Part shown: positions 1-64,000 of the stretch, piece after piece | Layout of the letters: the number at the start of each line of letters is the position of its first letter | Numbering within the stretch: the stretch's first letter is position 1 | Origin: Epilithonimonas lactis | GTDB lineage: Bacteria > Bacteroidota > Bacteroidia > Flavobacteriales > Weeksellaceae | NCBI RefSeq assembly: GCF_900110605.1 | Contig: NZ_FOFI01000001.1 | Coordinates: 434,001 to 498,000, forward strand | Reading direction: 5' to 3' | Length of the DNA stretch: 64,000 bases | Translations under genes and position numbers: made by a program | The notes under the pieces: generated by a model | The model's input: only the letters and a program-made list of their open reading frames with translations | Told to the model about the DNA's origin: nothing | Databases searched by the model: none

Positions 1-600
1 AAAATGAATCATTCCAGCCAGATCCGCAAACTTGCTGTGGAAAGAGAATTCACTCAGGCCAGCAACTTCTTTTGGTAAGTCTGCGTAATGACCAACTTGC
101 GCATCCAAAACTTCGAAAGTCGCCAAAACATCGGCTTCCGCAGAATGCGCATTCTCCAAAGTTTTTTGACAATAAAAATTGTACGCGGCGGAAAGATTAC
201 GTGGTTCCATTTTGTGATAAATGGTTTGCGCATCCACCAATTTGAATTTGCTCAAATCGAAGTCCAAACCAGCACGCAAAAGCTCTTCTGCCAAAAGTGG
301 CACATCAAAACGGTTGGAATTGAAACCGCCCAAATCAGCGCCGGAAATCATTTCCAGAATTTTCGATGCAATGTCTTTGAAAGTTGGTGCGTTCACAACG
401 TCCTCGTCGTAGATTCCGTGGATGGCGGAAGATTCTTTTGGGATTGGCATTTCTGGATTTACTTTCCAGGTTTTACTTTCTCGAGATGCGTCCGGATTTA
501 CTTTCAGGATGCAAATTTCCACGATTCTGTCTTTTCCAACGTTGGTTCCCGTCGTTTCCAAATCGAAAACGCAAAGTGGTTTATATAGTTTTAAGTTCAT
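1..600 (-). CDS. DEDDh 3'-5' exonuclease (partial, C-terminus outside window)
   Basis: The reverse strand is open from an ATG at 598-600 to the window edge, giving 200 residues without a stop. The N-terminus holds exonuclease motif I (DLETTG, residues 13-18). H152 and D157 in NAHSAEAD fit the DEDDh motif III, and GGFNSNRFD near residue 91 fits motif II. This is the fold of the DNA polymerase III epsilon subunit and RNase T, which remove nucleotides from 3' ends using two metal ions. There is no signal peptide, so it should be cytoplasmic. The missing C-terminus decides whether it is a plain exonuclease or carries further domains, so no gene symbol is given. Confidence 0.85.
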   Translation of the reverse strand, partial: MNLKLYKPLCVFDLETTGTNVGKDRIVEICILKVNPDASRESKTWKVNPEMPIPKESSAIHGIYDEDVVNAPTFKDIASKILEMISGADLGGFNSNRFDVPLLAEELLRAGLDFDLSKFKLVDAQTIYHKMEPRNLSAAYNFYCQKTLENAHSAEADVLATFEVLDAQVGHYADLPKEVAGLSEFSFHSKFADLAGMIHF

Positions 601-647
601 TATTTATAAATGATTGTTGATGAATGATTATTGATGAATTTTTTGTT

Positions 648-714
648 CTCGCAGATTTGCCTGATTAAGCAGATTTTTCTAAAATAAATCTGCAAAATTT
701 GCTTAATCTGCGAG
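648..714. repeat. Imperfect inverted repeat in exonuclease-pssA gap
   Basis: Arms at 648-676 and 686-714 match at both ends (ctcgcagatt and gcagattt) with mismatches in the middle, so the region can fold as a long imperfect hairpin. A related right arm (tttgctcaatctgcgaga) recurs near 5618-5635, which marks it as a dispersed intergenic repeat. It may help terminate the flanking minus-strand genes. The rest of the 601-780 gap shows nothing else. Confidence 0.6.
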
Positions 715-780
715 AAATATTTTTATAATGTTATGATTTTAAAATCTTCCAGCCTCTATCTTCCAGCCACCAACTTTTGA

Positions 781-1491
781 CTACTTCAATTGTTTTTGAA
801 ATATCAATGAAATCAAAATGTAATAGATGATGACTAAAGGAATTCCGACTGTTTTGAAAATTAGTAAAATCAAAATTCCGCCAATCAGCAAAGCCAGTTT
901 TGGATAATTATCTTTTAATTGTTTTGATTTAAATTTCATCGCAATCATCTTGATTGGACTGATTAGGAGCCAAGAAGAAACAACGGTTAAAATCAATAGA
1001 TAAATTTCATTTTCAAATAGGAAACTGAAAGCGCCAGTTTCTTTGAAAGCATAAAATAATCCGAAAATCAAAATCGTGTTGCTTGGCGTATTCAAACCTT
1101 TGAAGTAATATTTTTGGTCATCATCCAAATTAAAAATCGCCAATCTAAGACAAGAGAAAAGTGTGATAATGAAACCTAAATATTTTATCCACGGTATAAA
1201 TTCGGGAAGACCAGAAAGCGTCAAGTGTTCCAATACAACAAACATTGTAATCCCAGGCAAAAATCCAAAACTTACCATATCTGCCAAAGAATCCAATTGT
1301 CCGCCCAGATTACTGCTGGAATTCAGTGCTCTTGCAATAAAACCATCGAAAAAATCGAGAACCAATGAGATAATAATGCAAATCGCAGTTGTTTGATAAT
1401 CGCCCGAAATAAGGTGAACAATCCCAACGCAACCCGAGAAAAGATTCCCTAAAGTAAATGCGTTGGCAAGGTTGTTTTTGATGAAATTCAT
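781..1491 (-). CDS. pssA: CDP-diacylglycerol--serine O-phosphatidyltransferase
   Basis: Makes phosphatidylserine from CDP-diacylglycerol and serine, the first step towards phosphatidylethanolamine, in the inner membrane. The CDP-alcohol phosphotransferase signature is complete between residues 46 and 71: D46, D49-G50, A53-R54, G63, D67, D71. The rest is hydrophobic, with several predicted membrane segments. I place the start at the ATG at 1489-1491 (236 residues, usual for the family). The frame stays open upstream to 1680, but that extension would overlap the divergent gene at 1609 and adds unlike sequence. Confidence 0.9.
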   Translation of the reverse strand: MNFIKNNLANAFTLGNLFSGCVGIVHLISGDYQTTAICIIISLVLDFFDGFIARALNSSSNLGGQLDSLADMVSFGFLPGITMFVVLEHLTLSGLPEFIPWIKYLGFIITLFSCLRLAIFNLDDDQKYYFKGLNTPSNTILIFGLFYAFKETGAFSFLFENEIYLLILTVVSSWLLISPIKMIAMKFKSKQLKDNYPKLALLIGGILILLIFKTVGIPLVIIYYILISLIFQKQLK

Positions 1492-1608
1492 ATCACAAAA
1501 ATAGGAAAATAGTTGGAGGATGGAGGTTGGAAGATGGAAGTTTTTCAGGTGTGTGGAAAAACTTCCATCTTCCATCATCTGACTTCCCACTTTTCGTAAT
1601 TTTGCAAA

Positions 1609-3528
1609 ATGAAGAATTTTAGAGGGCAGGAAGTTTTGGCCTTGGTTTACAGACTTTTTTTGGTGTTTTTCTTTTATCAAATGGCGAGATTCCTGTTTTG
1701 GTTTTTCAATCAGGAATTGGTGAAGGTCGATGGCATTTCGGAATATTTCAAGCTATCTTATTACGGGACTGCGTTTGACACAACTGCGATTCTTTATGTG
1801 AATTCGGTTTTCATTCTGTTAAGCATCATCCCGATTGTCATTAATACAAAAAAGAATTATCAGAAATTTCTCTTTTTCTGGTACTTCATAACAAATGGAT
1901 TTACTTACGCTTTCAACTTTGGCGATATGATTTATTATCGATTCAGCCAAGCGCGATTGACTTCTGCTGTTTTTTCTGTAGCGAAGAACGAAAGTAATAT
2001 TGGAAAAGTCTTTTTCAATGCGGTTTTGCACAATCCTTTTGTGATTGTTTCCTTTATTTTAATGATGCTCTTCTGGATTTTACTTTACAAAAAAATGAAA
2101 GTGGAAGAGGAGAAACCTAAAAATTTAATCAAATATTTTGCCTCATCTGTTGCGATTTTGTGTGTAATAGCACTTTTAGTGGTTGGCGGAATTCGTGGTG
2201 ATTTCAAACATTCCACAAGACCAATTAATCTGGTTGATGCCAACAAACACGTCAGCAATCCTTTGCAGGGAAATCTTGTTTTGAACAGCGTTTTCTCTTT
2301 TTTTAGAACCATTAATACCAACAACTTCAAGCTCGTCAAATTTGTTGATGAGAAATTCATTGAGAAAGAAATCAAACCTTATAAATTATATGAAAGGGAA
2401 GTTGAGAAGAAACCAAACGTTGTCATTTTCATTATGGAAAGTTTCGGGAAAGAATATTCTGGAGCGTTCAATAAAGATACAAAAATCAAAGATTTTGTTT
2501 CCTACACGCCATTTCTCGACAGCTTGGCAAATGAAAGTTTGATTTTCACCAATGCGTTTGCGAACGGAAGACAATCCATCCACGGAATGAGTTCGGTTCT
2601 GGCAGGAATTCCGAGTTTGACCGATGCTTTTACGAGTTCACCGTATTCCAATCAAAAAATCCAATCGATTGTTTCGGTTTGTAATGATTTGGGTTATGAC
2701 ACGAGTTTTTACCACGGCGCACCAAATGGCTCAATGGGTTTCCAAGGTTTTGGGAATATTTTGGGTTTCAAAAATTATTTCGGGAAAAATGAATACAATA
2801 ATGACAAGGACTTCGACGGAATGTGGGCGATTTGGGACGAACCATTTTTTCAATATTTTGCTAAGAACATTGGGAAAAAGCAACCTTTTATGTCCACAAT
2901 GTTTTCGGCTTCGTCTCACGACCCATTTAAAGTTCCGGAGAAATATCAGAATAAATTCAAATCTGGACCATTGCAGATCCACGCTCCAATTCAATACACA
3001 GATTATGCGTTGAAGAAATTCTTCGAAACGGCGAGCAGACAACCTTGGTATCAGAATACAATCTTTGTGATAACTGCGGACCACACCAATCAAATCCATT
3101 ATGAGGAATATCAAAAAGCGATGAATAGATTTGCTATTCCACTTTTGTTTTTTTCTCCAAATCCAAAATATAATTTGAAAGGAATTGATGACCGTTTCGC
3201 CCAACAAATCGACATTTATCCAACTTTGGCCGACCTGCTTGGTTATAACAAAAAAATCAGAAGTTGGGGAAGGAGTTTGGTTTCCGATAAGAATGAAGAT
3301 CATATGATCATCCATTCCGATTCCATCAATGAGCAAATTGTAATTGGAAACTACGTTTACATTTTTGATGGAAAAGACGTGACGGGAATCTATCACAAAA
3401 CAGATCTTGCCTTATCCAAAAATCTCTTCAGCAAAAACCTTAATCCAGAACAAAAACTTGGTATCCTGAAAACAAAGGCGTGGTATCAGGATTATATGGA
3501 TCGCGTCATCAACAGAAAATTGTATTAA
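1609..3528 (+). CDS. LTA synthase family protein (membrane sulfatase-fold phosphotransferase)
   Basis: 639 residues: about five hydrophobic membrane helices in the first 210 residues, then an extracytoplasmic alkaline phosphatase/sulfatase domain that begins near residue 265 (NVVIFIMESFGKEYSG, metal-binding E). A Ser in NGRQSIHG sits where family members carry the catalytic Ser/Thr, and TADHT near residue 490 supplies metal-binding D and H. Relatives transfer phosphoglycerol or phosphoethanolamine groups to surface glycans or lipids. Flavobacteria do not make classical lipoteichoic acid, so the real acceptor is unknown. It is divergent from pssA, with only about 117 bp between the starts. Confidence 0.85.
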   Translation: MKNFRGQEVLALVYRLFLVFFFYQMARFLFWFFNQELVKVDGISEYFKLSYYGTAFDTTAILYVNSVFILLSIIPIVINTKKNYQKFLFFWYFITNGFTYAFNFGDMIYYRFSQARLTSAVFSVAKNESNIGKVFFNAVLHNPFVIVSFILMMLFWILLYKKMKVEEEKPKNLIKYFASSVAILCVIALLVVGGIRGDFKHSTRPINLVDANKHVSNPLQGNLVLNSVFSFFRTINTNNFKLVKFVDEKFIEKEIKPYKLYEREVEKKPNVVIFIMESFGKEYSGAFNKDTKIKDFVSYTPFLDSLANESLIFTNAFANGRQSIHGMSSVLAGIPSLTDAFTSSPYSNQKIQSIVSVCNDLGYDTSFYHGAPNGSMGFQGFGNILGFKNYFGKNEYNNDKDFDGMWAIWDEPFFQYFAKNIGKKQPFMSTMFSASSHDPFKVPEKYQNKFKSGPLQIHAPIQYTDYALKKFFETASRQPWYQNTIFVITADHTNQIHYEEYQKAMNRFAIPLLFFSPNPKYNLKGIDDRFAQQIDIYPTLADLLGYNKKIRSWGRSLVSDKNEDHMIIHSDSINEQIVIGNYVYIFDGKDVTGIYHKTDLALSKNLFSKNLNPEQKLGILKTKAWYQDYMDRVINRKLY

Positions 3529-3692
3529 AATAAAGGTGTTTAATATTTAAAAATTCTGTCAATTGGCTTTATTTATGCTTTGGATAGCAAATAATTCTTG
3601 TTTGTTTAAAATTAATTTATATTTTTATCAATATTAATTTAACGTTAACAAGTTAATCACATCAAACAACAAACAAACTTAAAATAAAGACA

Positions 3693-4109
3693 ATGAAAAA
3701 ATTACTTTTAACATTTGCCTTATCATTCATCGGCGTTCTTTCATTCGCTCAAATCGAAGGAAAATGGAAAACCATCGATGACGAAACCGGAAAACCAAAA
3801 TCCATCGTAGAGATTTCCAAAGATTCCAAAGGGAAATACAACGGGAAGATCGTACAACTATTGATCAAACCAGAAAATGCGAACTGCGTAAAATGTAAAG
3901 ATGACCGCAAAAACAAACCATTGATCGGATTAGAGATCATCCGTGGTCTTTCAAAAGATGGGAATGAATTCTCTGGCGGAACCATCACCAATCCAAAAGA
4001 CGGAAAATCTTACAAAACAGAGCTTGTACGTGAAGGAGATGTCCTGAAAGTAAAAGCCATTGTATTGGGAATTGCCGTTAAAACGCAAACTTGGCACAAA
4101 GTGAACTAA
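3693..4109 (+). CDS. DUF2147 family secreted protein
   Basis: 138 residues with a clear signal peptide (residues 1-19, cleavage after LSFA). The mature part begins IEGKWKTIDDETGKPKSIVEI, the typical start of DUF2147, a small beta-rich domain of unknown biochemical role found in many Bacteroidota and Proteobacteria. Two cysteines lie in NCVKCKDD. Length is normal. It stands alone, with a promoter-poor AT-rich region upstream and a strong terminator downstream. Confidence 0.85.
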   Translation: MKKLLLTFALSFIGVLSFAQIEGKWKTIDDETGKPKSIVEISKDSKGKYNGKIVQLLIKPENANCVKCKDDRKNKPLIGLEIIRGLSKDGNEFSGGTITNPKDGKSYKTELVREGDVLKVKAIVLGIAVKTQTWHKVN

Positions 4110-4130
4110 CAATCTTTATGATAATTGACA

Positions 4131-4154
4131 GGCTTCCAGATGGGAGCCTTTTTT
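4131..4154 (+). terminator. Rho-independent terminator after DUF2147 gene
   Basis: Stem ggcttcc (4131-4137) pairs with gggagcc (4142-4148) with one G-T pair, followed by a run of six T. Confidence 0.8.
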
Positions 4155-4179
4155 GTTATGCAGATAATAAAAAAATTAA

Positions 4180-4187
4180 TACTTTTG
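4180..4187 (+). promoter_or_regulatory. Putative -7 element for pdhB
   Basis: TActTTTG matches the flavobacterial -7 consensus TAnnTTTG. It lies 49 bp before the pdhB start. A TTG at 4153-4155 is 24 bp upstream, longer than the usual spacing of about 19. Confidence 0.5.
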
Positions 4188-4236
4188 TATTTCGAAATTT
4201 AACAAAGAACATTTTCATAATCAATATTACATTATA

Positions 4237-5220
4237 ATGAAGGAATATACATTTCGTGAAGTAATTGCTCAGGCTATGAGCGAAGAAATGCGTAAAGACG
4301 AATCCATTTTTCTAGTAGGAGAAGAAGTTGCAGAGTACAATGGTGCTTACAAAGCGTCCAAAGGTATGCTGGCTGAATTCGGAGAAAAAAGAATCATAGA
4401 TGCACCAATTGCGGAACTTGGTTTTACAGGGATCGCTGTAGGCGCGGCAATGAACGGGAATCGTCCGATCGTAGAATATATGACTTTCAACTTCTCTTTG
4501 GTTGCGATCGATCAGATTATCAACAACGCTGCGAAAATGTACCAAATGACAGGTGGACAATGGAATATTCCAATCGTTTTCCGTGGTCCTACAGGTTCAG
4601 CAGGTCAGTTGGGAGCAACACACTCTCAGGCTTTCGAAAGCTGGTACGCCAACTGTCCAGGTCTCAAAGTGATCATTCCTTCCAATCCTTACGATGCAAA
4701 AGGCCTTTTGAAATCTGCGATTCAAGACAACGATCCAGTGATCTTTATGGAGTCTGAGCAGATGTATGGTGACAAAATGGAAATCCCAGAAGAGGAATAT
4801 TACATCCCGATCGGAAAAGCAGACATCAAGAAAGAAGGAAAAGATGTGACTTTGGTTTCTTGGGGTAAGATTATGAAAGTAGCTTTGCAAGCTGCAGAAG
4901 ACTTGGAAAAAGAAGGGATCTCTGTAGAAGTGATCGACCTTAGAACGATCCGTCCTTTGGATTACGACACAATTCTTGAGTCCGTAAAGAAAACAAACAG
5001 ATTGGTAGTTCTGGAAGAATCTTGGCCATTTGCAAGCATCTCAACCGAGATCACTTATATGGTTCAGCAAAAAGCATTCGACTATTTGGATGCGCCGATC
5101 AAGAGAATCACGACGCCAGATGCATCAGCGCCATATTCAGCGCCATTGTTCGCAGAGTGGTTCCCGAAAGTGGAAAAAGTGAAAGAAGAGATCAAAAACG
5201 CTCTTTACATCAAAGCATAA
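4237..5220 (+). CDS. pdhB: Pyruvate dehydrogenase E1 component, beta subunit
   Basis: 327 residues, the usual length for a separate E1 beta subunit. The N-terminus (MKEYTFREVIAQAMSEEM) and DAPIAELGFTGIAVGAA are typical; E in IAEL is the residue that activates the thiamine diphosphate cofactor in the family. GPTGSAGQLGATHSQ and the transketolase C-terminal domain (near residues 200-320) follow. With E1 alpha it decarboxylates pyruvate and passes the acetyl group to the lipoyl domain of E2. The alpha subunit and E2 are not in this window. Related branched-chain E1 beta subunits are similar, so the substrate is inferred. Confidence 0.9.
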   Translation: MKEYTFREVIAQAMSEEMRKDESIFLVGEEVAEYNGAYKASKGMLAEFGEKRIIDAPIAELGFTGIAVGAAMNGNRPIVEYMTFNFSLVAIDQIINNAAKMYQMTGGQWNIPIVFRGPTGSAGQLGATHSQAFESWYANCPGLKVIIPSNPYDAKGLLKSAIQDNDPVIFMESEQMYGDKMEIPEEEYYIPIGKADIKKEGKDVTLVSWGKIMKVALQAAEDLEKEGISVEVIDLRTIRPLDYDTILESVKKTNRLVVLEESWPFASISTEITYMVQQKAFDYLDAPIKRITTPDASAPYSAPLFAEWFPKVEKVKEEIKNALYIKA

Positions 5221-5226
5221 AACAAA

Positions 5227-5252
5227 ACTCCCGGATTCATTCGGGAGTTTCT
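5227..5252 (+). terminator. Terminator after pdhB
   Basis: actcccgga/tcgggagt hairpin (5227-5248) followed by a short T run. Confidence 0.7.
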
Positions 5253-5360
5253 ATTTTGTAGACTATTTAGGAGCTGTTTGACGCAAGTCGAATAGCTTTT
5301 TTAGATTTTTTATTTGGAGCTAATTGATTACATCGAACAGTTTTTGTTGATTTTATTTTT

Positions 5361-5484
5361 GGAGCTATTTCCCGCTTTCCGTTGCAATCTTTTTTGCCCG
5401 ACAATTTCGCTCTAAATAGAACTTTCCGCAAGCGCAAAAAAGGATTTCCACTGCAATCGGGGCTAGGGATTTTGTCATCCAATC
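5361..5484. repeat. Dispersed ggagct...tcatccaat intergenic repeat, copy 1
   Basis: Begins ggagctatttcccgctttcc and ends atcggggctagggattttgtcatccaat. A second copy with the same ends and a different middle lies at 59568-59673. Further ggagct starts occur at 5270 and 5321. The 5221-5829 gap is made up largely of such repeat material and has no credible gene. Function unknown; it could be a structured RNA or a mobile palindromic repeat. Confidence 0.65.
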
Positions 5485-5506
5485 AGCAAGACAGATAAAA
5501 ACACCA

Positions 5507-5587
5507 GTTTGCCATTCCGTAAGAAGCCTAACAAAGCGGCTCGACGTAGTCAATCTCAACTGTCGATATTCCTACGGAATGACAAAC
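5507..5587. repeat. Inverted repeat with 19-bp arms
   Basis: Left arm gtttgccattccgtaagaa (5507-5525) and right arm ttcctacggaatgacaaac (5569-5587) are complementary except for two positions. The 43-bp centre is a different sequence. It lies in the same repeat-filled gap before rpsU and looks like a REP-type dispersed palindrome. Confidence 0.7.
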
Positions 5588-5776
5588 TTAACGTCAAATT
5601 CTAATCTACAAAATTTGCTCAATCTGCGAGACACAAAAAAACTTTGATGAGTTTTACGTCTTTGTGAACCTTAAAAAAATATTTTCAATAATGTCAAAAA
5701 ATCTTTGCGGTCTTTGCGTTAAAAATATTTAGATGGAAAAAGTTCTTTATAATATTAAAAATAACTCTTCAAAAAT

Positions 5777-5806
5777 TTGCGAATTAATAAATAATTCATA
5801 TTTTTG
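5777..5806 (+). promoter_or_regulatory. rpsU promoter
   Basis: TTG at 5777-5779, then 19 bp, then TAttTTTG at 5799-5806, a full match to the flavobacterial sigma-A pattern. It lies 24 bp before the rpsU start. Confidence 0.8.
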
Positions 5807-5829
5807 CAATCCAAAATGAGATGTAATAT

Positions 5830-6027
5830 ATGTTAATAATTCCAGTAAAAGACGGAGAGTCTATCGACAGAGCTTTAAAAAAGTATAAGAGAAAATTTGA
5901 TAAAACAAGAGTTGTAAGAGAACTTAGATCAAGACAACAATTTATCAAGCCTTCTGTAACTTTGAGACAATCAAAACTTAAAGCAGCTTACAAACAAAGA
6001 AACGCAAGCATCGAAGAACAAGCTTAA
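5830..6027 (+). CDS. rpsU: 30S ribosomal protein S21
   Basis: 65 residues, very basic, starting MLIIPVKDGESIDRALKKYK with the conserved RRQ-like segment RSRQQFIKPS. S21 joins the small subunit near the platform that pairs with the Shine-Dalgarno region. Its own promoter lies just upstream and a hairpin follows, so it is probably monocistronic or leads into xerC. Confidence 0.95.
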   Translation: MLIIPVKDGESIDRALKKYKRKFDKTRVVRELRSRQQFIKPSVTLRQSKLKAAYKQRNASIEEQA

Positions 6028-6050
6028 GTTCTTTTTTGCAAAACATAAGA

Positions 6051-6088
6051 AAAATCACTTCCGAATTTCTATATTTGGAAGTGATTTT
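6051..6088 (+). terminator. Hairpin after rpsU
   Basis: aaaatcacttcc (6051-6062) pairs with ggaagtgatttt (6077-6088), a 12-bp perfect stem with a 14-nt loop 15 bp before xerC. The T run is short, so termination may be partial. Confidence 0.65.
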
Positions 6089-6102
6089 GCATTTATAGAC
6101 CT

Positions 6103-6981
6103 ATGATAGAAAGATTCCTGGAGTACATAGAAGTGGAAAAGAGATATTCTCCACACACCCTTACCAACTACACAAAAGACCTTTCGGACTTTTCAGCCTT
6201 TGTTTTGAAAACAGAAGCAACAGAAGATGTGGTTCATGTTCATAAAAAGGTAATCAAGAACTTTATCATAGAACTCAGCAATTCCGGCCTGGCTAAAAGA
6301 AGCATCAACCGGAAACTTTCCTCACTCCGTAGTTTCTATCTGTTTATGCTCCGTTTGGAGGAGATCAAAGTCTCGCCAATGCAAACCATAGATTCGCTCA
6401 AATTCTACGCAGAAAAGCGCATTCCGTTCTCTGTGGAAGAAATGGACACAATGAAAACGGAAGTGGAGGAGAAGGGACAAATGACACTTCTGGAGAAACT
6501 CGTCATAGAAACGCTCTACCAAACCGGAATCAGAAAGGCTGAACTATGCAATCTCCTACTAAATAACGTTGATTTCTCAAAAAAGGAGATCTTGGTCATC
6601 GGGAAAGGAAACAAGGCCAGGGTCATCCCGATCGCAGACGAATTGCTTTCAGATTATCAGACCTATCTTGCGACAAGACTTCCGGATTCTGATAACCAGC
6701 AATACTTTTTCATCAATAAAAAAGGAAAAAAACTGGGCGAAAAATTTGTTTATGTAGTCGTTAATAGGTACTTTAGTAATGTTACTTCTAAGCAGAAAAG
6801 AAGTCCACATATTTTAAGACATACCTTTGCTACACACATTTTGAACGAAGGTGCAGAGATATCAAAGGTTCAAAAATTGATGGGACATTCCAGTTTGGCA
6901 AGTACGCAGGTTTATACCAGCGCGAATATTGAGAAACTGAAAGAAGTTTACAAGAACGCGCATCCAAGAGAGAAAAAATAA
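6103..6981 (+). CDS. xerC: Tyrosine recombinase XerC/XerD type
   Basis: 292 residues. An N-terminal SAM-like core-binding domain (residues 1-90, typical LEYIEVEKRYSPHTLTNY) precedes the catalytic domain, which has the full set of active-site residues: R144, K168, H236, R239, H262 and nucleophile Y271. Such enzymes resolve chromosome dimers at dif during division. Length and the housekeeping neighbours (rpsU, hpf) argue for a chromosomal Xer rather than an element integrase. XerC and XerD are hard to separate from sequence alone. Confidence 0.88.
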   Translation: MIERFLEYIEVEKRYSPHTLTNYTKDLSDFSAFVLKTEATEDVVHVHKKVIKNFIIELSNSGLAKRSINRKLSSLRSFYLFMLRLEEIKVSPMQTIDSLKFYAEKRIPFSVEEMDTMKTEVEEKGQMTLLEKLVIETLYQTGIRKAELCNLLLNNVDFSKKEILVIGKGNKARVIPIADELLSDYQTYLATRLPDSDNQQYFFINKKGKKLGEKFVYVVVNRYFSNVTSKQKRSPHILRHTFATHILNEGAEISKVQKLMGHSSLASTQVYTSANIEKLKEVYKNAHPREKK

Positions 6982-7050
6982 ATTTGATAAAATAGAGAAG
7001 ATGGAATGATTTTTACATTTTACATTGTTTAACCATTTAAAACAGACGTT

Positions 7051-7341
7051 ATGAAGATTACAATTCAGACTGCAGGTGTTACACCGCACGAACCATTAAA
7101 AGAAAGAATTGAAAAAAAATTAGCTAAGCTTGAGACCTTTTATGACAAGATTGTTGAGGCTACGGTTTACCTTAAAGTTGAAAATACTACTGAGAAGTTA
7201 AATAAAACGACCGAGCTCGTTATCAAAGTTCCAGGTGATGATATCGTTGTAAAAAAGACTTGTGCTACTTTTGAGGAAAGTTTAGACGAATCTGTTGATA
7301 CCGCTAAGAAACTGTTAATCAAGAAAAAAGAATTAGCTTAG
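7051..7341 (+). CDS. hpf: Ribosome hibernation-promoting factor, short form
   Basis: 96 residues, the single-domain HPF/RaiA fold (MKITIQTAGVTPHEPLKERI, KLETFYDKIVEATVYL). It binds the 30S decoding centre and silences ribosomes in stationary phase. The dimerising C-terminal domain of long HPF is absent. It sits directly upstream of the tRNA cluster, a common Bacteroidota neighbourhood. Confidence 0.88.
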   Translation: MKITIQTAGVTPHEPLKERIEKKLAKLETFYDKIVEATVYLKVENTTEKLNKTTELVIKVPGDDIVVKKTCATFEESLDESVDTAKKLLIKKKELA

Positions 7342-7372
7342 AAAAAAATACGTTTTTTTTGTAAAAAAACAT

Positions 7373-7403
7373 TTGTAGGTTTCAAAAAAGAGTCTCATAT
7401 TTG
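7373..7403 (+). promoter_or_regulatory. Upstream copy of tandem tRNA promoter
   Basis: TTG at 7373-7375, 20 bp, CAtaTTTG at 7396-7403, followed by actcgcaaaacggaagcaacc. The same motif block recurs 152 bp downstream. The 120 bp after this copy hold no tRNA. Confidence 0.65.
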
Positions 7404-7523
7404 CACTCGCAAAACGGAAGCAACCGGATTGCAGAAATATGATCTTTAATTTGAAGCCTACTTTTTTGTTTAAACTGACTGTTTAGATTAAATAAAAAAA
7501 ATCAAAATTTTTTTAAAAAATAT

Positions 7524-7555
7524 TTGCAGGTTTGAAGAAAAAAGTCTCATATTTG
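7524..7555 (+). promoter_or_regulatory. Downstream copy of tandem tRNA promoter
   Basis: TTG at 7524-7526, 21 bp, CAtaTTTG at 7548-7555, then actcgcaaaaaggaagtaacc. It lies 61 bp before tRNA-Thr and is the probable main promoter of the tRNA operon. Confidence 0.7.
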
Positions 7556-7616
7556 CACTCGCAAAAAGGAAGTAACCTTAGCGCAAGATTGACGATCATT
7601 ATTAAAAAAAATAAAT

Positions 7617-7690
7617 GCCTCCATAGCTCAGTTGGCTAGAGCAGCTGATTTGTAATCAGCAGGTCGTGGGTTCGAGTCCCTCTGGAGGCT
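7617..7690 (+). tRNA. tRNA-Thr (TGT)
   Basis: The acceptor arms gcctcca (7617-7623) and tggaggc (7683-7689) pair fully, and T7690 is the discriminator. The D arm is agctcagttggctagagc. The anticodon stem gctga/tcagc holds loop tttgtaa, anticodon TGT. The T arm is ggttcgagtcc. CCA is not encoded. Confidence 0.95.
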
Positions 7691-7708
7691 CATTTATAGA
7701 AAAATTTT

Positions 7709-7789
7709 GGGGAGATACCAGAGCGGTCAAATGGGGCTGACTGTAACTCAGCTGCTTCGGCTACGTAGGTTCGAATCCTGCTCTCCCCA
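7709..7789 (+). tRNA. tRNA-Tyr (GTA)
   Basis: A class II tRNA with a long variable arm (tgcttcggcta). Acceptor ggggaga pairs with tctcccc. The anticodon stem gctga/tcagc has loop ctgtaac, anticodon GTA. Confidence 0.95.
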
Positions 7790-7810
7790 CTTTTTTTGTA
7801 AAAAAAATAT

Positions 7811-7841
7811 TTGCAGATTATAAGATTTATTTTTAAATTTG
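7811..7841 (+). promoter_or_regulatory. Internal promoter before tRNA-Gly
   Basis: TTG at 7811-7813, 20 bp, TAaaTTTG at 7834-7841, 34 bp before tRNA-Gly. It would give the last two tRNAs separate expression. Confidence 0.6.
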
Positions 7842-7874
7842 CACACCGTTAACCAACCTTTTTGGAAACAAAAT

Positions 7875-7947
7875 GCGAAAGTAGCTCAGTTGGTAGAGCG
7901 TCAGCCTTCCAAGCTGAATGTCGCGGGTTCGACCCCCGTCTTTCGCT
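7875..7947 (+). tRNA. tRNA-Gly (TCC)
   Basis: Acceptor gcgaaag pairs with ctttcgc. The anticodon stem tcagc/gctga has loop cttccaa, anticodon TCC. The T arm is gggttcgaccccc. Confidence 0.95.
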
Positions 7948-7985
7948 CAAAATCACAAACCTTACGGAATGTGATTTTTTTTTAG

Positions 7986-8057
7986 GCCGACTTAGCTCAG
8001 GGGTAGAGTGCTTCCTTGGTAAGGAAGAGGTCACGGGTTCAAATCCCGTAGTTGGCT
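7986..8057 (+). tRNA. tRNA-Thr (GGT)
   Basis: Acceptor gccgact pairs with agttggc (one G-T). The anticodon stem cttcc/ggaag has loop ttggtaa, anticodon GGT. It is the second threonine tRNA of the array and reproduces the thr-tyr-gly-thr order known upstream of tuf in other phyla. Confidence 0.95.
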
Positions 8058-8064
8058 CAGAAGG

Positions 8065-8089
8065 TCCCGAATCCGTTCGGGATTTTTTA
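8065..8089 (+). terminator. Terminator of tRNA operon
   Basis: tcccgaa/ttcggga stem (8065-8082) followed by six T. It separates the tRNAs from tuf transcription. Confidence 0.85.
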
Positions 8090-8117
8090 TGTTTAAATTA
8101 AAACTGTTGTTAAAATA

Positions 8118-8155
8118 AGAAGCCCGGAATAGATTTCTATTCCGGGCTTCTTTAT
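8118..8155. terminator. Second hairpin, terminator of DUF4394 gene on minus strand
   Basis: gaagcccggaata pairs perfectly with tattccgggcttc (stem ends 8119-8150). T/A runs on both sides would let it serve both strands. Confidence 0.75.
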
Positions 8156-8173
8156 GAAGATTTAAAATTGTTT

Positions 8174-9688
8174 TTAAAATCCTAATCCTACAGCAAAACC
8201 TTTTACCATATTTGGATAGTTTGAAACAGCTGTTGCGGCTCCACTCGTAGTGTTTACCGTATAGATTTTAGTTTCAGTTCCCACAGTCCCTACCAAGTAA
8301 GCTTTCTGGCTTGTACTTCCAATATCAAATCCGTTGTTTGAAGTGATGTTGATTCCCAAAGCGCCTCGTTCAACTAATGTTCCAGCATTCGGTGGATTTT
8401 GAAGATATAATTTATCGGTGTTGTGGTCGATTACAAACAGTGAAGTCGTTGTTGCGCCAGCGAAGTTGTCTGTGTATGCGGCAGAGCTTAACATCGGTGT
8501 TCCTGGGTTTATGATGCCATCTATTGCGGCCACAGCGCCATCAATTGGATTTAATCTAAGATTTTGTCCAGCATCACTTACCACTCTAATTCTGTCAACC
8601 GTCGGATTGAAATCAAATCCAAATTCGGTTCCGACAAGTGGCGTAGAAAGTGTTCCAGAGCCAACTTGAGTAGCAGCGCCAGTTCCTAGATTGATCGTGT
8701 AGATTCTGCTAGAGCTTCCTAAAGCGTAAAGTTGTCCATTCAAAGGTCTAAAGTCAATTCCCAAAATACCTTCTCCATTTTGCAGTCCCGTGATCGCTTT
8801 TGAAACTGGTTCTGGTTTGTTCGGGTTAAAGATTTGAAGTGTATTCGAAGCATCAACAGCGTAAGCAACGGCATCAGTTGGAATAGCAATGTCAATCAGT
8901 TTTTGAGATAAGGTTCCAATGTTTGTGGTTTTACCATTGGTAAGGTCCAACGTGTAAAGATTGTTTTTAGAATCCTTGGTCGTCGCGATCAACGCCACGC
9001 TGTTGTCCGGATTGATGTCAAATGCGGCTTGTCCAGTGAAGGTGATTCCCAAACTACCGACCTCTGCCAAAGTTCCATTGTTCGGTGGGTCTTGTTTGAA
9101 TAATTTTCCTGAAGTCATATCCAGATCATATAGAATTGTAGAGGACGCACCGGATTTACTATTGGTGTAAGCGATTCCGGCAATCGAAGATGTCGTGGCA
9201 ATGCTTGTGTCCATAGCGGCAAGAGCTCCATTCTCAGGATTTAGACGAAGATTTTGTCCCGTATTTGACACCAATCTGATGCGGTCCACTGTAGGATTGA
9301 AATCAATGGAGGCGATTGTTCCCGTAATTGCAGGCGTGAAAGCCGTTGTGCTTACAACTCTGGAAGTTGCTGTCGCAGTATTGATGATGTAGAACTTACT
9401 CGCATTGGACAAGGCATAGAGTTCACCTGTGGCTGGTCGGAAATCAATACTTAATAATTTTTCTCCTGTAGCAATACCTGCAATTGCGGTTTTCGAACTG
9501 AAGGTAGAAGGGTTGTTGGCGTTGAAAGCAACAAGTTCATTGTTCTCCGTAAGTCCGTAAGCAAGTTGATTTGGACCCACGGTTACAGCTGGTTCTTCCG
9601 GCATTCCTGTTATGGTATCATCATTATCACAAGAGATTACCGAGACAATGGCAACAGTTGCCACACAAAAGTTGAATAATTTTTTCAT
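8174..9688 (-). CDS. Lipoprotein with two DUF4394 domains
   Basis: 504 residues. The N-terminus MKKLFNFCVATVAIVSVISC fits a lipoprotein signal with C20 as lipidation site. Two tandem copies of DUF4394 follow (about residues 38-260 and 265-504). Each holds the hallmark blocks LLSIDFRP/ILGIDFRP, TGELYAL/NGQLYAL, DFNPTVDRIR and GQNLRLNP, which suggest a propeller-like repeat fold. The biochemical role is unknown. It lies between the tRNA array and tuf on the opposite strand and so interrupts a widely conserved gene order. Confidence 0.85.
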   Translation of the reverse strand: MKKLFNFCVATVAIVSVISCDNDDTITGMPEEPAVTVGPNQLAYGLTENNELVAFNANNPSTFSSKTAIAGIATGEKLLSIDFRPATGELYALSNASKFYIINTATATSRVVSTTAFTPAITGTIASIDFNPTVDRIRLVSNTGQNLRLNPENGALAAMDTSIATTSSIAGIAYTNSKSGASSTILYDLDMTSGKLFKQDPPNNGTLAEVGSLGITFTGQAAFDINPDNSVALIATTKDSKNNLYTLDLTNGKTTNIGTLSQKLIDIAIPTDAVAYAVDASNTLQIFNPNKPEPVSKAITGLQNGEGILGIDFRPLNGQLYALGSSSRIYTINLGTGAATQVGSGTLSTPLVGTEFGFDFNPTVDRIRVVSDAGQNLRLNPIDGAVAAIDGIINPGTPMLSSAAYTDNFAGATTTSLFVIDHNTDKLYLQNPPNAGTLVERGALGINITSNNGFDIGSTSQKAYLVGTVGTETKIYTVNTTSGAATAVSNYPNMVKGFAVGLGF

Positions 9689-9859
9689 AAAGCTTATTTT
9701 TTTAGAGTTTCAATAAGCATATACGAGATAAAAGTAATATTGGATTTAATGCGCTTTTTTTAATTGATTTTTTTATGTAAATTTGCAACGTCAAAAGACA
9801 AAAATGCTTTGGTTTGTGGTTTTTGAATTTGAATATCGAAATTTTTAATAAAAATATTT

Positions 9860-9886
9860 TTGATATTCAAAAAATCGTTATATTTG
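9860..9886 (+). promoter_or_regulatory. tuf promoter
   Basis: TTG at 9860-9862, 16 bp, TAtaTTTG at 9879-9886, followed by caaacc and the tuf start 42 bp on. A second -7-like TAaaTTTG lies at 9778-9785 without a well-spaced TTG. Confidence 0.65.
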
Positions 9887-9928
9887 CAAACCGAAAAAAA
9901 TAAATAATTAATTAATAAATATTAAATC

Positions 9929-11116
9929 ATGGCAAAGGAAACGTTTAATCGTAACAAACCCCACTTGAACATTGGTACTATTGGTCACGTTGACCATGGT
10001 AAAACTACACTTACAGCTGCAATCAGTAAAGTGTTATCTGATAAAGGATTCGGAACTGCAAGAGATTTCTCTTCTATCGATTCTGCACCAGAAGAAAAAG
10101 AAAGAGGTATCACTATCAATACTGCTCACATCGAGTACGAAACTGCAAACAGACACTACGCTCACGTTGACTGTCCAGGTCACGCGGATTACGTAAAGAA
10201 CATGGTAACTGGTGCTGCTCAAATGGATGGAGCTATCCTTGTAGTAGCTGCTACAGACGGACCAATGCCTCAAACTAGAGAGCACATCTTGCTTTGCCGT
10301 CAGGTAAACGTACCTAACGTACTTGTTTTCATGAACAAAGTAGATATGGTAGATGATGAAGAATTATTAGAATTAGTAGAATTAGAGATCAGAGATCTTT
10401 TATCTTCTTACGAATATGACGGAGACAACGCTCCAATCATCCAAGGTTCTGCTTTAGGTGGGTTGAACGGTGATGCTAAATGGGTAGGTAAAATCGAAGA
10501 ATTGATGGATGCTGTTGATACTTGGATCGAACTTCCAGTTAGAGATCAAGATAAGCCATTCTTGATGCCAATCGAAGACGTATTCTCTATTACAGGTAGA
10601 GGTACTGTTGCAACTGGTAGAATTGAATCAGGTGTAATCAACACAGGAGATCCTGTTGATATCGTAGGTATGGGTGATGAGAAATTGACTTCTACTATCA
10701 CTGGTGTTGAGATGTTCAGAAAGATCCTTGATAGAGGTGAAGCTGGAGATAACGTAGGTCTATTGTTGAGAGGTATTGAAAAAACTGACATCAAGAGAGG
10801 TATGGTTATCGCTAAGAAAGATTCTGTTAAACCACACAAAAGCTTCAAAGCTGAGGTTTATATCCTTTCTAAAGAAGAAGGTGGACGTCACACTCCATTC
10901 CACAACAAATACAGACCTCAGTTCTACGTTAGAACAACTGACGTTACAGGTGAGATCTTCTTGCCAGAAGGTGTAGAGATGGTAATGCCTGGAGATAACT
11001 TAACTATCACTGTAGAATTGTTGCAACCAATCGCTCTTAACGTAGGTCTTAGATTTGCGATCAGAGAAGGAGGTAGAACAGTAGGTGCTGGTCAGGTTAC
11101 TGAGATCACAGACTAA
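9929..11116 (+). CDS. tuf: Elongation factor Tu
   Basis: 395 residues, full length. It has the P-loop GHVDHGKT (residues 19-26), switch regions with RGITI, the DCPGH box, NKVD for guanine recognition, and domains 2 and 3 ending [19 protein letters not shown]. It delivers aminoacyl-tRNA to the ribosome using GTP. It is followed by a strong hairpin, then tRNA-Trp, secE and nusG. Confidence 0.98.
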
Positions 11117-11132
11117 TTATCTAAATAATATA

Positions 11133-11166
11133 AAAAGTTCCGTAAGGAAACTTACGGAACTTTTTT
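11133..11166 (+). terminator. Terminator after tuf
   Basis: aaaaagttccgtaag/cttacggaactttttt, a 15-bp stem with a GAAA tetraloop and T run. Transcripts reaching tRNA-Trp and secE either read through or start from an unseen promoter. Confidence 0.85.
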
Positions 11167-11171
11167 AATCT

Positions 11172-11242
11172 ACGGGCATCGTCCAATGGTAGGATACCGG
11201 TCTCCAAAACCGTTGATCTGGGTTCGAATCCTAGTGCCCGTG
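11172..11242 (+). tRNA. tRNA-Trp (CCA)
   Basis: Acceptor acgggca pairs with tgcccgt and G11242 is the discriminator. The anticodon loop ctccaaa gives CCA. Its place between tuf and secE is typical of Bacteroidota. Confidence 0.95.
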
Positions 11243-11255
11243 CAAAAAGAAAATA

Positions 11256-11459
11256 ATGAGCTTAGTAGAATTTTTAAAAGGTTCTTACACAGAATTCAAA
11301 GATAAAGTAGAGTGGCCAAAATGGGCAGACTTGCAATCTTCTACGATTGTAGTTTCTATTACTACTGTTATTCTTGCTTTATTTACATTCGGAGTGGATT
11401 CACTTTTCAGTGTAACGATAAAGAATTTTATTGCGACGTTTATTAATATGTTTAACTAA
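11256..11459 (+). CDS. secE: Preprotein translocase subunit SecE
   Basis: 67 residues with one C-terminal transmembrane helix (STIVVSITTVILALFTFGVD) and the amphipathic EFKDKVEWPKW segment before it, as in single-span SecE. It clamps SecY in the Sec channel. It starts 13 bp after tRNA-Trp and 17 bp before nusG. Confidence 0.95.
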   Translation: MSLVEFLKGSYTEFKDKVEWPKWADLQSSTIVVSITTVILALFTFGVDSLFSVTIKNFIATFINMFN

Positions 11460-11476
11460 TCCCTAATACTTTCCTA

Positions 11477-12022
11477 ATGAGCGAATCGAAATGGTATGTG
11501 CTGAAAGCTATTAGCGGACAGGAAAATAAGGTGAAGAACTATATTGAGAGCGAGATCCAGAGAATGAATATGGAGGCTTACGTCACTCAGGTAGTGATTC
11601 CGATGGAAAAAGTGATCCAGATCAGAAATGGTAAGAAAGTTCCGAAAGAAAAACCTTACTATCCTGGTTACCTGATGGTGGAAGCTGATCTGATTGGAGA
11701 AGTACCTCACGTGATCAAAAATATCCCTGGCGTAATTTCTTTCTTAAGTTTAACCAAAGGAGGTGAGCCAGTTCCAATGAGAAAGTCTGAAGTGAACAGA
11801 ATGCTCGGAAGAATGGATGAGCTTTCTGAATTTGCTACAGATGTAGAAATTCCTTTCGTAGTTGGAGAAAATGTGAAAGTGGTCGATGGTCCTTTCAACG
11901 GATTCAATGGAACAATTGAGAAGATTTTGGAAGACAAGAAAAAAGTGGAAGTTTCTGTTTTGATCTTCGGAAGAAAAACACCAATGGAACTTAGCTTCAT
12001 GCAAGTAGAAAAAGTTGTTTAA
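11477..12022 (+). CDS. nusG: Transcription termination/antitermination factor NusG
   Basis: 181 residues: NGN domain (KWYVLKAISGQENKVKNYIE, YYPGYLMVEA) and C-terminal KOW motif (VVDGPFNGFNGTIEKI). NusG binds RNA polymerase and couples it to Rho or the ribosome. Normally rplK follows at once, but here 6.6 kb of other genes intervene. Confidence 0.96.
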   Translation: MSESKWYVLKAISGQENKVKNYIESEIQRMNMEAYVTQVVIPMEKVIQIRNGKKVPKEKPYYPGYLMVEADLIGEVPHVIKNIPGVISFLSLTKGGEPVPMRKSEVNRMLGRMDELSEFATDVEIPFVVGENVKVVDGPFNGFNGTIEKILEDKKKVEVSVLIFGRKTPMELSFMQVEKVV

Positions 12023-12043
12023 TACAATTTTATATAAAATAAA

Positions 12044-12076
12044 AACCATCCGTTTTTAACGCGATGGTTTTTTTAT
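12044..12076. terminator. Shared terminator between nusG and AraC gene
   Basis: aaccatc (12044-12050) pairs with gatggtt (12063-12069). T runs on the plus strand and A runs before it fit a bidirectional terminator for convergent genes. Confidence 0.7.
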
Positions 12077-12921
12077 TTTAATAGCTCACTATTAAACTCA
12101 CTCGGCGTCTTTCCCATGTATTTTTTGAAGGTGCGGCTGAAGTAGGAGATGCTGTTATAGCCAGTTTCATAGCACGATTCCGAAACGCTTTTTCCCTGTG
12201 CGATCAAGTTGCAAGCTTTATCTATCCTGTAGTGATTGATGAACTCTGTGAAAGTAATTTTCGTCGTTTTCTTGAAGAAGTTACAGAACGCTGGCAATGT
12301 CAGGTTCACCAGATTGGCGATATCATTGATCTCAATTTCCTTATCATAATTTTTCTCTACGTAGGTAAAGATTGTTTGTAAGCGTTCTTTGTTTTTGGAG
12401 ATCACAGTATGTGGCATGATCTCCTTATTCAGCAAAACATAATCGGAGGTTTCCGCCAATTCAATAAGAATATCAAGCAGCATAAAGTACCTTTTGGAAT
12501 TTTCCGCTTCTACCATTTCATAAAGTTTTGGTAGGATTTTCCGTTTTACCTTTGGACTAAATAAAACGCCAAATTGTGCCTTTGATATCAACCGCGCTAA
12601 TGCAGACATTTCTTCCACCTCTTGCGGAAACCTGACGATCTCTTCTTTGAATTGTAAAACTATCTCCTCATGAGGATCCAAAGAGTTTAGACCAAATCCC
12701 GAGTGCGGAATATTTGATCCGATCAGGACCAGATCGCCATTGGTATAATTACTTTTATGATATCCCACATGACGCGTTCCATTGCCAGCTACCACGCAGA
12801 CAAGTTCTACTTCCTGATGATAATGATATTCCCACCGGTGCTCTTTGATTGGAACTTTGAAGTGTAATGTACAAAACGACGAGTTTCTATCGGGAATAAT
12901 AGTCTCATAACTAACTCTCAT
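12073..12921 (-). CDS. AraC family transcriptional regulator
   Basis: 282 residues. An N-terminal cupin-like sensor domain (HRWEYHYHQEVELVCVVAG, near residues 28-90) is followed by a C-terminal double helix-turn-helix AraC domain (INDIANLVNLTLPAFCNFFK, then SVSESCYETGYNSISYFSRTFKKYMGKTPSEF). It is divergent from the transporter-trehalase-receptor operon, 120 bp away, and is the likely sugar-responsive activator of that operon. The ligand is inferred to be trehalose or a derivative from context only. Confidence 0.9.
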   Translation of the reverse strand: MRVSYETIIPDRNSSFCTLHFKVPIKEHRWEYHYHQEVELVCVVAGNGTRHVGYHKSNYTNGDLVLIGSNIPHSGFGLNSLDPHEEIVLQFKEEIVRFPQEVEEMSALARLISKAQFGVLFSPKVKRKILPKLYEMVEAENSKRYFMLLDILIELAETSDYVLLNKEIMPHTVISKNKERLQTIFTYVEKNYDKEIEINDIANLVNLTLPAFCNFFKKTTKITFTEFINHYRIDKACNLIAQGKSVSESCYETGYNSISYFSRTFKKYMGKTPSEFNSELLK

Positions 12922-12981
12922 TTATTTAATGTAAATATGTTATAAATATAATAATTTATATTAATACAGTGAAAATATTGA

Positions 12982-13024
12982 TTTACTATGTTAAATTAAC
13001 GTAAACTAAACATTAATAGATTTG
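12982..13024 (+). promoter_or_regulatory. Promoter and palindromic operator of trehalose operon
   Basis: GTTAAATTAAC (12990-13000) is a perfect 11-bp palindrome, and TTTAC/GTAAA (12982-12986 and 13001-13005) flank it as outer arms. TAgaTTTG at 13017-13024 is a -7 element with a TTA 18 bp upstream. The palindrome overlaps the -33 zone, as expected for an AraC-type site. Confidence 0.5.
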
Positions 13025-13041
13025 CATCATTCCTACATCAG

Positions 13042-14271
13042 ATGAAAAATTTAAATATCAAGGCCGTCCTTTTTCTCAACTATTTCGTGTTTGCGATCTT
13101 GCTCAATTCCGTTGGAACTGTGATTTTACAAGTTCAGCAGAATTTTGGGATCTCAAAATCCGAAGCTAGTGTTTTAGAAGGTTTTAAAGATCTTCCAATT
13201 GCGATCTGTTCTTTCCTTTTAGCTTCGTTTCTTCCAAAGGTAGGCATCAAACGATCAATGTTGATCGCGCTTTTATTGGTGAGCGCAATATGTTTCATCA
13301 TGCCATTTGCCAATGCTTTTTGGTTCTTCAAAATTCTATTTTGCGTGGTAGGTATTTCATTTGCCTTGATCAAGATCTCAGTTTTTACGTCAATAGGTTT
13401 GATCACCAATAATGACAGAGAACATTCCAGCATCATGGGTTTTTTGGAGGGTTTCTTCATGGTTGGCGTGCTGATGGGAAATGTCATGTTTAGCTTGTTC
13501 ATTGATGATAATAACCCGTTGTCCAAAAGTTGGCTGAACGCCTACTGGGTTTTAGGCGTCTTATCGATGTTGTCCTTTATCTTTCTTCTTGTGACGAAGT
13601 TGGATGAGAAAGAAGCTAAGATAGAGAACTCTACATTTTCGGAAGATATTAAAAACAGTATTGGATTATTTAGTTTTAGACGCGTACTTTTCTTCTTGGC
13701 CTGTGCCTTTCTGTTTGTTTTGGTAGAGCAGAGTTTCCAGACCTGGACGCCCACTTTTTACAAAGAGATCCTGAAACTTCCAACATCTATGGCAGTTCAG
13801 GCCGGAGCTGTTCTTGCGGGATCATTCGCTTTGGGGCGTTTTCTTTCTGGATTCTTTTCGAAGAAATTCAAGTGGATCTACGTGGTTTCATTCTGTATCA
13901 TTGGGTTTGCATTAAGTATCATATTGGTTTTACCGTTAACGCATCATATTCATTTCAATAGAGATACAACTTGGTTCAATGCGCCGTTGGCAGTCTATAT
14001 TTTTCCATTGATGGGAATCTTTCTTGCGCCCATCTATCCAAGTATCAATTCTGTGATACTGGCATCAATTCCAAAATATCTGCAAAGTGCAATGGCTGGA
14101 CTTATCGTGGTTTTTTCGGCAATTGGTGGGACTTTCGGTTCTATGCTTACGGGATTCGTCTTTCAGAAATTCAGTGGACAGCAGGCATTCTATTTATCCA
14201 TCATCCCTTTGACCTTGTTACTGATCTGCGCTTTGGTAATGAATAAGCAGATTATCAAACTAAAAAAATAA
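13042..14271 (+). CDS. MFS transporter (probable sugar permease)
   Basis: 409 residues with about 12 hydrophobic helices and a central charged loop (DEKEAKIENSTFSEDIK, near residue 190) between two six-helix halves. It belongs to the major facilitator superfamily; family-level substrate motifs were not recognised. Only 2 bp separate it from the trehalase gene, so it probably carries trehalose, or another substrate of this pathway, across the inner membrane. This is inferred from the operon. Confidence 0.85.
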   Translation: MKNLNIKAVLFLNYFVFAILLNSVGTVILQVQQNFGISKSEASVLEGFKDLPIAICSFLLASFLPKVGIKRSMLIALLLVSAICFIMPFANAFWFFKILFCVVGISFALIKISVFTSIGLITNNDREHSSIMGFLEGFFMVGVLMGNVMFSLFIDDNNPLSKSWLNAYWVLGVLSMLSFIFLLVTKLDEKEAKIENSTFSEDIKNSIGLFSFRRVLFFLACAFLFVLVEQSFQTWTPTFYKEILKLPTSMAVQAGAVLAGSFALGRFLSGFFSKKFKWIYVVSFCIIGFALSIILVLPLTHHIHFNRDTTWFNAPLAVYIFPLMGIFLAPIYPSINSVILASIPKYLQSAMAGLIVVFSAIGGTFGSMLTGFVFQKFSGQQAFYLSIIPLTLLLICALVMNKQIIKLKK

Positions 14272-14273
14272 AA

Positions 14274-15764
14274 ATGAAAGATCAATTCAATATAAAAGAC
14301 ATTTATCCAATTTTTGAAGCCGTTCAAAAAGCTCAGATATTCGATGACCAAAAAGCGATGGCAGATATGATTCCGCTGTTTCCGATTTCTGAGATCAATG
14401 ATCATTATGAAAATGAAAAGAGCAATGAAAATTTTAATCTGAAAGAGTTCGTGTTGCGAAATTTCAAGTTCGATCCGGCCATCTCATCTATTCAGAGAGA
14501 AGAGAAATTGCCAATTAAGCAACATATCGAAAAGCTTTGGGATGAACTCACAAGAACAGCTTTCGAGGATAAAGGAACCTTACTCAAGCTTCCAAAACCA
14601 TACATTGTTCCCGGAGGTAGATTCAACGAATTTTTCTATTGGGACAGCTATTTTGTGATGCTTGGTCTACAGGTTTCTGGTAGAATTGAGATGATGAGAA
14701 ACATTGTTGATAATTGCGCCTATTTGATCCATGAATTTGGGTTTGTTCCCAATGCAAGCAGAACCTATTTCCTCAGCCGTTCGCAGCCACCTTATTTTTC
14801 TTTGATGTTAGATCTGATTTTTGAAAGCACAAATGATGAGAAGATCTATACCCAGTATTTCGAAACATTAGAAAAGGAATATAAGTTCTGGATGGACGGC
14901 GAGGAAACTCTGCAAAATGGTCAAGCTTGTAAACGTGTGCTAAAAACTAAAAATGGTGACATTCTGAATCGATATTACGATGACGAAAATGCGCCGCGCC
15001 CCGAAAGTTATATGATCGATGTGGAAGACGCTGAAACATCTACCAATCCTGACTTTTATAGAGACATCCGCGCCGCTTGCGAATCCGGATGGGATTTTTC
15101 CAGCAGATGGTTTGCTGATGGAAATTCTATCCAGACCATTGAAACTTTAAATCTTGCCCAGGTAGATCTCAACTGCCTTCTTTGGCATTTGGAATACACT
15201 TTGGCAAAAGCTTCCGAGCTTCAAAACTTCGAAGACAAAAAAAGAGATTACAGTCAAAAGGCCGAAGCCAGAAAAAAAGCGATCAATCAATATTTCTGGA
15301 ATGAGGAAGATAAGATCTATAAAGATCACAACATCAAAACAGGATCTCAAACCTTATCAGAACATATCGCCACGCTTTATCCATTGTTTTTGAAGTTGGC
15401 AAATCATGACCAGGGAAGTGCGGTCTCCGAAACCATTAATGAAAAATTTCTAAAAAAAGGTGGTCTGATCACGACAACCAGAGATTCTGGACAGCAATGG
15501 GATTCGCCTAATGCCTGGGCTCCTTACCAATGGTTAGGATATATGGCAATGAAAAATTATGGTTTTGATGATGTAGCAGAAAATATTAAAAATAACTGGT
15601 GTTCCAACGTAGAAAGGATCTACAATAATACGGGAAAACTGATGGAGAAGTACAATGCGATCGACACCACAAGTATTGCAGGAGGTGGGGAATATCCGAA
15701 CCAAGACGGTTTTGGATGGACCAATGGAGTTTATATAAAATTAAAGACAACAACTATTAAATAA
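14274..15764 (+). CDS. treF: Trehalase, glycoside hydrolase family 37
   Basis: 496 residues. Both GH37 signatures are present: PGGRFNEFFYWDSY near residue 113 and QWDSPNAWAPYQ near residue 408. D in WDFSSRWF and E in GGGEYPNQDGFGWTNG fit the catalytic acid and base positions. It hydrolyses trehalose to two glucoses. No signal peptide is visible, so the enzyme should act in the cytoplasm like E. coli TreF, which matches import of the intact disaccharide by the neighbours. Confidence 0.9.
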   Translation: MKDQFNIKDIYPIFEAVQKAQIFDDQKAMADMIPLFPISEINDHYENEKSNENFNLKEFVLRNFKFDPAISSIQREEKLPIKQHIEKLWDELTRTAFEDKGTLLKLPKPYIVPGGRFNEFFYWDSYFVMLGLQVSGRIEMMRNIVDNCAYLIHEFGFVPNASRTYFLSRSQPPYFSLMLDLIFESTNDEKIYTQYFETLEKEYKFWMDGEETLQNGQACKRVLKTKNGDILNRYYDDENAPRPESYMIDVEDAETSTNPDFYRDIRAACESGWDFSSRWFADGNSIQTIETLNLAQVDLNCLLWHLEYTLAKASELQNFEDKKRDYSQKAEARKKAINQYFWNEEDKIYKDHNIKTGSQTLSEHIATLYPLFLKLANHDQGSAVSETINEKFLKKGGLITTTRDSGQQWDSPNAWAPYQWLGYMAMKNYGFDDVAENIKNNWCSNVERIYNNTGKLMEKYNAIDTTSIAGGGEYPNQDGFGWTNGVYIKLKTTTIK

Positions 15765-15774
15765 ACTTAAAAAC

Positions 15775-18201
15775 ATGACAAGAAAATCGCTCATCTTGGT
15801 TGCAGGTATTGCAACAATGTACTTCCAAAATGCCTATGCGCAGGAGGTCAAAGATTCAGTTAAAACGAATGAGATCGATCAGGTGGTGATCACAGGAAAC
15901 TCCAGACCAAAGGCAAAGCTGGAGTCCAGTACGGCCATTTCCACTTTTACAGCAAAGGAGATCATGAAACAAAATCCGATCAGTGCCGCTGCATTGTTGC
16001 AGAGAGTTCCGGGTTTTGCAGTTGAAACTTCTGGTGGAGAAGTGGGAAATAATTTATTTTCAAGAGGTATCCCTTCTGCCGGAGGTTATGAATTTGTGCA
16101 GGTTCAGGAAGACGGATTGCCTGTTTTCGAAGATGGTGCGTTGCAGTTTGCCAATGCTGATAACTTTTTCCGAGTTGACAATACGACAGGACGATTGGAA
16201 GCTTTGAGAGGTGGGTCAGGTTCTATTTTCGCTACCAATTCTCCAGGAGGTCTCATCAACTTTATATCCAAGGAAGGAACCAACGACTTCAAAGGAGTTG
16301 CCAAATTGGAAACCAGTACTTATGGATTGATGCGAACCGATATCAATCTTGGTGGTGCATTGATCGAGGATAAATTATTCTTCAATGTGGGCGGCTTTTA
16401 CAGAACGGATGACGGAATTAGAAAAACAGGCTTCAAAGCGAACAACGGCGGACAGATCAGAATGAACCTGAAATATGTTTTTGACAAAGGGTATGCGAAA
16501 GTGTACTACAAAAAACTGGATGACAGAAATACCTTTTTCCTCCCAATTCCATTGACTCAAAACGGAAATGATATCAAGGAATTTGCTGGCTTTGATGCTA
16601 ATTATGGAACCTACAGCTACAGTTCGATCAGTCAGTTGAATATTCCTCAAGTTGGTGGTGGCTATTTCAAAAGGAATCTTCAGGACGGGATCCATCCCAA
16701 AGTAGATGCGATAGGAGCAGAATTCAAATATGATCTGGGTAATAACTTCTCTGTTTTGAACAAGACGAGATATACCAATATCGATATGAATTATACAGGG
16801 ATTTTCCCAGCAGGCGGACCTCAGACCGCGGCTGGATTTGCCAATGGAAAAGGAATCGTCGGGAACAATTATCAATACTCATTGGTGAGCAGTGGCGCAG
16901 TGGTGAATCCAACAAATGTCCAACATTTGGGATTCTGGGCGATTGACAAGAAGATGAATAATTTTGTCAATGATCTACAGTTCAGCTATAAAATGGATAA
17001 AGGAAATGTGACGGCTGGTTTTTACAAATCCAACTGGACGTCAAATCAATATTGGAACTGGAGCAACATCCTAACAACTGCAACAGACAAGCCGCAACTT
17101 CTTAATTTGGTCGATACATCGCTTAGTCCAAGTGATGTTGGTTATTCCAAAACCTACAACGGTGTGACTCAGATGTCTTTCCTACAAAGGAATACACAAA
17201 CCCAGGGAAGCCTGAATGACCTTTATGTAAATTTGGATTACAACATTACTGATAATTTGAATATCAATGTTGGAGCACGTTACAGCAGAGATTTCTACAG
17301 AGGATTCTTTGCCAATACAACTTCCGGAAATCTTAATAATTCTGGATTGACGACGGATGGTGTTCACGATTTTACAACCACCACTGCGGATGACAATATG
17401 AGCGTTTTGGGAAATCAATATTCTTATTGGAGATACGATATTGATAAGTTGTCTTACACGGCTGCGGCGAATTATAAGATCAACACCAACAATGCAGTTT
17501 ACGGCCGATTCTCTCACGGTTTCAGGTCTCCGAATGAGGAAGCTTACTATAATTATTTCTCCGCTGGTAGCCAGACTCAGCCTTTGGAGCCAGTTACGAC
17601 GGATCAGATCGAAGTTGGGTATAAATATTACACAAGCAATTTCAGCATTGGTGTCATTCCATTTTATTCCACGTTGAAAGATCTTTCTTTTACGGATGTT
17701 TTCTCAGACGGAAGCTCAGAAAATACATTTGCCAATACGAGAAATATGGGTGTTGAGATAGAAGGTTATGCTCGTTTGTTCAACAATTTATTAGACCTTA
17801 CTTTCAACGGGACCATTCAAAATCCTAAATATAAGAATCTGGAAGCTGGTAGTCTGCTGGAAGGAAATACGGTGAGAAGAATGCCTAAGCTCTATTTCAA
17901 TATTACGCCTGCGGTCAATATCACCAAAGAGTGGAGAACCTATGTAAGCTATAACTATTACGGAAAACGTTTTCAGAATGAGTTGAATACTCAGACTTTA
18001 CCGGCATTTGGCGAAGTTGGGGCAGGAACGTCTTATCAATTAGGGAAGATTCGTTTCGGGATTGATGCCACCAATGTTTTCAATACGATCGGTATTACAG
18101 AAGGCGATCCAAGATCAGGATCTCCAAGTGGAGATGGGACGATCATGGCAAGACCAATCATGGGTGCTGCGGTAAGAGGTTCTATTACATTAGAATTTTA
18201 G
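15775..18201 (+). CDS. TonB-dependent outer membrane receptor
   Basis: 808 residues: signal peptide (residues 1-22, ending NAYAQ), TonB-box-like segment (EIDQVVITGN), plug domain (about residues 40-160, GGSGSIFATNSPGGLINFISK) and a 22-strand-type barrel that ends in aromatic F (SITLEF). There is no N-terminal carboxypeptidase-like extension and no SusD partner, so it is not a SusC-type receptor. It lies 10 bp after the trehalase gene and is the likely outer-membrane entry for trehalose or a trehalose-containing ligand. Confidence 0.9.
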   Translation: MTRKSLILVAGIATMYFQNAYAQEVKDSVKTNEIDQVVITGNSRPKAKLESSTAISTFTAKEIMKQNPISAAALLQRVPGFAVETSGGEVGNNLFSRGIPSAGGYEFVQVQEDGLPVFEDGALQFANADNFFRVDNTTGRLEALRGGSGSIFATNSPGGLINFISKEGTNDFKGVAKLETSTYGLMRTDINLGGALIEDKLFFNVGGFYRTDDGIRKTGFKANNGGQIRMNLKYVFDKGYAKVYYKKLDDRNTFFLPIPLTQNGNDIKEFAGFDANYGTYSYSSISQLNIPQVGGGYFKRNLQDGIHPKVDAIGAEFKYDLGNNFSVLNKTRYTNIDMNYTGIFPAGGPQTAAGFANGKGIVGNNYQYSLVSSGAVVNPTNVQHLGFWAIDKKMNNFVNDLQFSYKMDKGNVTAGFYKSNWTSNQYWNWSNILTTATDKPQLLNLVDTSLSPSDVGYSKTYNGVTQMSFLQRNTQTQGSLNDLYVNLDYNITDNLNINVGARYSRDFYRGFFANTTSGNLNNSGLTTDGVHDFTTTTADDNMSVLGNQYSYWRYDIDKLSYTAAANYKINTNNAVYGRFSHGFRSPNEEAYYNYFSAGSQTQPLEPVTTDQIEVGYKYYTSNFSIGVIPFYSTLKDLSFTDVFSDGSSENTFANTRNMGVEIEGYARLFNNLLDLTFNGTIQNPKYKNLEAGSLLEGNTVRRMPKLYFNITPAVNITKEWRTYVSYNYYGKRFQNELNTQTLPAFGEVGAGTSYQLGKIRFGIDATNVFNTIGITEGDPRSGSPSGDGTIMARPIMGAAVRGSITLEF

Positions 18202-18230
18202 ATTAGATTTTTCATACTATTATTAGGATT

Positions 18231-18262
18231 CATCCCGGGCTTGCTCTGGGGTGTTTTTTTTT
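18231..18262 (+). terminator. Terminator of trehalose operon
   Basis: catcccggg (18231-18239) pairs along its whole length with tctggggtg (18245-18253) using G-T pairs, followed by nine T. The rest of the 18263-18463 gap is AT-rich and shows nothing. Confidence 0.75.
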
Positions 18263-18463
18263 GGATGCAATTGAAATTCATAAACCATATTGGCATATAT
18301 AAATGTAGAATTAGCTAAAAAAGACAATGTAATATGAGTGAAAATCTATTTTTTCCTTAGTATTTTCTCTATGAAAACTAATATGCCTATATGGTTAAAA
18401 TATTAAGTAAGATCATATTTAAATATTTTTAAATAGAAATTTCTAAAAATCAACACATTCCAT

Positions 18464-18493
18464 TTGCTATTTCAAAAATATTTTATACTTTTG
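18464..18493 (+). promoter_or_regulatory. rplK operon promoter
   Basis: TTG at 18464-18466, exactly 19 bp, TActTTTG at 18486-18493, about 99 bp before rplK. It gives the ribosomal protein genes their own promoter after separation from nusG. Confidence 0.8.
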
Positions 18494-18591
18494 CAATCCG
18501 AAATATAGGTCTTCTTTTATGCGAAGTGACTTATGTTGAATAATTAATGCTTCCACATTCAATTATTTATTAATCAAATCAAAACATTAAA

Positions 18592-19035
18592 ATGGCTAAA
18601 AAAGTCTTTAAAATGGTAAAACTTCAGGTGAAAGGTGGCGCTGCCAATCCTTCTCCACCAGTAGGTCCAGCATTGGGTTCTGCAGGTGTGAACATCATGG
18701 AGTTTTGTAAACAATTCAACGGTAGAACTCAGGATAAACCTGGTCAAGTTCTTCCGGTAGTTATCACGGTGTATGAAGACAAGTCTTTTGAATTCATCAT
18801 CAAAACACCTCCAGTTGCGATCCAATTATTGGAAGCTGCAAAATTGAAAGGTGGTTCTGGAGAACCTAACAGAAACAAAGTAGGTGCTGTATCTTGGGCT
18901 CAGGTTCAGAAGATTGCAGAGGACAAAATGGGAGATCTTAACTGTTTCTCTGTAGATCCTGCAATTTCTATGGTAGCTGGTACTGCTAGATCTATGGGAT
19001 TGAGAGTAACAGGAACTAAACCAACTAACGCTTAA
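18592..19035 (+). CDS. rplK: 50S ribosomal protein L11
   Basis: 147 residues, full length, with the N-terminal proline-rich factor-binding domain ([20 protein letters not shown]) and the C-terminal RNA-binding domain. It forms the GTPase-associated centre with 23S rRNA and L10/L12. It is the first gene of rplKAJL here. Confidence 0.97.
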
Positions 19036-19046
19036 AACTTAAAGAA

Positions 19047-19739
19047 ATGGCAAAATTGACAAAAAAGCAAAAAGAAGCTTTAAGCAAAGTGGAAAAGAAT
19101 AAAATTTACAATCTTGACGAAGCATCTGCTTTGGTGAAAGAAGTAAATTTTGCAAAATTTGACGCATCTGTAGATATCGCTGTTAGATTGGGTGTAGATC
19201 CAAGAAAAGCAAACCAAATGGTAAGAGGTGTTGTATCTCTTCCTCACGGTACTGGTAAAGATATCAAAGTTTTGGCTTTGGTAACTCCGGACAAAGAAGC
19301 AGAAGCAAAAGAAGCTGGTGCAGACTATGTAGGTCTTGACGAGTATTTGACTAAGATCAAAAACGGTTGGACAGATGTTGACGTTATCGTGACTATGCCT
19401 GCAGTTATGGGTAAACTAGGACCTTTGGGTAGAGTTTTAGGACCAAGAGGTCTTATGCCAAACCCTAAGTCTGGTACTGTAACTATGGACATCGGAAAAG
19501 CTGTAGCTGAGGTGAAAGCTGGTAAGATCGACTTCAAAGTAGATAAATATGGTATTATCCACGCAGGTATTGGTAAAGTATCTTTCGATGCTGCTAAACT
19601 TAAAGAAAATGCTGCTGAGTTGATCTCAACATTGATTAAGTTAAAACCAACTGCTGCAAAAGGAACTTATGTAAAAAGCATCTATTTGTCTTCTACAATG
19701 AGTCCTGGAATTGCAATTGATACTAAATCTGTTAACTAA
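19047..19739 (+). CDS. rplA: 50S ribosomal protein L1
   Basis: 230 residues, typical length. [15 protein letters not shown] (near residue 132) is the family signature. It forms the mobile L1 stalk at the E site, and in other bacteria it also represses its own mRNA. It lies 11 bp after rplK. Confidence 0.97.
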
Positions 19740-19756
19740 TTATAATCCTTAAGACA

Positions 19757-20350
19757 ATGACAAAAGACCAAAAAGTTGTAGCAATACAAGAGATCAAAGA
19801 CTTGCTTCAGGATGCAAAAGTAGTTTATGTAGCAGATCTTGAAGGATTGAACGCTTCTAAATCATCTGATTTCAGAAGACAAGCTTTCAAACAAAATATC
19901 AAAGTAAAAGTTGTGAAGAACACATTGCTTCAAAAAGCAATGGAACAGATCGAAGGTGTAGATTACGCTGAGATGTTCGAAACTTTCAAAGGAAACTCTG
20001 CATTGATGATTGCTGAAACGGCTAACGCGCCAGCAAAATTGATCAAAGATTTCAGAAAGAAAGAAGAGAAACCAGCTCTTAAATCTGCTTTCGTTCAAGA
20101 AACTTTCTATGTTGGTGATGAGAACCTAGACGCTCTAGTAAGCATCAAGTCTAGAGAAGAAATGATCGGTGAGATCATCGGATTGCTTCAGTCTCCAATC
20201 CAAAGAGTTGTTTCTGCTCTTCAAAACAAATCTGAAGCTGGAGAAGCAAGCGCTGAAGAAGCGGCTCCTGCAGTAGAAGAAACGCCTGCTGAGGCAGCTC
20301 CAGAAGCTCCAACTGCAGAAAGCACTGAGGAAACTCCAGCTGCTGAATAA
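19757..20350 (+). CDS. rplJ: 50S ribosomal protein L10 with acidic C-terminal tail
   Basis: 197 residues. The L10 body covers residues 1-165 (KVVYVADLEGLNASKSSDFR). A tail of roughly 35 residues rich in Ala, Glu and Pro follows, which most L10 proteins lack. L10 is the base on which L7/L12 dimers assemble. The start at 19757 lies 17 bp after rplA. Confidence 0.95.
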   Translation: MTKDQKVVAIQEIKDLLQDAKVVYVADLEGLNASKSSDFRRQAFKQNIKVKVVKNTLLQKAMEQIEGVDYAEMFETFKGNSALMIAETANAPAKLIKDFRKKEEKPALKSAFVQETFYVGDENLDALVSIKSREEMIGEIIGLLQSPIQRVVSALQNKSEAGEASAEEAAPAVEETPAEAAPEAPTAESTEETPAAE

Positions 20351-20398
20351 TTAGAACTCAAAAAAATCAATCAATAATCAACAAAAAACATTACAACA

Positions 20399-20764
20399 AT
20401 GTCAGATTTAAAAAATTTAGCTGAAACGCTAGTAAACTTAACAGTAAAAGACGTAAACGAATTAGCTACTATCCTTAAGGATGAGTACGGAATTGAGCCA
20501 GCTGCTGCTGCAGTAGTAGTTGCTGCAGGTGGTGGAGAAGCTGCTGAAGAGAAAACAGAATTCGACGTGATCCTTAAAGCTGCTGGTGCTTCTAAATTAG
20601 CAGTTGTTAAATTGGTAAAAGATTTAACTGGTGCAGGTCTTAAAGAAGCTAAAGATATGGTAGATGGTGCTCCTGCTGCAATCAAGCAAGGTGTATCTAA
20701 AGACGAAGCTGAAGCTCTTAAGAAACAACTTGAAGAAGCTGGTGCTGAAGTAGAATTGAAATAA
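20399..20764 (+). CDS. rplL: 50S ribosomal protein L7/L12
   Basis: 121 residues: N-terminal dimerisation helices, Ala/Gly hinge ([17 protein letters not shown]) and C-terminal domain ([33 protein letters not shown]) that recruits translation factors. A strong terminator follows instead of rpoB. Confidence 0.97.
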
Positions 20765-20787
20765 TTCTGGTTTACATCCAAATATAG

Positions 20788-20819
20788 ACGCCCAAACTTA
20801 GGTTTGGGCGTTTTTTTTT
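20788..20819 (+). terminator. Terminator after rplL
   Basis: acgcccaaac/gtttgggcgt, a 10-bp stem with TTAG loop followed by nine T. It ends the rplKAJL transcript and isolates it from the inserted cassettes. Confidence 0.9.
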
Positions 20820-21232
20820 GTCTATTGATTAGACGTAAACATAAAGTTAAATAAGATGGTTCTGTGGGTTTGAATCAAGTTATAAACTACTTTTCTGTTT
20901 ATATTATGGTTGAATCACTTTTTTAAATAACTAAGAATCAAAGTCTAAAAAGATTCAAATTTTATTTTCTAGCCACTTTATCTGTGAATGCCGTTTGGGT
21001 ACGCTTTTACGAACAATTTTAATGTAATTGATTGAATATAAGTAGTTAATTATTTTAATGATTCTTTATGAAGCATTATTGTAATGAATTTGGGCTTTCA
21101 TTTAGAATATTATTTCATAATTTATTTATTGTTTCATTTTTGATAAAAATAAATTATTATTATTATTATTTTATCTTTAGTTAATTTTAATTGTAAAGTG
21201 TTATTAATCAGATAATTAGGAGTTTTTTTTCT
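20820..21232. other. Gene-free AT-rich spacer
   Basis: About 410 bp of very AT-rich sequence between rplL and the first cassette. I see no gene, tRNA or clear repeat. It probably includes DNA brought in with the cassettes. Confidence 0.5.
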
Positions 21233-21262
21233 TTGTTTGTGTTGTTATAAATCGTATTTTTG
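21233..21262 (+). promoter_or_regulatory. Promoter of cassette 1
   Basis: TTG at 21233-21235, 19 bp, TAttTTTG at 21255-21262, 20 bp before the ATG at 21282. An upstream in-frame start at 21237 lies inside this promoter and is therefore excluded. Confidence 0.8.
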
Positions 21263-21281
21263 CAGCAATAAAAAACAGGTG

Positions 21282-21935
21282 ATGATTAGGTCGTTATTTC
21301 CTAACTCTTTTTACAAGCTGAATAAGAATCTATCCAACAAGGGAAGATTTACTCTCGCTGTCCTCTTCAGCGTCTTTTCTGCTTTCACTTCTCCGAATCA
21401 AGTTATGCAGTCTTACAGTCAACAATCAGTGATTGTAGTCGATAGTAATACTGAGACCAGTAATTCTAGCCACAATTTCTGTAAGCAAATTTTCAGTAAA
21501 GATCTTGAGGCTGCAAGGTCATCAATGTCTTATAAACGCATTAGGAAAAATGCCGTATTGAATAGTGTGCAATCGATTGAGCTGGAGGCTGGGGCTGCAC
21601 GAATCAATTTGGATGAAGAAATAGCGAGTCTGGAGAATATTACCAATATCATAATTTCGCAGACATCAAAGGTCAATAATTTTGTTGAGCAAATCTTCAA
21701 ACGATCGCCGGCCACCAACCATTATTTCTTAATTAATTACATCGCTACCAAAGATTGCATCAACAATGCGAATGTCAATTTTAAATTCCAAAAGACAGCC
21801 TACCTCCAAAAGGATTTTGTAGTAAAATGTGCTCTCAATGACCTGCATTGCAAACTGTTTGTTTTCTATAACAGCAGGGCTCAGGATAATTGTTTTTCAA
21901 AGGTTTTTTCTGTAAGACCGCCTCCTGTGGTTTAG
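21282..21935 (+). CDS. RPPP-tail leader protein, copy 1 (unrecognised family)
   Basis: 217 residues. The first gene of cassette 1. A hydrophobic segment (FTLAVLFSVFSAFT, near residues 23-36) fits an uncleaved or unusual signal. VIVVDSNTE follows near residue 50, in the place where the paralogues have VVITVVGDA and AVIYISSGI. The middle shows no recognised domain. The C-terminus is CFSKVFSVRPPPVV, and the FSVRPPP core recurs at the ends of the proteins at 27255 and 52624. The function is not known to me. The N-terminal export signal, divergent middle and fixed RPPP end suggest a translation-arrest monitor or a C-terminal recognition tag. The promoter lies directly upstream, and no promoter is visible before the next gene. 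Confidence 0.75.
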   Translation: MIRSLFPNSFYKLNKNLSNKGRFTLAVLFSVFSAFTSPNQVMQSYSQQSVIVVDSNTETSNSSHNFCKQIFSKDLEAARSSMSYKRIRKNAVLNSVQSIELEAGAARINLDEEIASLENITNIIISQTSKVNNFVEQIFKRSPATNHYFLINYIATKDCINNANVNFKFQKTAYLQKDFVVKCALNDLHCKLFVFYNSRAQDNCFSKVFSVRPPPVV

Positions 21936-21981
21936 TTCTTTTTAATATCCCAAAATTTATCAATCACGTTTTGCATCGGCA

Positions 21982-22004
21982 TTAGCACCATTTGGGTGTT
22001 AATA
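21982..22004 (+). promoter_or_regulatory. Hairpin between leader gene and large gene, cassette 1
   Basis: attagcacc (21982-21990) pairs with ggtgttaat (21996-22004), nine pairs with one G-T and a 5-nt loop. It has no T run, so it is not a simple terminator. It lies 46 bp after the leader stop codon. Confidence 0.5.
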
Positions 22005-22145
22005 GGATTGCTATGTCCTTAACTGAGAAGGATGGATGATCCTCATTTCGATGATCGCCTTTGTCATGATAAAATTTTACTTGGGATTTCAAGCGTTTTT
22101 CACCCTATGATGGAAAACATTTTAAAACTATCAAGAATCTAAATA

Positions 22146-25100
22146 ATGAAATTAAATAAACTTTTTTATTTTGTTGCTTTCCTGTTTTTTCTAAATAGCA
22201 AAGCGCAAAATTGTAATGCACTGTATATTTTGAATGCTCAAAATGGCAATGTTTACGATATTTCGGCACTCAATGGCGTTTTGCCAACTGCTGTGACTAC
22301 GCTGTCTTCATCCGCAAGAAGCAATCTGGCAGTGGGTGCTGATCCAACCAATATTTCTCAAACTGTCTTTACCTCTTCGAACACGGCTGCCAATTCCCCT
22401 GTTTACAAAGACAATGCAAGTATCGCAACCACTATTCCTGTCACTTTAGGTGGTTTGACTGCTAATCCAGTTTCGGGAACGACCTTAGGATATGTATACG
22501 GTGTTTCTGCCAACAAGAGACTTATTCAGGCAAGTCCATCGCCTGCATTTGATCTTGGTTTGATTTCCGGCGATGCTGCCTGGACATCGGGATCTGTTTC
22601 CAGCGATGCTTTTTTCGACTCTGTCGGAAGATTGAATGTTGTGGTAACTTCTGGAGCTTCAAGGTATGTTTATAGAGTAGATATTTCAACACTTTCGGCC
22701 GTCCAGGTCATTCGGTTGAGTGGAAGTTTGCCTACCAACTTTCAGGGATTGTCATTTTTCAATGGAAATATTTACGCCGTCGAAGGATTTGTAACCAATA
22801 TACTTTTAGTGAGTACGTTCAGTGCTAGGGTCTACGAGATCAATCCAAATACGGGAGTGAGTTCGGTAAAGACATCATATAATTTAAACACCCTCTTAGG
22901 TCCATTTACCAATGCAGATGATCTTGATCTGGCTTCATGTCAGTTTTTTACGCCAACCGCAGCGCCAAGTTGTAATGAATTGTTCGGTTTGACAGCATCC
23001 AACGGAACCACGTACAGAATCGATTTGACTACGTTGGCCACTACTTCGGTAGCAACTGGAACGCCAAGTAATACGGGAAATCTTGCCTACGGACCTTCTC
23101 CCAACAATTTGACCCAAAACCAATTTGTGGCTTCTCCGAATGCTGCCTCTGGTAATATTTACCGCGGAGTGGCAACGACTGCAACGACTTCAATGACAAG
23201 TACGGGAAGAACTTGGGGATCACCAATCGGTTTAGGAACCGATCCAGCCACGGGTTATGTGTATGGTATTAATAATAAAACCTTAACAAGATGGCTTGGG
23301 CAGACAGGAAGTGCAAGCGATAATGCAACCACACTAGGCACCATTACAGGTGATACGAATTGGACGAATGGAACCAGCCTGAATGACATTGCTGTAGACA
23401 ATTTTGGTAATCTGTATGTGATAACATCAGTCACAAATAGCAATATATGGTTGTATAGAGTCAATCCGACGACAAGGGTCGCGACGCCGGTAGCGCAGCT
23501 GAACGGGACTGTCCCAAATTTAAGTTCTTCTAATGGGAATGGTTTGGCTTATTTGGGAGAATATTTTTATTACAGTAGGATCAACGGAAACGGAACAAGT
23601 ATTTGGCGTCTGAATGCGATGACCGGACTTTCCGAATCCGTTGGTACTGTCTCTGGAACAAGTGGAAATCCGAGAGATTTTGGAGATCTCGCATCATGCG
23701 CAACGGTGATCAATGTACCGTCAGCTTTCAGTTTTGATTGTGGTGCAAATGGCGGTGGATTGCAAGGGCCAGCTTTAACTGCTAATGGTACAACTCAGAA
23801 TGCTGTTTTACGGGTGCCGATTTCTGGTGCTGTCAATGGTCTTGCAGAATTTACATTGACAGGAGCAGGGATTACCACATCGCCTTCACCGTATGTTGCT
23901 TTTGTTGCTCAGAACGCCACTTTTGTTGATATTCCATTCACCTATGATGGCAGTGGCGCCAACGGAAATCGTATGGTAACGGTATCTTCACCAAGAGCTA
24001 CTTCTGGCAGTACTTGTTCGCTTTCTGTGCTGATGGATGTAGATTCTGATGGCGACGGCATACTGGATTCTCAGGATCTGGATGACGATAATGATGGCAT
24101 CTTGGATACGGTGGAAAATCTTTGCGAAACAGAAGGGACACCTATTTATAATAATACTTTCGGGACAGGAACGGCAACTGCTACCGATGCCAACGTCGTA
24201 GGACATACCTTCGCCGCTGTAAATCCCAATGATGGATCTTATACGGTTTCAAGGTCATTATCTCAAACGATCTACTATACTCAGACCAATCAAAATGGGA
24301 ACAAAGATGCCGGTAATTTTAGCATTACCAATGGTAGCACAGATGGTAGATTTTTGATCATCAATGTGGCTGCAAATTATGCCAATAAGACTTTGTACAG
24401 AGTTAATGGAATATCTGTCACGCAAGGTAAAAAATACAGATTCAGACTTGATATGGCCGGATTGGCTGAAGGTGCCGCTCAAATTCCTAATTTAAGGATC
24501 GCGGTGAAGGACACCTCTGGGAACATACTGGCTTTTACAGATTCGAATAACATCGGGATGGCAAATGATGACATCTGGAGAAGATTTACAATGGATTTTA
24601 TTGCCGGAACTTCTACTGTCAATTTGGAAATCATCAATCTGCAACCACTTGGGAATGCAGGTAATGATGTTGGAATCGATAATTTCGTTTTGGTCCCTTT
24701 GAATATTTGTGATGCGGATGGTGACGGGATTGAAAACGCCTTAGATCTGGACTCTGACAATGACGGATGCTTTGATTCAATAGAAGGTGATGAGAATGTA
24801 AATTCATCTCATCTCAATACAGATGGAAGTATCAATTATGCCGCGAATGGTGGCCTGGGTTCAGCGGTTACGAATAACGGAGTTCCAAATATTGTGAATT
24901 CTGGTGCTTTCGATATCGGAAATGATGTAGGGCAAGGAATAGGCATTTCTCAGGACATTAGTAAAAGTGATTGCCTCGACTCAGACTTTGATGGGATTCC
25001 AAATTATATAGATCTGGACGATGACAATGATGGCATCCTGGACACGACAGAAGGTTGCTCACCAACAGTGACCATGGGATCGATTGGAGATAATGCTAAG

Positions 25101-26393
25101 ATTGCAACTCTAAAAAGTACAGGTTCTGCTGTATTTACATTAGTTCCGCCCGCTGCAACATTGCCTTTGGGTGGTGTAAAGGTGACCTACAACTCAGGTG
25201 GGAATGGCTGGGGATATTTCACACCTGGCGTTGCAACATCCACGATCACAGTCAACGGAACACAATCTGCTCCTTTTCCTACAACATATCTTGATGTCAT
25301 TGCTTATGGAAATACTGTAGCAGGTATTGCAAGAAATGTTACCGTAGATTTTGGAACATCGGCAAATTCTATCAGTACTGCAAATAATGATTATCAATAC
25401 ATTATCGGGATTGCAGGATTAGGAAATGAAGGCGCGATAGTCACCAATACTTTTAGTGTTCCATTGACGGTCCTAGGTAACGCGGATGTTTTCAATACGG
25501 GTGTGTATTCACTTTTGGATGGCGTACCATCTACCACACCAGGTCAAATGGGAACTGTGGTGAGAACAAACAATAATACCACGCAAGGTTACACTTTTTA
25601 CTCCATTCCAAAATCGGTGGCATCATTCACCATGAATCTCACAGGAGGAGATGATCCACACGGTTTTATTTTTGGCGTTTACAACATCAATTGTGATGCA
25701 AATGCTGACGGAGATTCCTTACCAAACTATCTTGATGTGGATAGTGATAACGATGGTTGTCCAGATGCAATTGAAGGCAGTGAAACCATACGCTTCGATC
25801 AAGTTCATTCATTGACATTACCATCTGATGATGCGAATTATCCAAATAGAGGACAGATCAAAGTCATTTATGATGGTTTGACCAAAGGTGCTCCATCTCA
25901 GGTCATCAGTACGTCAGCCTTATCTTATGGTGTTCCTCAATTGGTCAATAACGCCGGAGCAAATCTGAATGCAAGTACCAATGCCTCCAATTTGGCAGGT
26001 TTAGCAGACAATTCGGACGGTACCTCGGAAGTTGGGCAGGGAATAGGTACATCTCAAAATACACTTATCAAAGATATCGAGTGTGACAGATGCTTCCGTC
26101 CTGCTGCATCTCCAGGTGTGGGTGGCGAACCTACCATTCAAGGTTTTACTGCATTAGGAAGAGCAGGAGGTGATGCTGCAGAATGGCCTGGCAAGATCAA
26201 AGGTGCTTATACGGCTTTGGATGCCAGGACCAAAGGTTTTGTGATCAATAGGCTACCGACATCAGCTTTAGGTTCTGTCGTGGGCGTTGTTGGTATGATG
26301 GTCTATGATACCACCGAAAACTGCCTCAAGGTCTATGACGGAACTGCATGGTCCTGTTTCTCAAAACAAACATGTGATAATTTTAATCAATAA
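22146..26393 (+). CDS. Large secreted multidomain protein with TSP3-type repeats, cassette 1
   Basis: 1415 residues. Signal peptide (1-20, ending SKAQ), then two related modules of about 250 residues, starting NCNALYILNAQNGNVYDIS and CNELFGLTASNGTTYRID, with short repeated blocks suggesting propeller-like folds. Four Asp-rich Ca-binding stretches of thrombospondin type 3 kind lie near residues 631-660, 856-885, 946-972 and 1185-1214 (for example [19 protein letters not shown]). A jelly-roll-like module lies between the first two. The last 100 residues (GFTALGRAG, TKGFVINR, GMMVYDTTENCLKVYDGTAW) are shared with the large proteins of the other cassettes. No standard T9SS sorting domain is seen. 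It is probably a surface or matrix adhesin; exact role unknown. Confidence 0.85.
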   Translation: MKLNKLFYFVAFLFFLNSKAQNCNALYILNAQNGNVYDISALNGVLPTAVTTLSSSARSNLAVGADPTNISQTVFTSSNTAANSPVYKDNASIATTIPVTLGGLTANPVSGTTLGYVYGVSANKRLIQASPSPAFDLGLISGDAAWTSGSVSSDAFFDSVGRLNVVVTSGASRYVYRVDISTLSAVQVIRLSGSLPTNFQGLSFFNGNIYAVEGFVTNILLVSTFSARVYEINPNTGVSSVKTSYNLNTLLGPFTNADDLDLASCQFFTPTAAPSCNELFGLTASNGTTYRIDLTTLATTSVATGTPSNTGNLAYGPSPNNLTQNQFVASPNAASGNIYRGVATTATTSMTSTGRTWGSPIGLGTDPATGYVYGINNKTLTRWLGQTGSASDNATTLGTITGDTNWTNGTSLNDIAVDNFGNLYVITSVTNSNIWLYRVNPTTRVATPVAQLNGTVPNLSSSNGNGLAYLGEYFYYSRINGNGTSIWRLNAMTGLSESVGTVSGTSGNPRDFGDLASCATVINVPSAFSFDCGANGGGLQGPALTANGTTQNAVLRVPISGAVNGLAEFTLTGAGITTSPSPYVAFVAQNATFVDIPFTYDGSGANGNRMVTVSSPRATSGSTCSLSVLMDVDSDGDGILDSQDLDDDNDGILDTVENLCETEGTPIYNNTFGTGTATATDANVVGHTFAAVNPNDGSYTVSRSLSQTIYYTQTNQNGNKDAGNFSITNGSTDGRFLIINVAANYANKTLYRVNGISVTQGKKYRFRLDMAGLAEGAAQIPNLRIAVKDTSGNILAFTDSNNIGMANDDIWRRFTMDFIAGTSTVNLEIINLQPLGNAGNDVGIDNFVLVPLNICDADGDGIENALDLDSDNDGCFDSIEGDENVNSSHLNTDGSINYAANGGLGSAVTNNGVPNIVNSGAFDIGNDVGQGIGISQDISKSDCLDSDFDGIPNYIDLDDDNDGILDTTEGCSPTVTMGSIGDNAKIATLKSTGSAVFTLVPPAATLPLGGVKVTYNSGGNGWGYFTPGVATSTITVNGTQSAPFPTTYLDVIAYGNTVAGIARNVTVDFGTSANSISTANNDYQYIIGIAGLGNEGAIVTNTFSVPLTVLGNADVFNTGVYSLLDGVPSTTPGQMGTVVRTNNNTTQGYTFYSIPKSVASFTMNLTGGDDPHGFIFGVYNINCDANADGDSLPNYLDVDSDNDGCPDAIEGSETIRFDQVHSLTLPSDDANYPNRGQIKVIYDGLTKGAPSQVISTSALSYGVPQLVNNAGANLNASTNASNLAGLADNSDGTSEVGQGIGTSQNTLIKDIECDRCFRPAASPGVGGEPTIQGFTALGRAGGDAAEWPGKIKGAYTALDARTKGFVINRLPTSALGSVVGVVGMMVYDTTENCLKVYDGTAWSCFSKQTCDNFNQ

Positions 26394-26403
26394 AACAAAA
26401 CAG

Positions 26404-26970
26404 ATGAAAAGAGCTATAAAAATATTATCAATATTAATATCGGGGATCTTCTTTGGTCAAGTGACTATTGGGAAAACCGTTCCTTCCAATCAATCTGCGA
26501 ACGCAACCGTATCCATTGAGTTTGGTAATGAGACAGGAGGGACAAAAGGAGTGGTTCTACCTTGGGTGACGTCTGCAACAGATGTTACAACGCCAGTTCC
26601 TGGAACTTTGATTTTTGATAGTGCCGATCAGAAGGTGAAGTATGGAACTGCAATTACAGCCAATGCAACCACGATCACAGGTTGGACGGATTTATCCTCC
26701 GGAGCTTATTCGCCAATCGTAGCAAATATTCCCGATAACAATCTAGAGAACACAACTGCGAAAGCCTTGATTGGTGGTGATCCTTCCACAGATGGAACCT
26801 CCGGGATCCTGGTCTTGGGAGATACGGACAAGGCGATGATCTTACCAAGAGTCAATGCCTACACCGATATTGTAAATCCAAGTGCGGGGATGTTGGTCTA
26901 TGTCACAGGAACTACGCCACATCAATTAGCGTTTTTCAATGGCAGAGAATGGTCATTCTGGACGAAATAG
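26404..26970 (+). CDS. Secreted VTIGKT / NGxxWSFW protein, cassette 1
   Basis: 188 residues from the ATG at 26404, 10 bp after the large gene; an open frame reaching back to 26305 would overlap it and adds unlike sequence. Signal peptide MKRAIKILSILISGIFFG, then VTIGKTVPSN. Two related modules follow, one with VPGTLIFDSADQKVKY and one with SAGMLVYVTGTTPHQLAFF ending NGREWSFWTK. The second module resembles the C-terminus of the large protein, so the two may assemble together. It is very close to the protein at 30403. No known enzyme domain. Confidence 0.8.
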   Translation: MKRAIKILSILISGIFFGQVTIGKTVPSNQSANATVSIEFGNETGGTKGVVLPWVTSATDVTTPVPGTLIFDSADQKVKYGTAITANATTITGWTDLSSGAYSPIVANIPDNNLENTTAKALIGGDPSTDGTSGILVLGDTDKAMILPRVNAYTDIVNPSAGMLVYVTGTTPHQLAFFNGREWSFWTK

Positions 26971-27144
26971 CGGATGTCAAATAGACAAAGAATTGTTAGA
27001 TCACATTAAAAAAAACGGTAAATAATACATAAATGTTTCTTTTGGAAGCATAAAAATCGATTTTTTAGAAATGGAACGACCATTTATCAAAAGGCTGATA
27101 AAATACTTAAGTAACTGAAATAAATTAATTTACGTAAATGTAAA

Positions 27145-27175
27145 AACTCCCCAACTCAAGTTCGGGAGTTTTTTT
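27145..27175 (+). terminator. Terminator of cassette 1
   Basis: aactccc/gggagtt stem (27145-27170) followed by a T run. The 26971-27144 stretch before it is AT-rich with nothing recognised. Confidence 0.75.
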
Positions 27176-27242
27176 GTGTTAAGTTTGCGTAATATGAATT
27201 AACAATTGTTAATTTTCAGTAGCGTTTACGGGCTATTTTTAT

Positions 27243-27250
27243 TAAATTTG
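27243..27250 (+). promoter_or_regulatory. -7 element of cassette 2, close to start codon
   Basis: TAaaTTTG at 27243-27250 is a good -7 element, but no TTG lies at the usual distance. It ends only 4 bp before the ATG at 27255, so the mRNA would be leaderless or the true start is further in. Confidence 0.55.
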
Positions 27251-27254
27251 CGCC

Positions 27255-27914
27255 ATGAATAAAGACTTCTTGTCTTTTAATGCACAGAATGGTATTGGGA
27301 CTAATTTGCTATATAGGTTTCAACTATTCTTCGTATTTTTTTCTGTCTGTTTCCTAAATGCTATTTCCGCTCAAGATGTCCAGTCGCAAGACCTTGCGAA
27401 ATCTGACGTTGTTATCACAGTGGTTGGTGACGCTTTCATCTACTCTAAAGATGAGTCTTTTAATGCGCAGGTCTCGCACAATAAAGATCTGAAACAAAAT
27501 TCCAAGGTCGAGCTAAGTGAGGATAACGTCTTAAAAATTAGAGGTAAAGCCTTGCCAAAGGCAGATAAAGTTGCTAATTCTACCAGGAAAAAACCTGAAA
27601 ACGTTGTTGTCGCTTCGAGCAAAAGTAAACGATGCAAGTCCAAGGAGTTTTCTAAAAAATATGTCGCTGAACAGATAAAAGGTCTGGATGATGATGGTCA
27701 GTTCATGGTCAATTCCAGGTCTGGAGCTCAATCCTTTATTTCGCCAGGTACCGATTCTCCTTCATTTGCAAATTCTGCTGTCTTTCTAGAGCGACTCGTG
27801 AGTGATTCTTTGATGTATTCCTACTACGTCAATCACTTTTATAAGAACAGCAATGCGAAAACACGGATTTTCAGCAATGACTTTTCTGTAAGGCCACCGC
27901 CAGCTTTGATTTAA
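27255..27914 (+). CDS. RPPP-tail leader protein, copy 2 (unrecognised family)
   Basis: 219 residues from ATG 27255. A clear signal peptide (LLYRFQLFFVFFSVCFLNAISAQ, cleavage near residue 40) sits after an extra N-terminal stretch of about 17 residues. VVITVVGDAFIYSKDESF follows near residue 52. The middle is Lys/Ser-rich and unrecognised. The C-terminus is IFSNDFSVRPPPALI. Length and layout match copies 1 and 3 although the middle does not. Because the -7 element ends just before this ATG, an in-frame TTG at the L of NLLYRF is another possible start and would begin the signal peptide directly. Confidence 0.75.
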   Translation: MNKDFLSFNAQNGIGTNLLYRFQLFFVFFSVCFLNAISAQDVQSQDLAKSDVVITVVGDAFIYSKDESFNAQVSHNKDLKQNSKVELSEDNVLKIRGKALPKADKVANSTRKKPENVVVASSKSKRCKSKEFSKKYVAEQIKGLDDDGQFMVNSRSGAQSFISPGTDSPSFANSAVFLERLVSDSLMYSYYVNHFYKNSNAKTRIFSNDFSVRPPPALI

Positions 27915-27939
27915 TTTTCCACTTTTCGACTCAGTACTT

Positions 27940-27963
27940 ACTATGAATTTTTCAGTTCATAGT
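27940..27963 (+). promoter_or_regulatory. Hairpin between leader gene and large gene, cassette 2
   Basis: actatgaa (27940-27947) pairs perfectly with ttcatagt (27956-27963) around an 8-nt loop, in the 79-bp gap before the next start. ccac (27919-27922) could compete by pairing with gtgg (27962-27965). Confidence 0.5.
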
Positions 27964-27993
27964 GGTCAATTATTTTATCAATAATAATTTTCT

Positions 27994-30390
27994 ATGAAAA
28001 AATTAAATCTATTTTATATAACAGTATTCCTGCTTATAGGAACGGGAATGCTGTATTCTCAAGCGGCTGCCGACAGACTTTATCTAACTTTAGCAAATAC
28101 GGGAAGAATCTATGATATTACAGCATTGTCTACTACACCAGCTACAGCAATAAATTTACCTAACGCGGTAACTACTCCTGGTGTGCCAGGAGGGACAAAT
28201 GCCAATGCCAGTAACCTGGCTGTTGGTTATGACCAGCCTGGTGGTAATCCAAGTAATATAGTTTTTATCCAGTCCAACATATCGGGAGGTTCCACACTGT
28301 ACAAAAATGGAACTGCCATCTCTGGGACTACGACACCTGCAGGTATAGAGATTGGGGGAATAGCGACGAATAATGTTCCCGGTCCTTTTTTTGGTAATGT
28401 ATATGGTTTCCAAAGGAATACAAAAGTATTGTATCCTATCTATCCGGCAGGTACAGCAACAACAATAACTGGTGATACAATATGGACAGAAGGGGCAACA
28501 TTAGGAACAGATACTTTTTTTGACTATCAGAATAATATTTACATGTTTGTCAATTATCCTGCAACTAATCCTACTTCAAGGTATTTGTATAAGATCTCTA
28601 TTGGTGGTTCGACTGCCCAACAGGTTGTTCAAATTGCAGGAACAGCGGCCAGTGTTTCCAGTATACAAGGGATGGCGTATCTCCAAGGCTCTGTTTACAT
28701 TGCGACAGTTCTTGCATCTACTATTGAAGTACGTAGAATCAATATTTTTAATGGTAGCTCTTCCCTTGTAGCTACTTACAATGGTGGTGCAGGTCAAAAT
28801 CTGGATTTGGCAACGGTTCCTTATTATGTCCCTTTTCAGTTTACTTGTTCGGGGATCACACAAACTTCCACTACATCATTTGTAAAAGGTGTAGCTAGTA
28901 ATAGTCAGAAATTTATTAATATCCCAATTAACAATGTGTATGCAGATGGTGCTTATACGATCAATATAATTGGAACAGATTTCAATAGTTCTTCTAATGT
29001 CAATATTACAAGCTCCACCACATCGATTCAAGTTCCATTGAATTATACTGGAGGTGGAAATGCTGGTACGAGAACTCTTCAAGTCAATTTGAATGGTAGT
29101 ACAACTGCTTGTCCGATAAACGTCATTGTAGAGGAGGATACAGACGGCGATGGAATAGGCAATTCTCAAGATCTTGATTCTGATAATGATGGCATCTTGG
29201 ATATTTTTGAATGTGCAGATACTGTCGTGAATAGAGACTTCAGCACTACAGATGGAACTGTCACAACTTTTGATGCGCCGGCTGCGGACCTGGGTTTTAT
29301 ATTTGATGTCTATCGACTCGATAATTCTTTTAATCTTAATATAAATGGTGTCAATATTTCAACAAGCACCTTGGAGTTTCAACCCGATCAAACTGATAAC
29401 GTTAGATTCTTAGATGGTTCCAAATATGGAGACGGCACTGTACCGCAGATCTACAGTATGACAGGTAATGCTGATAATCCTTTGGTAAGGATCATCATTC
29501 ACAAAAATGGTTCAATTGCCATGTACGGAAGTAAATCTGGTGGTAGTGCCCTTTTTCCGCTCCAGCTTTATAATGGGAATGCTTTTAATAATATTATATG
29601 GAATCAGACAGGCACGAACACGGTAAGATTGTCACAACCAGTTGTAGGAACAACTTACATTAGCGGTAAAGGACAAGGTTTTAAATTTGGTTTCTGTGAT
29701 CCGGACAATGATGGGATTTCCAATCAATATGATGTCGATAGCGATGGTGACGGTTGCCCAGATGCTATAGAAGGTAGCGAGGCAGTACGTTTTGATCAGG
29801 TTCATTCCATGACTTTACCTACTACTGATACGAACTACCGTTATCGCGGTCAGATCAAAGTTGCCTACAATGGCACTACTACTGGCACGCCGGCTCAGAT
29901 CGTAAGTAATTCTGCTTCGGCCTTTGGAGTCCCTCAATTGGTCAACAATGCAGGAAATAATCTCAATACAGCGACCAATCCTTCGAATCTTGCAGGTTTG
30001 GTTGATAATACGGATGGCACATCGGATGTTGGACAGGGAATAGGTACTGCGCTAAATGCAAGTGCAAGAGATGTGGAATGCGACCGTTGTTTCCGTCCTG
30101 CAACAACGCCTGGTGTTGGTGGTTTGTCTACAAGCCAAGGTTTTACATCGCTTCAAAGAGCTGGAGGCGGCGCTGCCGAATGGCCAGGTAAGATCAAAGG
30201 TGCCTACACGGCATTGGATGCCAAGACCAAAGGTTTCGTGATCAATAGAGTGCCGACCACTTCACTCTCTTCGATCATAGGTGTTGCAGGAATGATCGTT
30301 TATGATACGACCGAAAACTGCCTCAAAGTTTATGATGGGACAGCGTGGTCTTGTTTCTCCAAACAGACTTGTGATAATTTTAACCAATAA
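27994..30390 (+). CDS. Large secreted protein with TSP3-type repeats, cassette 2
   Basis: 798 residues. Signal peptide (1-23, ending MLYSQ), one propeller-like module (about 24-280, RLYLTLANTGRIYDITAL) related to the two modules of the cassette 1 protein, an Ig-like stretch, and two Asp-rich Ca-binding stretches near residues 381-409 ([17 protein letters not shown]) and 568-595. The C-terminal 230 residues, from EGSEAVRFDQVHSMTLP to CDNFNQ, are close to the cassette 1 protein. It looks like a shortened paralogue. Role unknown, presumably surface-exposed or released. Confidence 0.85.
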   Translation: MKKLNLFYITVFLLIGTGMLYSQAAADRLYLTLANTGRIYDITALSTTPATAINLPNAVTTPGVPGGTNANASNLAVGYDQPGGNPSNIVFIQSNISGGSTLYKNGTAISGTTTPAGIEIGGIATNNVPGPFFGNVYGFQRNTKVLYPIYPAGTATTITGDTIWTEGATLGTDTFFDYQNNIYMFVNYPATNPTSRYLYKISIGGSTAQQVVQIAGTAASVSSIQGMAYLQGSVYIATVLASTIEVRRINIFNGSSSLVATYNGGAGQNLDLATVPYYVPFQFTCSGITQTSTTSFVKGVASNSQKFINIPINNVYADGAYTINIIGTDFNSSSNVNITSSTTSIQVPLNYTGGGNAGTRTLQVNLNGSTTACPINVIVEEDTDGDGIGNSQDLDSDNDGILDIFECADTVVNRDFSTTDGTVTTFDAPAADLGFIFDVYRLDNSFNLNINGVNISTSTLEFQPDQTDNVRFLDGSKYGDGTVPQIYSMTGNADNPLVRIIIHKNGSIAMYGSKSGGSALFPLQLYNGNAFNNIIWNQTGTNTVRLSQPVVGTTYISGKGQGFKFGFCDPDNDGISNQYDVDSDGDGCPDAIEGSEAVRFDQVHSMTLPTTDTNYRYRGQIKVAYNGTTTGTPAQIVSNSASAFGVPQLVNNAGNNLNTATNPSNLAGLVDNTDGTSDVGQGIGTALNASARDVECDRCFRPATTPGVGGLSTSQGFTSLQRAGGGAAEWPGKIKGAYTALDAKTKGFVINRVPTTSLSSIIGVAGMIVYDTTENCLKVYDGTAWSCFSKQTCDNFNQ

Positions 30391-30402
30391 AAAAGAGTCA
30401 GA

Positions 30403-30969
30403 ATGAAAACATATATCAAAACATTAGCAATATTAATGTCAAGTATGGCCTTTGGTCAAGTGACGATTGGTAAGACCACGCCGTCCAATGTACCTGCAAA
30501 CGCGACGGTGTCTTTAGAATTCGGTGACGCAACTGGTGGATTGAAAGGGATTGTTTTACCTTGGGTCAATGCTGCAGCAAGTGTTACAACGCCAGTTCCG
30601 GGAACGTTGATCTTCGACAGTGCCGATCAGAAGGTGAAGTACGGAAGAGCGGTGACTGCCAATGCAAGTGAGGTTACGAGCTGGACAGATCTTTCCTCTG
30701 GAGCTTATTCGCCAAGCGTCGCCAATGTTCCAGATACCAACGCGGAGAATACGAATGCAAAAGCCTTGATCGGAGGCAATCCAACGACAGATGCAACTTC
30801 TGGGATTTTGGTTTTGGGAGATACGAATAAAGCAATGATTCTCCCAAGGGTGAATTCCCATAAAGATATTGTGAATCCAAGTGCAGGAATGATGGTCTAC
30901 ATCACAGGTACCACGCCCAAGCAACTTGCTTTTTTCAATGGCAGGGAATGGTCTTTCTGGACCAGGTAG
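30403..30969 (+). CDS. Secreted VTIGKT / NGxxWSFW protein, cassette 2
   Basis: 188 residues, the same length as the cassette 1 protein and similar throughout (VTIGKTTPSN, KGIVLPWVNA, VPGTLIFDSADQKVKY, NGREWSFWTR). Signal peptide at residues 1-18. It starts 12 bp after the large gene. The near-duplicate pair shows that the whole cassette was copied. Confidence 0.8.
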   Translation: MKTYIKTLAILMSSMAFGQVTIGKTTPSNVPANATVSLEFGDATGGLKGIVLPWVNAAASVTTPVPGTLIFDSADQKVKYGRAVTANASEVTSWTDLSSGAYSPSVANVPDTNAENTNAKALIGGNPTTDATSGILVLGDTNKAMILPRVNSHKDIVNPSAGMMVYITGTTPKQLAFFNGREWSFWTR

Positions 30970-30998
30970 TCTTAAGGTCTTCATTATTAGATATTTTT

Positions 30999-31029
30999 AA
31001 ACCACTTTCGAAAGGAAGTGGTTTTTTAT
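30999..31029 (+). terminator. Terminator of cassette 2
   Basis: aaaccacttt and aagtggttt form a strong stem around cgaaagg, followed by six T. Confidence 0.8.
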
Positions 31030-31045
31030 TTTGAATAATAATTTG

Positions 31046-31053
31046 TATATTTG
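31046..31053 (+). promoter_or_regulatory. Probable rpoB -7 element
   Basis: TAtaTTTG at 31046-31053. Transcription would start near 31060, right at the first arm of the inverted repeat described next, and leave a leader of about 300 nt before rpoB. No well-spaced TTG is seen. Confidence 0.55.
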
Positions 31054-31060
31054 CACCATC

Positions 31061-31265
31061 TTTTGGCGCGACTTAATATTATACTTTAAATAACGAATAC
31101 TCTTTCATCTTAATGGAAGGGCATTTTCTGTTTAATGATACCGTTACTTCAAACCAAAAAAAAATAAAATATTTTGCACTACACCGTGAAAAGATATACC
31201 GGTGTTGCTCTTAGGAAGAATCAGATTAATAAGTTAAAAGCCAAGGTCTCACGTGCGCGCCAAAA
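31061..31265 (+). ncRNA. Putative structured 5' leader of rpoB
   Basis: ttttggcgcg (31061-31070) is the exact reverse complement of cgcgccaaaa (31256-31265), so the two can close a domain of about 205 nt. Inside, ACACCG (31181-31186) pairs with CGGTGT (31200-31205), extended by GCA/TGC across a bulge, and taacg (31091-31095) can pair with cgtta (31142-31146). A pyrimidine-rich stretch follows. It may be an attenuator for RNA polymerase subunit synthesis. No known RNA family was recognised. Confidence 0.5.
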
Positions 31266-31361
31266 CACTTTTTCCTTTTGCCTTTTATCTTGTTTCTTAA
31301 GTTTTTCCTGATATTTTTTGTGAATCAAAATATTTTTTAACCCATTTTTTCTTATAATTTT

Positions 31362-34300
31362 ATGAGTAAAACACAGGCCACACAAAAAGTGAAAGGAACG
31401 GAAAGAATCAACTTTTCCACTGCGAAAGGTAGAATCGACACCCCTGACTTTTTGGACATCCAAATCCAGTCTTTCAAGGAGTTTTTCCAGTTAGACACGC
31501 TTCCTGAGCAACGTTTGAACGAATCACTTTACAAAACGTTCCAGGAAAATTTCCCAATTACAGATTCTAGAAACCAATTCGTTTTGGAATTCCTAGATTA
31601 TCTGGTAGATTCTCCTCGTTACTCTATAGATGAGTGCGTTGAGAGAGGTTTGACGTACAACGTGCCTCTAAAAGCTAGACTTAAACTATACTGTACAGAT
31701 CCGGAACACGAAGATTTCCAGACTGTTGTACAAGATGTATATTTGGGTCCAGTTCCTTATATGACACCTTCTGGTTCATTCATCATCAATGGTGCAGAAC
31801 GTGTTATCGTAACTCAGTTACACAGGTCTCCGGGTGTATTCTTCGGACAGACTTACCACGCAAATGGTACAAAACTTTATTATTCAAGAATTATCCCTTT
31901 CAAAGGATCTTGGATGGAGTTTACTACGGATATCAATAACGTAATGTATGCGTATATCGACCGTAAGAAAAAATTACCCTTAACTACATTGCTAAGAGCA
32001 ATCGGTTTCGAGTCTGATAAAGAGATTCTTCAGATCTTCGACCTTGCTGAGGAAGTGAAAGTTTCCAAAGCAGCGCTTAAAAAAGTAGAAGGAAGAACAT
32101 TGGCTGCGAGAGTTTTGAACACTTGGTTCGAAGATTTCGTAGACGAGGATACAGGTGAGGTGGTTTCTATCGAAAGAAACGAGATCATCCTAGACAGAGA
32201 GACAATTCTTGAAAAAGAACACCTTGATGTTATTTTGGACTCTGGCGTTAAGTCGATCTTGATCCACAAAGAAAATAGCAGCGAGTTCTCCATCATCCAG
32301 AACACTCTACAAAAAGATCCAACCAACTCTGAAAAAGAAGCGGTTGAATATATCTACCGTCAGTTGAGAAATGCTGATGCACCAGATGAGGAAACTGCAA
32401 GAGGAATTATAGAAAAATTATTCTTCTCCGAGCAGAGATATTCATTAGGTGAAGTAGGTCGTTACAGACTAAATAAAAAATTGGGTCTTAACATCTCTCA
32501 GGAAAATCAAGTATTGACGAGAGAAGATATCATCTCTATCGTAAAACACTTGATCGAGCTAGTTAACTCAAAAGCTGAGGTAGATGATATCGATCACTTG
32601 TCAAACAGAAGGATCAAGACTGTTGGAGAGCAATTGTCCGGACAATTCGGCGTAGGTCTTTCTAGAATTGCTAGAACGATCAAAGAAAGAATGAACGTTA
32701 GAGATAACGAGATCTTTACACCGGTTGACTTGGTAAATGCTAAGACTTTGACGTCTGTTATTAATTCATTCTTTGGTACCAACCAGCTTTCTCAGTTTAT
32801 GGACCAGACCAATCCTCTATCAGAGATCACGCACAAGCGTAGACTTTCTGCCCTAGGACCTGGTGGTTTATCTAGAGAAAGAGCAGGTTTCGAGGTACGT
32901 GACGTTCACCATACACACTATGGCCGTATCTGTCCGATCGAAACGCCAGAGGGACCAAATATTGGTTTGATATCTTCTCTAGGAATGTATGCGAAGATCA
33001 ACACGCTTGGTTTCATCGAGACACCTTACAGAAAAGTTGAAGACGGTAAAGTAGATCTACAAGCTGCTCCAACTTATCTTAATGCTGAGGATGAGGAATA
33101 CAAAGTAATTGCTCAGGCAAACGTTGAGTTAGATGATAATGGTGTTTTCCAAACAGACAGAATCATTGCTCGTCTAGATGGAGATTATCCAGTAGTTGAG
33201 CCTCAACAAGTGGATCTGATCGATGTTGCACCAAACCAGATCTCTGGTATTTCTGCTTCATTGATTCCATTCTTGGAGCACGATGATGCGAACAGAGCGT
33301 TGATGGGATCGAATATGATGCGTCAGGCCGTTCCATTGTTGAATCCTCAGGCACCAGTTGTAGGTACAGGTTTGGAAAAACAAGTAGCTAGAGACTCTAG
33401 AGTTTTGATTAATGCAGAAGGAACTGGAGTTGTAGAATATGTGGATGCTGAGAAGATTACGATCAAATACGAAAGAAGCGAGGAAGACGATCTAGTTAAC
33501 TTCGACTCTGCAACTAAAACTTATAAACTGACCAAGTTCAGAAAAACCAACCAGAGTACGACTATTACGCTAAGACCAAACGTAAGAGTAGGTGATGTAG
33601 TAGAAAAAGGACAAGTTCTTTGCGACGGTTACGCGACTGAAAACGGAGAGTTGGCATTGGGTAGAAACCTAGTGGTAGCCTTCATGCCTTGGAAAGGTTA
33701 CAACTTTGAGGATGCAATCGTAATCAATGAAAAAGTAGTTCGTGAGGACTGGTTTACATCTATCCACGTAGACGAATATTCTCTTGAAGTTAGAGATACC
33801 AAACTAGGTATGGAAGAACTGACAGCAGATATTCCTAACGTTTCTGAAGAAGCTACCAAAGATCTTGATGAGAATGGTATGATCAGAATCGGAGCAGAAG
33901 TGAAGCCTGGTGATATCCTTATCGGGAAGATCACTCCAAAAGGTGAATCTGATCCAACACCAGAGGAAAAACTTCTTAGAGCGATCTTCGGAGACAAAGC
34001 TGGTGACGTGAAAGATGCTTCATTGAAAGCAGATTCTTCATTGAGAGGAGTTGTGATCAACAAAAAATTGTTCTCTAGAAATATCAAGGACAAAAAGAAA
34101 AGAAGCGAAGAGAAGATCAAATTGGAAGAGATCGAAAATACTTACAAAGCTAAGTTCGACGGTCTAAGAAATACTTTGATCGACAAATTGAATACATTGG
34201 TTTCTGGGAAAACTTCTCAAGGTGTACAAAACGATCTTGAAGAAGAAGTGATCAGCAAAGGAACTAAATTCACATTGAGATTACTTCAAAATGTTGAAGA

Positions 34301-35189
34301 TTATAACAATATCAGTGGTGCAGATTGGACCGTTGATTCTGACAAGAATGAATTGATCAAACAATTGGTTCACAACTACAAGATCAAATACAATGATCTT
34401 GCAGGTGTTAAAAACCGTGAGAAATTTGCATTGTCTATCGGAGATGAGTTGCCTGCAGGTATTATCAAACTAGCTAAAGTTTACATCGCTAAGAAACGTA
34501 AATTGAATGTTGGAGATAAGATGGCTGGTCGTCACGGTAACAAAGGTATTGTTTCAAGAATCGTTCGTGAAGAGGATATGCCGTTCCTAGAAGACGGAAC
34601 ACCAGTAGATATCGTATTGAATCCACTTGGGGTACCTTCTCGTATGAACATTGGTCAGATCTACGAAACTGTTCTTGGATGGGCTGGTACCAAACTAGGA
34701 CTTAAGTTTGCCACACCGATCTTTGATGGTGCAACGCTAGAGCAGATCACAGAATACACAGAACAAGCTGGCGTTCCGAAATTCGGAAGCACACACTTGT
34801 ACGATGGTGGAACTGGGGAGAGATTTACTCAGCCTGCAACCGTAGGTGTGATCTATATGTTGAAACTGGGACACATGGTAGATGACAAGATGCACGCACG
34901 TTCTATCGGACCATACTCATTGATCACGCAACAGCCATTAGGAGGTAAAGCGCAATTTGGAGGTCAGAGATTTGGAGAGATGGAGGTTTGGGCTCTAGAA
35001 GCTTTTGGAGCATCCAATATCTTGAGAGAGATCTTGACTGTGAAGTCAGATGACGTGATTGGTAGAGCGAAAACTTACGAAGCGATCGCGAAAGGAGAAG
35101 CAATGCCTGAACCAGGTATTCCGGAATCTTTCAACGTATTACTTCACGAGTTACAGGGTCTTGGACTTGATGTAAGATTGGAAGAGTAA
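31362..35189 (+). CDS. rpoB: DNA-directed RNA polymerase subunit beta
   Basis: 1275 residues, full length. It carries the rifampicin-binding region ([17 protein letters not shown], then [13 protein letters not shown]) and the C-terminal [20 protein letters not shown] block. It forms the catalytic core with beta'. It is separated from rplL by 10.6 kb of secreted-protein cassettes and preceded by its own probable promoter and leader. Confidence 0.98.
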
Positions 35190-35312
35190 TTTAAATTAAA
35201 TTATCAAAAAATTTAAAATTAAATTATTAACCAATGGTTGAAAAGAATGATTTCTAAAAGTAATTTTTTAATCATTTAATGTTTCAATCTTTTAATCAAA
35301 TACATAAAACAA

Positions 35313-38300
35313 ATGTCAAATAAAAATAAAACAAGTAGATTTACTAAAATCACTATTGGTTTAGCTTCACCAGAATCCATTCTTCAGGAATCGAGAGGAG
35401 AGGTCTTAAAACCAGAAACGATTAACTATCGTACACACAAGCCGGAAAGAGATGGATTGTTCTGCGAGAAGATCTTTGGTCCTGTAAAGGATTACGAGTG
35501 TGCTTGTGGAAAATACAAACGTATCCGTTACAAAGGTATCGTTTGTGATAGATGTGGGGTAGAAGTAACAGAGAAAAAAGTACGTAGAGAAAGAATCGGA
35601 CACATCGGTCTGGTTGTTCCTGTAGCGCACATCTGGTATTTCCGTTCTTTACCAAACAAAATCGGTTATTTATTAGGTATTCCTTCCAAGAAATTGGATA
35701 TGATCATCTATTACGAAAGATACGTCGTGATCCAGCAAGGTATTGCTAAGAAAGCAGACGGTTCTGATTTTGATGACAAAGAATTCCTTACAGAAGAAGA
35801 ATATCTGGACGTTCTAGAGACGCTTCCTGTAGAAAATCAATATCTTGATGATTCTGACCCGAACAAATTCCTTGCAAAAATGGGAGCAGAAGCGGTTGAA
35901 GAATTGTTGAAGAGAATCGACCTTGATTCTTTATCATTCGATCTAAGACACAAAGCGCACAACGAATCTTCTAAACAAAGAAGAACCGAGGCTCTTAAAA
36001 GGTTAAATGTTGTAGAAGCATTGAGAGGTGCCAATACAAGAATGATCAACAAGCCTGAGTGGATGATCATGCGTGTACTTCCTGTAATACCACCAGAATT
36101 GAGACCTTTGGTTCCATTGGATGGAGGACGTTTCGCAACTTCTGATTTGAATGACCTTTACAGAAGGGTGATCATCAGAAACAACCGTCTGAAAAGACTA
36201 TTGGAGATCAAAGCTCCGGAGGTGATCTTGAGAAATGAGAAGCGTATGCTTCAGGAATCAGTAGATTCATTATTCGATAATACAAGAAAATCTTCTGCCG
36301 TAAAATCTGAATCAAACAGACCATTGAAATCCCTTTCTGACTCATTGAAAGGTAAGCAAGGTCGTTTCCGTCAGAACTTACTTGGTAAGAGGGTAGATTA
36401 CTCCGCTCGTTCCGTAATTGTTGTAGGACCTAGTCTTCAACTTCACGAGTGTGGTATCCCGAAAGATATGGCTGCAGAGCTTTACAAACCGTTCATCATC
36501 AGAAAATTGATCGAGAGAGGAATTGTAAAAACTGTAAAATCAGCTAAAAGGATCATCGACAGAAAAGAGCCTGTAGTTTATGATATCTTAGAAGGTGTAA
36601 TGAAAGGTCACCCTGTACTATTGAACAGAGCACCTACTTTGCACAGACTTGGTATCCAGGCATTCCAGCCGAAGATGATCGAAGGTAAAGCTATCCAACT
36701 TCACCCATTGGTAACGACGGCTTTCAACGCCGATTTCGATGGGGATCAGATGGCAGTGCATTTACCTCTAGGTCCAGAAGCTATTTTGGAAGCACAACTA
36801 TTGATGTTGGGTTCTCAGAATATCCTTAACCCTGCAAATGGTTCTCCTATCACGGTACCATCTCAGGATATGGTTTTGGGTCTATATTTTATGACCAAAC
36901 AATTGGATTCTACAGATGATATGAAAGTAAAAGGCGAAGGTCTTGCTTTCTATTCTCCGGAAGAAGTAGAGATCGCTTATGCTGAGGGACAAGTTTCTCT
37001 TAATGCAAAAGTAAGATGTCGTCTTCCGATCAAAGAGAATGGTGTCATTACAACGAAATTATTCCCTACGACAGTTGGTAGAATTTTATTCAACCAGATC
37101 GTACCGAAAGCTTCTGGCTATATCGACGAGTTATTGACTAAGAAATCTCTTAGAAACGTCATTGGTCAGGTATTGGCAGACACAGATTTCCCAACTACGG
37201 TGAAGTTCTTGGATGATATGAAAGATCTTGGATATGCAAACGCATTCAAAGGTGGACTTTCATTTAGTCTTGGAGATATCGTGATCCCGGTTGAGAAAAA
37301 GAAAATGATCGCGACTTCTATCGAAACTGTAGATGAGATCAAGGCCAACTATAACATGGGTCTTATCACAGATACAGAGCGTTATAATCAGGTAATTGAC
37401 GTTTGGACCAACACCAACGCAAGTCTTACTGAAATGATTATGAGCAGAATGAAAGTAGATCAAGGTGGATTCAACTCTGTATATATGATGCTTGATTCTG
37501 GTGCGAGGGGTTCTAAGGAACAGATCCGTCAGTTATCTGGTATGAGGGGATTGATGGCAAAACCACAAAAAGCAGGTTCTGTCGGTGCTGAGATTATTGA
37601 AAACCCGATCCTTGCAAACTTTAAAGAAGGTTTGTCGATCTTGGAATACTTTATCTCTACCCACGGTGCTCGTAAGGGTCTTGCGGATACCGCTCTTAAA
37701 ACTGCCGATGCTGGTTACTTGACCAGAAGATTGGTGGATGTTGCACAGGATGTTATCATTACAGAACAAGACTGTGGAACACTTAGAGGTACAGAAATTA
37801 CTGCACTTAAGAAAAACGATGATATCGTAGAAAAGATCGCTGAGAGAATTCTTGGTAGAGTTTCGCTTCACAATATCTATCACCCAGAAACGGATGAGAT
37901 CTTGGCACAAGCTGACGAGTTGATCGTAGAAGCAGTGGCTAAGCAGATCGAGGAAGCTGGAATCGAAGCTGTAGAGGTTCGTTCTCCATTGACTTGTGAG
38001 GCTAAAAAAGGTATCTGTGCGAAATGTTACGGTCGTAACCTCGCAACAGGTAAAGGCATCCACATGGGAGAAGCTGTTGGTGTAATCGCTGCGCAGTCTA
38101 TTGGTGAGCCGGGAACTCAGTTGACATTGAGAACGTTCCACCAAGGTGGGGTTTCAAATAACATCTCAGAAAATCCAAGCATCGTTGCAAAACGTGATGG
38201 TATTGTTGAGATGGATGAGGTTAGAACTATTAAATCGGAAGGTGAAAATGGTGAATCAGCAGATATCGTTGTTTCCCGTTCAACTGAATTCCGTTTGGTA

Positions 38301-39578
38301 GCAGACAACGAAGCTAGAACGCCGATCATGATCGCTAACGTTCCTTATGGATCCGAGTTGTTTGTACAGCCAGGTGACAAAGTGAAAAAAGGAGATATGA
38401 TCGCGAAGTGGGATGCTTACAACGCGGTAATCATTGCAGAGAACTCTGGTAAAGTAGAGTACGAGGATATTATCCAAGGGGTTTCTTTCGTATTGGAGAT
38501 CGATGAGCAGACTGGTTTCGAAGAGAAAGTAATCTCTGAATCTAGAAATAAAAAAGCCGTTCCTACTCTTAGAGTTGTTGACTCCAAAGGTGTGGAGCAA
38601 AAAGGTTACAACTTACCGGTTGGAGCCCACATCATGGTAAACGACGGTGAAAAAATTAAGGCTGGTAAGGTCTTGATCAAAATCCCAAGAAAATCTGCGA
38701 AAGCAGGGGATATCACCGGAGGTCTTCCGAGAGTTACCGAATTATTCGAAGCTAGAAATCCTTCCAACCCAGCGGTTGTTACAGAGATTGACGGTGTAGT
38801 ATCTTACGGTAAGATCAAAAGAGGTAACCGTGAGCTTATCGTGGAAGCTAAAACTGGAGAGATCAAGAAGTATTTGGTTAAATTATCAAACCAGATCCTA
38901 GTTCAGGAAAATGACTTCGTGTATGCAGGAGGCGCACTTTCCGACGGTTCTGTAACACCAGACGATATCTTGAAAATCAAAGGTCCAACTGCGGTTCAGG
39001 AATATTTGGTTAATGAAATTCAGGAGGTTTACCGTCTTCAAGGGGTGAAGATCGATGACAAACACTTCGAGATCATTGTTCGTCAGATGATGACAAAAGT
39101 ATCGATTGTGGATGGCGGAGATACGCAGTTCCTAGAAGGTGCTTTGGAACACAAATACGACTTCTTGCAAGAGAACAACAGAGTATTTGGTCTGAAAGTA
39201 GTAATGGAAGCGGGAGATTCGAAAGAATTCAAACCAGGACAGATGATCACAGCTAGAGAACTTAGAGATGAGAACTCGAAACTAAGACGTGAAGATCAGG
39301 CTTTGGTAGAAGTAAGAGAAGCACTTCCTGCAACTGCAACTTCTGTACTACAAGGTATTACAAGAGCGGCACTTCAAACCAAATCATTCATGTCTGCAGC
39401 ATCGTTCCAGGAAACGACCAAGGTTCTAAACGAAGCAGCAGTGTCTGGTAAGATCGACTTCTTGACAGGTCTGAAAGAGAATGTAATTGTAGGACACAGA
39501 ATCCCTGCAGGTACAGGTCTTAAGGATTACCAAAATGTGATTGTAGGTTCTAGAAAAGAATTCGAGGACATCAACTAA
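35313..39578 (+). CDS. rpoC: DNA-directed RNA polymerase subunit beta'
   Basis: 1421 residues. The N-terminal zinc site is complete ([19 protein letters not shown]), the catalytic Mg loop reads NADFDGDQM, and a second Cys cluster ([14 protein letters not shown]) lies in the C-terminal half. It begins 123 bp after rpoB, and DUF3467 follows. Confidence 0.98.
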
Positions 39579-39592
39579 AATTAATCAAAATG

Positions 39593-39640
39593 AAATTTGA
39601 GGTTTGGAATTATTTTTTATACTTTCACAACCTCAAATTT
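39593..39640 (+). promoter_or_regulatory. 12-bp hairpin between rpoC and DUF3467
   Basis: aaatttgaggtt (39593-39604) pairs perfectly with aacctcaaattt (39629-39640). There is no T run, so it may be a processing or partial-termination site between the two genes. Confidence 0.5.
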
Positions 39641-39663
39641 TAATAAAAAAATAACAAAACAAA

Positions 39664-39969
39664 ATGGACAATAATCAAAACCAAGATCCAAACAACATCA
39701 ACATCAATCTAAACGAAATGGTAGCTGCAGGAGCATATTGCAACCTAGCATTGGTAAACCATTCTCCATCAGAATTCGTAGTGGATTTCATCCAATTGAT
39801 GCCAGGTGTACAGCAAGCGAACGTGCGTTCAAGAGTAATTCTTGCGCCACTTCACGCAAAGAGAGTTTTAGCAGCATTGCAACAAAACATCACTAACTAT
39901 GAGCAGCAATTCGGAGAGATCAAAGAATTGGAGCCTTTCGTAGTTGGAGGTAACAACGTACAAGCTTAA
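39664..39969 (+). CDS. DUF3467 domain protein
   Basis: 101 residues, no signal peptide. The conserved core is NLALVNHSPSEFVVDF with MPGVQQANVRSRVILAP and HAKRVLAAL, the pattern of DUF3467, a small protein often encoded after rpoC in Bacteroidota. Function unknown. Its last 15 codons and the following bases form a 51-bp sequence repeated perfectly at 43112-43162. Confidence 0.9.
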   Translation: MDNNQNQDPNNININLNEMVAAGAYCNLALVNHSPSEFVVDFIQLMPGVQQANVRSRVILAPLHAKRVLAALQQNITNYEQQFGEIKELEPFVVGGNNVQA

Positions 39970-39972
39970 GAT
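39922..39972. repeat. 51-bp direct repeat, left copy (att-like)
   Basis: Runs from the codons for KELEPFVV to just past the DUF3467 stop codon. Identical to 43112-43162 over 51 bp, and the next ten bases also match apart from one inserted base. Perfect identity in the 3' end of a conserved gene is the layout of an integration site. Confidence 0.85.
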
Positions 39973-39991
39973 TTTTCTTAAACATAATAAG

Positions 39992-40025
39992 AAATGCCTC
40001 AGTGAAAACTGAGGCATTTTTTTGT
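39992..40025 (+). terminator. Terminator after DUF3467, just inside the island
   Basis: aaatgcctcag (39992-40002) pairs with ctgaggcattt (40009-40019) and a T run follows. It also faces the end of the minus-strand operon, so it probably serves both strands. Confidence 0.85.
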
Positions 40026-40026
40026 A

Positions 40027-40599
40027 TTAATAGTTTTGCAAAAATTCTTTAATGATATTTGAAAAATTATAGCCTGCAAAGTTTCTTGCATTTGGATGAT
40101 AGATTCCTAAAGCTTTACAATTTCCACATTCGTAATCTAATTGCCGTATATTCCAGCGATTGTCGATTTTGTCAAGATGCTTTCCCCAACAACCTTCATT
40201 ATTAAAAAAGTGTTCCCATATACGGCTGGAAAAAACAATCACTTTTTCTGGCTTTGTAATCTCAAGATATTCCTTGAAAGCTTTTTCAGCAGTATCTTTT
40301 TCATCGTTTGTCGGAACTTGGTTTGAGGAAGTAAAAGCACTTTGAATAGAATTTGCAAAAGCTATATTCTTCCAAAAATCTGCGTGTTTTTGATACCCAA
40401 AAACTTCAAGAATTGTCTTGTGAAATTTACTAGCAATTACATCCAGTTCAGCAATTTGCGCTTTTGTAAAATCGTTCAGATTACTAGGTAAACCATTATT
40501 GAAATAATGAGAATCTCCAATTACCAATAATTTCCCAAGCTCAGAATTGCCGTAGTTTTTGCCAATCCAAGGTTTAAATATTATGCTTTTCAACTTCAA
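40027..40599 (-). CDS. Uracil-DNA glycosylase-like superfamily protein
   Basis: 190 residues. LLVIGDSHYFNN near residue 25 sits where UDG-fold proteins carry their first active-site loop (G-[DE]-x-P/H), and GIYHPNARNF near residue 165 matches the second loop with the conserved HP. VIVFSSRIWEHFF fits the central beta strand between them. The classical catalytic residues are altered, so glycosylase activity is uncertain. It is the second gene of an operon, 11 bp after the 327-residue unknown, and lies in the repeat-bounded island. Such UDG-like proteins occur in accessory and defence loci; that role is inferred. Confidence 0.6.
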   Translation of the reverse strand: MKLKSIIFKPWIGKNYGNSELGKLLVIGDSHYFNNGLPSNLNDFTKAQIAELDVIASKFHKTILEVFGYQKHADFWKNIAFANSIQSAFTSSNQVPTNDEKDTAEKAFKEYLEITKPEKVIVFSSRIWEHFFNNEGCWGKHLDKIDNRWNIRQLDYECGNCKALGIYHPNARNFAGYNFSNIIKEFLQNY

Positions 40600-40610
40600 A
40601 AATTAAAAAA

Positions 40611-41594
40611 CTATAACTCATTTTTATCATAAAACTCAACTTCAAAACTCCATTTCCTAGTATACTTAAAATTTGCATTTCCTTTATATAAACTTAAAAC
40701 ATCAATATCTAACCCTGCACTTAAAATAATTGTTTCTGTGAATTTTTCCATTGTTTGATTTCCATCAATTCTACCTGTTATTGTAGTTTTAATATTTGGA
40801 AAATCGTGAATAAAATATTTGTTTTTTAAAGCTCTTTCTGGATCAAATATTCCTTTACCAAAAGTTTTTTCCCTTAAAATATTTTTTGAATAATTTCCGT
40901 TGACATCAACTTTAACTCCTTTTCCAAAAATACCAGCATTTCCAATTAAATCTGTTTTATCTTCAATTATTATTTTCTTTGCGCCTAATGCTTCATAAGC
41001 GCTTAAAGTTTCTTCTAAAATAAGATTTTTTATTAATTCACTCGAGCCTTCTAAAGGTATTAACTGATTGTTATCTTTTGGGTGAGTAACATATAATCCA
41101 TTATGAAAAAAGCCGTATTCTCCGCCAAAATGTTTAAAGTTTTTGGGTAAGGAACTTCGCTCTACAATAATCAATTCTGAGCCACCTTTAGATTTCATGA
41201 ATTTTTCAAATGCTTTGTCTCTGTTTGAAAAAGAGTCAAATAAACCATAGAAAATATCAGAACTTTTTGTTATTCCAAATTTGTCATTTAATGTATGATG
41301 TGGGATAACTATAGTTCGGGATTCATCATTTTTTTCAGAAGGATGTTGAAGAGTTATTGAGAGTTCCGCAGCTCGTATGCTTTTATACCATAAAAATATT
41401 TCTGTTCCAGCCTCTTTTGCTAAATTGACAATATTACCATACGGAGCTAATTTTGCAACGATTCCGTTCGCAAAAGTATTTTCTTTTAGTAAATTTAAAA
41501 AATCATTAACTTCATCTTGCTTCATTTTTCTACGACCATAGATACCATTTCTATGTTCAATATTAATTTTATCAACAATTCCGTAATATATCAT
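40611..41594 (-). CDS. Unrecognised 327-residue protein, island operon
   Basis: No family recognised. No signal peptide. Residues 24-120 look helical (DEVNDFLNLLKENTFANGIV); the C-terminal half alternates short strands and Gly/Lys-rich loops (GAKKIIIEDKTDLIGNAG, GKGVKVDVNGNYSKN, then TITGRIDGNQTMEKFTETI) and ends in a strand-like KWSFEVEFYD. Base composition is very AT-rich. An internal ATG at residue 24 is a possible alternative start. It precedes the UDG-like gene in the same operon, so the two products probably act together. A two-component defence or damage-response module is a guess. Confidence 0.6.
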   Translation of the reverse strand: MIYYGIVDKINIEHRNGIYGRRKMKQDEVNDFLNLLKENTFANGIVAKLAPYGNIVNLAKEAGTEIFLWYKSIRAAELSITLQHPSEKNDESRTIVIPHHTLNDKFGITKSSDIFYGLFDSFSNRDKAFEKFMKSKGGSELIIVERSSLPKNFKHFGGEYGFFHNGLYVTHPKDNNQLIPLEGSSELIKNLILEETLSAYEALGAKKIIIEDKTDLIGNAGIFGKGVKVDVNGNYSKNILREKTFGKGIFDPERALKNKYFIHDFPNIKTTITGRIDGNQTMEKFTETIILSAGLDIDVLSLYKGNANFKYTRKWSFEVEFYDKNEL

Positions 41595-41700
41595 TTTTAC
41601 TATTTTTATTTATAAATCATTCCCAACCTAGACAATTCACGTCCAAGCAGAAAAGTAAAACTCAATTTTTTGCTAAACTAAGAGAAAACCTAGCAAGAAT

Positions 41701-41718
41701 TTTACGGTTTTCCGTAAA
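41701..41718. promoter_or_regulatory. TTTACGG-TTTT-CCGTAAA palindrome
   Basis: A 7-bp perfect inverted repeat with a 4-bp centre in the gap (41595-41956) between divergent genes of the island. It could be an operator for the two-gene operon. Confidence 0.4.
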
Positions 41719-41798
41719 CGAAACTTTATTTAGAAAGTTAGAATGTAATTCTCCATTTCTTTTTCAATTCTCACCCAATATTTCAGCAAACTTAAAAC

Positions 41799-41846
41799 CT
41801 CAAGAAGCCAAAATTTGTCCTTTGGCTTCTTGAGGTTGTTTTTTTT
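41799..41846. terminator. Strong hairpin between divergent island genes
   Basis: aacctcaagaagcc pairs perfectly with ggcttcttgaggtt, followed by eight T on the plus strand. It sits upstream of two divergent genes where no terminator is expected, so it may insulate the right-hand gene or mark an old junction. Confidence 0.65.
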
Positions 41847-41895
41847 CATCATTTGTTTTTCGAGTCACAATTTATGTTAATTTGCTGTCGATTTT

Positions 41896-41939
41896 TTGTA
41901 CAATTCTGTACAATTTTGATGTGTTTATATCTATATTTG
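41896..41939 (+). promoter_or_regulatory. Promoter with duplicated TGTACAATT operator
   Basis: TGTACAATT occurs at 41897-41905 and again at 41907-41915, a 10-bp period, with TTGTACAA (41896-41903) palindromic. TAtaTTTG at 41932-41939 is a -7 element, 18 bp before the ATG at 41957. The repeats overlap the -33 zone. Confidence 0.5.
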
Positions 41940-41956
41940 GATTCCATTTTAAAACT

Positions 41957-43159
41957 ATGAACCGGGAAATAACTGTCGTGAACCAATTGCGGAAGAATAT
42001 CGAAAAACAATTCGGAAAGGACATAAAAACAGCTACAGATTGTGATAATTTGGTAAGCGTCATCCTCCGGGATTGTAAAACAAACATTAGTTCTCAAACA
42101 CTTCGTCGGTTTTTTGGCTTGATTAAAACCACCACAGGATCAAGCCAATTTACTTTAGATTTGCTTAGTCAATTTTGTGGATATAGCAATTTAAAGGCGT
42201 TTAGAGATGCGTGCAACAATCAGGAACTCGAGCAGTTTTTTGGAAATTCAGAAAATACAGGTCATCATTATTGGGACAGAAGTGAACAGTTGTGCAAGCA
42301 GATCATCAAATCGCCAGAGCTTTTGGTAAGCACACATCACCGTCTGATGTCTTTTCCGATGGCAAGAAAATATTTTATGGAAAATCATCCGCTTCGTGAT
42401 CTATTAGGTTCGGTTTACACCCAGTATTTTTCGGCTTATCTAAAATATAACACGAGCAACGAAGCTAAAATCTTTGCCTATGGTTTTCTTTTTCAAAGTA
42501 GTTTTCTTCTGCAGAATACTGAAATGATGGATTTATACTATAAGAAAGTGAGAGAAACCGAACTTTCGGATGAGGTCCACGTCATTCCTGCTGGTCTGAA
42601 ATATGGCGTACAACTTCTTTACGCCGATTCTGCGGGCAACGATCATCTTTTTGAAAAGTATTTTGCCGAAATGAAAAAAACAAGACTTCTTTACCGAAAA
42701 GCATCACAAAAATCGGTTTGCAGTTTTGAATCTACAGTTCTGGAATCTCTAATTTTTACCAATCGAACCAAAGAGATGAAATTTTTGATTGATAATAATA
42801 CCTTTCAAGTAAGTAATGATAAAGATTATATTCCTTCAAAAAGAAAAGAAACACACGATGAGGTTTGGAAAATTCTCTGCGCTGTAGCTTATCAAAAAAT
42901 GGGCGACAAGAAAAATACAGAGCGTTTTTTGAACCAGATTAATGTAAAGAATTTGGGAACTGGTTGGGAAAAATATTACTCATTGTTGTACTATTCTGTC
43001 TATTTTCATTCAGCTCAGCTAGACCAAAAAATAGAATGTATTTCCAAATTTAAGATTTTAATTGATGAAACTTATTTCAGCTATTATCAGAAGTATTTAA
43101 TCGAGTTTTCAAAAGAATTGGAGCCTTTCGTAGTTGGAGGTAACAACGTACAAGCTTAA
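41957..43159 (+). CDS. Unknown protein with N-terminal HTH-like domain, C-terminus fused to DUF3467 tail
   Basis: 400 residues from the ATG at 41957, chosen because the -7 element lies before it; the frame is open back to 41882. Residues 1-90 (NISSQTLRRFFGLIKTTTGS, then FTLDLLSQFCGYSNLKAFRD) match a helix-turn-helix-like N-terminal domain seen in many Bacteroidota proteins of unknown role. The rest is helical, perhaps TPR-like. The last 15 residues, KELEPFVVGGNNVQA, are identical to the end of DUF3467, because the frame runs into the right 51-bp repeat. The natural C-terminus may have been replaced. Confidence 0.7.
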   Translation: MNREITVVNQLRKNIEKQFGKDIKTATDCDNLVSVILRDCKTNISSQTLRRFFGLIKTTTGSSQFTLDLLSQFCGYSNLKAFRDACNNQELEQFFGNSENTGHHYWDRSEQLCKQIIKSPELLVSTHHRLMSFPMARKYFMENHPLRDLLGSVYTQYFSAYLKYNTSNEAKIFAYGFLFQSSFLLQNTEMMDLYYKKVRETELSDEVHVIPAGLKYGVQLLYADSAGNDHLFEKYFAEMKKTRLLYRKASQKSVCSFESTVLESLIFTNRTKEMKFLIDNNTFQVSNDKDYIPSKRKETHDEVWKILCAVAYQKMGDKKNTERFLNQINVKNLGTGWEKYYSLLYYSVYFHSAQLDQKIECISKFKILIDETYFSYYQKYLIEFSKELEPFVVGGNNVQA

Positions 43160-43162
43160 GAT
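43112..43162. repeat. 51-bp direct repeat, right copy (att-like)
   Basis: Identical to 39922-39972. It supplies the final codons and stop of the 400-residue protein in the same reading frame as in DUF3467. Confidence 0.85.
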
Positions 43163-43180
43163 CTTTTCTTAAAATAAATG

Positions 43181-43214
43181 ATCCCGATTCTGAATAAGAA
43201 TCGGGATTTTTTTT
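43181..43214. terminator. Terminator right of the island
   Basis: atcccgattc (43181-43190) pairs perfectly with gaatcgggat (43198-43207), with eight T after it. It lies between convergent genes and may be the original rpoC-operon terminator. Confidence 0.8.
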
Positions 43215-43241
43215 GAGTAATAATAAGCAGCTCTAAATACT

Positions 43242-44735
43242 TTATAAATTTTTGAACCAGACGTAAACATCTTCTTCAGAGGAGATATTCAGTTTTTTTC
43301 TAATGCTGTTTTTTCGGTTCTGTACCGTTTTTGGTGATGTGAAGGTGTATTCCGCAATGTCCTTGGTTGCAAAATTAAGGAAAAGCATAGCGCAGAATCT
43401 TATCTCGCTACCCACGAGCGTAGGGTTGATCTCTAATAATTTTTTATTGAAAGCGGGATATACCTCATTGAAACGTGTGAGAAATTCCGGGCTGTTGTCT
43501 TTTGCCATTTGTACCACTTCTTCAAAAGACTCGTTCACCTTCTGCTTCAGGTCTTGGTTTTCTTCTTCCTTTTGAGATAGCAAGATCTCTTTTTCTGTGA
43601 GAAGTTCTTCTTTCATATCAGCATCTCTTTTTCTCTTTCTGAAATAGATATAAAGAGAGATCCCGCTTATTAAAAGAGCAATAGATATGAAGCTTAATAT
43701 AAAAGTGTAATTCTTTTTAATAGTAGAATTTTCTTCTGTTTTTTTCGACATCATAATGCTTACAGCCTCATCCACATTCTTTTTGTGTACCGTTTTCAGG
43801 CTGTCATTGAATTTGGTATATTTCTCCAAATAAAAACTTTGCTTCTTGGGATTATTCAGGACTTTGTAAGTATCCGCCAGTACTCTGTTGATATCATTGT
43901 TGTCATTAAATTCTGTAGTTTGTTCTTTCGCATTCTGTTCTGCTTTCAGATAAAATTCCAATGCTTTTTGATACTCTTTTTCCAAATAATAGTAATCTCC
44001 CAACCCAAGATATTCTGTGGAAAGATCATTGTTATTGTATTCTTTTTTCAGGTCGTAACCTTTCTGAAAATAATGTAGTGCCGAATCTTTCAGCTTGGTA
44101 TGCTCCAAGAAAAGATAGCCTTTGGTGTTGTATTGCGAGGCGAAATCGATCACATAACCTTCCATTTGATCTTTAGGAACTGTCTTGAGTATTTGCATTT
44201 GCCTGCTGTAATAATACAAGGATGAATCTACATTTTTCACCGAGTAATAGTAATAGCCCATATCGCCATATCTCTGAGCTAAAAAAGAAGCTTTGTCAGG
44301 TCTTTTCTCCTCCAGCAAGAGATTCATGGCCCTTTGGCTGGATACTAAAAATTGAGTATGCAAACCAATTTGGTCATAATTGTAGGCGTAAATATCATAT
44401 ACTCTGGATTTGAAGATGTTGTTTTTTTGATTAAAATCCATCTCCATGATTTTCTCGAGATAGGAGAGGCTTTCTTTTGGAAGTTCCAACCCGGACAAAC
44501 CATCTGCCATTTCTAAATAAATATGCGGTAATTTTTTTTCATTCTTTGTTTGTAGGGCAAGAGACTCTGCTTCTTTAGCATATTTTATCGTTTTTAAATA
44601 TTCTAAAGTCACCATGCCATTATATGATCTTTGAATCAGCGCATCTATTTTTTTGTCACTCTCAGTTGGAGAATCATTGCAGGAAATGCATAGAAAGAGT
44701 ATAAAAAATATGGAGAGTTTTAATGTCGAATTCAT
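43242..44735 (-). CDS. TPR membrane transcriptional regulator with LuxR-like HTH
   Basis: 497 residues. Lipoprotein-like signal (CISCNDSPTES, Cys near residue 19), tetratricopeptide repeats over roughly 35-330, one transmembrane helix (FILSFISIALLISGISLYIY, near 345), a coiled coil, and a C-terminal LuxR-type HTH (DIAEYTFTSPKTVQNRKNSI). This layout, with periplasmic TPRs linked across the membrane to a DNA-binding domain, is common in flavobacteria. It lies beside cassette 3 on the same strand, with a terminator between, and is a candidate regulator of it; that link is only positional. Confidence 0.85.
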   Translation of the reverse strand: MNSTLKLSIFFILFLCISCNDSPTESDKKIDALIQRSYNGMVTLEYLKTIKYAKEAESLALQTKNEKKLPHIYLEMADGLSGLELPKESLSYLEKIMEMDFNQKNNIFKSRVYDIYAYNYDQIGLHTQFLVSSQRAMNLLLEEKRPDKASFLAQRYGDMGYYYYSVKNVDSSLYYYSRQMQILKTVPKDQMEGYVIDFASQYNTKGYLFLEHTKLKDSALHYFQKGYDLKKEYNNNDLSTEYLGLGDYYYLEKEYQKALEFYLKAEQNAKEQTTEFNDNNDINRVLADTYKVLNNPKKQSFYLEKYTKFNDSLKTVHKKNVDEAVSIMMSKKTEENSTIKKNYTFILSFISIALLISGISLYIYFRKRKRDADMKEELLTEKEILLSQKEEENQDLKQKVNESFEEVVQMAKDNSPEFLTRFNEVYPAFNKKLLEINPTLVGSEIRFCAMLFLNFATKDIAEYTFTSPKTVQNRKNSIRKKLNISSEEDVYVWFKNL

Positions 44736-44760
44736 TGACTATAAAAATATTGATTGAAGG

Positions 44761-44820
44761 TTTTCTATAAATAACATCATATAAGATGATTTCTAAACAA
44801 ATATAACATTTTATAGAAAA
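44761..44820 (-). promoter_or_regulatory. Promoter flanked by 10-bp inverted repeat
   Basis: ttttctataa (44761-44770) and ttatagaaaa (44811-44820) are perfect inverted copies 50 bp apart. Between them, on the minus strand, TAtaTTTG lies at 44805-44798, a -7 element for the TPR regulator gene. The arms may be operator halves. Confidence 0.5.
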
Positions 44821-44834
44821 TTAATTCTGCTACC

Positions 44835-44872
44835 AAAAAAAGCGGATAGATTTTACAATCTACCCGCTTTAC
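44835..44872 (-). terminator. Terminator of cassette 3
   Basis: agcgg-tagatt/aatcta-cccgct hairpin with a small internal mismatch. On the minus strand it is followed by a T run (complement of the A run near 44835). It lies 20 bp after the last cassette gene. Confidence 0.7.
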
Positions 44873-44892
44873 AATAACTTTATTTTATTTTT

Positions 44893-45525
44893 CTAAGGTT
44901 TCCAAAAACTCCACACTGTACCGTTGTACACAGCAAGTTGTCTACTTGCAGTATCGTAAACCATCATTCCTGGTGCAGGATTCAGGACGTTCAGATGCGG
45001 GCTTGCCACTTTTGGTAAGACCATCGCCTTGTCGGTATCCGTCAATACAAGAATTCCTGCAGTGGTATCTGTAGCACCATTGGCTCCAATTGCTGCTTTG
45101 GCACTCTCCTGTTCTCTTGCATTGTCCTGAAGTGAGGAATCAATGGTATTGAACTGTGTAAAGACGACATTATTATTGTTGGCATCCTGTACAGTTAGAG
45201 GAAAAGTAGGACTACCTGTGAGGTCAAACCAGTTGCCTGCCTTTCTGTATTTCATCTTTTTATCCGAAAGGTCGAAGATGATCGTTCCGTCGACCACTGT
45301 TCCCTGCATACCACGGTAACCTGCGCCAGTGGTCGCATTGTAAGCAACTGGATTTCCCGCAACAGTAGAGACCCATGGCATTACAATTCCTTTTTTGTTG
45401 TCAGCATTGTCATAGAATTCCAGAGAAACATTAGAGCCTGCAGTGGTTGAGCTTTTGCCTATGGCTACCTGGGAAAACATGGGAATAGCCGACAAGATGG
45501 CAAATGTTATGATTGATTTTTTCAT
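44893..45525 (-). CDS. Secreted VAIGKS / NGxxWSFW protein, cassette 3
   Basis: 210 residues. Signal peptide (1-19, ending PMFSQ), then VAIGKSSTTAGSNVSLEFYD, the counterpart of VTIGKT in cassettes 1 and 2. KKGIVMPWVS, DGTIIFDLSDKKMKY and the C-terminal PGMMVYDTASRQLAVYNGT ending WSFWKP show the same two-module plan. It is more diverged than the other two copies. It lies 110 bp after the large gene, and that gap holds a 9-bp inverted repeat. Confidence 0.8.
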   Translation of the reverse strand: MKKSIITFAILSAIPMFSQVAIGKSSTTAGSNVSLEFYDNADNKKGIVMPWVSTVAGNPVAYNATTGAGYRGMQGTVVDGTIIFDLSDKKMKYRKAGNWFDLTGSPTFPLTVQDANNNNVVFTQFNTIDSSLQDNAREQESAKAAIGANGATDTTAGILVLTDTDKAMVLPKVASPHLNVLNPAPGMMVYDTASRQLAVYNGTVWSFWKP

Positions 45526-45549
45526 TGTATTACGATTTTGTTTCCCGCA

Positions 45550-45617
45550 CTTACTCTCATATTTCTGAATTTTTTAATGATTAAAATTAAAGAGCTCCAA
45601 TTTTTTAAGAGAGTAAG
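45550..45617. repeat. CTTACTCTC / GAGAGTAAG inverted repeat
   Basis: Perfect 9-bp arms at 45550-45558 and 45609-45617, 50 bp apart, between the last two genes of cassette 3. Could form a long-range hairpin in the transcript. Confidence 0.45.
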
Positions 45618-45635
45618 CATGAGAAAGTTAAATGA

Positions 45636-48600
45636 TTAGTTAAAGGTATCCGGACAAGTTTGAGTTGTCAAACAATGCCACGCTGCTGTGGTTTCACCTT
45701 CTTTGACGGTGTAGACCTTTAAGCAAGCGGCTTCCTGGTCATATACCATCATTCCTTCAACAGGATTGGTAATGGAACTCAAACTGGCAGTGGTAGCAAC
45801 CCTGTTCACTACAAATCCTTTTTCTTTGGATTCCAGCGCCGTCCATGCACCAGAACGAACCATAGGCCAGTTGCTGTTGTTTTCACCAGCTCTCGCCAAA
45901 GCAGTGATCCCGTGCTTCGTTTCCAATGGGGTACCTGTGGCTGCAGGTTTGTAGCAGAATGGAGGAATAAGACAAACCGCGTCCTGAATAAGCGCATCTA
46001 TAGAGGTTCCTATTCCTTGCCCCAAGTCACCACCAAGATCAGCAGCTCCACCAGAGTTTACAACAGTCGGAACGCCGTTGGTATCTCGGCAACCTGTACC
46101 TGCACAAAGATTTTTATTAAGTGCTGCAGAACCTGATCCTACAGATAGCCCCGGAGCCGCATCTACAAGCATCGAGGTCGTTACGTTTTCATCTCCTTCC
46201 AAGGCATCCAGACATCCGTCATTGTCAGAATCCAGATCCAGATAATCCGGGATGCCATCGCCGTCGGTATCTTTCAAACTGTTGGCAGAAGTAGCACCTG
46301 TAGCTAAATTTACCCCTCCTATCGACAGAGGTGTCGCGTCTGAAACATCAGTTCCCACTCCATACCAATCTGTAATAAACGGCACATCGCCTGTTGTAGA
46401 ACTTACTCTAGAAATAGCACCTGGTACGATGCCATTTGAATTTGTAATTGTGGTATATGAATAGGAAGGATCTTGACTGAATGGTGTCCACCAGGTTCTA
46501 GGATTACCATTGTAAAGTATTTTACTTGTGTCAGATGTCCGTACAAAGATGGTTAAAAAATTATATTTTTGCATCGATGGAGGAATAGTAAGTAGTGCAG
46601 GTCCTAATGTTGCCTTGGTGATATCCAAAACTGTTGTTACAGACGGGTCTCCATCACCACTATCACCATTGTCATATGCTCGACTATATGGAACAACCCT
46701 TGTAAATTGAACAGCTTTATTTGTTTCGACAATTTCGGCTGTATCAAAATTCTGGATATAGTTATAGGTGTCACCCTCATTTAATGATGACATCACAATG
46801 CCGTTAACTTTTACAACAGTATTATTTTGCGTGGCCGTGATCATCATTTTGGTTTTATGAGATGAACTTTTTGTTAAAAATCTGGTTCCCAAAAGCCGGT
46901 CTGGTAAAAGATATTCCAAGGTATTATCACATGAGCTTCCGGGACTGTTAGCACATTTCAGAGCTACCATTACACCAATATTTTGAGTAGATGTGATTGT
47001 ATAACCATTGATGTCCACTGATGGTCCTAGATCAAAAACATAGTTTTGTCCATCATTCAAAGTGAATGAAGCAACGGTTGCACCCGCCTTATTTTTCACG
47101 GTCACTGCATTATTATTAACAGCACTGAAAATTGTAAGTCCGGTTTCATTATATTCACTTGAAGTGTAAAAGTGCGTGTTAACAGTGTATTTTGTTCCCC
47201 ATGTTGATTTTGGGTAAACTACAGCTATTTCCTGTATATTTACAACGTCTCCAAAAATTTCCTGTAAAACAGAGACAGGAGCAGAGGATGTTATGGATAC
47301 ATATTTTCCGCTTGTCACCTGATTTAGAGGCCAGTCGGGTATCTGCGAACTATTTAAATTAATGGATAAAATTCCCGATGCAGGTATGGTTGCTGTGGTA
47401 GCAGAACCATTGTATGGGGTGTAAGTTACTATTGTACCGGTGACTCCTGTTACATATACTATCCATTTTGATGTCCATATGAAATGAACTGCATTATACA
47501 ATCTAAAAGCAGAATCTTTAAGAGAGATAGGACCTTCCAAACTATCTAAAATCCCATCATTGTCATCATCCAGATCGCAGTCATCTGCAATACCATCGCC
47601 ATCACTATCCGGATTGGAAGGAGAAATAACGCAAGGGCATGGCGGCAAAATCTTCACCATCACTGACGATGTTGAATTATCCGTATTCCAACAGTTGTTG
47701 ACAGTGTCATAGAAGAATGCGTAGTAAGTTCCTGAAACTGTAACATTACTTGGATCTGCGACTTTCGTCCCCGCTGCTCTTGTAGGCGTGGTCCACCATT
47801 CGATCACCGTACTTGGCGCATTTGGATGAGTTCCGGTGTAAAGGGAATTTAAGTTGACAGAATTGTTTCCGGAATTGGTACAACTAGGTGTAACTGTGAT
47901 TGTAACCACATTGGACGTTGAAGTACAGCTACCTAAAGTGGTAACAGCTCTATAATATCTTGTCGCAGTCAATACTCCTGGTGAATAGCTTGCCGCATTG
48001 GCTCCGGATATATTGGTAAAAGTAACATTGTCCGTAGATACCTGCCACTGAATGGTACCATTTGAACCCGTTAAATTCAATGCAGAAGGTGCAGTGCCAG
48101 AAGTAATGGTTTGACTTGAACCTGCTGTTCCAGCATTACAGACTTCGACAATACTCGAAGAACAAAATCCCAGTAGGGAGCCATTTTGCCCGCCAGCTCC
48201 ATTAATGGTTAAGGTGGTAAAGTTAGAAGGCGCACTTATTCTAAAACGTCCACCGCCGTCACCGCCTGTTGTTGATGCTCCAGATAGAATCTCGTTTCCA
48301 TTGATGGTTGAAAGACAATTAGCGGGTGAATCGGAATAGATCGAAACTGTGCCACCGTTAGAATTAAAAATAAAATTCTCATTGTAAGTGTGTCCAGCAG
48401 CACCCAAGAGTAACACTACATTGTTTACAGGTTTATTAAAATTTAAGGTAAGCGACCATGGAGAAAATTGACCTATCCATAGCGAATTAGCACTCAGCTG
48501 ATCTGATGAACAAGTATTAAAAGGACCATTAGGATAAGTCTTGACATCACCAGTATAAGAAGAAGTAATTGTCACGCCATTTACAGTAAATGTTCCACTT

Positions 48601-50288
48601 GGTGGTATATTAGCTGTTCCTGAGCACGAGAGGACAGGGCATGAATTAATGGTCACCGTCACTGCATTGGACACTGGGCTGTAACAGTTGGCAACGGTCG
48701 TACTTTTATAAAATGCATAATACGTTCCCGCTCCGGCATTGGCCAATTGCGTTGCAGTGAGTTGAGTTCCTGTGGAAGGATTATTGGTGGTAAACCAAAC
48801 CAGATCAGTTCCTGTAGGTGTTGTTCCAGTGTGTGCGGTATTAAGATTAGCGGTTGTGGAAGGACAAACATTGCTGATATTTTGAACAGATGGTGCGGTG
48901 GTTCCGGCGTTGCATACGGCAGTGGCAACAATTCCAAAGCGATATGTAGAATCATTATTGATATCTGCAGAACCCAAAGTCAATGTGAATTCTCCATCTG
49001 GCGTACCATCGCTGGTACCGCCAACAGTGCTTTCTCCAACCGTTGTCCAGCCGGGTGGCAGTTCTTTTGCTGGTGCAGGTTGCCCTACGATTCCCTGATT
49101 TTTGCTCAATTGAAATTTCACAACATTACCTGCAATTAAATTTCCTCCCGGATCAAAAGTGAAAATACCTGATGCATCTACCGCTGCAGTAGCGAGTACA
49201 TTGCCTGTACTAGAAATCGCATTAACATAAAGCGTGTTGGCTGTATTCCAAGTTCCTCCGCCTGTTCCTCCGCCGTCTATGGTAGCGCTTCCATCATTAT
49301 CTCTGTAGACGGTACCACTAGGCTTAATTTCAGATAGCGAAACGCCTAAACTAATCCGCTCCGCTTGCCAAAAGGGACTGGAAGAACCCGCCGGCCCACT
49401 CCAATTGGTGTAAGTTGGAGCTCCTGATGTGTAAGTCTGTGGGTTGGAAGACCCTCTCAGATAAGTCTTCAATTTAATGACTGTAATATTGTTACCATTA
49501 AACCGTACAGATCCATTGGTACTCGGGGCAGGGTCTGCTGAATTGCTATGCAAGATTTGATTAGTAGTGGTATTTAAAGAGAAATTAGTCGTCCCACTGA
49601 GCCTTGTCATCGTCATTGTATTTGGAAAAGAACCGGTTAAATCCAAATCAAATTCACTTGAATAAGAGGATCGATAATTTGTCGTTTTAGTCGCACCCAT
49701 ATCTGCAAGGTGTATAACCGGATTATTGACCGGACGGCTAAAAGTGATGGTAATATCTCCCATATAATACCTGCCCGTAAATGCGCTTTGACTGGTATAT
49801 AGAGGATATGAATAAATAGAAATTCCTACAGCCCTGTTTACAGCAACCTCTATTCCTGTACCTGCCGTTGCAGTAGCTGTATTTGTAAAATTTCCATTCG
49901 CAACAGTGCCAATCGTATTCATTAAAGGAAAGATAGCAGTACCAGGTGGCGCGGTTGTACTTGCATCATTGCTACCGCCAAATAACATTGGTGGGTACGT
50001 GGGGTTACCTTCACCTATGTTTGGATATTGGTTCCTTAACGATATAGTTGCTGTTAAAGTTGGTGTATAGGTTGCAAAAACACTTCCTGATGTATTTTCC
50101 TGTAGCGTGATAACGGTACTTGATGTAGCACCCGTAGCTACGGTTACCGGACCATTCCCAGTTGGATTACCGGCACCAGCAGCCATTTCCAGATTTCGTC
50201 TTTGCGCCGAAAGTTCCAACGTTCCAAACAATAGCAACAATGCAAATCCAAAAATATGATTTGTGATGTTTTTTGTATATTTTTTCAT
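45636..50288 (-). CDS. Giant secreted protein with IgGFc-binding-like domain and TSP3 repeats, cassette 3
   Basis: 1550 residues. Signal peptide (1-29, ending ELSAQ). The N-terminal 300 residues look beta-rich. An SpaA-like stalk domain begins near residue 322 ([20 protein letters not shown]). A module at about 554-720 ([19 protein letters not shown]) is nearly the same as the adjacent 216-residue protein. Ig-like stretches follow. Asp-rich TSP3 stretches near 889-915 and 1338-1365 flank a region (920-1325; [24 protein letters not shown]) that resembles the IgGFc-binding domain of FCGBP-like proteins. The C-terminus ([26 protein letters not shown]) matches the other cassettes. Probably an adhesin. 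Confidence 0.85.
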
Positions 50289-50302
50289 TGAATTAGTTTT
50301 AA

Positions 50303-50953
50303 TTAGTTGAATAAAGTACTACCGTTCAAAGGAACTTGGGTGGTTCCCGCGTTGCACACGGCAACGATGCTTGACGAACAAAATCCCAACACAGAACCGT
50401 TTTGTCCTCCAGCTCCATTAATGGTGAGAGAAGTGAAACTGGAAGGTGCACTAATTCTAAAACGACCACCACCAGCGTTAGGTGATCCGTTTCCGTTTCC
50501 GGAAAGAATTTCATTTCCATTGATTGTGGAAAAACAACTGCTTGGAGAGTCAGAATAAATCGAGACCGCTCCACCATTGGAATTGAAAATAAAATTTTCA
50601 TTGGCAGTGTTACCAGTACCACCCAAGAGCAGAACTAAGTTGTTTACGGGCTTATTAAAATTTAAGGTAAGCGACCATGGCAAATTTTGTCCTATCCACA
50701 ATGAATTATTATTAATTACATCTGATGAACAAGTGGTATATGCACCCAAAGTATAAGTTTTTACATCACCAGTATAGGAAGACGTTATTGTTACGCCATT
50801 TACAGTAAATGTTCCACTTGGAGGTATATTGGCAGTTCCTGAGCAGGAGAGGGCTTGCGCAAATGCAAGATTACTCACCACAAGAAGTAAAAACGTCATC
50901 ATCCAAAGACGGGTTCGCCTCAAGATAGATGGTTTATTTATATATTTTTTCAT
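50303..50953 (-). CDS. Secreted single-module paralogue of the giant protein
   Basis: 216 residues. Signal peptide with a long charged N-region (ending SNLAFAQ, near residue 33). The mature part is one copy of the module found at 554-720 in the downstream giant protein: [58 protein letters not shown]. It stops shortly after VCNAG, where the giant protein goes on. The two genes are 14 bp apart. It looks like an internal duplication that gained its own signal peptide, or a broken remnant. Confidence 0.8.
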
Positions 50954-51037
50954 TTAAAAAAGATTTTATTAATGTTAATATCGAGGCCCTGTCCCATAGT
51001 TGGTGATCCAAGCCTCTGTTTTTAGGTTAAAATGGTC

Positions 51038-51373
51038 ATGGCTGAGGTCATTTTTCTCATCATTGCCGTTCATCGTTCCAATTTTGAGGTTCTAAACCCC
51101 ATTTTTGACGTTCCAAGGTCCATCGTTGGGGTTCTGAACCTCATCGTTGGGGTTCGCAACCCCATCATTGACCCCAGACAACGTCATCTTTGAGGTTCAT
51201 GACGTCATTTTTGGGGTTCAGAACGTCATCTTTGGGGTTCTAGACGTCACTTATGGGGTTCTAGACGTCATTCTTGGGGTTTGGAACGTCATCTTTGGGG
51301 TTCGGAACGTCATTTATGGGGTTCGGAACGTCATTTTTGACCCTCGGAACCCCAAAAATGGAGCTTGCAACGT
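51038..51373. repeat. 21-bp tandem repeat array with GTTCnGAAC palindromes
   Basis: From 51100 the sequence is a run of 14 units, 13 of 21 bp and one of 22 bp (51163-51184), consensus CATCTTTGGGGTTCnGAACGT; the last two, to 51373, are degraded. Weaker copies extend left to about 51038. Most units contain GTTCnGAAC or a near match, so the palindromes recur every 21 bp, two turns of B-DNA. It lies between the 163-residue gene and the 216-residue gene of cassette 3. A plus-strand frame (51147-51494) reads a heptad VIFGVRN, but it is only a product of the 21-bp period. Confidence 0.85.
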
Positions 51374-51406
51374 CATGCCTGTGGCCAAGGGCCGCATCCC
51401 AGCGAT

Positions 51407-51898
51407 CTATTGCTGGATTTCTGGATCTTGTGGCGGTTGCGAAGTGCCTGCACGGTTGAAGAATTGTCTCATTTCATTCACCTTGGTCTCGTAGCCTGGT
51501 GCATTGGTAGTGGCTTTGTACTTCGCATAGTCATAATCGGTCAGGGCAGCCTGATAATTGTCCCAATCATGAAGGATCTTGGCATTGCGCAAGCCATCAT
51601 AAAGACTTTGCAACCTTTGGATAACCCCTTCTATGAGCGATCGGCTGTTGAAATCTTTGGCAAACTCTTCCCAGTCCACATCTGTACTGCTGAGATTGGG
51701 TTGGCTGTCCTGGTAATCTTTTGCTTTGTTGACCAATAATTTGTTTTCCTCGTTAATGCTGCCGTACTGGGTGCGTTCCTCCGGACTCAGATTGGCCAAT
51801 TTCGGCGATAGAGCTGTTTCCAGATTTCGCAGTGCAGCATTGATGGTTTCCTGTTCTGCCGCAGTAAAGTGGCGGCTTTCAAAATTTGTAAAAGGCAT
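51407..51898 (-). CDS. Unrecognised 163-residue cytoplasmic-type protein, cassette 3
   Basis: No known domain recognised and no signal peptide. It looks helical and charged: EQETINAALRNLETALSPKL, YGSINEENKLLVNKAKDYQD, DVDWEEFAKDF, QRLQSLYDGLRNAKILHDWD. The C-terminus is Pro/Gln-rich (TSQPPQDPEIQQ). Cassettes 1 and 2 have no counterpart. It begins 93 bp after the RPPP leader gene, and its end lies 33 bp from the 21-bp repeat array. The sequence looks like a genuine conserved protein rather than noise, since its Asn/Tyr/Trp content is ordinary. Confidence 0.7.
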   Translation of the reverse strand: MPFTNFESRHFTAAEQETINAALRNLETALSPKLANLSPEERTQYGSINEENKLLVNKAKDYQDSQPNLSSTDVDWEEFAKDFNSRSLIEGVIQRLQSLYDGLRNAKILHDWDNYQAALTDYDYAKYKATTNAPGYETKVNEMRQFFNRAGTSQPPQDPEIQQ

Positions 51899-51991
51899 AT
51901 GTATTTGTTTTTAGGTGATCATGGTTTTTGAATACATTCTGTTTCCCCTGCTAAAAGAACCAGAGGACAATGTTTTCAGAAAAAAAGGATG

Positions 51992-52624
51992 TTACAAGAA
52001 TGCCGGAGGTGGCCTTACAGAATAAGAATCTGAATCAATCTTCCCACAGAAGTGGACAAGGGCAGTAGGCGTTTTTGCCTGAGTTGCATCTGGAGCAACG
52101 ATTTGAAAATAGGAAAAGCCCGATCTGATAAAATGCTTCAGAGCTGGATTTTGTGTTTGAGCAACTGCAATGTTGTGATGCTGATGCAACGAGAAAGCAG
52201 CGTCCGATTCTGATCCCGTTGTAATGGTTTCGTCTGCTTGCGGATGGGGCGGTGCTATTTTTGATTTTGGATGTACGGTCTGTAGTACCACCTTCTTCTT
52301 ACTTTCACTTTTCTGAGAATTGGAGGCGATGGATCGTTTGGGATCTGAGACTGCCACGACCTCATATTGTGTCTCTGTTTCCAGATCAGCAATGGAAATG
52401 CCAGAAGAAATGTAGATGACGGCCTGAGATTTTGAAACATCAGATAAAGAAGTAGAATCTTTGGAAACCGTTTTTTCTATTTCAGCATCCAGCGGATTTG
52501 GTTCCGCCGTGTTTGCAAAACTGTTTTGAGCGCTTAGCAAAAACAATAAAATGAAAAGTACTTTACTGCCAAATGACAATAAAGTACTGATTCCTTTTTC
52601 ATGGTTTGTGTTTTTACCTCGCAT
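51992..52624 (-). CDS. RPPP-tail leader protein, copy 3 (unrecognised family)
   Basis: 210 residues. Signal peptide (VLFILLFLLSAQNSFA, cleavage near residue 38), then AVIYISSGISIADLETE near residue 68, the counterpart of VIVVDSNTE and VVITVVGDA in copies 1 and 2. The middle is low in complexity, Ser/Lys/His-rich, and not conserved. The C-terminus is KIDSDSYSVRPPPAFL. It is the first gene of cassette 3. On the minus strand TTccTTTG with a TTG 20 bp upstream gives a weak promoter 34 bp before the start. Confidence 0.75.
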   Translation of the reverse strand: MRGKNTNHEKGISTLLSFGSKVLFILLFLLSAQNSFANTAEPNPLDAEIEKTVSKDSTSLSDVSKSQAVIYISSGISIADLETETQYEVVAVSDPKRSIASNSQKSESKKKVVLQTVHPKSKIAPPHPQADETITTGSESDAAFSLHQHHNIAVAQTQNPALKHFIRSGFSYFQIVAPDATQAKTPTALVHFCGKIDSDSYSVRPPPAFL

Positions 52625-52803
52625 GGAGTATATGGATGTGTTTTCTTTTGCAAAGGAATATGGATCTGCTCAAAAGAACAAATACCTACATACCCATCAG
52701 GTACCCTTCTGAAGTAAAATGTTTAAAATCAGGCTTTTTTTATTCTTTTAGCAGCCCTTCTTAAACTTGATACTGCATTCATGATCACTTAAAATGAAAC
52801 CTT

Positions 52804-52811
52804 TATTTTTG
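52804..52811 (+). promoter_or_regulatory. -7 element of phosphodiesterase gene
   Basis: TAttTTTG followed by C. It lies inside the longest open frame (from 52794) and so supports the ATG at 52830 as the true start. Confidence 0.6.
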
Positions 52812-52829
52812 CAAAAATTTTTTGTTCTC

Positions 52830-54110
52830 ATGAGGTTATTTTTCGCCATCCTATTTTTATTCTCTTTCGTTTCTTCATTTTCTCAAAGTAAAACTGACAC
52901 AGCACAGGTGGTTGTCCCGAACAGGAGCAATAGCCCAGAGGCCTTGTCAAAACCTTATGTCATAATGATCTCTACAGACGGCTTCAGGTCAGATTATGCT
53001 AAGAAGTACAGTGCCGGGAATCTTTTGAGATATTCAGCAGGTGGCGTTCAGGCAAAAGCCATGCTGCCCAGTTATCCAAGCATTACCTTCCCAAACCATT
53101 GGAGTCTGATCACAGGGCTATATCCTTCCCATCATGGCTTGGTAGATAATTTCTTCTACGATTACAAACTGCAGAAGAACTATGCGATGAACAAAGCAGA
53201 AATTGCGGAAGACGGAAGTTGGTACGGCGGAACCCCACTGTGGGCATTGGCAGAAAAGCAAGGCATGATCTCGGCCTCTCTGCAATGGGTGGGTTCGGCG
53301 AGCGATGCAGGTGGGATGAGACCAAGCTACTATTACCATTATCACGAACAATTCAAACCATCGGAAAAGGTGGCTAAGGTCATCCATTGGCTGAAGTTGC
53401 CGGAAGATCAGAGACCGCATTTCATCTCTTTGTATTTCCCGGAAGTAGATGGCGCTGGGCATCATTTTGGGCCGGAAGCTAAGGAAACGGAAACAGCGGT
53501 TCACCTTGTAGATGAGGCGATTGGAAGTCTGGTAGAGAAAGTGAATGCCCTGGGACTTCAGAATGTCAATTTCATCTTTGTGTCGGACCATGGGATGATC
53601 CAGGTGGATGGCGGAAATTCACTGGAGATTCCGGAGGTCCTTAAAGACAAAAATAGATTTGACTATTACAATTCACAGACTTTGCTCAGGGTCTATGTCA
53701 AAGATCCCAAAGCAGTGAGATCGGTCTTCAAAGAATTGAAAGCAAATAAAACGGAGGACTACGAGGTCTATCTGGACAAGAAGCTTCCGAAATATCTCCA
53801 CTTTGCGACCCGGGACGACCAATATCACAGGATCGGACAAATCCTCCTGATCCCCAAAGCACCAAAAATATTTTTGGAAAAGGGACAAAAAACCTCCAGT
53901 GGAAAACATGGCTACGACCCCAAACTGGTGCCGGAAATGAAGGCGACGTTCATGGCCTGGGGGCCAGCATTCAATCAAAGTCTCGTCATCGATGAATTTG
54001 AAAATGTGAATGTTTATCCGTTGGTCGCTGAAATTCTGACATTGAAGATCGATCAGAAAATAGATGGGAAGTTGAAAATTTTGAAGCCTATCTTAAAGCA
54101 GAAAAAATAA
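52830..54110 (+). CDS. Secreted alkaline phosphatase-superfamily phosphodiesterase, ENPP type
   Basis: 426 residues from the ATG at 52830, which begins a good signal peptide (MRLFFAILFLFSFVSSFSQ) just after a -7 element; an upstream ATG at 52794 is less likely. Metal and catalytic motifs follow the nucleotide pyrophosphatase/phosphodiesterase pattern: MISTDGFRSDY, PSITFPNHWSL with the nucleophile T, PEVDGAGHHFGP, VSDHGM, and H in SGKHGYDP. It should hydrolyse phosphodiester or pyrophosphate bonds of nucleotides or similar substrates in the periplasm. Confidence 0.88.
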   Translation: MRLFFAILFLFSFVSSFSQSKTDTAQVVVPNRSNSPEALSKPYVIMISTDGFRSDYAKKYSAGNLLRYSAGGVQAKAMLPSYPSITFPNHWSLITGLYPSHHGLVDNFFYDYKLQKNYAMNKAEIAEDGSWYGGTPLWALAEKQGMISASLQWVGSASDAGGMRPSYYYHYHEQFKPSEKVAKVIHWLKLPEDQRPHFISLYFPEVDGAGHHFGPEAKETETAVHLVDEAIGSLVEKVNALGLQNVNFIFVSDHGMIQVDGGNSLEIPEVLKDKNRFDYYNSQTLLRVYVKDPKAVRSVFKELKANKTEDYEVYLDKKLPKYLHFATRDDQYHRIGQILLIPKAPKIFLEKGQKTSSGKHGYDPKLVPEMKATFMAWGPAFNQSLVIDEFENVNVYPLVAEILTLKIDQKIDGKLKILKPILKQKK

Positions 54111-54750
54111 TACTTTAAATAAAAAGATCCCCCAAGAACCATAAAGGCTGGAGGGGGAAATATGGAAGTAAAAACACACAAATTACTTCCTGTATCTCCA
54201 GTCTATCAATGATCAAAATAAACCGGATTTCTTAAATTGATTGGTTGAAACTGGGTTCCGCAATCAATTTTATTTTATAATTTCTGACTTTTCTACAAGT
54301 CTCTTGCTCTACAAACTTTAACTGACCGAAAAACCAAAAGAGATGGTTAGTCTCTTTCAAATTTATCGTGTCTTTGTGCTGTTGCCCTGCTATCGTTTAT
54401 TTGGTTTAACGAGGGTGCAAAGAAATATATTTTTGGTGTTCCAGACTAAAATTGGTGAGCCCAATTGATACCCACATTTTGTAAATTATTGACTTTAAAA
54501 GCGCAAAGTTTTTTTCAACCCCAAAATAGGTGATCAACAAGAAAAATCAATCTAGAAATCACGATGACTGCGAAGGGAATTGATCTGTAATTATCGCTAA
54601 GATTTTGGCGAGAGGGTACCAGTTGGGTCTCATATTTAGGCAGATTTATTTGGAATCGTTTGTTAAAAAACATATGGATCTAAACCAGACAGTGACAATG
54701 ATTTTAATATAAAAAAAGTGCAGTAAGATGGTGAACGCAATTTTAAATAA
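54111..54750. other. Gene-free region after phosphodiesterase
   Basis: About 640 bp with no credible gene on either strand. ccccc...ggggg near 54130-54158 may be a weak terminator. No tRNA or clear repeat seen. The sequence looks like degraded DNA. Confidence 0.5.
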
Positions 54751-54784
54751 AAAAAGAGGACACAAAAATGCATCCTCTTTTTTT
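54751..54784 (-). terminator. Terminator of alcohol dehydrogenase gene
   Basis: aaaaagagga pairs with tcctcttttt around a 12-nt loop. The run on the minus-strand side fits termination of the gene ending at 54802. Confidence 0.75.
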
Positions 54785-54801
54785 GGTATGATGAATAGAA
54801 A

Positions 54802-55866
54802 TTAATCCTTCAAACTTTTCATATCGATCACGAATCTGTATTTTACATCGCTTTTCAACATTCTTTCATAAGCTTCGTTGATGTCCTGCATCTTGATGAT
54901 CTCGATATCTGAGACAATATTTTTCTCACCACAGAAATCCAGCATTTCCTGAGTTTCCTTAATGCCACCGATCAATGATCCTGCAACAGAACGTCTTTTG
55001 TAAATCATAGGTTTGGTACTCACGGCATCATTCTCAAATTCGCCGATGAATCCAACAAGAACCAAAGTTCCGTTCACGGTCAAAGTGTTCATGTAAGGAT
55101 TGATATCGTGCTCATAAGGAACCGTGTCGATGATGAGGTCGAATTTATTTAGGACAGCCTTCATTTCCGCTTCGTCTGTAGAAATGATCACCTGATCTGC
55201 ACCTAATGCTTTGGCATCATCCGTTTTTCCAGCACTTCTGGAGAAAAGGGAAACTTCTGCGCCCAAACCTTTTGCCAATTTGATGGCCATGTGTCCCAAT
55301 CCGCCTAATCCTACAACGGCAACTTTGGAGTTCTCGTTTACATTCCAATGCTTCAAAGGTGACCAGGTGGTGATCCCGGCGCAAAGAAGTGGTGCAACGG
55401 CTGCCAGATCCAAGTTTTCTGGAACGTGCAACACGAAATGCTCGTCTACCACCACAGATTCAGAGTATCCACCGTAAGTTCTTTGACCATCGATGTATTT
55501 GTCTTTTCCGTTGTAAGTTCCGGTGAATCCGTTTTCACAGAATTGCTCCAGATCTTGGGCACAGCTGCTGCAAGTTCTGCAAGAGTCTACCATGCAACCA
55601 ACGGCCGCCAGATCTCCCACTTTGAATTTTGAAACTTCGCTTCCTACGCCCGTAATCCTTCCAACGATCTCGTGGCCAGGAACTGCAGGATACGCCGATC
55701 CGCCCCAGTCATTCCTTGCCGTGTGAAGGTCGGAGTGGCAAACGCCGCAATATAGGATGTCGATCTCAACGTCTTTTGGCTGGATCTCTCTTCTTTTGAT
55801 GGTTATTAATTCTAGATCGTTCTCGGGAGCAGCTGTCCCGAATGCTTTTACATTGTGTGTGTGCAT
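54802..55866 (-). CDS. Zinc-dependent NAD(P) alcohol dehydrogenase, CAD type
   Basis: 354 residues, the medium-chain dehydrogenase fold. Catalytic zinc ligands lie in CGVCHSDLH (Cys near 37) and GHEIVGRI; structural-zinc cysteines lie in CRTCSSCAQDLEQFC (near 95-109). The nucleotide-binding loop is VVGLGGLGHMAIKLAK (near 185). It is closest in pattern to the YahK/cinnamyl alcohol dehydrogenase group, which reduces many aldehydes with NADPH. The physiological substrate is unknown. Confidence 0.9.
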   Translation of the reverse strand: MHTHNVKAFGTAAPENDLELITIKRREIQPKDVEIDILYCGVCHSDLHTARNDWGGSAYPAVPGHEIVGRITGVGSEVSKFKVGDLAAVGCMVDSCRTCSSCAQDLEQFCENGFTGTYNGKDKYIDGQRTYGGYSESVVVDEHFVLHVPENLDLAAVAPLLCAGITTWSPLKHWNVNENSKVAVVGLGGLGHMAIKLAKGLGAEVSLFSRSAGKTDDAKALGADQVIISTDEAEMKAVLNKFDLIIDTVPYEHDINPYMNTLTVNGTLVLVGFIGEFENDAVSTKPMIYKRRSVAGSLIGGIKETQEMLDFCGEKNIVSDIEIIKMQDINEAYERMLKSDVKYRFVIDMKSLKD

Positions 55867-55919
55867 TATTTTGAATATTTTTACTTGAAATTATTATTAA
55901 TTTACCTATTGTCTCTTTG

Positions 55920-56351
55920 ATGAAAAAACTGCTTTACAAATGTTATCCAGCATTTATCAATGTCTATACCGTTTGGATGTTATATCTCATGTTTTTTATT
56001 TCAGAGAGAGGAAACTTCGGTGAAGGTCATTATCTGATAAGAGCCAAACCTTTTGAAAGTATTCGTTATGTGCTTTACGACGCAGGATTCATTCCGTACG
56101 AGATGTATAAGAATATCTTGGGAAATATCGTCTTGTTCTTGCCTTATGGTTTTCTTGGGATCCTATATCCGAAACTGAATCGCTACAGGAATTTGTTTTT
56201 TGTTTTTTTTGTTATCATTAATATTTTGGAATTCTCACAATACTATTTTGCCATTGGTTTTGCAGAGTTTGATGATGTTATGCTAAATATATTAGGAATT
56301 AGCATTGGCTACTTGATCTATAAAAGATTTTTCTTTATCAAGGACAAATAA
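55920..56351 (+). CDS. VanZ family membrane protein
   Basis: 143 residues from the ATG at 55920; a TTG codon directly before it gives an apparently longer frame. Four hydrophobic helices, with ILGNIVLFLPYGFLGILYP between the second and third, and DDVMLNILGISIGYLIYK near the end, are the VanZ signature. VanZ gave low-level teicoplanin resistance in its original host; most chromosomal members have no known role. The last 14 bp overlap the end of the convergent ompA-like gene. Confidence 0.85.
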   Translation: MKKLLYKCYPAFINVYTVWMLYLMFFISERGNFGEGHYLIRAKPFESIRYVLYDAGFIPYEMYKNILGNIVLFLPYGFLGILYPKLNRYRNLFFVFFVIINILEFSQYYFAIGFAEFDDVMLNILGISIGYLIYKRFFFIKDK

Positions 56352-58020
56352 CTTTCATCTCCGTTCTACGATTCACCTGATGTTGCTCTTCTGTACAATT
56401 CACGTCATTGCTGCAATTGTTCAATAGTTTTGTTTCTCCATAACCGATTGGTTGTAGGCGAGCTCTATCAATGCCTTTTGAAACCAAATATTCTACCGCT
56501 GCGTTAGCTCTGTTCTGTGACAATGTTTTGTTGTAGTCATCCGAAGCTCGAGAATCTGTATGAGAGGCTAGTTCAACCTTTACATTGGGATTGTCTTTCA
56601 TGAACTGGACCATCTTATTGAGTTCTGCTGTGGCATCTTCACGGATGAAAAATTTATCCAGATCATAATGGATATTCTTCAGATTTATAGGTTTACCACA
56701 AGTCGTTTCCTCCATACAAACTTGGAGATTCAGAAAAAATGTGTTGCTTCTATCCACATTTTTTGACGTTACAGTCTCTGTCTGCGAAAAGTAATTTCCC
56801 TTTTTCCCGTAGATATTGTAAGTGGTATTCTTTTCAGCTTTGAAGTAGAATTTTCCCTCGATGTTTGTTTTGATTTCATTCACGATTTGAGTTTCATTAT
56901 TCCTGATGACCACCGTGACGTCTCTCAATGGACCTTTAGAATTACAAATATTGACTTGTCCTTTGACGAAAAATGTTTCTTTGTCGGTCGCGATCTCTTT
57001 CTTCAACATCCCATTTTTGACAAACTCATTTTTGTTAGCCTTGGCAGAGATTAGTTCCATATTATAAAGACTTCCTTTAATCTCATAATTCTCAGGCTTG
57101 ATTTTCTTGAAGAAGGCGACACCTTGCGCATTGGTTCTGGCAAAGTAAGCACGTTTCCCATTCTTGTAAAGTTCTACGAAAGCATCTGGCAAGATCGTTC
57201 CCGTTTCCCTGTCTTTAGCAATAACGGATAATCCATAGTTCGGACTCGGTTTTTTGCTTGAGAATCTAAACGTAAGTCCTGCAAAAACACCAACCGAATG
57301 GATTTCGTGATTCAATTCTGAGGTTCTGAATTCAACATTCGAAGGAGAAATTATATTCTGATTATCATTGGTTGTAAAAGGAATATATCCAGCTGCATTA
57401 CCGTTCTTAACCAGATCTTTTGCCTTAAAATGCTGAAGATAATAACCACCAACATTCAGCCCAATATTCTCCGAGAAAAACCAGTTGAATTCCAGTTGAC
57501 CTTTACCTGAAAAAATATTTTTCTCATCATATCCAGGATGTGAATTAAGATTGTAAACCGTTCCCAAATTATTTGATATCAACGACGTTTCACCACCTTT
57601 GATATTGGAAATTCCACCTTTTAGTTTGAAAGTCAAACCCATATCATCATTAATCATCCATCGGAAGTTCGGGCCAATTCCGAAGAAATAGCGCTGGATC
57701 TTATTTTCAGTCAGAGTTGGATCAGATAATTTTGTATTGCCTAAGTATAAATTCCCAATAGGATAAGAACTTTTTGGCGAATTTTGAAGATAATCCGCAT
57801 CGATTCCCAAACCTATCCAATTGAAGTAATAATCTGCCGAAATTCCCAGATTCAAATTAGGTTTGTAATCAATGTACTTTGTCTGGTTGTCGTAGGAAGG
57901 AAAATCCAGTCCGCCTCGTAGTGAGATGTTAAATTGACTTTCATCGTACAAAGAACTCCTGAACTGCGAATTGAATAACTGAGTGAAAATTAGGAATAGA
58001 AGAAGGAGAGATTTTCTCAT
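56338..58020 (-). CDS. OmpA family outer membrane protein
   Basis: 560 residues from the ATG at 58018-58020. The open frame continues to a GTG at 58044, but the -7 element (TAaaTTTG, 58051-58044 on the minus strand) lies there. Signal peptide ending LFNSQ, an N-terminal beta-barrel-like region (about 20-260), Ig/carboxypeptidase-like repeats (260-430), then an OmpA peptidoglycan-binding domain (residues ~440-555: VELASHTDSRASDDYNKTLS, RANAAVEYL, GYGETKLLN). It should anchor the outer membrane to the cell wall. Confidence 0.88.
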   Translation of the reverse strand: MRKSLLLLFLIFTQLFNSQFRSSLYDESQFNISLRGGLDFPSYDNQTKYIDYKPNLNLGISADYYFNWIGLGIDADYLQNSPKSSYPIGNLYLGNTKLSDPTLTENKIQRYFFGIGPNFRWMINDDMGLTFKLKGGISNIKGGETSLISNNLGTVYNLNSHPGYDEKNIFSGKGQLEFNWFFSENIGLNVGGYYLQHFKAKDLVKNGNAAGYIPFTTNDNQNIISPSNVEFRTSELNHEIHSVGVFAGLTFRFSSKKPSPNYGLSVIAKDRETGTILPDAFVELYKNGKRAYFARTNAQGVAFFKKIKPENYEIKGSLYNMELISAKANKNEFVKNGMLKKEIATDKETFFVKGQVNICNSKGPLRDVTVVIRNNETQIVNEIKTNIEGKFYFKAEKNTTYNIYGKKGNYFSQTETVTSKNVDRSNTFFLNLQVCMEETTCGKPINLKNIHYDLDKFFIREDATAELNKMVQFMKDNPNVKVELASHTDSRASDDYNKTLSQNRANAAVEYLVSKGIDRARLQPIGYGETKLLNNCSNDVNCTEEQHQVNRRTEMKVICP

Positions 58021-58071
58021 AGATGTAGCTTTCTTGGTTGCCACAAATTTACTGAAATTAATAAATAAAAA

Positions 58072-58090
58072 TGCCGGCTATGAACCGGCA
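58072..58090 (-). terminator. Terminator of T9SS-domain gene
   Basis: tgccgg/ccggca stem with a 7-nt loop. On the minus strand it is followed by a T run. Confidence 0.75.
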
Positions 58091-58112
58091 TTGTATGTTG
58101 AAAATAAAATTT

Positions 58113-58460
58113 TTACTGTTTGATGATCTGTGTGATCTTCTGTGTATTGTCATCCAAAGTGTATCTCATTAGATATTTTCCCGGACGCAGTTTGTCAAGT
58201 CTTAATTCAGTATTATTACTATTGATGTTATACTCTGCAACTTGAGCTCCCAAAATCGAGAAGAAAGTCACTGTTTTAATTTTAACAGAAACGTCTTTTG
58301 ATTTTAAAACCAAAACATCCTTGGTAGGATTAGGATAAGCCATCAAAACACCATCATCGGTCCTTTGAGAAGAGATTGTACGTGCAGTCTGTGCTTTCAT
58401 TTCTCCCGAAAATCCTACTGATACTACCGTAAATATGATAAAGAATAAAAGTTTTTTCAT
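58113..58460 (-). CDS. Stand-alone T9SS type A sorting domain protein
   Basis: 115 residues. Signal peptide (1-24, ending EMKAQ), a linker of about 15 residues (TARTISSQRTDDG), then a type A C-terminal sorting domain that fills the rest: MAYPNPTKDVLVLKS, VTFFSILGAQV, LRLDKLRPGKYLMRYTL and the basic end TQIIKQ. In other proteins this domain targets a cargo through the type IX system and is then cut off. Here almost no cargo exists. It may be a remnant, a competitor or regulator of sorting, or a small structural protein. Confidence 0.85.
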   Translation of the reverse strand: MKKLLFFIIFTVVSVGFSGEMKAQTARTISSQRTDDGVLMAYPNPTKDVLVLKSKDVSVKIKTVTFFSILGAQVAEYNINSNNTELRLDKLRPGKYLMRYTLDDNTQKITQIIKQ

Positions 58461-58572
58461 TCGCTTTAGTCTGTATTATTACAATTACAACAAATATATT
58501 TTAAATAAATTACCTACGCAATAGTCTAACAATAAAAGTATAATTAAATTTGCATAAATATTTTCAATAAAG

Positions 58573-59559
58573 ATGATCTCAAGAAATAGAAGACTCAGAA
58601 CCAACGATTCTATCAGAAGTCTAGTGCGCGAAACCAGCCTTACAACAAACGATTTGGTCTTGCCAATGTTCGTTACAGAAGGTGACAACAAAAAAGAAGC
58701 CATCTCATCTATGCCTGGCGTTTTTAGACAAAGTTTAGATCTTACGGTCAAAACTGTTAAAGAAAATTATGACCTTGGCATCAAAGCCATCAATCTCTAT
58801 ATGAAGGTTTCTGAAAACCTGAAAGATAACACCGGAAAAGAAGCCTGGAATCCAAACGGATTGATGCAGACTGCCATCAAAGCTATCAAAGACGCTGTTC
58901 CAGGAATCATCATCATGCCAGATGTGGCGTTGGATCCGTACTCCATTTACGGTCACGACGGCATCATCAAGAATGGAAAAATTGACAACGATTCTACTGT
59001 AGAAGCCCTCGTAAAAATGGGCGTTTCCCTTGCAGAAGCCGGCGCAGACATTCTCGCACCAAGCGATATGATGGACGGTCGTGTTCTGGCAATGCGCGAA
59101 GGTCTGGAAGAAAGTGGATTCACAGATGTTGGGATCTTGTCCTACGCCGCCAAGTATGCAAGTGCTTTCTACGGCCCGTTCAGAAGTGCTTTGGATAGCG
59201 CCCCAGTTGACAATCAGGATATTCCAGCGGACAAGAAATCCTACCAAATGGATTTCCACAATTCCCGCGAAGCCATCGATGAAGCCTTGAAAGACGTGGA
59301 CGAAGGTGCCGACATCATTATGATAAAACCCGGAATGCCTTATCTGGACATCGTTTCCAAGATCCGCGAACTCATCACGCAACCAATCGCTGTTTATCAG
59401 GTCAGTGGCGAATATGCAATGTTGAAAGCCGCAGTGCAAAACGGCTGGTTGGACAACGACAAAGTGCTCATAGAAAGCCTCACCAGCTTCAAACGTGCCG
59501 GCGCCGATATGATCTTCACCTACGCCGCTCCCGAAGTTGCAAAACTATTGAATAGATAA
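58573..59559 (+). CDS. hemB: Delta-aminolevulinic acid dehydratase (porphobilinogen synthase)
   Basis: 328 residues, full length. Two active-site lysines appear in YAAKYASAFYGPFR (near 194) and MIKPGMPYLD (near 250), which form Schiff bases with the two aminolevulinate substrates. LPMFVTEG and the metal-site region are typical. It catalyses the second common step of haem synthesis in the cytoplasm. It is divergent from the T9SS-domain gene. Confidence 0.95.
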   Translation: MISRNRRLRTNDSIRSLVRETSLTTNDLVLPMFVTEGDNKKEAISSMPGVFRQSLDLTVKTVKENYDLGIKAINLYMKVSENLKDNTGKEAWNPNGLMQTAIKAIKDAVPGIIIMPDVALDPYSIYGHDGIIKNGKIDNDSTVEALVKMGVSLAEAGADILAPSDMMDGRVLAMREGLEESGFTDVGILSYAAKYASAFYGPFRSALDSAPVDNQDIPADKKSYQMDFHNSREAIDEALKDVDEGADIIMIKPGMPYLDIVSKIRELITQPIAVYQVSGEYAMLKAAVQNGWLDNDKVLIESLTSFKRAGADMIFTYAAPEVAKLLNR

Positions 59560-59567
59560 GATTTTTA

Positions 59568-59673
59568 GGAGCTTGATCCCGCTATCCGCTATTACTCCTC
59601 GCGCCAACTGCTTTTCCCATCGCTTGCTGTGGGGTAACCGCTACTATCGGGGCTATGGGATTTGTCATCCAAT
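59568..59673. repeat. Dispersed ggagct...tcatccaat intergenic repeat, copy 2
   Basis: Starts ggagcttgatcccgctatcc and ends atcggggctatgggatttgtcatccaat, matching the ends of 5361-5484 with a different, shorter middle. It lies between hemB and the next gene. Confidence 0.65.
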
Positions 59674-59710
59674 TATTGTTACAAGACGATAACACTTTAA
59701 ACCATTTAAT

Positions 59711-60352
59711 ATGAAATCAATTTTATTAAGCTTTTCACTTTTATTTTTTTTCCAAGGCTTTGGACAAGAAAAAGAGCAACTGTCTATTAAGAAAGGGGAT
59801 TTTCCCGAAGGTGTTTATCAAACCTTGGAAGATGTACTTAACAAAAAGCCAACATCTACGGACGAGGTTTATTTCAAACCTGCGGACTCACGTGACTCTT
59901 CCAGTTCTCCCGAAAAAGTATTTTTCTACTTCAAAGAAAAAGACAAAAGAGTCAGAATTCCTCTTGCCGTGTCTCATAATGGCGAGATGTACTTTCAAAC
60001 CTATAGAAAGTACACCAACAAAAAAGATAAAGGATACGATCCGGACCAATATTCCAGATTCTGTAAAGTGACAAACTATGGAAGATTCATCTATTTTGAA
60101 GAAAATATGAAAGGATTGTGGTCAAAAGCTTTTATGGGCAATTTGAGTCCTATAACTTATTCAATTAAAGGGAATACTAAAGGAATTGTCTTAGATCTTG
60201 ATAATAAGGAATTCAATATGCTGAGAGATTGCGAAGATCTGAACGATTTTTTAAAGCAGCATCAGATTCCAGAGATCACATGCGATTCAGACAAATTTAC
60301 AATGGGAGAATTACAGGCAACAATCGACGAAATAAACAAACCTTACCGCTAA
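59711..60352 (+). CDS. Secreted protein of unknown function
   Basis: 213 residues. Signal peptide (1-19, ending QGFGQ). The mature part begins with IKKGDFPEGVYQTLEDVLNK and continues with charged beta-like stretches (DEVYFKPAD, KVFFYFKEKDKRVRIP) and a short helical end (LNDFLKQHQIPEI). I do not recognise a named domain; similar short secreted proteins are frequent in flavobacteria. It ends 2 bp before the convergent rmuC gene. Confidence 0.75.
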   Translation: MKSILLSFSLLFFFQGFGQEKEQLSIKKGDFPEGVYQTLEDVLNKKPTSTDEVYFKPADSRDSSSSPEKVFFYFKEKDKRVRIPLAVSHNGEMYFQTYRKYTNKKDKGYDPDQYSRFCKVTNYGRFIYFEENMKGLWSKAFMGNLSPITYSIKGNTKGIVLDLDNKEFNMLRDCEDLNDFLKQHQIPEITCDSDKFTMGELQATIDEINKPYR

Positions 60353-60354
60353 AT

Positions 60355-61701
60355 TTACAAATCTTCCTCACCCAAACCCTGAGGAAGATTTTTTTTGTTT
60401 TTAATTCCCAGACCTTTCAACTTCTGAGTCTGGATGATCAAATTATCATTCCCCGAACTCAACTGTTTGAAAGCATCATTGTAAGAATTCTTAGCCTGGT
60501 CGATATTCTTTCCAACGCGTTCCAGATTATCAACGAAGCCAACAAATTTATCGTACAATTTCGCGCCTCTGTCCGCAATTTCCATTGCATTTCGATTTTG
60601 ATGTTCGCGTTTCCAAAGGTCTTGGACTAATTTCAAAGAAGTAATAAGGTTGGTTGGACTTAGTAATAAAATTCTTTTGTCATAGGCAAAATTCCAAAGA
60701 TTTGGGTCGGTTTGCAGAGCCGTCATATAAGCGGCTTCACTTGGCACGAACATCATCACAAAGTCCAAAGATCTGTCAAAATCATCATAAGCTTTCTGAC
60801 TCAGTTGCAAAATGTGGTTCTTGACCGATTGCAAATGTTGATTCTGTTTGATGGTGAAAATCTCAGCATCCGTTTCGTCCGTCATTTCCACAAAAGCGGT
60901 GAGAGAAACTTTGCTGTCTATGATGACGTTTCTGTTGTCTGGATATTTTACAACCGCGTCAGGACGCATTTTTTTACCGGAAAATTCGGAGAAGATTGCT
61001 TTGTTGTTTTCATCTCGGAGTTCGTGCTCCATAAAATATTCCTGATTTTTCCTCAATCCTGATTTTTCTAGAATACTTTCCAGGATCATTTCTCCCCAAT
61101 TTCCCTGCGTTTTGCTTTCACCTTTCAGAGCGCGCGTCAGCTTTTTGGCGTCTTCGGAAATTTGTTGGTTCAGATCTTTCAGTTCACGCACTTTTTCTCC
61201 AAGAGAAAAACGTTCTTTGGATTCCTTGTCATAAGTTTCATTCACTGTGTTTTTCAGTTCGTTGATCTTTTCCTGAAAAGGTTCAAGAATCAACTTTAAT
61301 TGATTCTGATTGAGTTGCGTAAACTTTTCAGATTTTTGTTCTAAAATTTGATTCGCCGTTTTCTCAAACTGCAATCGATTCGTTTCCTGAAGTTTTTCAA
61401 AATCCTCTTTTTGATGTTCTAGATTTTCCTGCAAATTTTTATAATGCGCATTGAGTTCCGCATTTGTAAAAAGCAGTTCTTCCTTACTTTTTTGGATCAA
61501 TGAATTTTCTCTCGTCAATTCAAGATTGGAAAGTTTAAGTTCTTCAATTTTCTGTTGATAATTGAGTTCGTTTTCCTGTGCGCGAATCAGCTTTTCATTA
61601 GCTTCATCAAAGTTTTTTTTGCTGACGGAATTTGATTTCATTAAAAGGAAGATTAAAATTCCGCCTACGATTATTCCAATAAATAAGTAAATGATTTCCA
61701 T
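60355..61701 (-). CDS. rmuC: DNA recombination protein RmuC
   Basis: 448 residues. One N-terminal membrane helix (IIYLFIGIIVGGILIFLLM), a long coiled coil (about 25-190), then the RmuC nuclease-like domain with GNWGEMILESILEKSGL, RPDAVVKYPDNRNVIIDSKV and PSEAAYMTALQ, as in the family. In E. coli it limits inversions at short inverted repeats. A terminator for the convergent gene is built into its last codons. Confidence 0.92.
   Translation of the reverse strand: MEIIYLFIGIIVGGILIFLLMKSNSVSKKNFDEANEKLIRAQENELNYQQKIEELKLSNLELTRENSLIQKSKEELLFTNAELNAHYKNLQENLEHQKEDFEKLQETNRLQFEKTANQILEQKSEKFTQLNQNQLKLILEPFQEKINELKNTVNETYDKESKERFSLGEKVRELKDLNQQISEDAKKLTRALKGESKTQGNWGEMILESILEKSGLRKNQEYFMEHELRDENNKAIFSEFSGKKMRPDAVVKYPDNRNVIIDSKVSLTAFVEMTDETDAEIFTIKQNQHLQSVKNHILQLSQKAYDDFDRSLDFVMMFVPSEAAYMTALQTDPNLWNFAYDKRILLLSPTNLITSLKLVQDLWKREHQNRNAMEIADRGAKLYDKFVGFVDNLERVGKNIDQAKNSYNDAFKQLSSGNDNLIIQTQKLKGLGIKNKKNLPQGLGEEDL
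60361..60396 (+). terminator. Terminator inside the rmuC 3' end
   Basis: atcttcctca (60361-60370) pairs perfectly with tgaggaagat (60380-60389) around a 9-nt loop, with eight T after it on the plus strand. It serves the gene ending at 60352 while also encoding the last residues of RmuC. Confidence 0.8.
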
Positions 61702-61790
61702 TTTATCCTTCGTTATTTTTCACAATATTAAAATAACTTATGTTCACAAAACTGAGGTTTTCCGTAAAATTAATTAATTGATCAAGAATC

Positions 61791-62669
61791 TTATTTCTCG
61801 TTTTCCAACTTATTTTTAGATTCAGCCAAAGCTTTTTTCTCTTTGCCGGAAAGTTCAGGAAATTGCAGATCCATTTCTTCAAGTTTATCAATAATAATTT
61901 GAATCGCCGCAACTCTGGAAAACCATTTCTGGTCAGCTGGAATTACAAACCACGGCGCAGAATCGGTGGAAGTTTCCTTGATCGCTTTTTCGTAAGCTTT
62001 TTGATAATCATCCCAGAATCCTCTTTCTGTAATATCGCCTTCTGCAAATTTCCAGTTTTTATCTTCTTCATTGATCCTGTCTAGAAATCTTTCTTTCTGC
62101 TCCTCTTTGGAAACATTCAGGAAAATCTTGATGATCTTCGTTCCGTTGTTAGCCAAATGCTTTTCAAAGTTGCGAATACTTTCGTATCTGTTTTCCCAGA
62201 ATTTGTCATCAAATTGCTTCACATCGGTCCAGGTTTTTTCGCTGAGATTATATTCAGGATGAACTTTGCAAACGAGAACACTTTCGTAATGAGAACGGTT
62301 GAAAATTCCGATTTTTCCCTTCGCAGGAAGAGCCAGATAATGTCTCCAGATAAAATCGTGAGAATAATCTTTGGAACTTGGCGTTTTGAAACTGGTCACT
62401 TCACAGCCTTGCGGATTTACACCACCAAAAACATGTTCTATCAAACTGTCTTTCCCCGCAGCATCCATGGCTTGTAGGACGATTAACAACGATTGACTTC
62501 CATCCGCGTAGAGTTTTTCTTGCAACAATCGAAGTTTCTCTTTTTCAATTTCTAAAAGTTGTTTTGCTTCGTCTTTGTTGATCTTTCCTTTATATTTTGT
62601 TTCGTGTTTTCCTATCTCGAATTTTGAGTTTTCTTTGATGAGGAAATCATCGGAGAAGTTGTAATCCAT
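61791..62669 (-). CDS. ppk2: Polyphosphate kinase 2 family protein
   Basis: 292 residues. Walker A lies in QAMDAAGKDSLIEHVFGG (near residue 68-84); the lid/second motif is WRHYLALPAKGKIGIFNRSH (near 118), with the conserved Arg and Asp residues of PPK2. It transfers phosphate between polyphosphate and nucleotides. The single domain of about 290 residues fits class I or III (ADP or AMP/ADP as acceptor), which cannot be told apart by eye. It lies 89 bp upstream of rmuC on the same strand. Confidence 0.88.
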   Translation of the reverse strand: MDYNFSDDFLIKENSKFEIGKHETKYKGKINKDEAKQLLEIEKEKLRLLQEKLYADGSQSLLIVLQAMDAAGKDSLIEHVFGGVNPQGCEVTSFKTPSSKDYSHDFIWRHYLALPAKGKIGIFNRSHYESVLVCKVHPEYNLSEKTWTDVKQFDDKFWENRYESIRNFEKHLANNGTKIIKIFLNVSKEEQKERFLDRINEEDKNWKFAEGDITERGFWDDYQKAYEKAIKETSTDSAPWFVIPADQKWFSRVAAIQIIIDKLEEMDLQFPELSGKEKKALAESKNKLENEK

Positions 62670-62697
62670 AATATTTCATTTAGTGTAAATATAAAAA

Positions 62698-62724
62698 AAA
62701 CCGCTCCAAAAAAGGAACGGTTTC
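62698..62724 (-). terminator. Terminator of DUF1573 gene
   Basis: aaccgctcc/ggaacggtt hairpin with one mismatch. On the minus strand it is followed by eight T (complement of the A run at 62693-62700). Confidence 0.75.
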
Positions 62725-62746
62725 TATAACAAATAGTAAATTTTTA

Positions 62747-63235
62747 TTATTGTGCTGCTTCTACTTTTCTAGCAACTTTAGTAACTTTTGTAGCTTTAGT
62801 TACAGGTTGTGCTTTTGCAGTCGCTACAGGAGAAGAAACAGTTAATTTTGCTTCTTGATTCACACCTGCAACATCTTCTACAGTTCCTTTGATGTAAAGT
62901 ACAGATCTGTTGTTTGCTGGGTCATTAGAATAAACCTCGATCAATTTGTTGAAAGCACCTTTGATGCCTGTATTGTATCCAACTTTGATTTGAGCCGTTT
63001 TACCTGGTAAGATCGGGTCTTTGCTCCATTCTGGTGTAGTACATCCGCAAGAAGGTTTCACTTCGCTGATGATAAGTGGCTTGTCTCCAGTGTTTTTTAC
63101 AGTGAAAAATCTGTGACCATCAGCTCCAGCTTTTACATTTCCGTAATCGAAAGTTGTTTTGTCAAATGAGATCGTTTGAGCAGATGCAAAAGCCAAAGCT
63201 CCTGTCATAAATAATCCTGCAAGAATCTTTTTCAT
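62747..63235 (-). CDS. DUF1573 domain secreted protein
   Basis: 162 residues from the ATG at 63233-63235, which starts a clean signal peptide (MKKILAGLFMTGALAFASAQ); an open frame extends 13 codons further upstream without a signal-like sequence. The DUF1573 core is clear: FDYGNVKAGADGHRFFTVKN, SEVKPSCGCTTPEWSK (the CGCT motif), and PGKTAQIKVGYNT. The tail is Ala/Lys/Val-rich (VTKATKVTKVARKVEAAQ). An Ig-like periplasmic fold of unknown role. Confidence 0.88.
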   Translation of the reverse strand: MKKILAGLFMTGALAFASAQTISFDKTTFDYGNVKAGADGHRFFTVKNTGDKPLIISEVKPSCGCTTPEWSKDPILPGKTAQIKVGYNTGIKGAFNKLIEVYSNDPANNRSVLYIKGTVEDVAGVNQEAKLTVSSPVATAKAQPVTKATKVTKVARKVEAAQ

Positions 63236-63321
63236 ATTTTTTTGTTTTAGTATAATTAAACTTTTAAGTAACAAAGTTATAAATAATTTAAATATGTGAT
63301 GTTAATTTTTTCACATTATCT

Positions 63322-63329
63322 TATTTTTG
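63322..63329 (+). promoter_or_regulatory. -7 element of valS
   Basis: TAttTTTG followed by CAAC, 29 bp before the valS ATG. No clear TTG at 19 bp. Confidence 0.55.
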
Positions 63330-63358
63330 CAACTTATAAGCCAAAAATAACTTACGAC

Positions 63359-64000
63359 ATGCAGATCGCTGACAAATATAGCCCACAAGAAACCGAGCAA
63401 AAATGGTATGACTTCTGGTTGGAAAACAAATATTTCCACTCCACTCCAGATGACAGACCACCTTACACGATTGTAATTCCACCACCAAACGTGACTGGAA
63501 TCCTTCACATGGGACACATGTTGAACAATACGATCCAGGATGTTTTGGTCAGAAGAGCGAGAATGCAAGGTTTCAATGCTTGTTGGGTTCCGGGAACGGA
63601 TCACGCATCAATCGCAACAGAAGCGAAAGTTGTAGCTAAATTGAAGTCTGAAGGCATCAGCAAAAAAGATATCACGAGAGAAGAATTCCTAAAGCACGCT
63701 TGGGAATGGAAAGAAAAATACGGTGGAACCATATTGGAGCAATTGAAAAAACTAGGTTGTTCTTGCGACTGGGACAGAACGAGATTCACGATGGAAGAGA
63801 ATCTTTCCAAATCTGTGATCAAGGTTTTTGTTGATCTTTATAACAAAGGATTGATTTACAGAGGTTACAAAGTAGTGAATTGGGATCCAGAAGCGCAAAC
63901 CAATATTTCTGATGAAGAGGTGATCTTCAAAGAGCAAAACGGAAAATTATTCTATTTAAAATATAAAATTGAAGGAACACAAGATTTCTTAACTGTTGCG
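63359..64000 (+). CDS. valS: Valyl-tRNA synthetase (partial, runs off window)
   Basis: The first 214 codons from the ATG at 63359. [20 protein letters not shown] and the class I HIGH-type motif in [15 protein letters not shown] (residues ~42-56) are typical, as are [10 protein letters not shown] and the start of the editing insertion ([10 protein letters not shown]). It charges tRNA-Val. The KMSKS motif lies beyond the window. Confidence 0.95.

Follow-up and report, generated by a model that had tools for sequence, protein, structure and literature searches.

Why do three small, export-type proteins encoded in one stretch of Epilithonimonas lactis DNA end in nearly the same residues, SVRPPP? 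Six-frame translation of the window (the whole stretch of 64,000 nucleotides that was analysed) bore out the three open reading frames (ORFs) of the first-pass annotation together with their C-termini. Leader 1 (21282..21935, plus strand; also recognised by the family profile) encodes 217 amino acids with a hydrophobic N-terminal segment and ends in FSVRPPPVV, leader 2 (27255..27914, plus strand) encodes 219 amino acids and ends in FSVRPPPALI, and leader 3 (51992..52624, minus strand) encodes 210 amino acids and ends in YSVRPPPAFL. Read from the sequence, the Arg-Pro-Pro-Pro codons lie at 21915..21926 (plus), 27891..27902 (plus) and 52004..52015 (minus), with the stop two codons on in leader 1 and three codons on in leaders 2 and 3. 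RPPP occurs five times in the six-frame translation of the window, and the two occurrences outside the leaders are in short frames, 26-27 codons before the stop. We judge the three proteins to belong to a new family of RxPP arrest-peptide leaders. Sequence comparison confirmed that the observation is larger than first noted: in Chryseobacterium-group bacteria, the predicted leaders precede very large surface-protein genes.

We searched the 4.09-Mb genome with a degenerate DNA pattern for SVRPPP and obtained six matches, against none for a reversed control pattern. All six sites lie 2-3 codons before the stop of ORFs of about 200 amino acids (197-232, depending on the start codon), which rules out a chance origin in this genome. 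Among 23 genomes of the genus, the same loose pattern gave 27 matches and its control 20, so that match numbers carry no weight there and the genus-wide evidence lies in where the sites stand: ORF ends account for 26 of the 27, and the 27th belongs to the RVRPPP leader of locus L228. Tight-pattern matches in three genomes of one genus (G081, G092 and G101) proved to be the same site, 67 codons before a stop and not at an ORF end, and were rejected. A profile search that ignored the C-terminus (the profile was cut short by ~12 residues) recovered 39 proteins; the motif is present in 34 (28 RPPP, four RAPP, one RGPP and one KPPP) and missing in five. Ten further leaders (nine RPPP and one RAPP) came from a search of 40 loci that started from the downstream domain described below and used a regular expression with x left free, and three leader-like ORFs 5' of domain genes bear GTSPP, RPPN or RPPT instead of RxPP. 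In total we gathered 93 distinct leader ORFs, all from one bacterial family: 86 with RPPP, five with RAPP, one with RGPP and one with KPPP, that is, RxPP in 92 of 93. The constraint in the family, as found by the searches made without the C-terminus, is RxPP and not the SVRPPP first proposed: S and V vary, and the first proline may be alanine or glycine. This variation falls almost wholly inside the published arrest-competent set, x = P, A or G. The distance from the motif to the stop is 1-7 codons in the 93 leaders and exactly three codons in 47 of them. The R/P/P/P codons vary freely among synonyms, indicating that the peptide is what is kept and ruling out conservation at the DNA level.

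Nine RxPP leader ORFs are present in this genome. In other families of the order, no profile relatives were found at E 1e-5, and the 13 matching genomes among 296 all belong to that same family. The leaders share a layout in which the hydrophobic N-terminal segment is followed by a small module, then by a Lys-rich linker of low predicted confidence and by the motif near the stop; in leader 2, the module reads IYSKDESFN. By the criterion of a 12-residue hydrophobic peak of >= 1.8, used in place of a dedicated signal-peptide predictor, 80 of 83 leaders possess the N-terminal segment. The three proteins were at first said to share little in the middle. The homologue alignment corrects this: both the post-signal module, which reads IYSxDExFN in many members, and the final ~40 residues are better conserved than the linker. 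Identity to leader 2 is 13-45% among leaders, with the motif retained. A conserved, folded middle with an enzymatic role, against which the first-pass annotation had set its own reading, is not what was found: AlphaFold2 gave only a ~40-residue module and the low-confidence linker, nothing in Pfam or NCBIfam scored above cut-off for the three window leaders, each Pfam model was matched weakly by at most one of 42 family members, and a fold search with the leader model returned nothing (best E 0.51). These results rule out a folded enzyme.

We then examined the genes that follow. A same-strand ORF begins 26-402 nt away in 75 of 83 leaders, and for the other eight the fetched stretch holds no complete downstream ORF. 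As had been proposed, the usual next gene encodes a large secreted protein; 72 of the 75 have a hydrophobic start. These are exported cargo or surface proteins, not Sec or YidC machinery. A common C-terminal domain occurs in 53 of the 75 first downstream ORFs and is lacking in 22. This domain, which many large surface proteins carry, is apparently undescribed; it weakly resembles trimerisation domains, with only weak Mtd_N and DUF2793 matches. Models for type IX secretion C-terminal sorting domains exist in Pfam or NCBIfam; no such model from these databases matched seven window proteins or 25 aligned C-terminal domains. Many genes with the shared domain have no leader. In this genome, one precedes nine of the 12 large genes with the domain, with one or two genes intervening in two of the nine.

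In the window, ORF and domain searches place a large secreted protein of 1415 amino acids (22146..26393, plus strand; shared domain at 26181-26390) 3' of leader 1, followed by a small secreted companion whose copy of the domain is degenerate (26404..26970, plus; mechanical ORF start at 26305). Leader 2 is followed by a large secreted protein of 798 amino acids with the shared domain (27994..30390, plus) and by a secreted companion with a degenerate domain (30403..30969, plus). On the minus strand, other ORFs intervene between leader 3 and its surface gene. One encodes 163 amino acids without a hydrophobic N-terminus (51407..51898) and, by ORF comparison, is absent at the paralogous locus on contig C9 (L060); the other encodes a secreted 216-residue protein (50303..50953) that by eye resembles the N-terminus of the gene 3' of the C9 paralogue. 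The surface gene itself encodes a large secreted protein of 1550 amino acids with the shared domain (45636..50288, minus; E 2.2e-29), and a companion with a degenerate domain follows (44893..45525, minus).

The motif TAnnTTTG, the consensus of the Bacteroidota-type -7 promoter box, is found at the start of 53 of 83 leaders (shuffled sequences, 11.4 +/- 3.0) and in none of the 75 intervals between leader and next gene (shuffled, 6.4 +/- 2.2). The full promoter pattern (TTG, spacer and TAnnTTTG) is present at only 24 of 83 leader starts, with three in one shuffle. Boxes of this type were read by eye, the enrichment being tested across the family: TATTTTTG (21255..21262, plus) lies just 5' of leader 1, and TAAATTTG (27243..27250, plus) ends 4 nt 5' of the leader 2 ATG, which suggests that the leader 2 mRNA is leaderless. 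The leader is thus likely to be the first gene of its transcription unit.

Folding calculations suggest how the leader end might act on the next gene. A modelled ribosome opens the start region of the next gene only once its footprint has come to within two codons of RxPP. At the RxPP site the effect is significant (delta +0.10, p 2.6e-5; here as for the other RNA and promoter statistics, p-values are optimistic because the sequences are related and the start codons heuristic), and 14-4 codons upstream there is no significant effect. Neither is there one in 41 control gene pairs, and the family differs from the controls at p 0.005. In 33 of 52 cases, the start is masked more by the end of its own leader than by the ends of other leaders (p 0.006). 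A terminating ribosome opens the start region no less than an arrested ribosome does. A hairpin with a 10-bp stem lies between leader 2 and its surface gene (27940..27963, plus; z -3.68 for the whole interval against shuffles, with specificity to the family not clear). The best hairpin begins 22-29 nt past the stop in 30 of 52 intervals and in five of 22 controls; in strength, the intergenic hairpins are not clearly above those of the 22 control intervals (mean z -2.8 against -2.4, p 0.077). MAFFT and RNAalifold found no consensus structure in the intervals because the registers differ, and no conserved helix was apparent after realignment.

Might the conserved ending act instead in the finished protein? 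RxPP could be a C-terminal tag, each leader being a ~200-residue secreted partner or chaperone of the surface protein, with a tail to which some factor in the periplasm or outer membrane binds. We consider this unlikely. A tag would account equally for conservation at the amino-acid level, the fixed C-terminal position and the operon neighbourhood, and a conserved post-signal module does exist. However, it offers no reason for x to vary within P, A and G or for the last leader codons to be coupled, as computed, to the next gene's start region, and both the low confidence of the predicted linker and the strong divergence of the leaders (13-45% identity to leader 2) speak against it.

The arrest reading draws on published work. 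According to three reports, R-(A/G/P)-P-P is the arrest core of peptides of the ApdA/ApdP/CruR type, and RPPP stalls ribosomes in Escherichia coli and Bacillus subtilis (PMC12992588, PMC4176338, PMC8129111). An ApdP that carries RPPP still arrests strongly in B. subtilis (2.4 against 1.9 units) and partially in E. coli; the arginine is irreplaceable, A to G is permissive, and A to P is partial in ApdA (PMC12992588). Two studies report that, among XPPP motifs in the NlpD context, RPPP stalls most strongly, being a strong polyproline staller when the assay lacks EF-P (PMC4176338), and that in wild-type E. coli its pausing is comparable to that at a stop codon (PMC8129111). A survey of the E. coli and B. 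subtilis proteomes states that most tested RAPP-like sequences, from a set also searched for RPPP, arrested inefficiently (PMC10987492); thus, the motif alone proves nothing. The string RPPP is absent from the main text of PMC12992588, the tables of which may list individual RAPP members. We found neither SVRPPP nor a description of arrest leaders used ahead of large surface-protein genes in the published papers searched.

EF-P could relieve arrest at RPPP. The motif might be a slow, EF-P-dependent polyproline pause that times translation or folding, or reports EF-P or proline status, without sensing export. The strength of RPPP as a staller without EF-P (PMC4176338) and its excess over RAPP (86 of 93 leaders) fit such a pause, which we nevertheless hold to be quite improbable: the RAPP and RGPP members have only two prolines, the published RAPP arrest of ApdA and ApdP is refractory to EF-P (PMC12992588), and such a pause would not explain why 80 of 83 leaders begin with a hydrophobic segment. 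It is very improbable that the leaders are left over from a mobile surface-protein cassette that duplicates, with C-termini kept by recent common descent only. In favour of this, a genome can hold several cassettes, copies can be clustered, and some paralogues or orthologues are near-identical. Against it, the motif is kept at 13-45% identity to leader 2 while the rest diverged, and its synonymous codons are scrambled, indicating purifying selection rather than recent descent.

It is therefore probable, in our assessment, that the products of these genes are regulatory arrest peptides of the RxPP type, working in cis as leaders of surface-fibre operons. The motif set, the distance to the stop, the export-type segment and the operon position uphold, by comparison, the arrest-peptide part of the first-pass interpretation; export load would be a candidate for what is reported. 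The feedback logic of SecM cannot simply be carried over, because the downstream genes encode surface proteins and not export machinery. Transcription would start just 5' of the leader, and the N-terminal signal would target the leader to the export machinery. As in ApdA, ApdP and CruR, the expected stop at RxPP would place the third residue (Pro) in the P site and the fourth (Pro) in the A site. The halted ribosome would then cover the last leader codons, which are otherwise prone to base-pairing with the following gene's start region, and would thereby expose that region. Pulling or capture of the nascent leader outside the cytoplasm would relieve the arrest, and the ribosome would translate the last 1-7 codons and depart. 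In this way, how strongly each large, probably trimeric, surface protein is expressed would depend on the export state of its leader. We infer the arrest itself, its relief through export and the direction of the regulation; more downstream translation upon arrest is compatible with the folding calculations, and opening by a terminating ribosome is equally compatible. As a tentative and rather doubtful extension, the nine leaders in one genome may be export-gated. In this picture, the half-exported leader would let the paused ribosome anchor the polycistronic mRNA at the export site while keeping the following start codon accessible, and the giant fibre protein would then be made at a translocon readied for it. 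The post-signal module, once exported, would act as the sensor and lift the brake, for instance upon a change in fibre assembly or in export capacity.

Arrest peptides were first discovered in the role of monitoring the export machinery itself. If our reading is true, repeated arrest leaders 5' of exported cargo genes would make nascent-chain arrest a modular regulator of surface display, and the RPPP, RAPP and RGPP leaders would form a natural Bacteroidota variant set for the tuning of arrest strength and EF-P dependence. In SecM, the leader end pairs with the start region of the next gene and the stalled ribosome opens this pairing; the corresponding pairing here is computed only. Like SecM, VemP and MifM, the leaders combine an export signal with a C-terminal, here putative, arrest site. 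They differ in that the downstream gene encodes exported cargo and not a Sec or YidC component, and no sequence similarity was apparent outside the short core. With ApdA, ApdP, ApcA, CruR and the SLIV proteins of Streptomyces lividans (PMC12992588, PMC10987492, PMC10951233), they share the form of a small protein with an N-terminal localisation signal. As in RAPP/RGPP arrest peptides, a C-terminal R-x-P-P follows variable sequence and precedes a same-strand gene, and five RAPP leaders and one RGPP leader carry the exact known core. In contrast to those peptides, x is mostly proline here, the leaders are restricted to one Bacteroidota family as far as searched and occur in several copies per genome, mostly 5' of surface-protein genes, and arrest is a prediction. 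The NAP-stop and NSP-stop upstream ORFs of Bacteroidota are likewise candidate arrest peptides with a C-terminal proline, but precede secDF or secA and end in NAP or NSP at the stop, and RxPP is not named for them in the text consulted (PMC10987492). Bordetella CruR is likewise an RxPP leader of an operon outside the Sec pathway, for which relief through a ligand that acts on the leader is proposed; it differs in responding to copper and controlling a TonB-dependent receptor (PMC12992588).

The three ORFs that the first-pass annotation had described as ending in SVRPPP tails (leaders 1, 2 and 3, at 21282-21935 and 27255-27914 on the plus strand and 51992-52624 on the minus strand) do exist in the window, and their C-termini (FSVRPPPVV, FSVRPPPALI and YSVRPPPAFL) match that description. 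We refer to such small exported-type ORFs, which have Arg-x-Pro-Pro near the C-terminus and are candidate arrest peptides ahead of surface-protein genes, as RxPP leaders. The host was placed in the Chryseobacterium group of the Weeksellaceae. A degenerate DNA pattern for SVRPPP found six sites in its 4.09-Mb genome and the reversed control pattern none. All six sites lie 2-3 codons ahead of a stop, in ORFs roughly 200 aa long (197-232 aa, according to which start codon is used). With a profile search, nine leaders were found in this genome, the three additional ones ending in AVRPPPFSPSMTS, FVRPPPVLV and SGRAPPFFS.

We then scanned wider groups of genomes. In the genus, a loose SVRPPP pattern matched 27 times in 16 of 23 genomes and a control pattern matched 20 times, so that the position at an ORF end, not the number of matches, is informative; 26 of the 27 matches are ORF-end motifs, and the 27th is the leader of locus L228. 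A tighter pattern including the stop codon was found in 27 of 246 family genomes, from 4 of 33 genera (control: 11 genomes). Three of these genomes, all from one genus, were dropped because they carry one identical unrelated site, leaving 24 genomes in three genera. The fixed pattern TTTTCTGT..AG.CC.CC.CC..TAA detected 22 stretches among 84,980 species genomes, 20 of which are leader-type ORFs in records of Chryseobacterium, Epilithonimonas, Kaistella and one Flavobacteriaceae bacterium. Matches in a Celeribacter MAG (a 98-residue frame whose C-terminal end lacks the motif) and in a Clostridia MAG (a 90-residue frame ending in FSVRPPPSS) were taken as chance. Across the order, the leader profile matched in 13 of 296 genomes, every one from the same family.

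The window together with 40 fetched loci supplied a first set of 50 leader ORFs (49 distinct); L066 (start codon) and L094 and L095 (unrelated site) yielded no ORF. To avoid selection by the motif, 42 ORFs were aligned after trimming of the last ~12 residues, and this blind profile matched at E <= 1e-3 in 88 of the 246 family genomes, the weakest matches looking like chance. Forty further matches, hand-picked in E-value order to about 2e-5, gave 39 ORFs (L150 had none). The motif is present in 34 of them (RPPP in 28, RAPP in 4, RGPP in 1 and KPPP in 1) and missing from L159, L162, L163, L166 and L167, with L163 and L166 being short (112 and 117 aa). Overall, the 93 distinct leaders, 49 of which had been selected by the motif itself, contain 86 RPPP, 5 RAPP, 1 RGPP and 1 KPPP. 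The motif is followed by 1-7 residues (3 in 47 leaders), while the S and V of SVRPPP, found in 66 and 70 of the 93, are both replaceable. Synonymous codons for R, P, P and P are used freely across the leaders, indicating that selection acts on the peptide.

Conservation is highest in the motif, followed by a module behind the signal, the last ~40 residues and a Lys-rich linker. The ribosomal tunnel would hold the last ~40 residues of a nascent chain. An AlphaFold2 model built on 42 aligned leaders (mean pLDDT 66, pTM 0.29) predicts a signal helix at 12-37, followed by a compact module (about 60-97, pLDDT about 82-88). Behind these come a long linker of low confidence, at about 100-168, a second helix at 169-205 and a free tail. 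Searches of the leaders against Pfam and NCBIfam gave no family above cut-off, and a PDB search found no relative.

A same-strand ORF follows the leader in 75 of 83 cases; in the other eight, the fetched stretch has no complete downstream ORF. Gaps to this ORF range from 26 to 402 nt, and after start-codon refinement 52 of the 75 are 53-97 nt long. A hydrophobic segment starts 72 of the 75 downstream ORFs. The consensus of the Bacteroidota -7 box is TAnnTTTG. Of 83 leaders, 53 have this box within the 150 nt at their start (shuffled: 11.4 +/- 3.0, range 4-20), and none of 75 intervals between leader and next gene contains it (shuffled: 6.4 +/- 2.2, range 1-13). When a TTG upstream of the box is also required, to give the full pattern, 24 of 83 leader starts match, against 3 in one shuffle, and none of the 75 intervals does. 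Given boxes at the leader starts and none in the intervals, the simplest reading is that a single transcript carries leader and surface gene. The -7 box of leader 2 ends four bases 5' of the ATG, suggesting that its mRNA is leaderless.

The downstream proteins differ greatly in their N-terminal parts. A C-terminal domain of ~65 residues (consensus ALESKTKGFVINR...GMMVYDTTxxCLKIYxGTxWxCFxTQTCP) is common to 53 of the 75 first downstream ORFs, and at some of the other 22 loci, such as leader 3 and L058, it is found one or two genes further on. Against curated families the domain gave weak Mtd_N/DUF2793 matches and nothing beyond. Weak similarity (E 0.24 or worse) links its predicted fold to phage tail and collagen trimerisation domains, and by this likeness the downstream proteins may be trimeric surface fibres. 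The genome has 12 large domain genes, 9 of which are preceded by an RxPP leader (L220, L222 and L223 are not). A companion ORF of ~190 aa, bearing a degenerate copy of the C-terminal domain, follows 9 of the 12, including the three in the window (26404-26970 and 30403-30969, plus strand; 44893-45525, minus strand). L291 (contig C49 of genome G050) has a tandem run of three closely similar domain genes and their companions. The rplL-rpoB interval of the window (20399-31362) holds two leader and surface-gene cassettes in about 10.5 kb, and the slot 3' of rplL is also occupied by a domain gene in other genera (L233 and L235, where rplL was identified by sequence). Tandem repeats of 21 nt (ACGTCAT...GGGGTTC) at 51084-51350 separate leader 3 from its secreted genes; the equivalent place at L221, on contig C8, has a repeat-like ORF (NPKDDVL).

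The shared domain is more widespread than the leader, occurring in 43 of 296 order genomes, four of them outside the family; no leader was seen in the two of these four that were examined (G248, four loci; G453, one locus). A domain-first search of 40 loci, a biased sample mostly picked as having no known leader, gave 10 leaders at 9 loci and a short ORF ending in RPPP at L224. Near-variant motifs (GTSPP, RPPN and RPPT) occur at three domain-first loci, L229, L232 and L296. The leader-like ORFs before their domain genes end in GTSPPFSLG, SIRPPNSLII and STRPPTLFQFLK, possibly as arrest variants or decayed motifs. The -7 box is found at 5 of 17 domain genes without a leader (shuffled: 2.4 +/- 1.4). 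At L226, L297, L301 and L304, the gene preceding such a domain gene has a C-terminus that we take to be helix-turn-helix-regulator-like, suggesting that some of these genes are under different control.

In RxPP arrest, Arg is described as irreplaceable, with G and A at x supporting arrest and P, S and D doing so partly; ApdP carrying RPPP arrests almost like the wild type in B. subtilis and partially in E. coli, and RAPP arrest is resistant to EF-P (PMC12992588). Of the XPPP motifs in one context, RPPP gave the strongest stalling (PMC4176338), and RxPP/RPPP stalling is also treated elsewhere (PMC10951233, PMC8129111). Judged by sequence, the natural variation found here (x = P, A or G; R in 92 of 93) is inside this arrest-competent set. 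Most RAPP-like sequences of ordinary proteins are reported not to arrest (PMC10987492), and thus context matters.

RNA folding at 28 C covered the 52 loci whose intervals do not exceed 100 nt, each taken from the leader end through the interval to the downstream start. With no ribosome on the RNA, 43% of the start region (-18 to +3) is computed to be unpaired. A footprint mask placed 14 to 4 codons before RxPP changes this by -0.006 to +0.013 (all p > 0.2), and masks two codons before and at RxPP add 0.066 and 0.098 (p 2.6e-5 for the latter), a gain that persists further downstream; the p-values in this analysis are inflated by kinship among the sequences. An equivalent mask on 41 control gene pairs shows 0.557 -> 0.575 (p 0.26; family versus control, p 0.005). 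The cognate leader end masks the start more than swapped ends do (0.454 versus 0.506, p 0.006, 33 of 52 loci), and shuffled intervals nearly abolish the effect (0.442 -> 0.453, versus 0.454 -> 0.560 for real ones). A terminating ribosome frees the computed start region equally well (0.563), so folding does not fix the sign of regulation. Putative roles are that an arrested leader tethers the mRNA at the translocon, or that its exported module senses assembly; either would make more sense than a brake raising cargo output upon export failure, which would be odd.

In SecM, the leader end and the start of the next gene are coupled by pairing that a stalled ribosome opens, and the computed coupling found here has the same arrangement. 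Diverse genes are already known behind RAPP/RGPP leaders, and RPPP is not mentioned in the main text of that report (PMC12992588); the RPPP-rich family thus appears to be a variation on a known theme.
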